Shown here in pieces: positions 1 to 64,000 of a stretch of DNA of 64,000 bases; the first letter of the stretch is position 1; each line of letters opens with the position of its first letter. A program made the translations under genes and the position numbers. The DNA is from Gymnothorax reevesii (lineage: Eukaryota > Chordata > Actinopteri > Anguilliformes > Muraenidae): NCBI GenBank assembly GCA_029721435.1, contig CM056584.1:11075895-11139894 (forward strand), written 5' to 3'. The notes beneath the pieces are model-generated. The model saw only the letters and a list, made by a program, of their open reading frames with translations, ran no database searches and was not told the DNA's origin.

Positions 1-1470
1 TTCTTTTTTTTTTTTTTTTAGATTCTGCTGTAAGGGAAGGGCAAACCGCCTGCACACAGCATAACTGACTGAAAAGCTAAAAAGTATTTTGTTTTGAACG
101 GTATCTCTGCCACCCTTACAGTACAGACTGTTGTCCATTCAAATAGAGCCCCGCCCTCTTACCTGTTCTGATAGCTGTAGTAAGTGCCGTCCCTGGATAT
201 GGTACACAGCTGTTTCCCATAGCAACAGAGAGTTTGAGGGGAGAACTCGTACTGCGGAAACAGAAAAGGAAAAAAGGCAATTGAGAGTCATTAATATATC
301 ACTGTACGTACAGCTTAACTTCCACAAAACATTACTGTAATGTCACTTCAATACGGATGCAATGTTTTGACACTGATAAAAAAAAATTCCAATAACATTT
401 TTTTAACAATGAAAACTTTCAGCATCTACAGCCGTTAATAATAACCCAAAGTTCTCAAAATCAAGACAAACTGAGCAAGAGAAAATGGCGGCAGTAAAAA
501 CCACCCGACGCTCACACTGGCCTGATTTGAACATCCTCAACTTAAAATAAGATAATGAATCCAGGAAACGGAGAAAATGAACACCTGTGCTCTGAAGCGC
601 AGTGGAAAGTCGAGTGTCGCTACAGAACAGAAGAAGTGATGTTTCCCCGAGTCGGTATCTAACTGAACAAACACACTTCACCTGAGGTTCCATTACCTCC
701 AGACGAACCTGCACTAATCATTTTGCACTATATGCCCATTTCACCACTTTGAAAATATAAACGCTCTTGGTTTTTTTTTTTATTGTACGACATAGAAGAC
801 AGACATGCATCTGGCCACTTGAAAGGAAAAAGAAACGAGAACAAAAGTCAAATAAAGCCAAAATGTAACCAGAGGTTCAAGTGAACCTGAAACTCGACTG
901 GCCTGCCACCTGACCACACCAGTTTAGGAGAGGGATACAAGGCTGAAATAAAATAGCAAAGTAGTCGATGTCTCAAAGATGTCGTTTGCTCAGTTTCATC
1001 ACACTTGTTCAAATTTGATACTTGTGGCGCCTAGGAAGTTAAAGGTCGTTCAAATGGGTGTCTAAAAGTGAAATAATGTCATAACTCACAAAACATTTTT
1101 CTGAAAACAGGAGAACCCAACATTTATACAAGATATGCTGCATACTACTGACATACCAACTCCAGCTCTTCATCAACATGAGAGTGGTAACGTTGATCAA
1201 GAAAAAATAAGTTGATAAATGGATGACGTCAGTGTTTTATAAACAATATCACCCTGTTACGCCCACTTTTGGAGGTCCAGGGCTGTAATTGTTGGAGATG
1301 CTGGGCTCCTAATTTGATAAGGAGTTTGCGCATCACATTTTGTCAAACTTAATCAATATTCACGGGTCAAATCGCATACAGACGACAGGCGAGGAATAAC
1401 AGAAGCCAGAGGATGGAATGAACACTACTTTAACGCAGCTGACAAACGATCCGTTGAGTTAAAAACTCAC
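1..1470. other. crebbp intron 18 (partial)
   Basis: This is non-coding, A/T-rich sequence downstream of the bromodomain exon on the gene strand. It begins with a T-run at the window edge. I see no exon, RNA gene or recognisable mobile element. Short open frames at 131-340 and 403-714 resemble nothing. Confidence 0.6.
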
Positions 1471-1710
1471 CTTCCTGCCACAGCAGTAGCCGAGGCCCTG
1501 CATGACGGGGTCGATCTCCTGCTCAAACACCTCCGCCAGCTTGGAGCAGTACTTGTAGACGCGCGAGGTCTTGCGGTTGTAGAGCCAGGCGTTGTTGAAC
1601 ATGAGCCAGATGTCGTCCACATACTGCCAGGGCTCCTGGTACTGCCCGGTGTCCAGCTTGCGCTTGATGGTGGACAGGTCCATGGGACTCTTCACTATGT
1701 CAAAATAGTC
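1471..1710 (-). CDS. crebbp: crebbp exon 18: bromodomain core
   Basis: The exon has 240 nt and 80 codons, phase 0 at both ends, with acceptor TTCCAG and donor GTGAGT. It encodes [20 protein letters not shown], then [20 protein letters not shown] and [16 protein letters not shown]. The Tyr in DYFDIV and the Asn in LYNRKTSRV are the conserved acetyl-lysine contacts of the bromodomain. It is nearly identical to human. CSKLAEVF matches CREBBP, while EP300 has CSKLSEVF. Later exons (PHD, acetyltransferase and beyond) should lie off the left edge. Confidence 0.98.
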
Positions 1711-4700
1711 CTGGAAAACACAGGTTAACTCACTGAGTCAGTGAATCAGATCGACTACTCAAGTAAGTTGGAGGCTAAGTTACAAATACTTTGAACCGTG
1801 ACGCAGGAACAAAGTTGATGGACAAATGTATGAGCTATAAATTAAATGAGCAAGACAAGGTCAACAGCAAGGTCAATTCTCCAGTTTGTGAGTGAATGAA
1901 CTGTCGGCGAGGCAGAGACAGAGCTGGGCGATAAATAAATCGCAACGATTTTAAGCGCAATAAAAGTTAACTGCCGCAATGAGGCAGACAGACGAGCTTG
2001 CATTCTATCTTTTCTATGACGCATACCTGATGCAGCGATGAACTAACGACTGCCCAAAATCAGAAGCAATGGGAAATGCTTCTGGAAAACAACTTCACTG
2101 ACTCCAGAATTTATCAGTGATGTGCTGAACAGAGCAACGTTAAAGTCTACAGAATCATCACATTCACCCCGCTCCATTTACTTTGCTCAATTTCCAATCA
2201 GTTGATTTGCTCAATTTACCATTTAAGTTGGCAAACAGTCTACTTTATTTCGATAACATTTCTGTTTGTCACATTTTGGAATTGAAATGACAATGAAACA
2301 TGGCAGATTTGCATGAATGCACTCGTTCGATCATTTCTATTTCCACACCTGGCCACTTTGTGCGAATGCGATAATTTGTAACACATTCTTCGATATGCGT
2401 AAACAAAATAAATTCCACCTTCACTGCGGGCCATTTCAACGCTCAAAAGTAACTAGAATCAAGAGCTGCGAATTCCTTCATTTTTAATTAGTATTTTCAA
2501 TTATCAAATCAAAAAAATAAGACAAATCTGCAGAACAGATTTGCCTGAACTAGTTTGCCAGGTTTTTGGTGCATGAGATCATTTTGTACAATGCAAAAAT
2601 TATTTCTCTCTCCCATTCACGTTTGATATGCTTCACAAAAGGTATTCCACATCGTGTTTTAGATTCTTAACCCCTCTGAGCAGATGCAGAAGCCAGCAGA
2701 CATGGAGCTGCAAATTTATGCACGCAGTTACACTATTCTGTCACTAGATGGCCCAGATCAGTTATTGAATATTCACAAGCAGAGGTAGAACACTGTTCAG
2801 AATCAGGAGGAGTTCACTCCCATCCCTGTTCTGAAGGTCTTGCATAAATGAAACCCATTCAGCTAACCCTAATTTGCAAACTGCTTAATATACTTGCCCA
2901 TAGTATCTATCCAGCAGTTCAAAAAAATAATCTCTTGTGACTTAAAAAAAATCGTTGTTCTCCATCACAACCACTTCAGCTACAGTGTGCCAATGGTATC
3001 CCAATGAGTAGTTAAGAAAAATCAGTTTTTTGAAGCCAAAATTCAACATGGTATTGATACTGTGTCATTCTACTGTGTCAATCTTTGTAATTACAAATCA
3101 AAAATACTTAGTAGCCTTCCGTGGATTCCGTGGATTCCTCCATCGAGGAACTCAGTGCTCACTTAAATCCACCGAAGTACTCATATTGATAGCCTATCAC
3201 TCAATGATTTACTAAGGCTCATCGGCGTAACTCCACACATAGTTTAAGCCCACATGAGACTTCCCAGTAAGGATGTATTGACTGACATGTGTCTTATCTA
3301 ATTCCAGAGAGAATAAACTTTCCACAGTAAATGAAAGACATTGATTGGACAATCAGAAATGCATAAAAGTCTTTGCGTAACAGCAAGGTAGGTGGTATTC
3401 TCTTGCCGTCACGCGCAGTGGTGCAGTTGAAAATGACACGATTTCATGAAAAAATACTTCCAAAACCTGCACGAATTGTTCATTTACCTTTACGGGATTT
3501 AAATAAGGTACAGACAAGGTCAATGGGAATTATCTCGAATGAGCCAGGACTGGAGGGTTCTATCGACTGGATATATCTGTCTCTGGAGGAGAGATTCAAT
3601 ACTGCTACTGTAGTAGCATTTTGCTCAATGTGGCTTTTTGTTTTGGGATTTATACCATATTCAACGACATCGAATGCCAAGGTTTTGGCTTGTTTAATGC
3701 CAACAGCTCAAGCACTTCGGTAGACCCCCTGGTACGTTCATTGCACCATTCTGTTCAATCTAGGGTAGAATATTGCCTGATTTTTTCCTAATTGTGGAGT
3801 GTTTGTCATGTTATAATAAACTCTATTTATCAAAAAAAAATTTATCAAAAATAAATTTGTTCAAATACGTAAAAATGAGAGTTGGAATGCAAAGAACATG
3901 TTTTTTTCTCTAATGATACAGATTATTGGCATTCTTTCAAAGCAACACGGTAGCCTGGCTCGGACTGTCTGCTTCTCATTATAACTTCTAAATCATTATA
4001 GGCTACATGCTAGTTTTGATTAGTCAGTAGGCTAAATAAATGGCTTGATTGTTAGTCAGGCAAAGTACACGGGAAAAGATTTAAGATGGGTAAATAATGC
4101 CAAGGCGAAGGAAGCTGTCCGACCTTGCTGGTAATTAGCTTCAAAACACAATTCAATTCCTGGCAGTATTTCAAATGGCCTCTGATATTTTGTTCAACAC
4201 CGGATCACGTATTAGTCATAGAGAAGACATAAAGCAAGCTCGTCTGTCTGCCCGATGGCTGCAGTTAATTTTATTGCGTTTTAAATTATCGCGATAAATT
4301 TATCCCCATTTAGCCCTAGGCAGCGAAATATCTGATGAGTTTATCAGTGGAGGAACAGATTGAATGAGTTTGCGAATGAATCATTGAATCCACAAGCTGC
4401 TGACTGCATGATGGGGAGTGACTGGGAGAGATGGAAAGTTGATCAATAAATCGCAAAATGAGTTGGTGAGTGAGAGTTGCAGACTGGGTGAGCTGGCAAA
4501 TCGATCATTCAGTGTTGTACAGCAGTATAGAGACTGTATAGAATTGTAATCTGTTAGCCCAATGCCCAAAAGCAGTGAGGGGGACACTGCTCTGTCCTGA
4601 CTTCAGCCCTCTAACAGAACCTCAAACTCAGAGCTTGGCATTGAGCACTCACCGGGATACCCAGTAGCATTGGATCCACAGGCTGGCGGAAGGGCAGTGA

Positions 4701-7700
4701 CTCTGGGTCCTGGCGATAAAGTGCCTCCAGCGTGGGCATCAGGGCCTGCCGCAGCTCCTCAGGCTTAAAGACTGCAGGGGACCAGCAGGGATCAATGAAT
4801 TAACACAAAGGGGGATGAAATCTTGGATTTAGAGACAGTTTGAGTACAAACACAGTAGATGCCACATAGCTTGCCTCTTTCAATTTCCAGTTCAAGGTTC
4901 ATGGGGTGTATAGACCCCTCAATGGATATAGTACTCAGTATGAGCAACTGATGAGCTTACTAAAGTCACACAAGCGTGAAACATTCCAAGTCATTTGCCA
5001 TAAGGCTAAGGAAGCCATCATAGCACCCAAGAGTACGTAGTTGGCTAAAGCCGATTAAATAAAAAAACACATTACCATGATATCAACCGAAAAAGACACC
5101 AAAAGACAGATGTAGACAAACTGACTGAGTCAAATTTGACATTGTCTTTATCTTGCCAGCTAGCCGAGCCAGCTTGGCAGGCAGCTTTCTTAGCAAGCTT
5201 TGTAGCCATAAAGATAGATGATATACTAGCAGATTGTAACATACACATGGGAAAAATTATGTGCATGCATAAAAAAATAGGACCAAGGGTCCTGTAGCTT
5301 ACCGGCGAGCAATCTTTTCGTGATGATACAAGATATGAAAATTTCATGAGAATGTTGACCTTCGAATCATTGAAGGTCAATGTCAAGGTCACTAAATAAA
5401 AGTTCACATACATCTATAAGACCTGCTGTAATACAATCCTCTGAAGCAGTTTTGGTGATTCAAGTCATTGAAAATTCCATTTGTCAATGGTGAACTTTAA
5501 AGGTCACAGAGGGTCAAGTTGAGGTCAGCAAATGGGCTTCATGTATGACTTTCTAAACGTCTCTGAACAAACCTTGGCTCAATTTGTGACCATTTTGGTG
5601 ATGAGTCATTGCAGTTTCACCGTCAAGTTTGACCCTCAAAGGTCACAGAGTCAAGTTGAATGTCACCAGATGAAAGTTCATATGTGACTTCCTAGATGTC
5701 ACTTATACAAACCTAGACTGCAAACGTGACCGTTTTCGCAATACAAATCATTGTCATTGTATTCTGTCAAGTTTGACCTTCAAATGTCACCAACAGTCAA
5801 GTTGAACGACACCAAATGAAGGTTTGTGTGACTTCCTTCAGGTCCTTGATAGAAACTCCATCTGTGACCTTTTTAGTGATATAAGTCATTGAATTTTCGC
5901 TCAGTCAAATTTGACCTTCAAGGGTCACCAAATGGAAGTTCATATAGGACTTCCTATATGTCTCCAATATTGTAACAATCTAACAATTTTGCTGATAAAA
6001 GTCACAGAAATTTCACTGTCAAGTTTTGCTATTGAAGATTATTGAAGGTCAAGTTCAAGGTCAGCAAATGAAACTTCATTCATGACTTCCTATATGGCCA
6101 CAATACAAACCTAAGCTCTATCTGTTATAGTTTTTGTAATGCAAGTAAGTGAAATTTTACCATGCAAAGTTTGACCTTTGAAGGTCACCGAAGGTCAAAT
6201 TCATGGCCACTATATTTTCAATATAGTTCAGTCTTCAATATTTTCCAGCAGAGATGCCTTTGAAAATTTTCGTTTGACCTCAAGTTTCACCTTTCAAGGT
6301 CATCTGAGGTCAACTTTAACACATCCAAAGTACAGACCATGTGTGACTTCCTATATGTTGCTAATACAAACTACAAAAATCTGCAACCGTTCACATTCTA
6401 CAGGTGATTTTGCCCATTTTCCATCAGACTCAATGTTGAAGTGCAGCACTCCCACTAGACCTACTTCTGTCTATTCAATCAAAATGGCACTCGCACTGTA
6501 TATAAAGTGCATCAAGGTGAGTTGACTGCCAAATTTTGAAAAAACGATTGACAGTTGTTGAGAAATAAGTCCTGCCTTTTAACACTGTTAATATTTTCCT
6601 TGACCTCAAGTTTGAACTTGCAAAGTCATCTGAGGCCCATTTCAACAAAGCCAAAATATAAATCATGTATGCCTCCCAATATTCGATACTACAACCTTAA
6701 TCTCTATCTGCAAGCATTTGGCCTCCACGAGCCATTTTGCATATTCAAAAAGTACGGCGCCCCCACTAGACCCACATCTGATGATTCAATCAAAATGCTG
6801 CTCGCACTGAACACTGATGGTACCAAGGTAAGTCGATTGCCTGATTTAGAAAAAAATTTATCAAACAGTTTTTGAGAAATAATCTTTTTTTTTTTTTCCT
6901 CAGTCCTATTTTAAACATTGGGGCAATAGAACATAGGGCCCATAGAATGGACAAAAATGACTCAATCAAAAAAAAAATAAAAAAATTAATGTCTGGAGAT
7001 ACGGTCGAATAGTTTGTTACGGAAAATTTACATGAAAATTCATCAGGCCAAAAAAAAAAAAAAACAAAAAAATGTTCCGCACAATGGATGCGACACCACG
7101 ACAATAGCTTATCGACCAGAAAGCTGAAAATCAAGCACTGGCGTTATATGCAAGTAATCAACACGTCATAAGCCCTTGATCCAGAAGTAGACTGATGCGA
7201 GCCACACATTGGCCACCGCAGAAATAGCCAAAGGAAAGGCCATTTCAACAGGGCTCCCTCTTACTCTTCTTGCGCGGCGGCGAAGGCGAGGTGGACGCAG
7301 CGGTGCCGTTTGCTCCAGCATCCCCCTCCTCTTTGGGCTCCACCTTAACTTCCGGCTTCTTGTCCTCCACCTCCATTGGCTCCTGTTTTGGCTCCGCACC
7401 ATCAGGCTCCTCCTTTTTGGCAGCCGACGGCCTCGTCTCCTCCTCCTGCAGTGGGAGAAAAACTGTGCTTCTGAAAACCCATCTCACTCAAACCAACAGC
7501 ACCTCCAAACCAACACCACCTCCAAACCAACAGCACTTCCCCAATCAATTTTGAGGTGAGAAACTCTTAGATCAGAGATCAGGGTTGTATTCACAAAGCA
7601 TCTTATGGCACCACTGAGTTTACCTAAATTGCACTTAAAGTTATGAGTAGGGAGTTTATTCATTAAACCCATTTCCTGAGCTGGTGAGATGAAGGTTTAC

Positions 7701-10700
7701 AAAGGGAAAGGCAGAAATTTTAACCGAAGAGTACAGTTGGGAGGTTGACCTCCTGGCTGAGGACAACCCAGTTCTGAAGAGGTTTCTGCAGCAATGCACA
7801 CGTGGCATGAACTGAATTTGGCATCAACAGCACCCACCCATGGACTCCGTCAGTCTAGATGTCAACAGTTCAGGCCGATGGAGGTGGAGTCATGGTGTGG
7901 GGAATGTTCTCTTGCTCGCACTGGGTCCCTCAAGACCAATAAATCAGTGTTTCACTGCCACAGCCTACTTGAGTACTGCTGCAGACCATGGGCTAGCCTT
8001 CAATGACACAATACAACCATCTTCTCTAATGGTTACCTCAAGAATGATTTGTGCTGTGTCGCTAAGCTGAAAACTGCCATAAAAAGCCATTGTTACAACC
8101 CTTTTTGACTTCTGAGTAATCCATTAGCCGTAACTACTTGCAAACTTCTGAAAAGTAATGACAGGGTTTCCGCCACATGCAATTGATCGTTGCGCTCCGC
8201 CACTGCAAACTAAAAGCCGCCACGCCTATGTAAAATGACTTTACATAAACTCATAAAAGTGTCGCCAGTTCTCCTTGTTGAGTTAAAATGAGCGCCAATA
8301 ATTCTTGACCTGTTGCCAATCATTTTGCTTGAACACTGTCCAATGAATAAAAATTAGCCATCGGCAGTAAAACGCGCTGCTTTAATATTCTGTTGACCTT
8401 GCAAAACGATAAACTACGATGCTAACTTCTTTGTTTGCTGTGAGCACATCCTGCTCTACCTAACTGTATCTTCATGATTATTTAATTCCAATTCCGGAGT
8501 CATAATCGGTTTTCAAATTACATGTGAAATCCACCTTCATGCATGTGAAACTGATAAACCTCTGTGCACATAGACTTCAATTATTACATCGCCTACGTGC
8601 TGATTAATAAAAACTGGCCACACCTGATAATGCTGAGTTTTGACCCGACGCTGAAGCCCTCCGCCACTGTTTCAAAAAATCCTGGAGGAAACCTTGAATG
8701 AGCAAAGATGCATCACCACACCGGACAACAGCCCAGATCAGGCAGGCGAGAGCCACCTTTAATGATTAAGATGCTTTGGGAATACAACTCCTGGTCAGGT
8801 GAGATTAGTCATAAGATGAAATATGCTCCAAAGTGAAACCATACTGCAATTTAGACATTTCTCACGCAGCAACTTGCAGCAGCATAGTCTCCGAAACAAC
8901 ACGCCCGAGTCAAATGCGCACAACAAAATTAAAACTGAACAAAATTACTCCTCAAGACAGCACTTAGGAAGCAGAGAGCTCCCAGGGAACACCGTAATAT
9001 CCAGCTGTGAGCATTAGCAGCAGTAGTGGAGTCCAGGCTCCATGCGTTTTTATTAATCCGTCAATTAATCACATGCTGCTCTGTGGACCGAGGGCAATGA
9101 TGCTGCTGGTTTATCAGAGACATCTATTAGCACTTGCTAGCGGAACACACAGATTGCGGGCCTCTCCAGGACTGACGCGGAGAGGGTTTGCACCTCAGTT
9201 TTGGGTTCCGTCTTGCCGGACTGGAAGTCCAGCTCTGGGTCGGTTTTGGGCTCGGGGGCCGGGAGGTCGGGCAGGGCCTGCTGGGAATGCGCCTCGGCCA
9301 CGGATGCGGGTGTCGGCACGCGGGCGTCAATGCTGGCCGCAGCCTGGGAGAGCTGGGGAGGGAACAGATGGGTATTCAGGCCAAGCCGATGAAAAGAGCG
9401 TTACTCGTGCCGTAGACGAAAGGAAGATTATTATTTGAGGAGCTCATGAAATACCTCACACAATTTCCCCAACCCCCCACCCCCTATCTTTGTACAGAAA
9501 CCACGATGCTGAGCTCGGCAGCAGCGGGGACTTCTCGAGCGCTACAGGGCTAACAGTCAATACAGCTGGAGCACTGGAACAGATACAGACACACAGTCGT
9601 CAGGAGGGTCTGAATGAAGGGAGATGAGAGCAGAGCACGACTTCTGAGAACAAAACACATACCATGCCCTGGCCATCAGGTACTGTGGAGGGGGGAAAAC
9701 AATGAGTTCTTCAAGGCATCAACTGCTAGCGACATGCTATAGCTACTGACATGGTCTGAATCTGGGCAGCCCAACCTTGTAACTCGCTATCCCAGCCATC
9801 CTGCAGGTCTTCCTTTCAACCTCATTAACCCCGAACAGATTCTACTTATGAATATCTCAACAGAATCTCAAGCTGCAGAATGAGATGAGCTGTATTTCGA
9901 TCCAAGTGAAAACCGTTGAGTGCCGCTAGCTAAAGCATGCCGCGAAGAGCTAGCCGGATTGAACTGACACTCCTCAGGTGAGCTAAGGAAGTCGACCGTG
10001 GACTCGAGAGAAGGGGCGGGGGGGGGGGGGGGGGGGGAGTAGGAGAGGAGTCTCACCGGCGTGGAGGGGGCAGGCGGCTGCACCGAGGTGGGCTGCGTCA
10101 GCTGGAGGGCGGGGTCCGTGAGAGGCTGCTGGGGGGTGTGTGGGCGGGACGGGGTGCGGCCAGGCGGGGTGGCCATGGCCTGGGCGGAGCCAGGTGTGGA
10201 GCAAGGTGGGGCAGAGGGTGGGGCCTGTGGAGGGGCGGGGAGCTGGTGCTGGTGCTGCTGCAGGTTAGGCGGAGGGGCGGCGGTGGAGGCGGGATGTGGG
10301 GGCGGCGGTGTGGAGCGGAGGGGGGGTTGGGCGGCCGGACCGCAGGGGAGCTGGGGCCCCATGGAGCCCAGGGCACCGAGGGGGAAGCTAGTGTTCTGCT
10401 GCTGCTGCTGCTACAGGAGAGAGCACACACACACACCCACAAGGCACGACGTCAGACCCGGAGAAACACCCCATAAGCGCGCACACACTCGCGCCACACA
10501 TTACACGCATGCGCACACAGGGTATGCCATCAGAGAAACACCACGAACACACAAGAAATGCACACGCCTTACAGCCCAGTGGGCAGGAGATCTCACTACT
10601 CCCAATCTCCATCACTGAAACACACTTTGCACATTAAAGGTCCCCGATGATGCCACCAGGTGTACAGCTCATTAGCCATTATGAGCCAGTTTATAATCTT

Positions 10701-13700
10701 CCCTTGCTGACATCACAAGGGGGAAGTGACCACCGAAATCATGAAATCTGATTGACTGCTTGGCTGAAGTTGATCAGTTCCTCTTGCCTCTGGTTGGGTA
10801 CTTCCCCATGTGATGTCAAGAGGGGAAAGATTTCGAAATGGCTCGTAATAACGAGTTGGCCTTGCATCTGGCGACATAATAGGGAACTTTCACATTTGGG
10901 ACAAAGATTTTTTTTTTTATTGATTTTGCTCGGTACTCCACAACTTTAAATTAATAATCCAACGATCGTGGTTAATGTTCACATGCTCAGCTCAGTGGCA
11001 TTTCCATATGCCTCGATTTCCCCCCGGTGATATTAGAGAGCCGTTTCTCTCCATGCAAATCTGCGGAGCGCATCCACATCATTAAAAAATGTGTTCGATG
11101 TACAGGGCTTAAATTGATTCGACCACCTGTCATCAAAATGGTCAAAAACAATTTAGGAATTTGTCAAACTTGTTTCAAATTAAAAATTATTTTGTTATTT
11201 CTTTGGCAAATAAACGGAAACAATTAAATAGTCCTTATTCACACAAAAACCAAAAAATCTACAAACCCAATTCCGAAATAGTTGGGATGAAGTGTAAATT
11301 GTGAATAAAATCAAAATTCAATGACTTTCAGATCACACGAGCCAGTATGTTATTTACAATAGAACATAAGATAACATTTCAAATGTTGAAACTGAGACAC
11401 TTTCCATTTTTATCCATAAAATGAGCTTATTTCAAATTTTCTGGCTGCAACAGGTCTCAGAAAAATTGGGACACAGGCAAAAAAGGGCTGAAAAAGCAAT
11501 TATCGGCTGAAAGGACATGTAGAAAGTAATTAAGTTAACTGGCATCAGGTGTGTAACATGATTGGCTATAAAAGGGATGTCTTAGAGAGGCTGAGTCTCT
11601 CAGAAGTAAAGATGGCCAGAGGCTCTCCAACCTGTGAAAGCTTGCATAAAAAAAATTGTGGAATACTTTAAAAACAATGTTCCTCAACGTCAAATTGCAA
11701 AGGCTTTGAAGGTCTCATCATCGACAGTGCATAACATCATCAAAAGATTCAGAGAAACTGGAAAAATGCAAAAGAGACAAGGCCGAAGACCTTTACTGGA
11801 TGACCGTGATCTTCGGGCCCTCAGATGCCACTGCATCACTCACCGGCATGATTCTGTCATTGACATGACGAAATGGGCCCAGGAATACTTCAAGAAACCA
11901 CTGTCTGTAAACACAGTCCGATGTGCCATCCACAGATGCCACCTAAAACTCTATCATGCAAAAAGGAAGCCATTGTTGACCATGACCAGACGCCTCCACT
12001 CTGTGTTAAAAAGAGGGGATGCTACACCATGGTAAACAGGCCCCTGTCCCAACTGACCTGTACCTGTAGCAGCCATTGAATATGAAATGAGCTCATTTTG
12101 TAGATAAAATTGTTAAATTTCTGTTTCAACATTTGCTTTGTTATCTCTGTTCTACTGTGAATAAAATACTCATATTAAAATCTATATAAATATTTTTATG
12201 GCCTCCTTTGGCCTTGACAACAGCTTGAATTCTTGAATTCAAACGCAAACTAATGTTTATGTTCAGGAATGCAAGTAAATAACGGTTATTTGGCATCTTT
12301 ATCAAAAAATAATGTGTCTAGCGATTTTTCTTCCGCTTTTTTGTAAAACAGTAAATTTGAAAATTCATGGACAGCAATAATTTTAGTTGAGCATTAAAAA
12401 TATAATTTCAGTTAAAGAGCTTGCGCATACTGGTGGATTAACCATTACAGAAACATTAAAAATGATTTTGGTAATTATGAACACAGTGAATTTAGGGCAG
12501 CTGTGACAAACCTTACATTGGGTGGTGGTCTAGTAAATTTGTTCAGCACTGTGTGTGTTCATGTGTGTGTCAGGCAATCGGCCTTTTCCCTCCCTCCCCT
12601 CCTCACCTGAGTGACAGCAGCCTGGGCGGGGGGCTGGCCCAACACCATGTTTACATTCACCCCTCCGCTGGCTGGAGGGAACTGGTTTTGGGCCATGAAC
12701 TGGGTCTGGCTAGCCGTCTGCCCCACCATGCCGCCCGCGTGGTTACCCATCATTCCCTGGGCTTGCGGCATTCGCGAAGGGGACATCCCCATCTGAACGC
12801 GCAAAACGGCGGACAAGAGACTAGTTAGGAGAAGAATGACATCCACAGGTGACGTGTTCCAAATCTTCACAGCGAGGCCAAAACTGTATCCACTCATTGC
12901 TTTGACGCCGAGAGCGCTGAATGCAGCTATTGTTGCTCAAAAGCTGTTTGATTTTGAGCTCCTTTAAACAAGCCACCACATGACAGGTTTTCAACAGCAC
13001 AGGATAATTAAATTTATACTTTTTTAAAAATTTATTTCAGCACTCCAAGGGCCAATGATAAAGCACCACAAAAGCAGAAATTAAACGGTAAACACATGAC
13101 CGTCTGACCGACAGACTTAAAAAACTGAGGCCATGACACTGGCATCAGACCACACAAACAGGTCTAAATTTCAGCCCCATTTTTAAAGGAAAACTGCAAG
13201 CGAAGCAGGAAATGGCAGTGGTGGAGTGGGGTGGGGCCTACAAAATTTATTCCTGTTCCTCATCCCCCAACCTTGAGAGCCGGATCATGAGCGGCTGTTA
13301 GAAAGTGCCAGAAAGATGTGGTGGAGACGGGGGTCAAGAAATGGAAGGGTTCATTTCTCCTGAGATTCGGGGGGGTTATTACCGCAGGGACAGAGCCCAT
13401 GTTCATCTGCACGGGGTGGTTCATGGGGGACGCAGCGCGGGAGCCCATGGGAGCCTGGGACTGCATCTGTGCATTCTGCATCGCCATGGAGCCGAACTGG
13501 TTCATCCCTGCAAGGGGGGGGGGGGGGGGAAAGACAGGCGCGCAATTAGCATCCGGCTAGGGAAGCTCCAGACGCACTAATTGAATTACGCAATTGCGAT
13601 GAGTCAGCAGAGACCGGCGACCGCCAAACGAGCATCGGCATCCGTCTGACTGCGAGACGGAGACCAGATGAAGAAAGATTCCCTTACGCAACCGGACCGG

Positions 13701-16700
13701 TTAAGCTGCTGCGCTCAAGCGCTAATATCCTGTCAAAACCGAGTTAGGGTGCGTCTGCCATCACTGCAAGCAGGTTGCGCAGATTGGCATGAAATCACAC
13801 AAAGTCAGCTTGAAGAGTCTATTAAACTGATATAAGGAAACAACAATGACAGAAATGTAGTAAATGTAGTAAACGTAGCAACAACGAATGTAGTATTGAC
13901 AGAAAAGCAACATGTGTCATTGGAAAGATGGCACTGAACACAAGATCAGTATAGACTAAGCTCAAAATAAGTTTAAAGGAATACTGTAAGTCCATAATTC
14001 AAACCCCAATTCCAATGAAGTTGGGACGTTGAGTAAAACGTGAATGAAAACCGAAAACAATGATTTGCAAATCCTTTTCGACCCATGTTCAATTGATTGC
14101 ACGCCAAAGACAAGATATTTAATGATCAAACTGATAAACTTCACTGTTTTTTGGAAATATTCACTCATTTTGAATTTGATCCCTGCAATACATTCCAAAA
14201 AAGCAGGGACAGAGGCATGTTCACCAAAGTGTTACATCACCTTTCCCTTTAACAACACTCAAGCGTTTGAGAACTGAGGACACTAATTGTAGGAGCTTTG
14301 TAGGTGGAATCCTTTCCCATTCTTGCTTGATGTACGACTTCAGTTGCTCCACATTCCAGGGTCTCCGTTGTCCTATTTTCCGCTTCACAAAGCGCCACAC
14401 ATTGTCAATGGGAGACAGGTCTGGACTGCAGGCAGGCCAATCTATTACCCGCACTCTTCTACTACGGAGCCAGGCTGTTGTCACACGTGCAGAATGTGGC
14501 GAGGCATTGTCTTGCTGAAACAAACGGGGACGTCCCTGAAGAATACGTTTCTTGAATGGCAGCATTAGCTTCTCCAAAAGTTGTATGTACCTTTCAGCAG
14601 ATTAAGTCGTGAACGGCCTTTCTGTGCAGAGTTTGCATGTTCTCTCTGTGTTTGCGTGGGTTTCCTACGAGTACTCTGATTTCCCCCACCCACAAAAAAC
14701 ATGCATCACAGGGACACTCCAACCAGTACCCCTGACCAAGGAACTAGCTTTAGAACTGGAGTTGGTTCCCAGGCTACGCTCTGTGCGTGCCCACTGCGGC
14801 TAACTATAGGATGGGTCAAATGCAGAGGATGAATTACCCCACGGGGTTCAATAAAATATATGATGCCTTCGCAGATGAACAAGTTACCCACGACATGGAC
14901 GCTTACACATCCCCATACCATCACAGATGCTGGCTTTTGAAATTTGCACTGATAACAATCTGAATGGTCCTTTCAGTCTTTAGCCCGGAGGACACAACAT
15001 CCAGGATTTCCAAAAACAATTTGAAACGTAGACTCGTCAGACCACAGCACACCTTTCCACTTTGCATCAGTCCATCTCAGATGAGCTCGGGGGCAGAGAA
15101 GCTGGCAGCATTTCTGGGTGTTGTTGATATATGGCTTTCACTTTGCATGGTAGAGTTTTTACTTGCACTTGTAGATGTAGCGATGAACTGTGTAAACTGA
15201 CAGTGGTTTTCCGAAGTGTTCCTGAGCCCACATGGTAATATCCTTTACAGAATGATGTAGGTTTTTAATGCAGTGCTGCCAGAGGGGCCGAAGGTCATGG
15301 GCATTCAATGATGGTTTTCAGCCTTGCCGCTGATGTGTGGAGATTTCTCCGGATTCTTTGAAACTTTTCATGATATTATGGACTGTCGATGGCGAAATCC
15401 TGAAATTCCTTGCCATTGCACGGTAAGAAACGTTGTTCTAAAACTGTTGGACTATTTGCTCAAGCAGTTGTTCACCAAGTGGTGAACCTCACCCCATCCT
15501 TGCATGTGAACGACTGAGCCTTTCGGCGATGCTCCTTTTATACCTAATCATGACACTCACCTGTTTCCAACTAGATTTAGTCAGTAAGCATGGCTTACAG
15601 GATACCCCCAGCAACAAGTAGTCGGGCAGTACCACAGTCAATAGACCTTCCAGCAAGAAAAGAAATTTTCAAAATCGGATGAGTAGGTTATGAGATCAAG
15701 GTCCAGACGCAGAGACGCACGCGCACACACACGGACGGACAAAGCAAATCCAGAATACCCCCCTAAACTTCGTTGCGGGGGGTATAAAAACTTTGTTGCA
15801 GGGGGTATAATTAACCTGTTCACCTGTGGAATGTTCCAACAGGTGTTTTTTGAGCATTCCTCTACTTTCCCAGCCTTTTGTTGCCCCGTCCCAGCTTTTC
15901 TGGAACATGGTGCAGGCATGGTGCAGCTATAAAGTTTATCAGTTGGAACATTAAATATCTTGTCTTTGTAGTGTCCTCAATTGAATATTGGCCAAAAAGG
16001 ATTTGGACATCATTGTTTTCTGTTTCTATTCACATATTAAACAAGAGTAACGCAGAGTGTGGCATATGCCCCCGCCTGTTTGTTGATCAAGGGCATATTT
16101 AGATGGCTGCTGTGGCGGCCATATTAGATTGCACGACGCTGGTTTTCGAAAGGAACCTTCCTCTAGCCCCTCCCAATACGCCATGAAGAAATGGCATCAA
16201 TCCGACGAGGGATTCTATAGTTATCCCACGGAAACGAAAAGTTAACGGACAATGGACGGACGGACAGACATGGTGTCGACATAATGCCCCCATTCCTCTT
16301 TGGAGGGCGCGGGCATAAAAACGTCCCAACTTCATTGGAATTGGGGTTGGTAAAAAAAAATTTAAATTAATAAATCTAATGAAGGCAGTAGGAGCTGATA
16401 GTGCTGTCTCACGCTGATGATGTAAAGGCAAAGAACCCCACTGATAGGTCAGTAAGGAGTGGAGGAAGTACCTTGGGGAACCTGCACGCGGTTCATGATC
16501 TGATTTGGCACGTTGGGCATCGGCACAGGTCCATCTGAGGGGAACAGGGGGAGGGTGGAAGAGAGATGGGAAATGATTGCAATCAGTGCACAGCGACACA
16601 ATCCGAACAGAATGCAAGTGAACAAACATATTCAGAGCATGACTACAGGTTCTTTGTACACACCAGACAGAGCAAGAAGTGTACTGCGAAGACCAGAGCT

Positions 16701-19700
16701 GAACACAAATGAACATGCACTTCTCACTATTCTCAGGCTGTCACTGCATTTTCAGCATACAGCAGTGTACTACAGCATAAGGCTGCGCGGCGCAGTAGTA
16801 ATGTAGTCTGCAGAACAGCAGCGGACTACCGCACTGTACTCCAGTGTCGCTAAATGCAATGTGATGTCGTAGGCACTGTATTCTGAAGTTAAACACTCTA
16901 CGGAGCAGTATTCCAGTGTAGCCCAGTGCAGTGCAGGACGACAGTATTTTGCACAGAAACAGTATACAGTGCTGCACTCCACAGTAGCACACTGCAGTAC
17001 CGTAGTTAGGGAGTAGGCAATGCAGTAGTTCAGAGAGATACGTGCCAGTACGGGTCGGCCGAGGAGCAGACTGCATTTCGTAGTTCAAGGAGCACCATGC
17101 AAGTTTGTTCACTTTCACCTCTGCTGACATTCGAACTCAAGCAAAACAGTTTGATTTGCGGTTTGTGATGCCAGTGCGGTCACCAGAGCCTGGATTTTTT
17201 TTACGGTGAATTTAGGGGCAGGCAACTAAGCGGATCGTGGAGAGATGTTGGCGAATTAAGACAAAAATATAATCGTGCAGAAAGTAAACAAACTTGCATA
17301 GTGCACTTTTAAGAGTGCTAAATTCCAGTATAGCTCAGAGCAGTATCTTGCAGGACTAATGCATGTTGCAGAACAGCAGTCTATGGTGCTGTATTCCAGT
17401 GTAGCTCAGTGTAAGTGACGCACTGGGCCCAGAGCGATACAGGGGAGGTGGGTCACTCACTGGGCGGTCTCCCGGCCTGTGCCCCGGGCCCCAGGGCGTT
17501 GGGCTGGGGGAGTCCAGACTGCGGGGCTCCTGCGGGGGCCATGGGGGGCTGCGGTCGTATCCGCGACTTTCGCTTTTCCTCCAGCTCCTTCTGAATCTTG
17601 TAGATCTTCTCAGCCAGGAAGTGATAGTACTCATCCTGCAAAGAGGAGGGACAGGCGAGTCAGAGACCGGGGCAGGAGGGGACAGAACACGGACAGAGCG
17701 GGACGAGACGGGTCGAGACGGGGAGAGCTCGATCGATGCCAAACAGTGACGTACCCTGCTGTTGGCTGACTCGTACATGTCCCCCTCCACCTTCCGAGCG
17801 TACGCCACCAGGTTCTCCATCCGCCGGTCCTTCAGGGCAGCGGGGTCTGGGGTGGGGAAGATGGCTTGTACACTGCAGGGAGGAGGAGAGAATGAAGGGA
17901 TGAGTGTGAGAGAGGGAGGAGAGAGAGAAGGAGCGGCAGATTGAGGGAGAGGAGAGGAAGGGGAGGGCAGAGCGAAATTGGGGCAGAAAAGAATTTATCG
18001 GCAGGAAAGTAGAAAGATAGGAGGAGAGAAAGAAAGAGTATGAGATAGAGAGAGAAAGAAAGAGTATATGAGAGAGAGAGAGAGAGAGAGAGATTAGAGC
18101 AGAAGAGGTTGAGTACAGGTATGATGTCCAGGGGTCAGTCTGGCTCATAATACGTTTCATCCACACATTAACTCAGCAGGGTAATTTCACAGGTTCGTCT
18201 GAAGAATCCTGTCAATCCCCCGGGGGGGATCAAAATACTGGGGAGGAAAGTTAATTTCAGAGCCCAAATCTTTCATCTGTTAGTGAATTTTAAACCTGTA
18301 AGATTGAAATTCACACTCGGGAAAGTAAAATTTACCCCCCGAGAGTGAATTTCACACCTGTGAGATTGAAAAGTACATTTTTACTTCTGAGCTTAGTTTT
18401 TGTTAGCGAGCCACACAGCCGTGATTTGCACGGCTAATTAAAAAAAAAAAAAAAACGGCAATAAAAAAAAAAGGTGCCGCAACTAACTCGTTAGGTTACG
18501 TTTGTTTCAAGACTTTTAGCTCGCTATTTCAGTGTCAGCGATGTTTAGCCTTTTAACCCGATAACCAGTTGGGTATCTACCTAGCTAGCTATTGCATTAC
18601 AGAGTTCGATATCAGTTTTGCGTTGCAAGCTATGTTGCTAACTTGTTCGCTATTTCAGTAGCCTATTAGCGATAAATTGACTTTTTCTTGTGTGTTTATT
18701 TTATGGGCTATGTGTAGGGTAATCACATTCATTGTAGTGAACGCTAGCTAGTTGACAAGCTGGCTTGCAAACTAATGCACAATTCAGCATATTTTCCTGG
18801 GTACCTGCAGGTGTGGAGGACAAAAGTCAGTCGTTTCCTACTCTCGCTACTGGTTGTAATGATTTGGTCGATCGGCGCAAGTTGAGAACAAGGTAACCCG
18901 AAATCCGAAAAGCACGTAAAATTTTTAAGGGGGTCTTCGGGAGACCGAAGGGGACATTCAAAATAGCCTGCTTTCATAGTATATCTGCATTAACAAGCCC
19001 AAATAGCCTGACGTGACATAATGGCGCTAGATGAAAAAGCAATCTTAGCATCTGTGTTGCTGGCCAACCATTCTGTCCACTCTATCTTGCTGGGTGGAAG
19101 AAGTTCTCAATTCTATTGTTGCATTATCACCAATAAATTGTCGATTTTTTTCTTGTGTGTTTATTTAATGGGCTAGTTATATGTAGGGTAACCGTTTTAT
19201 AAAAGGAATAAGCCCCTTGAAGCACTGGGTTACAGTGATTTTATAACGGCGGAGGGGCACTAAGGCACTCCACTGCACGTCGTGCCTTAGAACGCCCCTC
19301 CGTTGTTATAAAATCACTGCAACCCACTGCTTCTCGGGACTTATTCCTTTATTTCATAATTTGTCTCTCACCTTGTCAGTAGCTAATTTTGGCTAAATCC
19401 ATCTTTTTTTCGCCAAAGCTAGAAAAGCTAAAAAAGGTGTAGAATGCATTGACAACAATAGAAAATATAACAATATATCAGTGTATTGAAGAAAAAACTA
19501 AGCCAATGTCTTGTGCTGAAATGTAATATTTTGTCTTCAGAAGGCACCATTTAGGTCCTGTTTTTAACCCCGCCCCCCCTCCCCCGCCCGGCGCCGGTTT
19601 CAATTAACACCAAATTATCAGCACACCAAAAACTTTTTTTTGCACTCCCAAAATTTCTAATCTTACCTAAAACTGTGCTTCTGAGAGTGAATTTTACACT

Positions 19701-22700
19701 TGTGAGATTTAAATTTACACCTGGGAAAGTTAATTCTACTCCTGAGAGTGAATTTACACCTGTGAGATTTAAATTTACTCCAATGAGAGCGAGATCATTA
19801 AACCAAACCGTAACAGCCTAGCTGAGACATCAGCTGAAGTATTCAGTTACCTCAAGAGAACTGAGCCGATTCAGCATGCAGTACTTTTAGATTTTTTTTA
19901 AAAGCATCAACTCTTTAAACCAGACTTTACATCTTTTAACCCTTTAGATGCTATGGACGTATGTGAGCCATGCACTGCTGAGGACAAATATCGATTCCTG
20001 CCGACACTATGGACCGTTAGGTTCTTGATGTGATCCAGAAAGCTCTGGAGTGACGGGCTAATTTTCGCACTCACAGTTTGTGCACCAGGTGGTTGCGCAG
20101 GTCCTGAGTGACGTGCTCGTGCCAGGCCTTCCTGGTGCTGCCCGCGGACAGCGGGTTGGCGGTGGGCAGATTCCCCATGGAGGCGCCGCCCGACCCGTCC
20201 GACATCAGCTGGCTGCGGGCGCAACCAAAACCGGAAGTGTCAGACAATTAGCATGTTGCATTAGATTTCACATTAATATTTCCCCCCGCCTTACACAACA
20301 TCCAAAAATAAATAATAAAAAATAGCCCCGCAAAGTGGGCATTACCCCTCAGCCCCTGGATTGTTTGGAACGAATATAAATTGACAAAGGCCTTTTCCAA
20401 GTTATCCCGCAGAATACAAAATTCAAGATTGCGGCAGCACTGGACATCTGAATGCCGTCAATTTCGATTGGGGGCGGGACTCACCTGGCGTTGAGCGAGG
20501 AAGGGATGGAAGTGTCAGAGTGCTCCGATGTGGCTCCGCCCATCGCTCCGCCTCCCATGCTCATCCGGTTGGCATCTGTGGAAGAGAGCGGTAAGGCTCG
20601 GGACTGCGGGTCATGCAGACACACGCATACAGATCGACTAAGCCCAGTGGCTAAGATGCGTGACTGAGACACAGGGATAGAGGTTCAAGCCTTGATGTAT
20701 CCACAGTAACATGAGTGCAGTTGTTGGGCCCTTGAGCAAGGCCCTTAATCTTACAAGAGTTTGACTGGCCCCAACCTGGTCAAATCAACTAACTCACTTT
20801 GAGAGAGCATCAGCTCAATGAGTCAAATACAATTTTTCAAAAATTACTATTTCCCGTCAAAAAAAGTTCAACATAACAATAACAAGGACAAAAAGTCAAG
20901 GAGCAAAGAATATGACAGTTAATTAATAAAGAAGCAATTTTTATCAGTGCATATCATGTCTACAGTATTTATCCAAATCAACAAACAGCGAGTGCCAAAT
21001 GAAGGTCACTCAAACAGCAAAACAAAATAGATCAGACAAGTTAGAACTCATATACGGTATCAGTCAACCCGATCACATAAAGTAATGCTTACACAAAATG
21101 ACAGGTAAAAGTTAACTTGGCTGCAGCTCCATATCATACAGTAGGGGGGTGTCACGATTATTAAAAAGCCATCATTGTAGAGAAAGACAAATGCATTCTG
21201 ATGTTACCGAGTGCGTTGATGGGGCGCATCTGCTGCGGTAGCTGCTGGGGCGTCTGCGCAGACTGCTGTCCGGCGCCTGGCTGCGGCTGCGCGGAGGGCT
21301 GGTTGCCGTAGGGAAGGCCCAATGCGGCGTAGGCCCTCTGCATGGAGCTGGGGTCGATGGGCGTGGCACCGCCGATGGCGGGAGCCGCCTGCTGGCCCGT
21401 GCCCCCCACCTGACCGATGGAGTTCTGCATTCCGGCGCTGGGAGAGCTCAACATGGCTGTGAATCGATCAGGAGAGACTGGGGTGGGTTTCATGTGAAGG
21501 GGTTTGCAACCACACACACGCATGCTTTCAAACGCATACATACACGAGGTGCTCAAGTCATCAGAGACACTGCCTGCAATAACAGCTTTGTGAGGATCAC
21601 AACAATGTTTTGTTGAGCCCGGCTCAAATATGAATCAATAAAATTCCACTGTGATGTTGTTTTGCGGATATTTGCAACGATTCTTCACCTTCAAGCAAGT
21701 AATTCAAACAAAATTAAATTTTTTCAGTTTTTTTTCTCCCAATTCATGTTTTAAAGCACTTTAACAGGACAGAATAATATTATAATGTATAACAAATTGT
21801 TGTATTTGTAGGGTGGGTGAAGCTATTAATAATTGTGAATGCACAGTTATTAAATCTACCAGTATTGCACCGGGCACTTTTTGGTATTTGTGGTCTTGTT
21901 TCTCTGGCTACTTAATTGAGAATGAGACGTCGAACACAGTGAATGTGACGCCAAGAATGAACACACAGATTGTGAATTAGCACTAACTCATCAGCAAATC
22001 ATACAGGGAGATGACAGGTACAGATGGCGTCAGCCTTTCGTCAGCCAGGGGGTCGGATCCATTGGCTACAACTGAAAGGGAACTGCAGTCTCAAGAGGGC
22101 AAAAAATGAACATTTTTTGCAGCTTGTCTCAATTAATTTGCACCAGGGTTACCAAGTGGTCGCCTGTCCCTGTCGGACAGCTTTGAATCTTAGCCGTTGA
22201 CCTCCTTTGGAGTTGCCATTTCTGGCTGTTGTCAAAGTTTTAGACACTGTCCCCCTGGTCAATTTTAAAATGTTTACCATTATTGTGACGGGCCCTGCTG
22301 GAAACCAGACAGGTCGGTCACCCGCGACAAATGGGTCACTTTTGGCTTATTTTTGACACAAAATTGCCTATAATTTGGTGAATTATGTTACTGTGGCAAC
22401 CAAAATCTATAGGTGCGGTGTCCTCACTACTTTTTACGTACATAGCAAATATGAAAGAAATTGCTTTATATTTATATTAAGTTCAAGTGAAGAGACACTA
22501 CGCATCAAAAAGGCATAATCAGCTGCCGGGTCGGCTCACTCGGTTAAGGCGCAGCAATTGCGGTGCAGTAGTGACTTCTACAGCGCGGGTTCGATCCCTG
22601 GTCGTACCAACCAGCAGTGGCCGGCAGCTTTTTCAGAGCAGCGCACGATTAGCTGAAGTGCTGTAGGGATGCAAATTGGGAAGGGACTGCTGGGAAGGAA

Positions 22701-25700
22701 AATTAAAAATGGTTGCCTTGTTCGTTGCTCAAGCCCTTTCTGTTGGCCAGCCGGGCGCTCGACAGTGAGATTCTGAGCTTGCTCATGTTCGGGGAACCTT
22801 CGCCCTCGTTCTGACCTTGCGATAGTTTCAACCAATGAGTGTAAAGATGCAGGGGCTGACAGGTGCGTGCTGCGGAGGAGAGCCACGAACTCTTTCTCTC
22901 CTGAGCTGGCAATTTGGGGTAACAAATGAGCAAACCTTGGACATAGTTCTTAGATTGGGCATTCCAAATTTGGACGGGACTGAATATGCCAAGATTTAAA
23001 AAAAAAAAAAAAAAAAGGCATAATGCACTATTTGTCCGATTGGGGAGTCTGTGCAGAATGTTAATCACATTCAAATTGTGAGGAGCCAGGACAGCAAAAT
23101 TTCAGCATTAAATTTATGTCAAAATTCAAATAACCCAAGGGGAAATAAAACTCGACAATCAGATGTACGGAAGAACCATGGTTAAAAATTTCCAGCATAT
23201 TTGGTGCAGAAATCCCAACAGAAGGGCTGCTTCTGAGAGAGTCTGAGCTGAAGCAAAACTCCCAGCCTGGGATTCTAAAGCAGGGCATTTAAACCTGTCA
23301 CAGGCAATGTGGCCAATCAGGAGGCTGGACTCTACAGGGCTCCTCCCCTTTCAGCATCTCCAGGCTGAGCCCCTCCCCCCCAGCTCTCAGATGTCTGGCC
23401 CTGTCGGAATCTGCTCCGCAGCTCGCAACTCCTCAACTAGGCCTGCTCTGCTCCTGACAGCCTGCAGATGGCGCCTCTAATGCCGCCGGACAGGCTCGCT
23501 CCAAGCAGCAGCTGGGAGTGCTCATCTCTCCAGTCAGCGGGCCATTTAAAGCATTTTTTAAAATGTCAGAAATAAAGCCGTGCGTGACGGCTGGTGAAAT
23601 TGGAGAGCAGCGGGCGGCTCGGCGGTCGCGGGAGGGCCGGGGTTGGCGGACACTCACGCTGCTGGTTCCTCTTGTCGCTGGCGTTCTTCAGCGGCAGACA
23701 GACGGGGCAATCTTGCCGCGTGCAGTTCTTCCAGTGTGAGATGATCTGACGAGAGGACGCACAGTGGGCCACTGCAGGGGAGAGAACAGGTTTTGATAAG
23801 GACAGGCATTTAGGAGAACACATTACTGAGAAAACACTGGTTTGAAAGCACAGACAATAACCGACCCCAATCATATCACTGGGTGCACCGCAACTCAGCC
23901 ATTAAAATCCATTTCAGAATCTGTCCTGTGTGACATCACAAGGGGAAGGGATCAAACCCAATAACGAATGAACTGATCAGTTGGCTGGCTGAAGGTGATC
24001 AGTTCTTCTGGTCAGCGGGCAGCCACCTCACCACATGGTGTCACAAGGAAACGGACCGAGCGCAGGTACTGAAACTGCCAGGCACATACATTTCTTCTAT
24101 GAAACTGATGGTTAACTGCTGTCCTCCCAAGTTTGAGCAATGCATTTGACAGTTTTTAATCCCAATCCAGTGATTTCAGCCATCTGCCTGATATTCTTTG
24201 TTTAATGTCGGCTAATATTTTTGCCCTCTTGATAGAGTGCCTTTTCCACTACAATGGAGTGCGTCCTTCAACGTGGTTGATGAAGAGGAGAGATGCTACA
24301 CGCTGCATCAGTCTGTCTTAAATGAATTGTTGGCAGCTAAAACATTAATCCCTGCAGCAAAGGAGCAGTAACCCTTGATGCAGGCAAGCAACTAATGTCG
24401 TAATAGTAATTGTTCCTGTAGGACATAACTGTATTCTGAATGTCTATGAGGAGGTGGAAGAAATATTCAAAAGATAGGAGTTCTGAAGTCTGAAACGGAG
24501 GAGCAGACACTGAACTAGAGGCACTCATAGACTGCAAACCTCCGCCAAGGCAGCACAAACCAAATCTTCATGAGCGTGTCATACGATTTCAAGATGGCTG
24601 CCGTGGCGGGCATATTGTTTCACTGATCACGGTGAAAATCGATATTTTCCATCCTTGATGTAACAGCAATCCACCCACAAAATTTCAGCCAAATCCGTGC
24701 ATTACTTTGAGTTATGTTGTTCAGAAACAGACAGAAACAAAACGGGCGAAAACATAACCTCCGCCCCAACTTTGTTGGCAGAGGTAACGAATCATGTCTC
24801 CCATAAAACCTGATCTGCCATCAGCCTGGAAAATCAGGCTAAAACAGCCAACAGGGAATATTTCATAATAATTGAATACAAAAAAAAAAATTTCTAACGT
24901 CGTAGCAACTATATAAAATCAAACAAACTCATATGAACATGAATACAGTCAAGAAATGCTGCGTATGAAATCACAAAATGTATATGATGAATTCCTGTGT
25001 TGTCACTCAACCATCAAAATCTTCCATTTCATATCAATACAAATACACAATGTTGCCAGTGATAAATAAAGAAGACCTTTTCGAAATTCAGAATTTAATG
25101 TTTTCATCATTCGGGAGGTCAAGAAGAAATGCAGAAAATGGAAAGCAAGCCGAATCCGAAGATTCAAACCTTAGAATTATTTTATCCCTTTTAATCTTTC
25201 TCATGGCTCTTATGAGAGTAATAACAATTTAATCCAAAGGGAGATGTCTGCCGTCAAATGGTCCCCAAATTTAATTAAAATCTCAGCCTTGAGTGCCAAA
25301 CTGCAAAGAGATCTAACTATGTTTGTTTTCTTCCAACTCATCACCAGGCACAGGTGATAAAACTAGGAAGAGTGAGTAGGGCAAAATACCCGCATCTCTT
25401 CTCCATTTTGCCATTAACCAAACAATTTTGAAAATAAATTTCCAATTCTTCTAAGTATTAAAAAAGCAATCAAAAAGCCCTAAAAGATTCATACAACAGT
25501 GGCAAATTGTATGCTGTTCTGTTTGTTAGATTTAAATTATTTTCACTGAGTTGAATTTTCCACTTTTGTATGTTGGGCATAATTAAAGACGACAACTCAT
25601 GGACTTTGCTTGAATTGTCGATTTGCCGGGCATCCAACATGACCAACGTCGCAGGCACAGACAGAACCACAGCGATGGTACAACCTCATTATGTCGAAAA

Positions 25701-28700
25701 GGAACAGTTTGCTTGTGGATTGATCGAAAATTGTGACATTTGTAAACAAGAGTCATCAGAAGATGACATATCCCACCGGTTCCATATAATTCGTGATTTG
25801 TGGCAGAGTTTTGGAATTCTGCGGTAGAAAAGGGACAAAGTCCAATTTTTGGGCTGTTTTTGGTATAGAAATGAAAAATTTTGGGCACAATGGAACTACA
25901 GCATAAGAGTAAGTTCCATACTGAATTTGAAGTTTCTAAGTGGCATTAGTTTTTGAATTCTGTCCTGGAAACGAGACAAAGTCCAATTTTAGGGCTGTTT
26001 TTGGTGAAAATTTCCAAAATTATGAGCAGCATGGAACTGAAACCCCCAAAAGGCACAACTACGCCATAAGAATAAGTTCCATAGCAAATCTGAAGTTTGT
26101 AAGTGGTATATTTTTTGAGTTCTGCTCCGGAAATGAAAATGATTACGGACAGACGGACGGATAAATTTTGGGCACCATGATTTCAAAATGCCCAAAAGGC
26201 ACAATGGGATCACTAGAATAACATGCGTACAAAATATGAAGTTTGTAAGTGGCAGAGTTTTTGAATTCTGCTCTAGAAAAGGGACAAAGTCCAATTTTTG
26301 GGCTGTTTTTGGTGTAGAAATCAAAAATTTTGGGCAGAATGGAACTGAAACCCCCAAAAGGCACAACTACACCACAAGAGTAGGTTCCATACCAAATTAG
26401 AATTTTGTAAGAGGCATAATTTTTGAGTTCTGTCCCGGAAACGAGACAAGGTCCAATTTTAGGGCTGTTTTTGGTGAAAATTTCCAAAATTACGGGCAGC
26501 ATGGAACTGAAACCCCCAAAAGACACAACTGCACCATAAGAGTAAGTTCCATAGCAAATGTGAAGTTTTTAAGTGGCATAGTTTTTGAGTTCTGCTCCGG
26601 AAATGAGAATGATTACGGACGGACGGACGGACGGACGGACAGATGACTATATCCCACGGTATTCCATACCGGTGGGATAAAAATAATGTCATTACAATGG
26701 AATTATGATAACTAACATTGGCGTACAAAATGACATTGATGAAATCATTCTCTGTTGTGCGTAATGGAGTTTGAGTTTGCATTATTTATAATTTCGCAGA
26801 CTGCATTACATAATATGGGAAGATTACACTAAGTTTTTAACAGCCAAATTACATTCATTTAGTTTTCATTACAGTTTGGAAACCGAACAGATAGGTTACT
26901 TTACAATTCCCTATTCATTTCAATCATCAAATACGTTAAAACATAATAACCCTTTGCCTTTGGTGCAAAAGTTTGTACCATACCTCAAAACAATTACCTG
27001 GAAGTAACACATTATTTAAAATTCACACCATAGAAATAATCTCTCAATTTTAGCCACTTAGGGAGGTAGGGGGCAGCTATTATTTGCCTTGACAGATAAT
27101 TGGTTGATCTGATCACCCTCAGAATTGGCACTCTTCTGATTTAAGATCCAGGAAATGTACTTGTTTGACTGCCCAGCTACTTTTTGTTTTGCAGTATTTC
27201 ATTCTGAAACAATTTCGATGTTGAATCTTCGTGAATTTTTTTTTTTGCGGCACAAAATCACAAAAACAAACAAAAAGAAGTTTTAATTCCAAATGATATA
27301 AGTGTCAAGATTCATTGAAATCACATTTTCCAGTTCCTCTGACGCTCAACTGTTGAGTTATAAAGTCTGAAACATCAGCCACACACACGCAGGCAAGGAC
27401 TGGCTGGATTAGGCATCTGTATCAAGACGTTAATCACAGCAGTAATGATTCAATCGTGCTCTTAAAAATTTGCTCATTTAAATCAAAACTGCAACTTTCT
27501 GGCTTGGTAGTGTAGGAAAATGTGCATTAATGAGGACGTGGGTGACGAAGTACAGACACTGAGCGAAACATACACCAATAAACATGGGGCGTAGACAGAA
27601 TAGCCTTCAATGAGCACAAGTATGAAGGAACGCAAGCACAGGGGTTAATATGGAGCTAGTGAGAGTTACAACATTCATTAACGAACAGAGGGGAACGTAC
27701 GACTCAATTCAACAATTTTTTGACAGCACAAAGATTTTCATTTGGTATTTGGCATGATCATTAGGGGCCTTACTCAACGCCCTGGGGCCTGAATCTCATT
27801 CAGGTTTTGATGAAGGGGTATCTGGGCAATGACTTCCTTGGTAATTCTTAATGACTTAATACGATCATCGTCATCTGTTCGAGCCAGTTTGGACCTCCTA
27901 GACTCTGACCTCTCCCAAATATCCCGGTCCGACACTGCTGCAGGTGGTTCTTCTGGAAAGCCGGCCATGTGGTCCCGTAGTTGGAACGAGGTAGGTGCCT
28001 GCAGGGAGCACCGCCAACAGTGATGGCACCGTGTTCCTGCTGTTGCAGAAAGAGGATGCCAGCAAGTTCTTTGCTGCGCCTGCACTGGCCTGCAAACTGT
28101 GGCCCTCTGTCTGGGATAGTCCCGGCAGAGGTGGTACACATCCGCACAGGTCTGTTTGTTGGGTGGTCTTTCCAAGAGAAGTTCAGCGCTACTCTTAGCA
28201 AGCATGTAAAGACACCAAGTCTCAGATTGGAGTTTCGCTCGTCAGTGTTCAAGATGTTGACCCACAGACCACAGGCTCGCCCGCGGCTTGAGAGAAGTTG
28301 TGCTTCAGGTTAAATAGAAGGTTAGATTTCCTCACTCGGTCCTATTATAATTATTATCATCACCATCATCAGGAGAGTAAAAACTGGTCCTAATGTCAAA
28401 TTTAAAGGCATTTTTCAGCTCCTTTCAGACAATATTATGGCCACCCCAAAAGATAACAATTTAAACAGTTGATGTAGACAATTAAAAAATAAAAAATAAA
28501 AAAGCAGGACAGATTCCCACCAGTTTCACCAACATTTGCAGCAAATTTGGCCCAGGGTTTCAAAAATCAGTGGAGATCATCACTACTTATCAGGACTGGC
28601 ATCAGTAATTGACTTAACTACTGAACATGATGAGTGCCAGCAGACTAAATGAGGTACATGTAAAATTATAATGCAAATACGGAAGCTTTCAGACCAATTA

Positions 28701-31700
28701 GCCCTGATTAGCAACATGCACACATTTCCAGTACACCTCCACAGTTCAATGAGACCTACCGATTGTTACGCGAGACACTAATCACCTGCATGGAACAGAT
28801 CCTAACACACCATTAAGACCGGGCCTGTCCAAATTACCATTGCAAACATTTAGCATCACATCCCCAGCTTTACACAAACAGTGGATGCTAACAGGGTAAA
28901 CACGGCCCTGTGGACACGTTTGCACAAACTCTGGCTCCCTCTTTCAGGAGGGAAAAATAAATACGCCCTTCTGTCGAAGTGAAGGAGGAGGCCGACATCC
29001 CACAACATTAGGATCAGAGCGAACGCCACACTTGGCGTCTGTTCTCTTCAGGGTCCTCCCAGAGCCAAACGGCCCCTCGCCATTGAAACGGATAAACACA
29101 GGGAGCGTTCTGCCTTACGTCTGCCCACGCATCGGAGACAATTAAGCCTTGTGTTTGCTCAGAGGGTGGCTGCCAGCCAGAACACTCAAACTGAAAGCTA
29201 GCGCTGGTTTGCCACTGCGCTCTTTGCGAGATCTCAAGTTTGACTAAACCTGGCTCGGTCCAGGGCAAGGAAATGCAGAATGACTGCACAGACTTTAATG
29301 AGCTTAACATTTTTAAGGCGAGGCTTTTTCCATCATTCTGTTCGCAAGATTTTGTTTTATTTTGAAATCCAAGTTGGAGGGGGGAATTAAGAAAAATAAA
29401 TTTTTTTTACCCCACCAGTTCTTAACATTATAGTTCTGCTGCATTTCCACCGGATCGGAGGATCAAATTGAAAAAAAAAAAAAAAAAAATTCAACAAGAA
29501 AATCTGAAATCTTTTTGTGTTCCAGGAATCACTGAATTTTGTCTGAATGGGCCTGTAGCAGATTGCAGCCACCGTTGCTGAACATGCAAACACTTTAAGC
29601 TCTTGGATTCGATTTTCCTTCTTTCATCTCAAATAAGGTGACACGTCAAAAACCAAGGGCTTTCCTGTGTATATTTTCAAATTTTTGTGATCCTGCGAGT
29701 ATGCTCATGAGAATCTCTACACATTCAGAGATAAATGTTCACGTTTTCAGCCGAATGCTCTCAGGAGGTGTCTTTGCATCACAACTACTCCATACTCGCA
29801 GCGTGCGGATAGACCTCTGGACGCCAGAATGGTCCCAGTAAATGGAAGTTATGGGTCAAAAGAAATCGACTACAACGCATTGGTGAACGCTTGTTCTCAG
29901 CTTCAAGAAAAAAAAATCAATGGGTCACAATCAGACTTTCATTTCAGGTTACAGAGGAAGAAAAATGAAATTATATTTTGTCGTTCTTTTTGTTGGCGGA
30001 CTTGCGATTGTGAATTTTTTGGGAGTAGGGCCATTTGTCTTTCGGCATACTCACGAACCGAATGATGAAAAAAGCCTTACCTCAACCATAAACCGTTTAT
30101 TATGGTCAAACAGGCCAAATCCATTCGATTTCTGGTCAAACTGACCCACACTGTGTAAACGCCGTTAAACTGCACCAAAAATAAAAGACTGAAGCAATCA
30201 TCACCTTTAATTGGTCTTTTCAGGCCATTCAAACAGACAATCTTTCATTTCAAATACTGTGTTGAAGACTGGTTTCATTCAAAACATTGCCACAACTTGA
30301 TAAATTCCATTCAGCTGGTCACACCAAGAAGTTGCAACCATTAAAGGGAAAGAAATCTATTTTCCGCATTTAATTTGAAGAGCTGTGTGATGATGACTCT
30401 GCATGATCACTACTTCAAACAAAGTAAATCGGCTAAACTGCAACTCAAAATCCCTAAGAAAATTTCTTCCTTGATGATTATTGGCGATTATTGGCAAGTA
30501 GCTAACGTATCCCTCGGCTAAAGCTTAAAATCGTGCTTTAAATCCTCGAATTTCCACAGAAAGCTCCTCAACATACTTCCACAGTAACTAAAACATATAA
30601 ATACAATGCAAAAGGACCGGCAAGGATGGAATCAGATTATGACTTGCAGTAAAGTTGATTCACTTCGTAAGGATGTACAACCAAAATTCTAAAAAAGTTG
30701 GAATGCCATGTAAAATGCCAATAAAAACAGAATGCAATGATGTACAAATCTTATAAACCCATATTTTATTCACAATAGAACATAGAGAATATATCACCAT
30801 TTTGAAAGTGAGATATTTTACCATTTCATGAAAAATACTAGCTCAAACACCTCAAAAAAAGTTTGGACAGAGCAGAGTTTGATATTGTGTAGCATCCCCG
30901 ATACTTTTAAAAACAGTCTGTAAACCGTCTGGGAAATGAGGAGACAAGTTGCTGGAGTTTTAGGTGAGGAATGCTGTCCCACTCTCGTCAGATTCGAGCT
31001 GCTCAACAGTTCGAGGTCTTCTTTGCCGGATTTCTGTTTTATGAGCCGCCAAATGTTTTCTACTGGTGAAAAGTCAGGACTGCAGGCAGGTCATTTCACA
31101 CCCAGACCCCTCGACTGCGAAGCCATGCAGTAGTGATGGATGCAATACGTGGTTTAGCATTGTGTTGCTGAAATATGCAAGACCTTCCCTGAAAGAGACT
31201 GTGTCTGGATGGGACAATAGGCTGGTTGGAAAACCTCAATATACTTTTCAACACTGATAGTGCCTATACAGATGTGTAAGCTGCCCACGCCATAGGCACT
31301 AATGCACCCCAGACCATCAGAGATGCAGGATTTTGAACTGAGTGCTGACAACAAGCTGGGTGGTCCCTCTCCTCTTTCGTCCACACAACGCTGTATCCGT
31401 GGTTTCCAAAGAGAATTATAAGTTTTGATTCATCTGACCACAGAACAGTTTACCATTTTGCCTCAGTCCATTTTAAATGAGCTTTGACCCAGAAAAGATG
31501 GCAGCGTTTCTGGACCGTGTTGAAACGGCTTCTTCTTTGCATGATACAGCTTTAACTTGCATTTGTGAATTGCACAGCAAACTGTGTCCACAGGCAATAA
31601 TTTCTGGAGGTGCTCCTGAGAGGATGTAGTAAATTCCAGTGCAGAATGAGGCCTGTTTTTAATGCAGTGCCTCCTGAGGGCCTGAAGATCATGAGCATCC

Positions 31701-34700
31701 AATACTGACCTTCAGCCTTGTCCCTTGTGCACAATGATATCTCCAGATTCTCTGAATCTTTTGATGATATTATGTACTGTAGATGGTGGGAAATTCAAAG
31801 TCTTTGCAATTATACGTCGAGGAACATTCCCCTGAAATTGTTCCACAATTTTAGATGCTGTTTTTCAGATTGGAGAACATCTGCCCATCTTTACTTCCGA
31901 GAGACTCTGCCACTCTAAAACACCCTTTTTATACCCTGTCATGTGACTGACCTGTTGCCAATTAACCTAATTAGTTGCAAAATGCTCCTTCAGCTGTTTT
32001 TTGTTAGAACCACTTACTTTTCCAGCCTTTTGTTGCCCCGTCCCAACTTAGAGATGTACTGCTGCCACCAAATTCAAAATAACCCATTATTTTTCGTGAA
32101 AGGGTGAAATGTCTCACTTTTAACATCTGATATTTTGTCTATGCTCTATTGTGAATAAAATGATGATTTTATGAGATTTCCAAATCATTGCATTCTGTTT
32201 TTATCAACATTTTACACACCATCCCAACTTTTTTGGAATTGGGTTTCTAAGTTCTGAGTATGCGCAGTAATCATCAGACAGTTCCTTTAAGGTGGGCGCA
32301 TCAGTGTGCTCATATTCTGCACCCCGTCTGTAGGAGAACACTCCAGAGAGGCTCATAACTGCAAAGGAATAAACTGCACTTTCACTTTGACTTGGAAGTG
32401 AAGGTTATCCAGCCTTTCAGGCACATTAATAACTGAAATATGTCAAAATTCATTTGCAAAGAAAAGGTAAAACTAGTCACAGGTCTGGCTGAAGAAATAT
32501 TGGGTAAAGACAGTAACGTGGCGCGAGAGCTTTAGTGCGACAACTTGTGGTGGGTCAAACATGAAAGCCCCACAAGATGGAGAGAACATGACAAAAATGA
32601 TGCGTGAAACGGCATGCATCCAGTCTAAATAACCCTGCATATATCCAGCCTCTATAAAAACCCCAACACAATCAAATGTGAAAGGAAAGACATACAAATC
32701 ACTTGACAAAGTGAAAGGAAAACAATTAGCGAAAAGGCTGCAAAGAAAATTACGCTGGAACTTCCCAAGAATCAGGCGGCCTCACACTTACCAGAAATGT
32801 GACGGAGGGTTAAGCAACAATGTGAAGAAACGATAAAGCAGGGCACTGACTCACTGACTGGACAGAACTGCTGAAGATATGAGGCCAATATCAAATCTGA
32901 CATCTGAAAGAGGAACGTCCACTGCACCCCCCATACATGTCCAGGTCCCACTCCAAAGGACGAAAAAGGACTAACTCCCGTAAACCAGATGTCCAATTGG
33001 TCAAATCTCACAGGGTCATCCATCTCAGGCTCACGGTCCCATTATCGGTTTAAACTCGGGGGCTTTGATCTCACCCTTTCCATCTCAAGCAGTGGTTCTC
33101 AGCATTGGTCCTGAGCCCCACTTGCTACACTGGTTTTGTTCTGTCCGAATTGTAGGATTTCATCAAGCTGTTCAATTTGTCTTAACCCTCTGATTATCTT
33201 TGGGGTTGAACTGACCCCATTCAATGTTTACGGTCCCTAAAAACGCAGTGATCATCTTTCAAGAGCAAAACTCTCTTCTGAACTTCAAAGGGAAAGCATG
33301 AAATGAACTCAACATCTTTACTATTTTACATTGACATCCACAGTTTTACATTCTGCACTCTTCCTGTTTGCATCCATGTTGTTGGGCTCATTTTGACCCC
33401 AAGCTCAACACTTACAAAAATAATTTTGATATTGTTTTTGTTTTGCTGACCAACACTAAAGGCACTTAATCATTCATTTTCATTTGTTTCTGTAAAGGCT
33501 GGTAAAATAGAGAGGCCATGTGCAGCGGCCAGAGAACGAGCAGCACGGGCACAAACACAAAATTATACAGAATTATACAGACCACCAGAAAGTACTCGCG
33601 CTTCCAAAGGACGTATAATAGTCCGAAAACCGGAAGCAACGTGAGAGAGAACAAAAGTAGAAAAGGGAAAATTCCTAAAGCGGAAGGAACTCCAATAATA
33701 ACTGGAAGATATAAAGTCACACAAATCCTGACTAGAGATATCTTCAGCTTTAGTGTTTAGCTACAAACAGACGCTCCAGCAAAGGAGGCGTGGCGGACTT
33801 CCTGCTTATATAGAGTCCGGGGAAGCGCCGCCCCAGTTCAATCAGCCAGCTGGGAAAACAATCCCGATTGAAAAGGAATTTGATCATGTCCCAGGACGAG
33901 AGCCACAAAGAAAAGTCCAAAACACACGGACGCCTCACAAACCATGACAGTTTCAATATAGCCATGTAAAAAATCAACACTTGATGTATAAGTGGAGAAT
34001 TGGGATGTCATATTTCATTTACTGTGGTATAACAAGATGGCCTGTAGAAATGCCTGCAGTAGTTGAGGGTGAAGCTTGGGTAACACTAATTACAACCAGT
34101 ATTTGTTGGTTTTTCGCAGTCGTCAAATTGACCCAAATAAAAAAGATGCTGGTTAATTAGAAGATAATACCAATACCTTTACCGCCAACTTCACATTTTC
34201 TCAACTGTAGATGCAACGTTCGTATTCCTACATGGCTGAGAAAATGCAATGCGAAACGAAAGGACTGATGCCAAGGAAAAGCGCTGTAAATACTTTAAAC
34301 AATGCGCAGGCGTTAATGGATATTGATTTATTTTAGGTTGGGCTTCTTTGCGAAGGCTAACAGACATTTCGCTGCTGTCCCCATCCAAGCCAGTGTCTTG
34401 CGCAGCTTCTGTGCTGCCAATCCCCTCTGCTTCAACAAACGGGGAGCTCGGTGACCGCTATTCACTGCAGGTGATAAATACGCCATAGAATCCCACTTCA
34501 AAACTATTACAACTATTACAAAAAAAACAACTTCAAAAAATCTAAACTATTCCTATATTTAAAAAAACCTCTGCTTGAACTAAACATGAATAGGAGACAA
34601 AACAAGGGTGACCCTCATTTGCTCACTCAATAAAGGGATAGTTTTAATAGCCATGTGTTTCACCAGTGAGAAACCAGCCGATTCTTTAACCCCGCAGAAT

Positions 34701-37700
34701 AAAAAAATAATGCAAATTCGGAATTTACGGATGCCGGCGCCTATATTTGCACAAAGGGGTTAATCTGATAAGTTACAATTTTCCTCTTTTTTTATGCAGT
34801 CGGTTCAAACAACACAAATTCAAAAATGGGAATTTCTATTCTACAAGGCATGCACAGTCAGTTCATAATGTGGATTAATTGGTTAATTGATTGTGCTAAA
34901 CCTGTCCAATTAAAGACAACGTAATGAAGAAAAAAAAAAAAAAAAAAATGTACAGCTAGTTAAAATCCCGCTAATTGCGACTGGAACACAAACTAGCTTA
35001 CACGGAGGCCGTGAGCCATTGATCTAAAGCTTTAATTTCAAAAAAGGCTCCCAATATCAGCAAGAACAATGAACGGCGCAAAATGGCACAAGACATGCAT
35101 CTGGTTTCACGTTTCCAATTTCACCACGCCGCGGCCAAATTTAACACAATGAGCTCAGATATTTTCTGACCGGGTGCTTTTAATAGATCTAAAAGCAGAA
35201 ATGTGAATTTTCTTGGTTCTCTGGGAGTGGGGCGGGAGAAGGTTCACAGACTGATTTCCTTCATGCGATGCGGGTGTCGGCTCAGGCATTGATATACTCA
35301 TACAGGAATAAACAGATGATATGAAAACATATCGTACGAGACAGTCTACCTGCCCGCGACCGCATGATTGTAGCCCCCGAAAGCCCGCTTCTCCAGCCTG
35401 TACAGCGTCCACAAGGAAATCTCTATGTTTCGGCACAAATTTGCTCATTCTTCAGCCAATACTGTCGCCATGGCAACCAAAATCAATAGGTTTCATAAGT
35501 GGAGTATAACATGTCCATAACAAATATGAAAGTAATCGGCCAAAAGTTACAGCCTGTACAGCTTCCAGAAGGAAATGTCGACTGATGTGGCGGCGAAGAC
35601 GTCCAGCAGAAATCCATTGTCGTCGCACAACTTCTTCCCGGGGGCTACAATTATTAATATCCACTTCAATTCCTACTAGTTAACCTTCGAAGAGGAGACT
35701 TTCGGGGTTAGAAGTGAGAAGTCCTCACGGGCGTTTATTTTCTTTCTTTCCTTTTTTTTTTTGAATTAGGCATTTTCACCAGAATTTAGATCGACCAGTC
35801 AACAAACAAAGTTAAAGCATGTTTGTACGCAACCCATGCTGCCATCTCGGGGAGCAGACATTTTGTGGTTCTCCACCGAAACCGGTTTCAGCTCCTCTGC
35901 TAACCCCCACCAGCCACACACCTCCCATATCCCTGAGCAGCGCTGCTGTCAAAAGGCAGCCAATCACAGTCAATGCTGGCACATCTGCGGAGTCCTGCGC
36001 CTCAGACTGGCCCAGTTCTCGAGTGACCCCAGCAGCCTCCAGGGCTTTGATTCTACCCATCAACTCAAACTGCCAATTCCATCAATTAGTCCTTCATACA
36101 GAAATGTGCAAATTAGTAAATCCAAGTGACTGAAACAAAATATGAAAAAAGGAATTTTACTTCAGGACCCTGGAATTTACTCCTCTAATCAGCAGCTGGA
36201 CAGAATTCTCTTGCTTCTGTGCAGAGGGCGCTTTTCCAGGACAGGAGTAAAATACCAAACTGGAACAGGGATGGTTACCATTGGTACACAGCAAACCAAC
36301 TATAGCCAAGTACAAATGCTGAGGAACAGCAGAATGACCATCCAACAGCTTTAAATTAAGAGCCCATGACTGAAAGTGTCAATCACCCAATAGCCCTGCC
36401 CCTCTCCAGCCCCGGCCCCGCCCCCTGTCCCCTCTGGCTCCGCCCCATGAGGCTCGGCCCAGCCCCTGGCTGTGACTCACCCTGGCAGGACTTGCCAGCC
36501 TGGCAGTGCGTCATGTGGTTGAGGACGTTCTTCATGGTGCGGCAGTGGGGCAGGGCGCAGGCCTGCACCTCTCCGTTGGCCTGCTCGCGCCGCTGGCACT
36601 TGTGGGCGTGGAGCAGCAGGACCAGCTGCTGCTGGATCAGCTTGCGCTTCTCCGGGTCGGCCGTGGGGCCCGCCGAGACGCCCTGCCCCGGGACCATCCC
36701 CACCGGGGGCACCTGCTGCTGCTGGATCTGAGACTGGCACAGGAGAGAGCGAGGGATTGAGGGAGGGATAGAGGAGAGAGAGGGAGGAAGAGGGAGAGAG
36801 GGGGTAGAGATGGAGCAAGAGGGGGAGAGAGGGAGGGAGAGGAGGAGAAAGGATGAAAGCAGGAGTGGGGAAAGAGAGAAGGGAGGGAGAGGAGGAGAAA
36901 ACGGAAGTTTCATTCAGCTCCTTCTGCCTTAAAGGGATTACGGCAACAGGCCAATTTGCTAAAATGTTGAAATACCCCTTTAAATTCCCCAGAGCCCTGA
37001 TGCAAGTTTAAGAAAATGTTACCAGCTCCACTACCCCAGTGTAAATACAGCGGGGGGGGCATGATGACAGCCAGTGATGATGTCCGAGGGGTTGGGGGAG
37101 GGGGGGGGGGTCTATGTCACTCACCAGGTTTGGCACGCTGGCAGCCCCCTTCAGGTCACCGGAGAAGGGGGACAGGCTGTTGGGGAGGGCCTGCTTGTTC
37201 TGGAGCTGGGCGTTGACCCCTGCTCCCCCCATCAGCTGCACCGCGCCCTGGCCGTACTGCTGCCCGAACGGGCCGTTGGTGCCGGGGAGACCCATCTGAG
37301 GGGGGGGGGGGGGGGGGGGGGGGAGGAGAGGGAGGTTTAGAACAAGGACTCGCCACATCAGCCATGTTCCTCATGTCGTGTGTAAGTGGCCACAACGCAG
37401 CAATGCCAGGACAGCCTCGCAACGATGACTTGTAAAATAACGATTATGATGGGAAATAAAAAAAAAAAAATCCCAAAAAAAAAAACGCCGTCCACGGGCT
37501 GAAAATCCTAACGATTTCCAGGGATTCTCCATTGGGTCCCGTAAACATCGTCCAAAACTCGAGGGAACGCATGAAACGGTTCTGCCCTCTCACTGATGTT
37601 TGGAGGACTCTGAAAATGCTAGGTAAGCAGAAATGAGCCTGTCCCAGATGGGACTTAGAAATCCCCCCCGCGTTTGGCGCTGCATTTGACCGAAGTAGCT

Positions 37701-40700
37701 GTTACCACATACACCGCATACAAATGATACCCCAAATACTGACTTAGTCAGAAAAACAACAAAATCTCCATAACAATCGGTCAAATCACTTTCAAAATTG
37801 CAGGTCACTGGTTCTCATAATAACAGGAGCTGGACTCGCGAGAACCCTTACCTCCGCCAGCATAGCTGGATTTGAACTTTGGCCTGCATCTCAGCTGCAG
37901 TTAAGCCTGGATATGCCAAAATTTAATCACTTGTTTCTCTTGCGCTACTTTAACATCGTACAAATCCTAAAATCTAAGCAGCCGTTTTTGAGACATCCAG
38001 CAAAAAGACAAACAAATAAATAAACAAACTGAAGCAAAAACATAAAACTTCCTTGGCAGAGGTAATAACGCAAACCAAGTTTGGAAAAAAAAAATCCACT
38101 GTGGGGTTCAGGAAAAAACCTCTGAACACTTGCGATGAAGGACGGATGGACAGATGGAGGATAGCAGGACCCAGCTGCGGAGAGGGAGGTATAATTCCGG
38201 TGCATAAGGGCTGAAGAACAGCGAAGCTGAGCAGTTTTTTGAAGACGAAGACTTGGCCGGGTTTAGGGCGGCCGGCTTCTCTCCGCCTAACTGGCCTGTC
38301 TCTGTGAGTAGAAACAGAGCGCTCCGTCACTCCGAGTCGGAATAATCGTCCGCTTCATTAAAAAAGCCGAAAGACGGAGCCAGTAAAAATCCGAGACTCT
38401 GCTCGCGCGGAGCAGCCGGTTTATCTGAGCAGCCAAGCGCTTGACTCATCAAATTACAGTGCTTGGGGTTTTTACACAGAGGGGGGAAATGTGCTCTGTG
38501 TACCCATTAGGTAGCTGCCTCTTTGTTAAGCAAAATTATTTATACAGTCTAAACATTTGCAGAATGCAAAGCCCAACAAGCCCCCTCTTCCACAGAAGTG
38601 CTAGCATTTTGGGCTAACGAGCATGAGGCTAGTCATGCACCTCAGGTCCTGTGCAGCCCCCCCCTAACAAACCCCCCCACCCCAGCTCCCTGGCGACACG
38701 CGTAGCGGAGGCCTCTGGCAGCTGACAGCGGTACGGCAAAGCAGATAAAAGCGGCGGCTGAGCAGAGAGGGACCAGCTTTCGGCACAGCTGAGCGCTCCT
38801 CTCCCCCGACATCACCCCCCCACCCCCCCAGCTCACTGCTGCGGCTCCGAGCCAGAGGAAATCTGTATTCAAGCGGCCTTCGTCTCGCTCTCCCTCTCCC
38901 ACACACACTCATCCGCCTCCTTCCCCCACACGCTCCACTTCACATGATTTACGACATTTGTCTTTAATGGCGCTCGGAGAGAGACAGACCAGAGACACCC
39001 TCTGCGAAGCACACAGGAGCGCTCAGACACAGGCACAACGTTCAGCCCATGACTCATTTTAGCGGGGCCAAGGTACTTTTTTTTGTTGTTGTTTTTTTTT
39101 TTTGGGGGGGGGGTGGGGTGTGGGATGAAATGTCAAAGCATGGTCAAATGACAGATGGTCAATAAAAATGTTTTCTGGGATAGCTCAAAACATTTCTTGA
39201 TAAATACAATTGAAGAATGCCTATGTCTTTACGATAAATATTGAGGGAGGTGTCAGAATAAAACTTGACAGTTGAGTATACTTCATCAGATTAAAAACTT
39301 TTGGGGTAAAGGAGAGATCTTGCAAGAATAATTTACAATTCCAATTTTTCTGGTTTTCTTTGTGAATGACCCCACAACTGACCTTTGTCTCGGGTCTTTG
39401 CTAGCAATGACATAAATAAACTTGGCCATGGTAAACAACTTAATTTTCTGGGCGTGGTCTCAATCAACGTAATGGGGTGAAATTACAGAATGCAATGTCC
39501 AATCATCAAAAAACCTCAGGGTTAACATCTATGGAGAAAGCAGCTTAAGACAACAAAATTTGTTGTCAATTAGCCGATCGGTGGCCCTCTTTGATGCAAC
39601 AATGTAAAAGTGCCTCAAACATTTGACCTATATGGTTTTGCTGACAGCATCTCTCCCTGAGCCCCTAACAGTCCTTCCAAAGAGCAAGAGAAATCTTAAT
39701 AAACATAGCTGCTGTTAGCCAATCAGGTAACAGCTGCTATTTGACAAGCGGTGCATTGACCAATCAACATGAAACTTGCAGGACAGGGTACACAATGCAT
39801 AATTTTGAACCATGAACCAGAAATTGTTAAAAAAAATTGCCTTGACCTTGTTAATTGTGGGTTGTGGTTATAGTTCACTTTTTTCTTCTGTTTGTTTGAC
39901 TAATATGACTGAGTAACAGGCCGGGGTATAAGCAATCTCTTGATGTCTCGTTTTAAAAGACATTGAAACAAAATAAGCGCATCATTCATTTAATTTGGTA
40001 TTTATAACAAAAACACATTTAACAGTTTGGAATAAAAACTGTCAAAATGACCACTTCTGGCACTGACCACTTCTAGTAGTTATGGAATTCTATCACTTCT
40101 CGAGTTCGCCCCGGCCAATTCTCACTAGCTTTGCACAGCAGCTCCCAAGTTCAATTATCATCATGGAGCAGAGTTCTCATGACAAATAAAATATTCACGA
40201 ATGCTTAATAAGCGTTGTATATGGGTGTTTGCACAGCATTTCCCATTCAAAGATGATTTCAACTCGACGCTGCATAAATAATACTTCCTTTAAGTCAACC
40301 TTATGCACGTGCGGTCTCAGGATGCTGACAAAAAATTTACACACACGCGCGCATCTATGTTAGAAGTCATGTGAGTCCGCCAAAACTGAGTTGAGCTACA
40401 CACTTTCAGATGCATATACATACGAGAATGTGTGTGCGACGTGACCTCTGACTTTTCTCACCACGCACGCACAGCCATTGGCACCAGACACTGCAGAGTG
40501 CGCACGAGCCGGTCCGTGCGTAAACGAGCGCTCCGCTATGGCCCAAGTAGGCCCTGTGCATTTTAATCAGCCTCTGTCACCACTTGTAGCCGACATGGCA
40601 AACGTACAAGGTAAACAAGCGGTCGGCCAACTACACCTGATTTATCTTCAATCAGACCATTCACACGAAGCCAATGGAGGTTCTAAATCTCCCTTCCACT

Positions 40701-43700
40701 CCCGGCCCGCCGCGCTCCACCACGAGCCCAGCGACAAGAAGCAGGCTCTTTATTCGCTAAAATTATGGGTCAGCGTGGCCAGTTTAAAAAAAAAAAAACA
40801 TACTCCGGTTGTGCTAAGCAGCATGCCGCACGCAAGCGTTGGTGTCAGTCGTGGCGCAACGAGGGCCCCGGATATAACCGAGACTCTTCATGTGGCTAGG
40901 ACTGCCTCGGCGACAGACGGCAGGCCGGTTTCCTATTGGTTTCCCACCGGCTTCCGGCGAAACCACAGCCGCCGCTGCTGACGATGGAACGAACACCCTC
41001 CCAATGGTGCAGCAGATAGTAATTACCTGCGCCTCTCACTGCCATCGTTTAATTACTGCGGGGAATTCCACTCGTGAAGCGTTTCCTTCCTGACCCACTA
41101 GGGTTACTGCACCGCAAGATTTCTCAAATACAATTTCTCAGTCACGTACTGCTTTCCAACAATTAGCAGGTCTTGCAAAGACACGGACAGGGATTTAATT
41201 TGAATTTGTAATTTAGTAGTGACGTTCTGCAGGATAGCAAATCAACTAATTTCACCCATTACTGAATATGAACAGCACAAGATGCCTGTTTGGAGATCAA
41301 GTTTATTGAATTAAATAATTTAATGGCGTCACAGTCCTTTTCCAAAAATAGGACACCTGTTTAATGCCACGTGTATTTATCATTTGCAGAACAAAAATCC
41401 ACTTCGCTGTTATCAACAGCGATGATTGTGTAAGCAGCAAATTAATTCTGTCCTGCAAAAAAGAGACAAAATTAGTCTACATTAATGCTTTTCTTCAATG
41501 TCACAGTTTTGGAATGAGCACAAGTCCTGTGCAGAAAACTGTGGTTTCTTGTGCAGCAGAGACGACTGTGTGCTAAGTGCCTGCCTCATCAGAGTCCAGG
41601 GACCACAGCCTTCTGCGCAGGTCAGAGTGTGAGCGCATTCGCCACACGCGCAGCACAGGCAGTTTACACCTTCATGAGCGCTCTCAGGCTCACAGACACA
41701 CACAGACATGCACAGCATCTGCCAGACCTGGCGACACAACACTTTTACGCATCAAAATGCCGCACCAAACACAATCCTGACAGCAGCACAGGACTCCCAA
41801 ATAGGCCCGGCCACAGGCCACAGCCCAGAACCCATGTGACCTTAGCGAAGCGCCTAAGGTCTTGGGGAGCGGGGTTGGAGTATTTATTGGCATGTCGCCA
41901 TCAAAGACCATTTCATGGTAAATAAGTCACTTTCAACTGAGGTTTAACAGGAAAAACAAACAAAACCATAATGTCATAAGTTATTCCCTTGTAAAGAAAA
42001 TACCCATTTTTTACTTCGATATCATAATTTAGATATTGAAGGGATAAGGTGAATAGTTTGTGGACAATCAATGAAGATGAAAAAAATATCCAGACGGACC
42101 ACGTTATAAGCAGTGTCAAGCGTCACATCCCCACATAGCCCTCATAGTTTACCTAATAATTTTATCTGTTAGGGCCCAGTGGCAATAAACATCAGCCCAT
42201 GCTGAAATATACAATCAGAATCATTGTCACATAAAGAAGAAAGTATTCCATATCCCCAGTGAATTGGAAAAAACCAGCACAAAAGTTATGCTTGCGTGCG
42301 TTAGTGAGTCTGTCAAACATTAATGGGTTGTCACCCACGAGATTTCTATAAAACTAGCAGTGGTTATTTCGAAATATACACACCTGAGCATTGGAATACA
42401 CAGAAGCAACAAACAGTTTTTCTGCGAAACAGTGTTCAGTGTTTTAAATAGTGAAGTTGGAAAATGACGCTAGCCCCATCTGTCCAAACATTAACATCCA
42501 TAATCCCCAACGATCAAGGCCACGTGACATAGTCACTTCCACTGATCTATATAGAATAACTGGATTGCTGACGTGAGAGAGAACTGCGTCGGAAGGTTGA
42601 AGCAAGCGGAAGTGGTCGAGCGGCCATTTTACTATGCCCGGTAGTAAGCAATCGTTATACAGTATTCTATGGCAGAGAAGCGCTAATGTGCAGCCTCACA
42701 ATGCGGAGCAACATTTTTTGGGGGATGTGGCAAGACAATGCACTGGCTGTAGTGAAGACTGATACACATAAATGAATTTCAACGAATATATTGCTTATTA
42801 TTGGCCACTGGCGAATTACCTTAACGGCAGATAATGTGTCAATGTTAGCCCAGCTAACTTAACGGTCATTATTACAACTATTCAAATTAATGTTCGCTAA
42901 CGTGATCCATCAGCTTAGCCTAAAGCTACCTAGAACACCAAACTGAAGTTAACCAGATCAATCAATGTCACACGGCATAAATTGCATAATACAGTAAAAA
43001 TGTTGTGTAACGCCGTTTATATTAAACCAGACTAACTAGACAACAAAACCAGGTGTTGACTGGTCTAGCTAATCATTAAGGCAAATTTATGCCAGCACTA
43101 AAAAGGCTAATGTTCCGCTGACACTCAATTACCGTTGACGGACAAATTTAATTCTGCCAGGTTATCAATGAGGATGTAACGTTAGAGCTACTTAAACAGA
43201 TAATGTGTGATAATGTTCACACTCGACAATGAATAGTAGGCAGTTTTACATACATCTCCACAACGCACAACTCACTTCACTTCTCATATGAGCGCTGATT
43301 TAGCGACCTTAATTAGTTTACATTGCGTTCTCTTCAGCGAACCCACTTTCGCTTCATAGGAAAATTAGCCAAGCATCATGGCAGCTACTGAGTGAACACA
43401 GCGCAAGAGAAAACTCAATAAAAGACATCCATTTGGAGTTACATACGCGTTATGCACGATTGAATCTCACACCCAGTGTTACTAAAATAAAGACAGCGGT
43501 TGACAAAGTGCGAGCTTACAGCTACTTTATTATTTTTTTTTAATTCCCCCACACAGAATAATAATACGTGTAGGATTGACTTCTTCTTCAGTCTCAATGA
43601 CTTTGACAACAATTTCGTTGTACCACTGCCCCACTCAGGCGAGATGTAGAAAAATCCGTACAGATTTCCTTTGGAACGCACTCATTGGTCGCACTGTCAA

Positions 43701-45749
43701 ATGCTGATATTGTCCATTGGAAATGTTAAAGGCACTTACAACTGCTGCCTACTATAGTTAAATGCCTAGAAGCATTTTTCATACAGTCAGGTCGATCTGA
43801 GGAGGAAACATAAAATACCGCCTCTTTCGTGTCTGTGAAAAGATATCTTCTCAATTAATTTTATCGTTGGCTGCAACGTGTTCAATGTGAGTAATGTTCT
43901 GAGAGATTATAGTTGGGCATACCAATATGGTGGCACGGTTACTTCAAAATTATGATGTCATCAGCTATCCAGTTCTTATATATAAATCAGTGGTCACTTC
44001 CAGGAATTCCCCGTTGGTATCACTTGATGATTTTGTCATCTTCATCCGAGATGGCCGTAATGGAGGACAAAGCCCGGAACGATGCTGTCTGTCAAACAAA
44101 ATAACGTTGAAAGCATATAACAAGCGTGACTATAATTTAGTGTTCTCTTCAGAGATGTATAGTAACGAAGTGCATGAACTTAGTAACAGTACTTTAGTAT
44201 TTATTTATTTGTATATATTTTTTGTGGATTTGTACTTTACTTGAGTTATTTTTTAAACCGACACTTACTTTTCCTCTACAACATTTAATACGTAAAACGT
44301 ATACTTTTACTTCGCTACTTTGACACAGGCCACTTCGTTACTCGTTTCAAATTAAAAAATGAATGCAATTCATCATTAAAGGATTATCTGGATTAGACAT
44401 GTTCGAGAAGAACTGTGCTCGGCAGATGCCAGCGGACATGAAAATTTATGCATGCAGTTATAAATAACAGGTATAAATTGCACGGACATGCAAATTTATG
44501 CATGCAGTTAACAGTATTCTATCACTAGATGGCACACCCGGATCCGTTTTCAATTTTCACAAGCAAGCCGAGCTCGAACACGGTTTAAAACAGCGGTGGG
44601 TAAATCCGGTGGTAAACGCTGATTGATTGATCAGAAGACTGGTGGTTGGATCCGCTGGGTATTCAGTTGGATTTTTGCTAAAAAGGTCTCCAATATATCA
44701 ATCATTGGGCTCTTCAGGTTAGAACTAGTCCGGTTTTTGTGTACAATGCATTTCTTAAGCCTCGTCTGACAATGTTCTGACGGAACTAAACACCTCACCC
44801 GCAGATTATAATCGTCTGTCAAATATAACGCACACAAGCCACCAACATATTATGGTGAAGTTGGTTTTCAGGTGTTTGTATCTAGTCCCTACAGATATAT
44901 TGTACTCCATAAATGTGATACGATCTATGTCATTGCCTATAGCTGTACTTACCAAGAATTAGGACAATTAAGTCAAATGGATAATGGACAATGTGAACTG
45001 ATGGACAATTCTGAGACTGAATGGGATTGAGTAATATTGCATCCACTTCTCGCTGTACTTGCAGTTTCTATGAATTGATGAGCAGTAAGGCACCTATAGG
45101 AGGCTGTTCCCTGCCTGATAACAGGGTTAACCAGAAAATACCGGCAGAAAATACCAAAAATCTGTCAAACTATAACGTGCAAAGTGCTCAAATCTTTAGA
45201 GAAAAAAAAGAATTTTTTTCAAAAACATATTCAAGAAACTATATTGTGTCTGCCATTTTGCCATTTGTAGGAAGTTCAACTTTCATAAAACTTTGACAAA
45301 ATAAAGCATTTAAGAAATTTATAATTTTACCTCAGTGTGACACTATCACACCGTAGCTGAAAGTGACTCAAATTCGTGGCCATAAATTGGTCAATATACC
45401 AAACAATTTTACTGCTCATGTAGCTTGAAAAATAACTTATCAAAAGTTTCAAATGTACTTGCGGTAAGAAATTCAACATTTTTTATGAGACACCTTGTCA
45501 AAAATATTTCTCGGTGAACATCCTTGGAATGGGTGAGCAGTTCAGTATTACATGCTTCAGGATTCCCACAGGGGTCACATGTCTGAGGTTGTGAGGTCGA
45601 GGCAGCCACTGCGTCTACAGCAGTCGGCGGAGACCGTGAACAGGCAGCAGATCGATACCAGGGGAGACGCCGCGAATCGGACAGAGGCACCGACCTCCTG
45701 ACCACAACATAGTGCGATGCCATTAAAACACCATTAAGCAAGATCACCC

Positions 45750-45802
<53 letters not shown>

Positions 45803-47167
45803 CAAAAAAATCAAGGAACGACGAGGCCATTATCCTGTGTCTGGAAGAGCAGCGCAACAATTTTTCCAGCATGCACGCATCAATCTCAGGGAACAAATGC
45901 CCCAAATCATCCTTTTTCAAGTTATACGTTTATTTGGCAAGGTCCATGCACATAAATTTAAATTCTATGCATAAGTGCCTATGGCATCTATATTTGGAGA
46001 CCTGGGGTTACATATGATGACAGTGATAGAGGAATCATTTTGGGCGCACTGGAGAAGGCCAAAAGCCCTCGCGTGCGGCCTACTGTAGTGCATGTCGTGA
46101 CATTTGGGTTGGCTCTCTGCTGGAGAACAGAATTAATTTCTCAGGACCTCCTGATTGTATATAAGGTGAGTAAGCTAAAATTGAGGGTGTGCACTGCTAG
46201 CCTTTGAGTTCAATAAACCCCCGTAAGAGACCATGAGTCCCAGTGGCGTGGAGATGGTAAACCCCAACAAATACAAAGACAGGCACATATCGACACACAC
46301 GTACAGGTATGCAATCTATCCTCGCAGGGACAGTACATTGACTTCCACTTATTCTTTGTGTGTCACTACAGCGTTTCCCTGATGTTAACCATAACCCATG
46401 CATGCCTAACCCAAACTTTAAACACCCCCAATCCCCAATGCCAACCTTAACCGTAACCTCAAGCAGTCAGTCACGCTTTGCCTTTATCGTTGTGAGGACT
46501 GTCTAAAACGTCCTCACTCCCTAAAAATCTCCCCACACTGAAGGCTGAAGTTTTCTTCTGTTCCTCACAGTATAGCAATCCGAAGAGCACACAAGCACAC
46601 ACGCACACACGCACACACACACACACGGCGCTCTCACCTTATTCATGCCCCCTCCCTGCTGCTGTGCATTCATGGCGCCGTGCGCTCCCATCTGCGCCGC
46701 ACCCTGCGTGAGCGTATCCGCCAGCGCGCTGCCCGAGGCCCCTCCTCCAGCCTGGGCCCCAGGGCCCTGGAACTGCATGGGGCCAGGGCCGGGACCCCTG
46801 CCACGCCCCGCTCCGGGCCCCAGAGTGCCGTTCATGGCCTGTGCCTGCTGCTGCGGGCCCTGCCCCAGGAGCGCGTGGGGCGGTCCGAATCCCGCCATCC
46901 CACCTGCAGCCGCGCTCTGCTTCTGGGGCTGAGACGGGTGCGTGGGGGAGCCCTTCCCCAGGGGCCCCAGGCCGGGGCTGCTGCCAGCCCTCAGGAGCTC
47001 AGACAGCTGCTTGTGCTTGGTCGCTGCATCCGGGACCATCCCGTCCAGACCGCCCCCGGCCACCGCGCCCCCGCCATTGGATGGCAAGCTGCCCAGGCCC
47101 AGGTCCCCGCCGTTCGGGATCAGCTCATCCGGAAGATCATTCTCCAGCTCGAACAGGGACCCCAGGT
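1471..47167 (-). CDS. crebbp: crebbp (CREB-binding protein), partial gene, exons 2-18
   Basis: This is a nuclear transcriptional coactivator and lysine acetyltransferase. It bridges DNA-bound factors such as CREB, p53, HIF and nuclear receptors to the transcription machinery. Seventeen exons with GT/AG borders were joined by eye: 46638-47167, 37125-37295, 36481-36733, 23658-23771, 21208-21456, 20485-20575, 20075-20212, 17755-17872, 17461-17635, 16472-16534, 13383-13507, 12607-12792, 10057-10410, 9194-9352, 7265-7445, 4653-4771 and 1471-1710. The total is 3,266 nt and the phases agree at every junction. The encoded order is LxxLL region, TAZ1, KIX, Pro/Gln linker, acidic CRD1-like region, bromodomain. 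CREBBP is favoured over EP300 by [18 protein letters not shown] and KKPEVKVE. Fish often carry two crebbp paralogues and I cannot tell which this is. Exon 1 and all exons after the bromodomain lie outside the window. Confidence 0.95.
1886..2106 (+). repeat. hAT-like dispersed repeat, copy 1
   Basis: The stretch containing GAGGCAGACAGACGAGCTTG and the following CTATGAC...CTGATGC recurs at 60498-60690. A shorter reverse-oriented piece occurs at 4205-4330. The shared head with ATCGC and GCAATAAAAGTTAAC resembles fish non-autonomous hAT ends of the type AGGGCTGTCAC...CGATTAAT. Family assignment is by resemblance only. Confidence 0.5.
2668..2800 (+). repeat. dispersed repeat shared with 44.4 kb
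   Basis: Both copies share GCAGATGC..AGC.GACATG, AAATTTATGCA.GCAGTTA, CTATCACTAGATGG-like text and CACAAGC.G...GAACAC. The copy at 44395-44600 contains an extra partial tandem duplication of the AAATTTATGCATGCAGTTA segment. The element type is not known to me. Confidence 0.55.
4205..4330 (-). repeat. hAT-like dispersed repeat, copy 2 (inverted)
   Basis: It contains CAAGCTCGTCTGTCTGCC and ATCGCGATAAATT, the reverse complement of the core of the repeats at 1886-2106 and 60498-60690. It is truncated relative to both. Confidence 0.5.
4653..4771 (-). CDS. crebbp: crebbp exon 17: start of bromodomain
   Basis: The exon has 119 nt and is too short to stand out as an open frame. It lies between CTGCAG and GTGAGT. 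It encodes (I)[18 protein letters not shown], then [20 protein letters not shown] and P. This is the helix Z and ZA-loop part of the CREBBP/EP300 bromodomain, with the LPF shelf residues. Human has DPQLLGIP, so Met replaces Gln. Confidence 0.96.
5330..6320. repeat. degenerate tandem repeat rich in AGGTCA half-sites
   Basis: A unit averaging about 140 bp recurs at least seven times. Each copy carries a phrase like GTCAAGTTTGACCTTCAAAG then GTCA, later GACTTCCTATATGT and ACAAACCTAGCTC-like text. The phrase centres fall near 5503, 5635, 5778, 5915, 6030, 6175 and 6290. Several copies form TGACCT-4 bp-AGGTCA, an everted arrangement of nuclear-receptor half-sites. It is non-coding and the copies are substantially diverged. 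Confidence 0.8.
6440..6880. repeat. two-copy tandem repeat, period about 318 bp
   Basis: CCCACTAGACCTACTTCTG followed by ATTCAATCAAAATG and GTTTTTGAGAAATAA-like text occurs at about 6448-6565 and again at about 6768-6885. This looks like the last, longer unit of the adjoining AGGTCA-rich array, duplicated with spacer. Confidence 0.65.
7265..7445 (-). CDS. crebbp: crebbp exon 16: acidic CRD1-like region
   Basis: The exon has 181 nt, with acceptor CTGCAG and donor GTAAGA, ending AAG-AAG-A in phase 1. It encodes [16 protein letters not shown], then [20 protein letters not shown] and [15 protein letters not shown]. Human CREBBP has [20 protein letters not shown] and STSPSQPRKK here. In mammals this is the sumoylated repression domain just ahead of the bromodomain, and the VKVE in this copy fits the psi-K-x-E pattern. 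The last base joins TC in exon 17 to make IFKPEELRQ. Confidence 0.94.
7446..9193. other. crebbp intron 15
   Basis: This 1.75-kb intron carries a decayed Tc1-like transposase fragment near 7883-8070. A CACC/CAAACC-rich low-complexity patch lies at about 7490-7545. Nothing else is recognisable between 8100 and 9190. Confidence 0.65.
7883..8070 (+). pseudogene. Tc1-like transposase fragment
   Basis: Read in the plus frame, the stretch gives [10 protein letters not shown], then [16 protein letters not shown] and a decayed GYL...N segment. This is the middle part of a fish Tc1-like transposase family of the [10 protein letters not shown] type. It differs from the family of the larger elements in this window. 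Frameshifts break it and no terminal repeats are visible. Confidence 0.65.
9194..9352 (-). CDS. crebbp: crebbp exon 15: start of CRD1-like region
   Basis: The exon has 159 nt and 53 codons. It encodes [20 protein letters not shown], then [20 protein letters not shown]. The first part matches human [20 protein letters not shown]. The acceptor CCCCAG is good. The donor is read as GAG followed by GTGCAA, which is a weak 5' splice site. It was chosen because it keeps phase 0 and leads into the acidic GAG codons of exon 16, and a slightly different 3' border is possible. Confidence 0.85.
9353..10056. other. crebbp intron 14
   Basis: This is a 704-bp intron. Its only notable structure is the run of 20 G on the plus strand (C on the gene strand) at 10018-10037, close behind the exon 14 donor. 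I see no mobile element. Confidence 0.7.
10018..10037. repeat. G20 homopolymer
   Basis: Twenty consecutive G on the plus strand, C on the crebbp strand, starting 20 bp beyond the exon 14 donor. Tracts of this kind are prone to length error in assemblies. Confidence 0.9.
10057..10410 (-). CDS. crebbp: crebbp exon 14: Pro/Gln-rich linker
   Basis: The exon has 354 nt and 118 codons, phase 0 at both ends, with acceptor TGTAG and donor GTGAGA. It opens with five CAG codons, then [20 protein letters not shown] and a Pro-dominated stretch including [20 protein letters not shown]. It ends QPPAPSTP. The same features (QLPCPP, PTPPPASTAA) occur in human CREBBP. A run of 20 C lies just past the donor on the gene strand. 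The CAG run at the exon start is a plausible site of length variation. Confidence 0.92.
10682..10845. mobile_element. foldback (MITE-like) element
   Basis: The left part ATGAGCCAGTTTATAATCTT...TGACATCACAAGGGG pairs imperfectly with the right part CCCCATGTGATGTCA...GATTTCGAAATGGCTCGT. This makes arms of about 45 bp around a centre of about 75 bp. Related sequence lies at 23925-24045 and 51060-51195. No target duplication was confirmed. Confidence 0.65.
11261..12170 (+). mobile_element. Tc1-like element A, right end missing
   Basis: It begins at TA with ACAAACCCAATTCCGAAATA, the same terminus as the elements at 53.9 and 58.6 kb. Homology to those elements stops near 12170, so the right inverted repeat is lost. 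The transposase between is internally deleted. Confidence 0.8.
11612..12035 (+). pseudogene. Tc1-like transposase, internally deleted
   Basis: The original start (MARGSPT) at 11612 is put out of frame by an extra A in an A-run near 11648. From 11634 a clean 133-codon frame runs on, with helix-turn-helix text [20 protein letters not shown] and [14 protein letters not shown]. It then jumps from [11 protein letters not shown] directly to the C-terminal tail [14 protein letters not shown]. The catalytic core is absent, so it could not transpose. What remains is a DNA-binding domain with a tail. Confidence 0.8.
12607..12792 (-). CDS. crebbp: crebbp exon 13: Met/Gln/Gly linker
   Basis: The exon has 186 nt and 62 codons, phase 0 at both ends, with acceptor TTCAG and donor GTGAGG. 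It encodes [20 protein letters not shown], then [16 protein letters not shown] and [12 protein letters not shown]. These parallel human MAISPSRMPQPPNMMGAH, SQFLPQNQFPSSSG and GQPPAQTGVSQ. No enzymatic motif; this is part of the disordered linker between KIX and the bromodomain. Confidence 0.94.
12793..13382. other. crebbp intron 12
   Basis: This is a 590-bp intron. I see no repeat, RNA gene or regulatory motif beyond its splice sites. Confidence 0.65.
13383..13507 (-). CDS. crebbp: crebbp exon 12: Met/Gln/Pro linker
   Basis: The exon has 125 nt. It begins GG-ATG after TTGCAG and ends GCG before GTAATA, phase 0. It encodes [20 protein letters not shown], then [20 protein letters not shown], close to human [20 protein letters not shown]. 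This region distinguishes CREBBP from EP300. The acceptor is preceded by 16 consecutive C on the gene strand. Confidence 0.94.
13514..13529. repeat. G16 homopolymer at exon 12 acceptor
   Basis: Sixteen consecutive G on the plus strand. On the gene strand this is C16 running into TTGCAG, so it forms the polypyrimidine tract of exon 12. Confidence 0.9.
14221..15500 (-). pseudogene. Tc1/mariner transposase, interrupted
   Basis: The open C-terminal part at 14221-14577 reads [40 protein letters not shown] and a tail ending KGKGDVTLW. Thirty-four residues separate the D of QQDNA from the D of PIDNVW. The third catalytic position is therefore D rather than the E usual in Tc1 (PIENLW). A SINE at 14600 interrupts the frame, and the part beyond it is decayed. 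The N-terminal boundary is approximate. Confidence 0.75.
14600..14861 (+). mobile_element. SINE-like insertion inside Tc1-like element B
   Basis: It contains GAGTTTGCATGTTCTCTCTG, GCGTGGGTTTCCTACG, AAACATGCATCACAGG and a 3' end GGGTCAAATGCAGAGGATGA followed by a CCCCACGGGG hairpin and TCAATAAAATATA. This text is common in fish interspersed repeats. It separates two halves of transposase-coding sequence that are continuous in related elements. Confidence 0.7.
15571..15810. mobile_element. hairpin-ended element H1, nested in Tc1-like element B
   Basis: The host text reads CTGTTTCCAA on the left and TTAACCTGTT on the right, which join into the uninterrupted host sequence. The insert is 240 bp with no target duplication and lies between A and T. 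The 5' subterminal motif is GATACCCCC (15601-15609). A short GGAC run follows at about 15732, then hairpin arms ATACCCCCC (15755-15763) and GGGGGGTAT (15777-15785). The right arm is repeated at 15801-15808. On the minus strand the insert ends CTAG, preceded by the stem GTAAGC-CAT-GCTTAC. Confidence 0.75.
16045..16320. mobile_element. hairpin-ended element H2, nested in Tc1-like element B
   Basis: It interrupts the right inverted repeat between ...ATTAAACAA and CGTCCCAACTTC, so its ends are known within a few bases (the shared A residues blur the 3' edge). The 5' motif is ATATGCCCCC (16064-16073). The body includes ATGGCTGCTGTGGCGGCCAT, also seen at 24592. A GGAC run lies at about 16247-16268. 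The hairpin arms are ATGCCCCC (16284-16291) and GGGCAT (16311-16316), followed by AAAA. Confidence 0.72.
16472..16534 (-). CDS. crebbp: crebbp exon 11: short linker
   Basis: The exon is 63 nt between CTCAG and GTACTT. It reads [21 protein letters not shown] plus one base, equivalent to human NGPLSLPVNRMQVSQ. It is a disordered linker with no motif. It is short and lies close to the distal end of the nested Tc1-like element in intron 11. A long minus-strand reading frame crosses both, but only this piece is exon. Confidence 0.9.
16535..17460. other. crebbp intron 10
   Basis: This 0.9-kb intron holds a degenerate repeat built on the phrase ATTCCAGTGTAGCYCAGTGC, scattered over 16770-17110 and again at 17315-17415. 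The sequence between is A/T-rich. I see no coding content. Confidence 0.65.
16770..17415. repeat. degenerate CAGTGTAGC-type repeat
   Basis: Variants of TATTCCAGTGTAGCCCAGTG and ACAGTA..GCAGTA recur at irregular spacing over 16770-17110 and at 17315-17415. The unit is not regular enough to state a period. Non-coding, within intron 10. Confidence 0.5.
17461..17635 (-). CDS. crebbp: crebbp exon 10: end of KIX plus Pro-rich linker
   Basis: The exon has 175 nt, phase 0 at the start and 1 at the end (CCC-A before GTGAGT). It encodes [20 protein letters not shown], then [11 protein letters not shown], the end of KIX helix 3 and the following basic helix. A Pro/Ala/Gly linker ending QAGRPP comes next. 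Human has EYYHLLAEK and KRRSRLHKQ. The joined phase gives RPPNGPVP at the next junction, matching human RPPNGPLS. Confidence 0.96.
17755..17872 (-). CDS. crebbp: crebbp exon 9: KIX domain core
   Basis: The exon has 118 nt. The first base completes the Leu codon and it ends AGC-AGG before GTACGT, phase 0. It encodes [20 protein letters not shown], then [19 protein letters not shown]. This is KIX helix 2 and the start of helix 3, with the Tyr in MYESANSR that contacts phospho-CREB. The only difference I see from human CREBBP is AYAKK to AYARK. Intron 9 is just 119 bp. Confidence 0.97.
18069..18093. repeat. GA microsatellite
   Basis: An uninterrupted (GA)n of about 12 units lies inside a longer GAAAGA/GGAGA-rich region (about 17880-18100). 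Confidence 0.85.
18270..18375 (+). repeat. 61-bp minisatellite, left half-array
   Basis: About two copies of a 61-bp unit with GAGAGTGAATTTCACACCTG, TGAGATTGAAA and GGGAAAGTAAAATT. The same unit in the same orientation resumes at 19675-19785, on the far side of about 1.3 kb of other sequence. Confidence 0.65.
19201..19351. mobile_element. long near-perfect foldback (MITE-like)
   Basis: The left arm 19201-19268 (AAAAGGAATAAGCCCC...GAGGGGCACTAAGGCAC) pairs with the right arm from about 19282 to 19351 (GTGCCTTAGAACGCCCCTCC...GGACTTATTCCTTT). The stem is about 70 bp with few mismatches and a loop of about 13 bp. Both arms include CAGTGATTTTATAAC. Target duplications are not clear. Confidence 0.75.
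19675..19785 (+). repeat. 61-bp minisatellite, right half-array
   Basis: It starts CTGAGAGTGAATTTTACACT at 19681 and repeats at 19742 (CTGAGAGTGAATTTACACC), giving a 61-bp period. It matches the array at 18270-18375. Confidence 0.65.
20075..20212 (-). CDS. crebbp: crebbp exon 8: start of KIX domain
   Basis: The exon has 138 nt, with acceptor GCAG and donor GTGAGT in phase 2. It encodes [20 protein letters not shown], then [20 protein letters not shown] and KL. The second segment is helix 1 of KIX, which binds the phosphorylated KID of CREB and the activation domains of MYB and [13 protein letters not shown] matches human CREBBP, while EP300 has WHEDITQDLR. Confidence 0.96.
20485..20575 (-). 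CDS. crebbp: crebbp exon 7: short Ser/Gly/Met linker
   Basis: The exon has 91 nt, with acceptor CACAG and donor GTGAGT. It reads [14 protein letters not shown] and ends SIPSSLNA plus two bases of a Ser codon. It lies between the TAZ1 linker and KIX, where mammals have a longer, poorly conserved segment. It is supported by splice sites and phase more than by similarity, so its exact equivalence to a mammalian exon is uncertain. Confidence 0.8.
20576..21207. other. crebbp intron 6
   Basis: This is a 632-bp intron. It carries a tRNA-derived SINE fragment at about 20630-20790 and otherwise A/T-rich sequence with no features. Confidence 0.65.
20630..20790 (+). mobile_element. tRNA-derived SINE fragment
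   Basis: The head AAGCCCAGTGGCTAAGATGC resembles a tRNA A box, and GAGGTTCAAGCC resembles a B box. GTTGGGCCCTTGAGCAAGGC then CCTTAATC follows, a phrase common to several fish tRNA-SINE families. The tail is not clear. Confidence 0.6.
21208..21456 (-). CDS. crebbp: crebbp exon 6: linker between TAZ1 and KIX
   Basis: The exon has 249 nt. It starts CC-ATG after an ACAG acceptor and ends CTC-G before GTAACA, phase 1. It encodes [18 protein letters not shown], then [20 protein letters not shown], a conserved helical segment almost identical to human [21 protein letters not shown] Gln/Pro stretch and QQMRPINAL follow. SSMQ (not SSIE) again marks CREBBP rather than EP300. The donor GTAACA is less typical than the others, but the phase fits. 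Confidence 0.92.
22375..22450 (+). repeat. fragment of the GGCAACCAAAAT dispersed repeat
   Basis: TACTGTGGCAACCAAAATCT, ATAGGTG and AGCAAATATGAAAGAAAT match the core of the repeats at 35390-35700 and 51668-51950. Confidence 0.5.
22518..23015 (+). mobile_element. composite tRNA-headed SINE, copy 1
   Basis: The tRNA-like head has GGCTCACTCGGTTAAGGCGC (A-box region) and GGTTCGATCCC at 22588-22598 (B box). The body GTACCAACCAGCAGTGGCCG and GCTAATTGGGAAGGGA-like text follows, then a second module from AAAATGGTTGCCTTGTTCG onward. It ends in an A-run at about 22998-23016. The copy at 48935-49660 has the same modules in the same order, with an insert of about 280 bp between them. Confidence 0.7.
23658..23771 (-). 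CDS. crebbp: crebbp exon 5: TAZ1, second part
   Basis: The exon has 114 nt. It starts with TG completing the Val codon of exon 4 and ends with one base (C) before GTGAGT. It encodes [17 protein letters not shown], then [19 protein letters not shown], which completes the remaining TAZ1 zinc sites. The Cys/His ligands are intact. TRQDC replaces human TRHDC, at a position that is not a usual zinc ligand. The 12.7-kb intron 4 separates it from the first half of TAZ1. Confidence 0.96.
23925..24045. repeat. relative of the foldback element at 10.7 kb
   Basis: It contains TGTGACATCACAAGGGGAAG, GGCTGGCTGAAGGTGATCAG, TTCTTCTGG and CACCACATGGTGTCACAAGG. These are collinear with 10700-10840 but diverged. 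Confidence 0.55.
24537..24790. mobile_element. hairpin-ended element H3
   Basis: The 5' motif AACCTCCGCC at 24537-24546 recurs at 24756-24765 as the left arm of a 3' hairpin. The right arm is GGCAGAGGTAA at 24777-24787. Between lie CAAGATGGCTGCCGTGGCGG (shared with H2) and a CAGAAACAGACAGAAACAAA microsatellite-like run just before the hairpin. The exact ends are not defined. Confidence 0.65.
25765..26682. mobile_element. hairpin-ended element H4 with internal tandem array
   Basis: The 5' motif is ATATCCCACCGG at 25768-25779. The 3' hairpin has left arm ATATCCCACGG (26649-26659) and right arm ACCGGTGGGATA (26668-26679), then AAAATAA. The body is about five copies of a unit of about 163 bp (TAAGTTCCATA, then GTTTTTGAATTCTG, GACAAAGTCCAATTTT and GGGCTGTTTTTGGTG). 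GGAC runs occur at about 26145-26160 and 26616-26642. One unit is shortened near 26160. Confidence 0.75.
26616..26642 (+). repeat. GGAC tetranucleotide run
   Basis: Six consecutive GGAC units followed by AGAT, directly before the terminal hairpin of H4. Similar shorter runs precede the hairpins of the related elements. Confidence 0.85.
27774..28313. other. unexplained exon-like open patch
   Basis: Both strands are open here (143 codons minus, 110 codons plus), and base composition is richer in G+C than the surroundings. The minus frame has ordinary-looking protein text such as [20 protein letters not shown] and [15 protein letters not shown] do not recognise it, and it shows no splice context in phase with crebbp. 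It could be a decayed retrogene, part of a mobile element, or chance. Confidence 0.25.
30675..32249 (-). mobile_element. Tc1-like element C
   Basis: About 1.57 kb with inverted termini. The left end is ACAACCAAAATTCTAAAAAA and then GTTGGAATG. The right end is CATCCCAACTTTTTTGGAAT and then TGGGTTT. The shared sub-terminal phrase AAAACAGAATGCAATGAT lies in both arms. This is a different subfamily from A, D and E. Confidence 0.8.
30880..31888 (-). pseudogene. Tc1-like transposase of element C, decayed
   Basis: Minus-strand pieces include a start context at 31888 and [20 protein letters not shown] with [20 protein letters not shown] (31463-31702), which is the DNA-binding part. [20 protein letters not shown] (31154-31384) belongs to the catalytic part. 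Frameshifts separate them. Confidence 0.7.
34675..34765 (+). repeat. dispersed repeat shared with 61.9 kb
   Basis: GGAATTTACGGATGCCGGCG, CCTA.AT.TGCA and AAAGGGGTTAAT recur at 61915-61970. The element type is unknown. Confidence 0.5.
35390..35700 (+). repeat. GGCAACCAAAAT dispersed repeat, copy 1
   Basis: It contains CAGCACAAATTTGC-like text, CCAATACTGTCGCCATGGCA, ACCAAAATCAATAGG, AAATATGAAAGTAATCGGCC and GATGTGGCGGCGAAGACG. The phrase AGCCTGTACAGC.TCCA occurs twice about 153 bp apart, so the unit may be tandem. It is collinear with 51668-51950. Confidence 0.6.
36481..36733 (-). CDS. crebbp: crebbp exon 4: TAZ1 zinc finger, first part
   Basis: The exon has 253 nt, starting at [12 protein letters not shown] in phase 0 and ending CAG-G (phase 1) before GTGAGT. 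It includes [20 protein letters not shown], then [20 protein letters not shown] and [13 protein letters not shown]. These are the His/Cys zinc ligands and helices 1-3 of TAZ1, which binds HIF-1 alpha, CITED2 and STAT activation domains. AGKSCQ is a CREBBP/EP300 blend, since human CREBBP has AGKACQ. The residue before ACALPHC is Gln, whereas both human proteins have Arg there. Confidence 0.96.
36734..37124. other. crebbp intron 3, purine/pyrimidine tract
   Basis: This is a 391-bp intron. From about 36735 to 36900 the plus strand is almost pure purine (GAGAGGGAGG-type), so the gene strand is an extended CT tract leading into the exon 4 acceptor. A G-run at about 37100-37110 lies close to the exon 3 donor. 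There is no other content. Confidence 0.75.
37125..37295 (-). CDS. crebbp: crebbp exon 3: linker before TAZ1
   Basis: The exon has 171 nt and 57 codons, phase 0 at both ends. It starts [16 protein letters not shown], aligning with human MGITGNTSPFGQPFSQ, and ends ASVPNL before the donor GTGAGT. It is a disordered linker with no enzymatic motif. The acceptor is unusual: 24 consecutive C on the gene strand run directly into TCAG. Intron 3 on its other side is only 391 bp. Confidence 0.93.
37300..37323. repeat. G24 homopolymer at exon 3 acceptor
   Basis: Twenty-four consecutive G on the plus strand. On the gene strand this is C24 leading directly into TCAG and exon 3. Confidence 0.92.
37848..38068. 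mobile_element. hairpin-ended element H5 (weak)
   Basis: The 5' motif TTACCTCCGCC (37848-37858) is the complement of the end GGCAGAGGTAATAA (38055-38068). The left arm at the 3' end is eroded (ACTTCCTTGGC). A CAAAAAGACAAACAAATAAA run (37992-38028) precedes it. It has the same plan as H3. Confidence 0.5.
44395..44600 (+). repeat. dispersed repeat shared with 2.7 kb
   Basis: It is collinear with 2668-2800 but holds two copies of ACATG.AAATTTATGCATGC and GCAGTTA, about 60 bp apart. Confidence 0.55.
45753..45799. repeat. AC microsatellite
   Basis: An uninterrupted (AC)n of about 23 units in intron 2. Confidence 0.92.
46590..46627. repeat. CA-rich microsatellite next to exon 2 donor
   Basis: An interrupted (CA)n with CACACACG units, ending about 10 bp beyond the exon 2 donor on the gene strand. 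On the crebbp strand it reads as a TG repeat immediately inside intron 2. Confidence 0.85.
46638..47167 (-). CDS. crebbp: crebbp exon 2: N-terminal region with LxxLL motif
   Basis: The exon has 530 nt. Its first two bases complete a codon begun in exon 1, and it ends in phase 0 (AAG before GTGAGA). It encodes [20 protein letters not shown] near its start, the CREBBP-type N-terminus. [12 protein letters not shown] follows and contains the LSELL nuclear-receptor-box (LxxLL) motif. The rest is Gly/Pro/Gln-rich and ends with QQQGGGMNK, equivalent to the human AGGMAK junction. The acceptor is TAG after a C-rich tract. Human has FGSLFDLEND here, so the fish protein carries F to L and D to E changes. 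The long low-complexity part is more Gly-rich than in mammals. Confidence 0.93.
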
Positions 47168-48934
47168 CTACTGGGAGGGGGATGGGGGGTCGGAGAGAGA
47201 CAAAGAAACGAAGGTTGAAGAGGAAACCTTTACCACTCAAGACTGAGGATTTCACCAACACAGCCAGGACCCCACACTTCCCTTAAGGACTAGACTCAAA
47301 ATCAACATGCATTATTGGCATTAAAAAAATAATTTGCATGTTGTATTGAAGAAGCGTAGCAAGGAAATCAAAACTGTATCAAACAAGGAACAAGAAAGGT
47401 CAGTCATTCGCGACTGCAGGTGCATCCCCTACATCTGGAACTCAACTTCATGGTGTTCATCACTCATGACTGTTAAGAGAAATGCTGTCGGTTCCCGCGA
47501 CGACACCATTTTCCTCTCTGGGCAAAGTACATAGTTTGGTCAAGTGGCAGCACTACAGGAAAGGGTACACGGTCCAGAGGCTCAACAGGAGAGCTACTCT
47601 CAGCTCTAGGAATGTTCAGAGCAAATTTTACACAATTCCCATATAAACAGTTTGACCATTTTTGAAGAAGTGAAGTTTGGCCTCAGGGTGGCGCTACAAG
47701 AGCAGTCATGGTGTCAAAAGAACAACAGGACTGCTCTTTTATGCACCAAGACATTCCCAGCAAAGCCGAACTGATTCCCATGAGAACAGTTTGACCTATT
47801 GCATTTGTAAATAACGTTTCACTTCATGGTGATGCTACAGTAAAAGTAATGGAGCCGTAAAAATCTGCAAAGTTCCTCTTCTACGCAGCAGGAAAGTTAA
47901 TAGCAGATTTGACAAGACTCCCCAAAAAAAATTTTTAAAAAAGATTTCAATTCAAGCGGTTGAATTAGGCCAAATGAAATAAAAATAAAATAAATAAAAA
48001 AATAAGTGTATTTCCAGTTCCCCGACCCTACCTACATTTGTGCCCAGAAGTCCCGGCTGAATTTCTAAAATAGGCAACATTTTTTTAAAGACAACGTCGC
48101 AGGGAAAACACATCTCTTACTTCTTATTGGATTGAAATCCAACTGTAGGTCATGTCGAATGGCACAATCATCAAATAAAATACGGAAATGAGGGGAAAAA
48201 AAACACAATGAACCCCTTTCAACAGTGTATTAACCCTTAGTACTTAATACAGAGTATTGCCTCCTTCAGCATCAATAACCACGTGCGGTCGTTTCTGACA
48301 GTTGTCAATGAGGCCCCCAATTCTCTCAGGTACCGGCTACCTTATCCATCAGCAGGCAACTCTGAAATCTGTGCAACTCCCCATGATATCTGCATTGTTT
48401 TTCAAAAATCAATATTTACATGGCCATAGGTTGTGCTACGAGACTGAAAGGGAAAACCCTCTTCCATGACAGTGTAGCCATTAGACGAGAGATCGGAGAT
48501 GACACCATGCAAGTCTTTTTTGTCCTGAAGCCGATCTAATTTCCACAAGACAAAAAAAATAAAACATAAGAAAAGCGAAGACGTCAAGTACAAAGGCAAG
48601 TCAGAAATACTGCCATCATTAGGTTGACTTGAGCCTAAAGTACATTCTAAAGTAGTTTGTGAAACATCACTTCCAATACGCCAAGTCGACAGTCGAGGGT
48701 AATAAACATTGCGTCAGTTTTCATGACCTGCATTGCAACACTATGCAGTGTTAAGCTTAATATTTCATGATTGATGTCCCAAATTACAAGTTCAGATGTT
48801 TGCATGATTTTCTGCCGATTCACACGAAAGTGAATCCAGTTTGCGCACCGGTTGAGCCTCAGAGTGAAATCAAGACAGTTTCTAGTATTATTTGAAAATT
48901 GTTTTTAAGGACATAAACACCTCCCAGGTAAATA

Positions 48935-49660
48935 AGGCTCACTCGGTTAAGGCGCTGCATTTTGGGCGCAGGAGTGACTACCTCGCCGCAGGTTCGATCC
49001 CCGGCAGTACCAACCGGCAGTGGTCGGCAACCTTCTCAGAACATAGCATTATTGGCTAAAGTGCTATAGGGATGCTAATTGGGAAGGGACAGCCGGGAAG
49101 GGAAATTAGAAAACTTGGTCACAAACGGGACTGAGTCATGCATCTCCCCGATCCCCTAATTTCGGACAAAATAGCAGCCATGTTGGACGCCTGAAATTTG
49201 CGAAAATGGGTCTTGAGCATTGTCCAATCAGTATCTTCGCCTGTGTGAAATTTGAAGAAATTCCTGTAATAATTGTGGCATCCAGGGCCCGGAACAGAAA
49301 ATCTCTTTGGCGGCGGCGGCCCCAGAACTAAAGCGTAGTATCTCCCGACTATCATCGTCCGGGAGATGCAATTAAAAATGGTTGCCTTGTTCATTGCTCA
49401 AGCGCCTCCTGTTGGCCAGCCTGGCACTCATCAGTGAGATTGTAAGCTTGCTCATGTTTGGATATTCTCCGCCCTCATTCTGAACTTGCGATAGTTTCGA
49501 CCAATGAGCGTAAAGATGCAGGGGCTGACAAGTGCGTGCTTCGGAGGAGAGCCACAAAATATCTCTCTCCTGAGCTGGCAATAGAGAGTTGCATATGAGC
49601 AAGGCTTGTACACAGTTCTCGGATTGGACACGACAAATTCAGGTGGAATTGGAGATGCCA
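48935..49660 (+). mobile_element. composite tRNA-headed SINE, copy 2
   Basis: The head has GGCTCACTCGGTTAAGGCGC and the B box GGTTCGATCCC at 48991-49001. CAACCGGCAGTGGTCGGCAA and GCTAATTGGGAAGGGACAGC follow. After an inserted stretch of about 280 bp (roughly 49100-49370) it resumes with AAAATGGTTGCCTTGTTCAT, collinear with 22705 onward. Confidence 0.7.
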
Positions 49661-49694
49661 AATTTAAACAAGTGAAGAAGAGAGCAGAGCTCAC

Positions 49695-49793
49695 ATACCC
49701 CCGCTTTATATTTTTAATCCGGACGCACAGACACACGGACAGACGGACGGACGTGCGGCGCGCTATATACCCCCCGACTACCTACGGGGTATA
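49695..49793. mobile_element. hairpin-ended element H6 (short)
   Basis: The 5' motif is ATACCCCC at 49695-49702. A GGACGCACAG...GGACAGACGGACGGACG run follows. The hairpin arms are TATACCCC (49766-49773) and GGGGTATA (49786-49793). It is the smallest copy and appended to the end of the composite SINE. Confidence 0.6.
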
Positions 49794-50189
49794 CAAAGAA
49801 AAAAAGTAAGATACTGGCATTCTCAGCAAACAAATGGCATAAGTGGTGACATGGCGACTGGAGTCCATCTAGTTGAATGCCAGAAGCAAACGAGCAAAAA
49901 TATACCAACCCAAGAAACTGTTCACCTCAAGGACAGACTGCAAGGCTTTCTGGAGGAGTTTGCGTGCAGAAAAAAAAATTAATGCGCAACAGGCAAATTT
50001 CTGTTTTGGGAGGAATACCCCTTTAATGGCATTGGTGATGGGCAATATTGCATGATTTATTTTTTCTGAGAAAAGTAAGAATAACTTTCTCTCTGGGGCG
50101 TGCGGGCGATCTTGCCTTTTCTCTTTTCCTTCAATCAGACATGCATGATCCAAATACTGCAGCCACAACAGATTGAGACCAGAATTATA

Positions 50190-51045
50190 CAACCCCAATT
50201 CAGAATAAGTTAGAACAGTATGTTAAATTAAAAATAAAAATTATGGCAGTGATCTGAAAATAAGATTTGATCTGTTTTGTGCTGTAAACTACGCAATAGC
50301 ATTGGACTATAATTCACCACATGAATTTTGTCAATTTGTCAAAGTCAGCACTTACTCCAATTCTGATTCTTGCAAAACATTTCAATAGACGTTGGGACAA
50401 TGAAGCATTTGCTGCTTTGTAATGTAGCCATTCCTTTTCGCGAGAGGGTTATTCCATACAAGTCACTAAGAGCCTCCGCGCTGACAAGGATTTTGCAAAA
50501 GGTTTTCACAAACTGGCAATAATGTCTGAATGACTTTTATCAGTTTTAGTTCCATTATGAAATTAGGGGGCGTGTGATACCCCCCTGGATGAAAAGGGGA
50601 TAATTTAATGGAAAATCCATCAGAATTTTAGAGCATTTTTGAAGCTGCAGAAAAGTTCCAATGGGTTTACGCTTCTGAAATTTAATGTGAGAGCAGGCAA
50701 CAATATTCTGTCTCTGAAACATCTGTCATTTTGAAGTTGCCTGTCATTATTTAGGGGCAGTGGGGTACAAAAGTTGGCAAAATCAAACGATCCCTATTGG
50801 GAACAAGTCAGGACTGCAGGCAGGCCAGTCCAGCACCTGCGCCCACTTCTAACGTAGTCATGTCACTGTACACAAAATGCCGTCTTGCATTTTGCAGAAA
50901 TATGCATGGGTTTCCCTGGAAAAGATGTCTTGAAGGCTGCATATGTTGCTTCAAAATGTCAAGAGTTCTTTTCAGCATTAATATGCCTTCACAGAACTGC
51001 AAGCTACCCTTGCCAAGGCCACCGATACAACCCCATGCCAAGAGT
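50190..51045 (-). mobile_element. Tc1-like remnant
   Basis: It begins ACAACCCCAATTCAGAATAA, a recognisable but diverged terminus. Further in it has GTCAGGACTGCAGGCAGGCC and CTTTTCAGCATTAATATGCC, matching the catalytic part of elements D and E in the minus orientation. No right terminus is seen. Confidence 0.6.
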
Positions 51046-51059
51046 GTAAAGAGCTGATT

Positions 51060-51195
51060 AAATGGTCAATAGAAGTTCATTAGCCTGTCTTGCCGAGAGG
51101 TAGTCACTTCCCCATGTAATGTCAAGAAGGAATTGATTTTCAAATGGCGTGTAATGGCTATCTGGCTGTGCACCTGGTGACACAAATGGGGACCT
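51060..51195. repeat. relative of the foldback element at 10.7 kb (right half)
   Basis: GTCACTTCCCCATGTAATGT, CAAGAAGG and TCAAATGGCGTGTAATGGC are collinear with 10795-10890. Confidence 0.5.
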
Positions 51196-51667
51196 GTAGT
51201 AATGTAATGTGCCGTAGCAGGCAAAATATCCAAACCCCTTCCCATCCCTCTCAGAGGCTCTTTTTTTGCCTTTCAATGATGGCCTCATGTATAAGTGGGC
51301 AAATTTGCAACCCCAGGCCCATCTTTGCCCTAGGAGGACAAGGCTCCTGGACACTACTGTTTTGCAAAATTATGATTGAAATCACCTGCTTTCATCAGCT
51401 GTTTTAAAACACACATTTTTTTTTCACATTAGTAGTCCTAAATTGCCCATTTTTTTTCTGAGCTTGGGTTGTATTTCTCACAACTCCACTAAGCAGACAA
51501 GGTCACAAATAAAAACTTTTTTTTAAATAACCCCAAGCGAGAACATTTCAGAAATAACAAATAAAATTTGACATCTATTCAACCTCTACTACACGGAACC
51601 TAGAGCCATTTCATGTTTTTCATTCATGGATTCAATTTTTCAGTGAAATTTTGTGCTCATTCCCAAT

Positions 51668-51950
51668 CTGATAATTGCAACAGACTCCATTAAGTCATTG
51701 CCGAGTAATTTATCGCAAATACAGATGTTTCAGCACAAATTTGCGTATTATTCGGCCAATACTGTCGCCATGGCAACCAAAATTGATAGGTGTCAAATTA
51801 AGAACAGGTCATACCAAATATGAAAGTAATCAGTCAAAAATTAGTCTGTACGGCGTCCACCAGGAATTGTCTACGTATATGGATGTGGCGGCCGAGACGA
51901 CAAGCATGAATCCAAAGTAGCTGCCCGACCTCTTCCCGGGGTTCCTCAAG
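51668..51950 (+). repeat. GGCAACCAAAAT dispersed repeat, copy 2
   Basis: CCAATACTGTCGCCATGGCA, ACCAAAATTGATAGGTG, AAATATGAAAGTAATCAG and GATGTGGCGGCCGAGACGA match 35390-35700. Confidence 0.6.
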
Positions 51951-52405
51951 AACGCAAATGGGCCAAGGTGAAGGCAAATTTGCCAACAGATGCTCATAAT
52001 CAAACACTTTCCCCAAAAACACTCTGGCAGGATTTCATGCATTTCATGCCATACAGCACTTAATATTAATAGAAGATTTAAAAAAATCCAGTCAAATCTC
52101 AATGTTTGAAGGGCAAGGCCGAAAACCAATTCTAAATGCTCATCTGCAATCCCTCAGACGTCACCGTCTTCAGAACTCATGCGAGGGCAATGGACATGAA
52201 GACAAAAGCTCAGAAATACCTTGTAAACCTGATGTATGACATCATCATCTTTCCAGCAGCACTGCTTACTTATCTGGGATCAATGTTGTCCAAAATTGAC
52301 AGTAACAGAGTGAAAGTGCAATTTTCAGTCTGACAAATCAAGATCTCAAGATGATGTTCTGACTGGTCACCACACCAAAGATGACAAGGACAACCCAAAG
52401 CCGCA

Positions 52406-52700
52406 TCCATAATGGGATGGGGGCGTGACACTGCCCGTGGTACAGGTGACAAGCATAATTTCGAGGGCACCATTACTGCACAAAGATAAATGCAAATTTT
52501 GGAGCAATACATGCTGCCAGAGATCTTCTCTGTTGCGGAAACATTCCTGCATTTCCCAGCAAGACGACGCCAAAGCAGAGAGTGCGGGTGCTATATTAGC
52601 CTGCCTGAAGTCCTCATCGGTATCCAGTTGAGAATATGTGGCACATCACACAGTAAAATACACTGCAACAAAAGCCTCAGACAACAGCACAACGGAGGAC
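52406..52700 (+). pseudogene. old Tc1-like transposase remnant
   Basis: Diverged text collinear with the catalytic part of elements D and E: GTGGTACAGGTGACAAGCAT, GGGCACCATTACTGC, TTTTGGAGCAATACATGCTG and TTTCCCAGCAAGACGACGCC (the QQD region). It then has CTGAAGTCCTCATCGGTATC and CAGTTGAGAATATGTGGC. Many substitutions and frameshifts; no termini seen. Confidence 0.6.
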
Positions 52701-53945
52701 CTGCACAGAGGCAGAATGGGGAAAATACAGTTTAACAAAACAGTGAGATGGCTCATGTTACACAAAAGGTTAACAGCCAACTGTGCCAATTTTTTAGACC
52801 TTTCCAGTTATCGCACTGTATATTCTCAATGTGCCAAGTTAAATTCGTAGGCAAAAACGTTAAATAATGTGTTTCTGTTCCGTTTTAAGCAAAGAAAAGC
52901 TTCATGAGACACTTCAAAACCAACCATTTATATTTTGTTTAAATGTATTTTTTTGGATTTGAGGTTGTAAAACTGTTCTTCCTAATCCATCATCATCATC
53001 AAAAAAAAGAAGAACACTATTTTAATCTTCCAAAGGGAATCCAGCAACATGTGTTACTATGTCTGACTGCCATTTTCCCAGTAAGCATTCCTGTGAGTGA
53101 ACAGTTTCCCTACATCGCGGCGGAGAGCACACACCATGTGTCCGACAGAAGTACTGAAAGGCGATTCCGCAAAAGCCAAAGCTGGCGTGACACCAGTGAC
53201 CTTTCCCCTCCAGGGCCGGCACCATGCACTCCACGTAGTACAGAGAAGCCCCTAAATCCCCCCCACCAGTCCCCTTCAGCTCTGATTGGCCGGTTCTCAG
53301 CGCCTCACTGGTGACAGATGGGCTGAATAAGGGGGAGGGGGGGAGGGTTGTGTGTTTGGCCCACTGTCACTTTAATGAATGACATCCCCACCCCCACCAC
53401 CCCAGGCCGCGTAACCTAAGCCCCGACCTGCGCTGAGGGCCTTTTCCGAAACGTGCAATGGAGGCGAGGGCTGCCAGAGCTGGCCGCATCAGTGGGAGGA
53501 GCAATACAGCTAATTATCGTCACACTCATTGTGCGGCGAAGTGGCAAGCGTGCGCCGATGACACAAAGAGGGCCCCGGACCCCATATGCGGGGACGTATC
53601 GCCCACTCTCCGATCGGCAGGCCTGCAGCACGTTCCCTTCTCATTTGCATTTAAATGCCTTAATTTTGACCACCGTCATCATGCTCTGTCCCAAACAGCA
53701 GCAACTCCCCACCCACCCCCAATGGAGTGGGGGCTGACAGAATTCAAGCAGCTGGCACATGATCAGGACCACCAATCGATCAGGATGGAATTGGTATGCG
53801 TTAAATTAGAATTGCTCGAAGTCTGAAAACACCAATAGAGAACGGCGTTCCTGGTGGGCAATTCCAAACATCCCCTCCATGACAGACACTAAAATGATTC
53901 CCAAGTGAAAATGGAGGGGAAAATGGAGCTTTTTCCTCGTGAATA

Positions 53946-55510
53946 TACAACCCCCATTGCAAAATAGTTGGAACAAAGTGTAAATTGTGAATAAAATCAA
54001 AGCGCAATGACTTTCAAATCACACCAGCCAGTATTTTATTCACAACACAACAGAGATAACAAGGCAAATGTTGAAATTGAGAAATTTTACAATTTTGTCC
54101 ACAAAATGAGTTGATTTCAAATTTGATGGCTGTTACAGGTCTCAAAAAAGTTGGGACAGGGGCCTGTTTACCATGCTGAAGCATCGCCTCTTCTTTTTAA
54201 CACAGAGTGGAGGCGTCTGGGCATTGAGGAGACAAGTTTCTTGAGTTTAGCCATTGGAATTTGATCCCACTCTTGTTTAATACAGGCTTCCAGCTGCTGG
54301 AGAGTTTTGGGCCTCCTTTGATGGACTTTGTTTAATTTTGCGCTAAATGTTCTCAATTGGTGAAAGATCAGGACTGCAGGCAGGCCAGTTCAGCACATGG
54401 ACTCTTCTACTACGAAGCCATGCTGTTGTAATAGCTGCAGTATGAGGTTTTGCATTGTCCTGCTGAAATACACAAGGCCTTCCCTGGAATAGATGTCATC
54501 TGGAGGGGAGCATATGCTGCTCTAAATCTCTTATATACCTTTCAGCATTTATGGTGCTTCTTAAAACATGCAAGTGTCCCACACCTTGTGCATTAATGCA
54601 TCCCCATACCATCAGATGCGCTGGCTTTTGAACTGAACGCTGATAACAGGAGGGGTGGTCTTTCTCCTCTTTAGCCCAGAGGATATGACACCCATGATTT
54701 CCAGGAAGAATGTCAAATTTGAACTTGTCTGACCACAGGACACTTTGCTGCAGTCCATTTTAAATGAGTCTGGGCCCACAGAACACGGCAGCGCTTCTGG
54801 ATCATTCTCAATAATGGCTTCCTTTTTGCATGATTGAGTTTTAGGTGGCATCTGTCGATGGTACAGTGGACTGCGTTCGACACTGGTTTCTTGAAGTATT
54901 CCTGGGCCCATTTAGTAATGTCAATGACAATCACGAGCCGAAGACCACGGGCATCCAGTAAAGGTCTTCGGCCTTGTCCCATATGCACAGATATTTTTCC
55001 GGCTTCTATGAATCTTTTGATGTCATGCACTGTCGATGATGAGACCTTAAAAGCCTTTGCAATTTGAAGTTGAGGAACATTGTTTTTAAATTATTCCACA
55101 ATTTTTTTTACACAAGCTTTCACAGGTTAGAGAGCCTCTGGCCATCTTTACTTCTGAGAGACTCAGCCTCTCTGAGACATCCCTTTTATAGCCAATCATG
55201 TTACACACCTGATGGCAGTTAACTTAATTACTTGCTAAATGTTCTTTCAGCTGATTCTCTGAAATATAAATTGCTTTTTCAGCCCTTTTTTGCCTGTCTC
55301 CCAACTTTTTTGAAACCAGTTCCAGCCAAAAAATTAAAAAAAATCTCATTTTGTGGATAAAAATGTAAAATGTCTCAGTTACAACACTTCAAATGTTATC
55401 CATGTTCTATTGTACATAACATATTGGCTCATGTGATCTGAAAGTCATTGCATTTTGATTTTATTCACAATTTACACTTCGTCCCAACTATTTTGGGAAT
55501 TGGGGTTGTA
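53946..55510 (-). mobile_element. Tc1-like element D
   Basis: Complete at both ends and flanked by TA. The left end is ACAACCCCCATTGCAAAATA and the right end is TATTTTGGGAATTGGGGTTG. The arms share AAATTGTGAATAAAATCAAA and GCAATGACTTTCA. It is the same subfamily as A and E. The length is 1.57 kb. Confidence 0.85.
54168..55145 (-). pseudogene. Tc1-like transposase of element D, frameshifted
   Basis: The start codon context (ATGGCCAGAGG) lies at 55145, and the stop at 54168 follows a tail ending KRRGDASAW. Readable pieces are the DNA-binding part (54713-55030, [14 protein letters not shown]), the centre (54612-54911) and the C-terminus (54168-54356, RRPKTLQQLEACIKQEWDQI). They fall in different frames. 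Confidence 0.75.
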
Positions 55511-56769
55511 GTAGGGCATCATGATACTCATACCATGATACTCATACTCAAAAAAAAAAATACTTGTGAATACATCAACAGAATTTTGTTGATCAAATGG
55601 CAAAATGTGCAATGGCACTTGGCAACTGAAAATTGGAAAGTTGTGAGTCACGCCTAAAATATTGTGAAATAAGCCATAGGTTTCCAGCAACACATCAGAT
55701 TTTGTTTGAAATGAATTTATTGACCACATTGGTACAGTGAATAAAATGTTTAGATCGGAAATAAATAACTGTGGCATGAAATCTTCAGCCAGCTGAATTT
55801 CTGAATTTCAAGCGCCTCTGAATTTCTGCTTGCCCGACAAAATTTATACTTGTCCCGGGTGCTCTGAACAGAGATTTTGCAAGCCCTGTAGTGCAGCATT
55901 TTGCAACACAGGACAATACTGTGCTGATTTCAGTACCAAATTACTAGGGTGCAGTAATCAAAATGGGATGTGTCAGAAACTGGCTCTAACTGTGATGACC
56001 CAGTGCTGATTGGTCAGAGATGCAGATTGTGAACTGAAAACGAAAACATAAGACATTAGAAGGGGTGTCAGGCAGGAAGGAGCGCCTACGAAGCGAGTGA
56101 GAGATCGAGTGAGCAGGGCGACCTTTTTCACAGCTGCACAGCTGGGCGTCACTGTGGCTTGTCCGCAGCCACTTACGTGACATCACACTTGACGCTCTCG
56201 TGTACCAAAGCCCTGTGGCCTGAGGCAGAGCTTTTCCGAGAAAGCCCACGACAGCATTTCACCGCCATGCAGCCCTGATTGTAAGAGGTCTGTCCCCACA
56301 GGAGAGCGCCCCTCAAGAGGAAAGCATTCAGTTATTCTTCATTAAGCAAACCAACATCTTTAAGGCTGGAGGACCAAGCGGAAATAAGGCAGCACCAAAT
56401 TAATGGAAATAAATAAAATGAAACCACCATCAGTTTACCGACCCAGAGTGAGATCTAAACAAGTTCCAGCTCTTCTGAAGAGGGGCAAGGAACCTGATCC
56501 AGATCGGACCAGCTTGGGAGTAGGATTTCTTTCCAACCAAACAGAGTCACACTCGATTCTGCTAATCATGGCCCAGAGGGACATCTCCCATGCCCAATTG
56601 GTGGAATCAGGTGTGATGATGCTTGAATATAGCGAAAGCCAGCACCCACGCTGGCCCCATTCCTCACACCTGTTTAGGGCAGCAAGGACCAGAGGAAACA
56701 GACAGATGATTTAAAAGGAAAGTGTTCCTTCCTGCAACAATATGAATTCATTACAGACGTTAAATTGCC

Positions 56770-56945
56770 ATTTTCAAAGTGACTTACAGTTGATTTAACT
56801 AATCAGAGGCCAATTCCCCCAAGGATAAACATGGGGTGCAATGTTCTGCTCTAGGGCCCAACAATCTGATTGCACCAGGGATTAAACCACCAATCTCCTG
56901 AGCCCAAGTCCAACACCTTAACGACCAGGTGACTGGCTGCCCCAC
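56770..56945 (-). mobile_element. tRNA-derived SINE (minus strand)
   Basis: Reverse-complement reading gives a tRNA-like head with GGTGGTTTAATCCC (B-box-like) and a GGGCCCTAGAGCAGAAC phrase, then a 3' part ending CTGTAAGTCACTTTG. This layout is common in fish SINEs. It is diverged. Confidence 0.55.
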
Positions 56946-58591
56946 AGCCTGGGAAATTAAAGACCACCAACAAAAATGCTTTGATTCAACATTTCTGCAA
57001 CATCCACTGGCGTGCAAAACCTTTCGTAAAAAGCGGCTACATCACAGCGAAAGAGCTCTCTCTACAGGCACTACATATTATTCAGCACTGGCATATTCAC
57101 CAAGTGATTGAAGCAGTCCAGCAGAGACAGATCACATTCACAGCTTAGGGCCTGACAACACTTATCGATTCTTTGGAGGACGAGTCCAAACCACAGTCAA
57201 TAAACACACCGACCACCAAACAGTCTTAAACGAGGGATACTGTGATTGAGCGATTATTGTAGAATGCTATCCGGTCCAATCAATGCTATGGATTACATGA
57301 CTGCTGGATGCTTTTTGCGCAAACATTAAGCAAATGTACAGTTGCTACGGTTTAAGAGCCAGTGGCGCCCATGATGTGTAGAAATCTGGCCACTTGAGGA
57401 GGAGGGCAGAGGAGGCAAATTGGAGATTCTCCTTTTAAGAAAAAAAAAATTCCAAGATGTGCATTTCAAATGCACTATAGATTGTGTAAATAAGAGCTCG
57501 TCAGGATTTTTCACTTTCAGAAAACTAGGCCTACTATGGCGTTAGAACACTACCAAAGATTGTGTGAGCGAATGAGACCTGTGCACAACATCCGCGCGCA
57601 TGAATCAAACATACGAGGAGAAATGCATTCTCGCAAAACTATTTACGAGCGCTTTCAAAGAAATCGCCAACAATATTGTATATTGTATCCTGCATTTTTG
57701 CTCCCTCAAGCAATATTTTAGCCTGCGAAGAGAAATTCATGCTGCGAATGGGGTTGTTTTTTTTTACGTTACTACCATAGGTTTGTTCGAAGTGGGGGAC
57801 TTCAAATGCGGCTGGCCAGCTAAATTTGACTTTTACTACAATGCTAGTTTTGTTTTCAAACAAGAAGTTAGTATGTCATTAAATGAGAAAAAAATGAATC
57901 CATGCAGATGTTGAAGGTCCCTCCCCTGAAGACTCCTGACTGTGATGCTGTCGTCCCTTCACAACAGAAATTGGAAGACATGTGACCCAAGCTTTGCAGA
58001 AAACAAAAGTCTTTCACTGACTTAAAGTATGTAAGTACAGCCTGCAATGCCGCACACCAGTTTCCTGACCAGAATTTTCACAACAATTTTCTCAGTCGCC
58101 ATGCATGATCTCAGACTGTTATTTCCAAGTAATTACTTTTGAACTTATGTTACGTTTAGATTCAGTTCACTTTACCTTCGCTAAATGCTTAACCATAAAA
58201 TTATTCAAAGCTTGATAATGAGCGAGTCAGTACGGAGTAGTTGTTAAAATTGCACTGAAGGAACCAAGCGCAGATCAGCAGAAAATGCTTGCAGGGCTTT
58301 TAACAATGAGCTGAAAACAACAAGGACAACTTGTGACAGGCGCACAGACTGGAATAGCGGTCAGAAAGTCCATTCAGGCTATCGGCAAACAACGTCAGAA
58401 ACAGTGATTCTGCACCGTGTTCATCAACAGTTCAGGGTCAGATGTTGGGTAGTCAAGATGATTTGTTAAACCTGCAGAATAAGGCCTCCACTGTTGCCCG
58501 GATGGGAGTGGGGTCTGTCTCTGCTCTGAAGGCATCTCGAGAACAGGGAGAGGCTGTACCTATTAAATTGCACTAGTTGCATCAGTTCTAC

Positions 58592-60130
58592 TAAAACCCA
58601 AATTCCGAAATAGTTGGGATGAAGTGTAAATTGTGAATAAAATCAAAATGCAATGACTTTCAGATCACACAAGCCAAATGTTATTTACAGTGGAATATAG
58701 AGAACATTTCAGATGTTGATACTGAGACATTTAACATTTCCATCCACAAAATTAGCTCATTTTAAAATTTCTGGTTGCAACAGGTCTCAAAAAAGTTGGG
58801 ACACAGCAAAAAAAGGGCTGAAAAAGCTATTAACATAGAAGAAAATTAGCTGAAAGAACATTTAGCAAGTAATTAAGCTACCTGGCATAAGGTGTGTAAC
58901 ATGATTGGCTATAAAAGGGATGTCTTAGAGAGGCTGAGTCTCTCAGAAGTAAAGATGGCCAGAGGCTCTCCAACCCGTGAAGGCTTGTGTAAAAAAATTG
59001 TGGAAAACTTTAAAAACAATGTTCCTCAACTTCAAATTACAAAGGCTTTGAAGGTCTCATTATCGACAGTGCAAAACATCATCAAAAGATTCAGAGAAAC
59101 TTGAAAAATCTCTGAGTGTAAGGGAAAAGAAAGAAGACCTTTACTGGATGCCCATGATCTTTGGGCCCTCAGACACCACTGCATCACTCACCGACATGAT
59201 TCTGTCATTGACATTACTAAATGGGCCAAGGAATACTTCCAAAAACCACTGTCTGTAAACACCGTATCTGCACAGATGCCACCGAAAACTCCATCTTGCA
59301 AAAAGGAAGCCATTGTTGAGCATGATCCAGAAGCGCCGCCATGTTCTGTGGGCCAAGGCTCATTTAAAATGGACTGTAGCAAAGTGTCCTGTGGTCAGAG
59401 TCCAAATTTGACATTCTTGTTGGAAATCATGGTCGTCGTGTCCTCTGGGCTAAAGAGGAGAAACACCACCCCTCCTGTTATCAGCGTTCAGTTCAAAAGC
59501 CAGCATCTCTGATGGTGTGGGACACTTGCATGTTTTAAAAAGCACCATGAATGCTGAAAGGTATACAAAGATTTTAGAGCAACATATGCTCCTCTCCAGA
59601 TGACAACTATTCCAGGGAAGACCTTGAGTATTTCAGCAGGACAATGCAAAACCACATACTGCAGCTATTACAACGGCATGGCTTCATAGTAGAAGAGTCC
59701 GTGTGCTGAACTGGCCTGTCTGCAGTCCTGATCTTTCACCAATTGAGAACATTTGGCGCACAATTTAACGAAAACTCCGTCAAAGGAGACCCAAAACTCT
59801 CCAGCAGCTGGAAGTCTGTATTAAACAAGATCAAATCAAATTCCAATGGCTAAATTCAAGAAACTTGTCTCCTCAATGCCCAGACGCCTCCACTCTGGGC
59901 TAAAAAGAAGAGGGGATGCTACACCATGGTAACCAGGCCCCTGTCAAACTTTTGAGACCTGTAACAGCCATCAAATTGGAAATTCTCATTTTGTGGATAA
60001 AATTATAAAACTTCTCAGTTTCAACATTTGCTGTTATCTCTGTTAAAAATACTGGCTGGTGTGATTTGAAAGTCATTACGTCTTGATTTTATTCACAATT
60101 TATCCCAACTATTTCGGAATTGGGGTTGTA
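58592..60130 (+). mobile_element. Tc1-like element E
   Basis: The left end is AAACCCAAATTCCGAAATAG and the right end is CTATTTCGGAATTGGGGTTG, then TA. The inner arms share GTGAATAAAATCAAAATGCA. About 1.54 kb, same subfamily as A and D but in opposite orientation to D. Confidence 0.85.
58955..59932 (+). pseudogene. Tc1-like transposase of element E, with stops
   Basis: It starts MARGSPTREGLCKKIVENFK with helix-turn-helix text QLQITKALKVSLSTVQNI. A TGA interrupts just after RFRET near 59102, where element A has GGA. Later frames hold the QQDNA and PIENIW catalytic text and a C-terminal tail ending RRGDATPW. The E in PIENIW is the usual DD34E residue, unlike element B. Confidence 0.75.
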
Positions 60131-60497
60131 CTTCTACCTAGATCACTGAAACCGAGAGCACTAGGACTCAAGATAATGAGCTGGCTAGGAAACTTCACTC
60201 AGGCAGAACAATCGAGCAACAATTTACACCGACTTAGCGACTTATACACACAACATTAATCAGTGGGATAGGAAATGCGGAGGGAAACGAGAATGGCAGG
60301 TGGTAGACTGAGTAGTTCTCTCAACTTTTAGAGGAGTGAGAGCGATTGGTCTAATTAATGCAAATTAACTGATGAGTCAGCCGAATGTGCATAAGAACTT
60401 AGGAGTGAACAGAGTCTTTGGACATACTTTGGGAACAATCTTTGCAGCATACTCAGCATTCAACAAAATGGACCCAATATTTTTGGAGGTAATTAAA

Positions 60498-60690
60498 CTA
60501 GGGCTGTCACTATAATTAATCGCGATTAATTTAAGCACTATAAAAGTAACTTCCACTAAGAGGCAGACAGACGAGCTTGCTTATTACCTTTCCTATGACA
60601 CTCACCTAATGCGGTCATTTGAAAAGCTTCCGGGAAGAAAACTGTGATTTGAAGTCCACTAATTAGCAGCGAGGTTGGACAGCCTCCATC
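60498..60690 (+). repeat. hAT-like dispersed repeat, copy 3
   Basis: It starts AGGGCTGTCACTATAATTAA and TCGCGATTAATTTAAGC, then GAGGCAGACAGACGAGCTTG and CCTATGACACTCACCTAATG. It is the longest head of the three copies. Confidence 0.55.
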
Positions 60691-60793
60691 ACCTTGGCAT
60701 AATTAGCTCACCTTAAATCAATTCCTGTGTACTTTGCCTGACTTGCAATCAAGCCATTTATTCAGCCAACTGACACATCAAAACCAAAACTGC

Positions 60794-60797
<4 letters not shown>

Positions 60798-60855
<58 letters not shown>
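60798..60855. repeat. TA microsatellite
   Basis: An uninterrupted (TA)n of about 29 units in intron 1. Confidence 0.93.
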
Positions 60856-60857
<2 letters not shown>

Positions 60858-61914
60858 CTGCTTGCGTTCTATGCTCAGTAAAGCCGCTTACATACTGGTT
60901 CCAAAACGAATTTTTCGCACGACTGATTACAGTCAAAGTCAATGTTTATTCTTTGGTTTTCTTCAGTTGTAGATGGACTAAAGTCTTTTTTCGGTCTTTT
61001 TTGAAAATTAGTTCGATGGATTGAACAGATTCACGCTTTATTTCCACACCAGAGATAAAATAGGGTGTAAATAAATAGTGCTTGTAGTCAGTGACCAAAT
61101 CAATTCCATGACCATTGACATTGTGAATTAAATATCACATGCACCATAAAGACTGTCCGACGCGAAATGCTGCACGTCCGGCAGCCAGCAAAAAGTAAAA
61201 GTATTGATATGAGAACAGATTTCTAAATGAAAGAAGAATAAAAATATACCACCAACAAACAGAACATCCAAAAAAGATGGCCCGCAAATAAATAAATCGC
61301 AGTGTTTATTGGATGTTCCGTTCGTTGAAAAAATGTTTCTTTTTTATTCTTTATTTCGTGATCAATGTGTTCAAATTGTCCTCTTTTTTCGGCTGTCAGA
61401 CAAAGTATTTTGCAATTAATGTTCGACAGGCATTGTACATCATCCCGCGCCAATGTCGACTCACTTTATTGAGCAGAGCTTAAACATAAACACTGATTGA
61501 AATTCTGGGTACTCATCTTAAAACAACTGAGCCCTCATCAAAACTTTCACGCTTAATATCTAAAAGATTCAGTAGATTTGAAGAAATTAAAAACTATAAT
61601 CAACTGTTGGACATAAGTTATACTGAAACCATCCGATTGTCAGACACGGAGATATTTAAACCCTGTCCGACTTTCGGGCACTAAGACACTGCATTCAACG
61701 CAGCAACACAATCTGTCGTGCAAAAAATTTGTTTTGCGTCCAGTGTGCAAGCGGCTTACCCCTTTGCGCGGAATACAAAATTTTGCCAATTTTTCCTGTT
61801 GTGCATGAGCCTATTTAAGCTTTAGAACTCAGGATTTGTGACACAGAGATTTTTGAAAATTATTCAAGTGAAGCTAGACATTTGGAAATTCAATTACAGA
61901 ATTGTTTAGGAATT

Positions 61915-61970
61915 AAATTTTGGAATTTACGGACGCCGGCGTCTACATCTGCAGAAAGGGGTTAATACTA
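61915..61970 (+). repeat. dispersed repeat shared with 34.7 kb
   Basis: GGAATTTACGGACGCCGGCG, TCTACATCTGCA and GAAAGGGGTTAATA match 34675-34765. Confidence 0.5.
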
Positions 61971-62160
61971 CTATTATTGTCACTTTGGTTTTATCGTTTT
62001 TAGTGGGGGAAAAGAATACAGCCTGATTGCTATGATCTCGTACTGAGTTAAGATCACATATTGAAAATAAATGTGTAACGTATCTTGCATTGTTGTCCAT
62101 GCATGTAAACGACAACATTTTAAGCAGCAACAGGGTGTAACAAGTCAACACTGTCAACAA

Positions 62161-62638
62161 CATCCCCCACCAATCGTGTGCTTCTAATTTTCACTCCATC
62201 AAGGCCTTTATGGTCTGAAGCTACACACCAAATTTGTTTGTCCTATCTGCAATAGTTTCCGAGAGAAGTTGTCCCCTTTCTCTCAGACGAACGGACGCAC
62301 ACACGGAGGTCAAACCTATATTCCCCCCCCCCACTTCGTGTTGGCGGGGGATAATAGGAACATGCTATCCATCCATCGTTTCTCTTCCCAATGATGCAGG
62401 CAGAAGAAACAAGTCAACATGGTCTACAACATCCCCCTCCAATCGTGTGCTTCTTATTTTCAAACTCCATCAAGGCCTTTATGGTCTGAAGTTACACACC
62501 AAATTTGGTTGTCCTATCTGTTATAGTTTCTGAGAAAAGTTGTCCCCTTTCTCTCGGAAGGACGGACAGACGCACACACGCACGGACGGAGTTCAAACCT
62601 TTATCCCCCTTCCGCTTTGTGTTGGCGGGGGATAATAA
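62161..62638. mobile_element. hairpin-ended elements H7 and H8, tandem pair
   Basis: Two copies with a period of about 269 bp share CCAATCGTGTGCTTCT, CCATCAAGGCCTTTATGGTC, ACACACCAAATTTG, GTTGTCCCCTTTCTCTC and a GGACGGACAGACGCAC-type run. H7 has the 5' motif CATCCCCC (62161-62168) and ends GGCGGGGGATAATA (62343-62356). H8 has the 5' motif ACATCCCCC (62429-62437) and a hairpin of TTATCCCCC (62601-62609) with GGCGGGGGATAATAA (62624-62638). Confidence 0.75.
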
Positions 62639-63231
62639 ATGAGTAACCGTTATTTCATTCCAACTTCATAAGTTTGAATGATCTGACATAGTTTTCGTTT
62701 TGAAATTCCATTCAAGTCCGCTCATGGTAATAATTCGAGAATGCCTCATATTCATAATGCTTAATATAGAAGTAAGCGGTGGAGAAAACCAGCCTGAAGC
62801 GGCAAAGTAAAATGCAACATTAACGAATCATGCAGATATAGGACAGAGGCTTCTTTATTTCAACACTTTAAAGGTGAGGAGAGGAGCTCATTTTATTGGT
62901 GAAGAGTTGACTCGGCAGTGTTAATACCACTTAAGCCTTTTCTCCTCCCTCTTTGTTACTTGTGCCGGAAGGAGGGACAGAGGCGTACTTGCGCCAGGCC
63001 TCACCGGGCACGAAATTGCAACATACGCCTGGGACACACCCCGTTGGCGCGGCGCTCCCACTATTCGCAGCGCCCGGTCTACGAATTTAGAGCCCAAAGA
63101 GTAAGTTGAGCTATTGCTTGATAATTTCCTCCACAATAATTTTCCTTCCTTGAGGAACTGATGCCACTGTTTATATGGACTTTAATGGAACTGTATTGTC
63201 ATTATCCTATTTTGATTCTTCTTGAGATTAA

Positions 63232-63475
63232 TTAGCTAGCCCGCGGAAGATGGGCTACCCCACTATAGCCGGGTTCCTCCTGAGATTTCTTCCCACTGGG
63301 GAGTTTTTTCTCACCACTGCTTGAGGATTTCCTGCTGGGAGTTTTTTGCCTCATTTGCCATAGTGGGGAATAGGCGGGGCACTGCCCTTTCAGTAACTTT
63401 CTCTCTCACTCTAAAGCGTCTTTGTGACAGTTTATCTGTGAAAAGCGGTATACAAATAAATTGAAATTGAAAAAT
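63232..63475 (+). mobile_element. LINE-like 3' end
   Basis: It contains GGGTTCCTCCTGAGATTTCT, GGGGAGTTTTTTCTCACCAC, AAAGCGTCTTTGTGACAG and AAAAGCGGTATACAAATAAA, ending in ATTGAAATTGAAA repeats. This phrase order is common at the 3' end of fish interspersed repeats. No reverse transcriptase is present here, and the assignment rests on resemblance. Confidence 0.55.
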
Positions 63476-64000
63476 AATTATTCCTCTTTTTCAACAGCTT
63501 TGCTGAAGAAACACACAGAGCTATGGAAAAAACATCAGGTGTAAGAATACCATACCATACCCTACCACTCCATCCACTGGAAAGTGGTCAGAGGTCATCA
63601 TCCACGATTTCATGCATAGTCAGACAGTTCAAGGACATTTACATCCAACATCAGACCATCTTTGAACAGAGATGGGGGGGCTACCATCTACCTTCTATAC
63701 AAAATTATCACGAGACAACTTAATCTCATGATAACAAAACTGTCTCCTTAAGAACTGAGCTACATCATCCAGCGAGGAATTCCGCAATATGCGGCTGAAA
63801 TCTTCAGAAGCAGTTTACACCCCGTGTTTAGATTTTTTAAAAATTTGTCCAGATTTACTTATCTAATATTCAATATAGTGGTTCATTATAATGTTGATTT
63901 CCTTTCCCTTTCTTTGTTGGCCTTAAAGACCACAGCCAATGCTCTCAAGCATTTGTTTTTAGAAGACGTGCACTGAAGCAGGCCCATTTTTCTCCATACT

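Follow-up and report, generated by a model that had tools for sequence, protein, structure and literature searches.

Short elements in a moray eel genome with the anatomy of DINE-1-type non-autonomous Helentrons and family-specific matched ends

INTRODUCTION

The window analyzed here, a stretch of 64,000 nucleotides from Gymnothorax reevesii (G000:C12:11075895-11139894, in a genome of 2.17 Gb and 421 contigs), contains a series of small elements that share a plan rather than a sequence, raising the question of what class of transposon they represent and why the short motif found at one end of each recurs at the other. A first-pass annotation had described at least eight of them (H1 to H8), had placed them by analogy among the Helentron-associated non-autonomous elements (HINEs, such as DINE-1 of Drosophila), and had read their matched but changing ends as a co-evolved recognition signal. 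Using copies collected from across the genome, we conclude that H1 to H8 are very probably non-autonomous Helentron elements of the DINE-1 type, inserted on the minus strand. This kind of element is already known: the plan is the published DINE-1/HINE plan, and each family has its own short signal at both ends, as in insects and oysters. The interest of the locus lies in the exact ends, a possible family-specific target base, and arrays built from 5' ends.

RESULTS

Element polarity and anatomy

At least eight elements on one plan are present at or near the annotated places, with agreement between motif and arm that can be read directly, the H5 hairpin excepted. The polarity, however, had been reversed, so the 3' palindrome had been misplaced. 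On the minus strand, the elements show the order published for DINE-1 and for oyster HINEs: a T-rich flank, a motif beginning with A, a loop, a complementary arm (weak in H5), a GTCY-type run, a body, the complement of the motif, a palindrome, and CTWGTT. What had been called the 3' hairpin is therefore the 5' end of the element, made up of the 5' subTIR, an inverted repeat, and the GTCY microsatellite, and the supposed 5' motif corresponds to the 3' subTIR, after which come the palindrome and the CTWGTT terminus.

Families were defined by homology of the body and their edges by where that homology ends; each genome search scored the best 40 of its first-look candidates, so the figures below are not copy numbers. 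Coordinates are those of the window, and all eight elements lie on its minus strand. H1 (15569..15808; consensus subTIR ATACCCCCCGCAAC) was delimited by edges among the best 40 of 2739 candidates, a consensus of 8 copies, and an empty site in L050. Its alignments start near query position 50 in nearly all places, and of the 39 other places, 31 end at 291-298 and 8 at 263-271; the two classes arise from a second 5' unit that many copies possess, among them the window copy, in which two tandem 5'-end units place an inner 5' end at 15785. For H2 (16040..16316; consensus subTIR ATGCCCCCGCC), 20 copies were read and equal-length empty sites were available; among the best 40 of 2245 candidates, 39 of 39 other places begin at query 30-42 and end at 319-328 of 361. 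H3 (24513..24785; consensus subTIR ACCTCCGCCAA) runs from about 44 to 318 of 361 in most of the best 40 of 3273 candidates, three of which begin at 105, with consensus ends from 9 (5') and 10 (3') copies.

H4 (25745..26678; consensus subTIR ATCCCACCGGT) was placed by genome-wide edges, the ends of 10 copies, and their consensus; among the best 40 of 1598 candidates, full-length places extend from about 45 to 984 of 1031, several with extra internal repeats. Inside it are tandem repeats with units of about 162 bp as well as (ACGG)6.5, its 3' palindrome (GTCATC-TTCT-GATGAC, 25752..25767) lies between the 3' subTIR and CTCTTGTT, and its microsatellite, ACGG on the plus strand and GTCC-type on the minus strand, lies beside the 5' hairpin (26615..26640). 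Limits were taken from the window alone for H5 (37822..38063), which is of ACCTCYGCCA type with a weak hairpin and a putative 3' end CTCCTGTT, and for H6 (49667..49792), which is of ATACCCC type and has GT, not TT, as the two bases preceding the 5' A. H7 (62139..62352) and H8 (62408..62633) are HINEs of one family, ATCCCCCGCCAA, and their joint search returned 4057 candidates; for H8, the best 40 of these were scored, and 22 further copies were read in 20 loci. Divergence from consensus among the best-scoring copies was 2.5% for H2 (20 copies) and 8.1% for the H8 type (19 copies). L009 (G000:C19:30109700-30111300) contains three H8-type copies, all in one orientation, of which two lie head to tail a few bases apart.

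The low ends given by genome-wide alignment edges were 15569 (H1), 16039/16040 (H2), 24513 (H3), and 25744/25745 (H4). The annotated starts of H1 and H2 were 2 and 5 bp inside the elements, but those of H3, H4, H7, and H8 were 20 to 24 bp inside, such that the palindrome and terminus had been left out.

A common body is found in H7 and H8 (84% identity), and the other elements share the purine tetranucleotide run and short pieces. The run near the 5' end consists of GTCC/GTCT pieces in H1, H2, H4, H6, H7, and H8 and is of the GTTT/GTCT type in H3 and H5. Perfect 3' palindromes are present in H1 (GTAAGC-CAT-GCTTAC) and H3 (GCACTC-TAT-GAGTGC) as well as in H4, and palindromes with one mismatch were read by eye from the consensus of H2 and H8. 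A 25-bp piece (92% identity) lies in the otherwise unrelated bodies of H2 and H3 (window 16101-16125 and 24592-24616) and looks like a candidate YY1 site. Elsewhere in the window, repeated TTTGACCTT/AAGGTCAAA hairpins at about 5360-6360 suggest another repeat element, and there are Tc1-like and CREBBP-like stretches of kinds familiar from bony fish. Rfam gave no match on the window at gathering scores, and two exact patterns of the element ends gave none in viral contigs.

Agreement of the two ends within families

Within the window, the hairpin arm agrees with the element's own 3' subTIR at 8 to 9 of 9 positions in H1, H2, H3, H4, H6, and H8 (H7 was not tabled) and at 4 of 9 in H5. The annotated grouping of motifs was right for H3 and H5, which are of one type, and nearly so for H1 and H6. 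The consensus of the H2 family contains the motif ATGCCCCC unchanged, and the window copy is mutated in its outer arm.

Consensus ends were built from the best-scoring copies of five families (5'/3' copies: H1, 8/8; H2, 20/20; H3, 9/10; H4, 10/10; H8, 22/21), and with 8 to 22 copies per family they contain the annotated motif. The 5' and 3' subTIRs are exactly identical over 14, 11, 11, 11, and 12 bp in H1, H2, H3, H4, and H8, respectively, whereas exact prefixes between families extend for 1 to 5 bp. The motif differs between families and agrees within each, in line with what had been proposed, and the two ends covary across the five families. When 3' ends were paired to 5' ends in all 120 possible assignments, the true pairing scored 59 and the best of the other 119 scored 46 (57 versus 50 when matches in the first 12 bases were counted), 1/120 being the smallest fraction that five families can give. 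The inverted repeat matches the 5' subTIR of the consensus at 8, 8, 8, 7, and 7 of 8 positions in H1, H2, H3, H4, and H8. Pairing by this arm gave a thin margin (38 versus 37); the arm separates families weakly, and by itself it does not tell H4 and H8 from each other or from H1, another family's subTIR fitting equally well.

An exact 8-mer scan of the window for hairpin arms repeated upstream found 7 on the plus strand and 5 on the minus strand, above the null of 1.33 per strand (maximum 6) in 100 Markov sequences; the 7 plus-strand hits comprise two annotated elements (H1 and H4), two hits in the internal repeats of H4, and other repeats. A looser detector applied to the window and a further 200 kb gave 11 matches, no excess over null counts of 6, 7, 7, 2, and 11, although seven of these matches are real or likely elements. 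Neither scan was taken as proof, and the main support therefore comes from the multi-copy consensus. A pairing test on nine elements from the window and samples, in which the observed sum was reached by 4 of 200000 shuffles (and by 1 of 5040 when seven of the nine were used), was not relied on because the elements had been picked for their matching ends, making it circular. The loose detector also returned a further candidate HINE family at L031:7237-7898 (subTIR ATATCCCCGAACGC, end CCTAGTT), and a stricter detector returned another in L037.

Insertion sites and target bases

A target duplication of 5 to 20 bp had been named in advance as evidence against the proposed class; none was seen at the five insertion sites with empty paralogues (H1, H2, H7, H8, and L022). 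H7 and H8 sit in host sequence that is repetitive itself, and among its copies H8 is absent from L018, H7 from L017, and both from L042, a locus with two H3-type copies. In the orientation of the elements, the empty sites are CTCATTTATT^TCTTCTGC and CCTATTATT^ACACC, and the filled sites differ from them by the element ATCCCCC...CTTGTT; the second comparison uses the filled L018 site, the window copy being three flank bases shorter. Presence and absence among the window, L017, and L018 fit no simple tree, and exchange between copies or loss is needed to account for them. For the H8-type insertion of L022, L039 provides an empty paralogue (TTATT^); L044, which is more diverged and has CATT, not TTATT, before the junction, was left unused. 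The H1 empty site in L050 reads TAATT^GGGAACAGG and was kept despite a joined match of 71%, a figure that includes an extra 23-bp end unit, because the bases beside the junction align cleanly. Comparison of H8_L010 with window 48057 as an empty site was dropped (70% alike, with the junction itself unclear).

For H2, the joined flanks found an equal-length match at 40 of 40 scored places (86-90% identity). The five bases before the junction in the 10 empty sites read were TTGTG in six and TTGTA, TTATG, TTTTG, and TTGTT in one each. The filled copy has TTTTT at this position, and TT immediately before the junction occurs in 1 of the 10 empty relatives (TG in 8, TA in 1); the T run may belong to the element, or the host copy that received it may have been a variant.

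Host TT is present at the H1, H7, H8, and L022 empty sites. Across copies, each of the two bases preceding the element is T in 21 of 21 H2 copies and in 23 of 24 H8-type copies. Base -3 is T in 17 of 21 H2 and 8 of 10 H4 copies, and A in 21 of 24 H8-type copies, although not all 24 are independent, since H7, H8, and the copies in L017 and L018 occupy two shared sites. It is also A in seven H1 copies (six rows and the L095 array), in L029, and in the window copy. At the H7, H8, L022, and H1 empty sites, this A was already in the host.

Tandem arrays of the H1 5' end

The H1 family carries its own 5' end as a 24-bp unit, ATT^ATACCCCCCGCAACGAAGTTT, in 1 to 45 tandem copies: one in L097, L098, and L029, two in L099, L101, and the window (15765-15810), three in L096 and L100, and 45 in L095 (positions 121-1201 of G000:C1:48565150-48566620). 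Every unit junction has the sequence TTTATT^ATACC and so contains a full start, TT included; the arrays are a minisatellite of transposon start sites. They may have originated by exchange between two TTTA stretches, one in the flank and one within the element, and the repeated starts could then travel with the element.

Autonomous Helentrons

Profile searches across the genome gave 126 matches to PF14214 (Rep), some of them pieces of one locus; 69, counted from the table, lie in frames of at least 1500 aa, one with an internal stop. Rep motif 2 is Helentron-type in both of the two typed matches (FYRIEFQQRGSPHVH and FFRVEFQARGSPHIH), fitting the published signature. L051 encodes OTU, DUF6570, and Rep domains and its continuation L074 encodes PIF1 and Exo_endo_phos; read as two adjoining pieces, they place a Helentron-type Rep motif, a PIF1 helicase, and a C-terminal endonuclease in one frame. 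No element ends were recognized near L049/L050 or L051-L053. The first-pass annotation had called for an autonomous Rep/helicase element with the same ends, and none emerged at the 2 of 126 Rep matches where window subTIRs were sought, in part. Rep matches in long frames (many of 2500-2900 aa) also form same-strand clusters at C2:79.12-79.35 Mb, C10:17.05-17.41 Mb, C11:35.88-36.32 Mb, and C358, with neighbors about 16 to 120 kb apart.

DISCUSSION

All five families with consensus ends have subTIRs with a complementary inverted repeat, a GTCY microsatellite, a 3' palindrome, and TT before the element, without target duplication at the sites compared; a same-end partner is the one HINE feature not identified. 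The class proposed for these elements is thereby upheld. Canonical non-autonomous Helitrons, which have a 5' TC, a 3' CTRR with a palindrome about 11 bp from the end, and insertion between A and T, share the rolling-circle features and the lack of target duplication, and the CTAG or CTTG at our 3' ends resembles CTRR. They are nevertheless a very improbable identity for elements whose 5' ends begin with A after TT and carry subTIRs with an inverted repeat and whose empty sites (H1, H7, and H8) do not lie between A and T. Short, non-coding sequences with subterminal inverted repeats could also be cut-and-paste MITEs, as such elements were formerly annotated according to the available portions of PMC4067079 and PMC2374699, yet the inverted repeats do not occupy both extreme ends, and the five sites with empty paralogues lack a duplication, leaving this reading with even less weight. 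Least credible of all would be SINE-like retroposons that carry a hairpin and end in a microsatellite, which would suit the small size and many copies but not an internal microsatellite, sharp ends, and the absence of target duplication.

A different question is what caused the ends to match. Each family might simply descend from one founder, with no co-evolving protein involved; agreement within a family then counts as one event, five families are few, and a general A-N-CCC form is common to all of them. We consider this explanation unlikely, although it deserves consideration, since both ends of each founder changed to the same new motif over 11 to 14 bp, which unconstrained drift would not give. 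The pattern behind the proposed co-evolved signal holds, with the recognizing protein a presumed part of it, and recognition by a co-evolving Rep is the likely cause of the covariation as judged from sequence.

A likely mechanism can be proposed from an anatomy of host TT^, 5' subTIR starting at A (11 to 14 bp), loop, inverted repeat, GTCY microsatellite, variable body (with tandem repeats in H4), 3' subTIR, palindrome, and CTWGTT^ host. A Helentron Rep (an HUH nickase), acting in trans, would recognize the family motif as a 5' hairpin and nick after TT, with rolling-circle synthesis displacing a strand as a putative single-stranded intermediate. At the 3' end, the motif would be recognized again by this Rep, which, together with the palindrome, would terminate after GTT, and the strand would be joined 3' of a TT, leaving the target unduplicated. 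If a single protein reads both ends, the joint change of the motif at the two would be explained. Which autonomous family would supply this Rep to which HINEs is likewise conjectural.

A bolder and rather doubtful idea is that the specificity of Helentrons is modular and changes as one unit, with the motifs at both ends and base -3 changing together (A for H1 and H8, T for H2 and H4), a Rep or a nucleic-acid guide near the hairpin setting both end recognition and target, and the H1 5'-end arrays acting as iteron-like natural multi-start origins that seed satellite DNA from the initiation end. The occurrence of TT at 1 of 10 H2 empty relatives weighs slightly against a family-specific target. 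We found no description of tandem 5'-end arrays or family-specific target bases in the literature searched, as far as its text was available, which is not proof of absence.

The coexistence of five subTIR families of DINE-1-type HINEs in one genome provides a test set for how a transposase of the rolling-circle type and its end signal change in concert, the ends of some families are placed to the base by empty sites, and the 5'-end arrays represent a concrete route from a transposon end to satellite-like DNA.

Compared with known systems, the elements resemble the HINEs of mite, mosquito, and flies in their subTIRs, 3' palindrome, T-rich target, variable T number, and lack of target-site modification, and in the presence of Helentron proteins in the genome (available portions of PMC4067079). 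That account, in its available portions, does not settle the division of the flanking Ts, whereas at the H1, H7, H8, and L022 sites here the left TT belongs to the host and GTT is the end of the element; it also differs in that no same-end partner was found here at the 2 of 126 Rep matches examined in part. Cg_HINE of the Pacific oyster is alike in its subTIR, complementary inverted repeat, GTCY-type microsatellites, and palindrome, and its partner is unresolved too; its tandem central repeats are comparable to the repeats of about 162 bp in H4, the only one of the eight window elements in which a tandem repeat finder detected a central array (available portions of PMC7492417). DINE-1 of Drosophila has a like order of parts (available portions of PMC2374699); in contrast, the present elements occupy another host and have other subTIR sequences, with five subTIR families side by side and the ends of H1 and H7/H8 fixed by empty sites.
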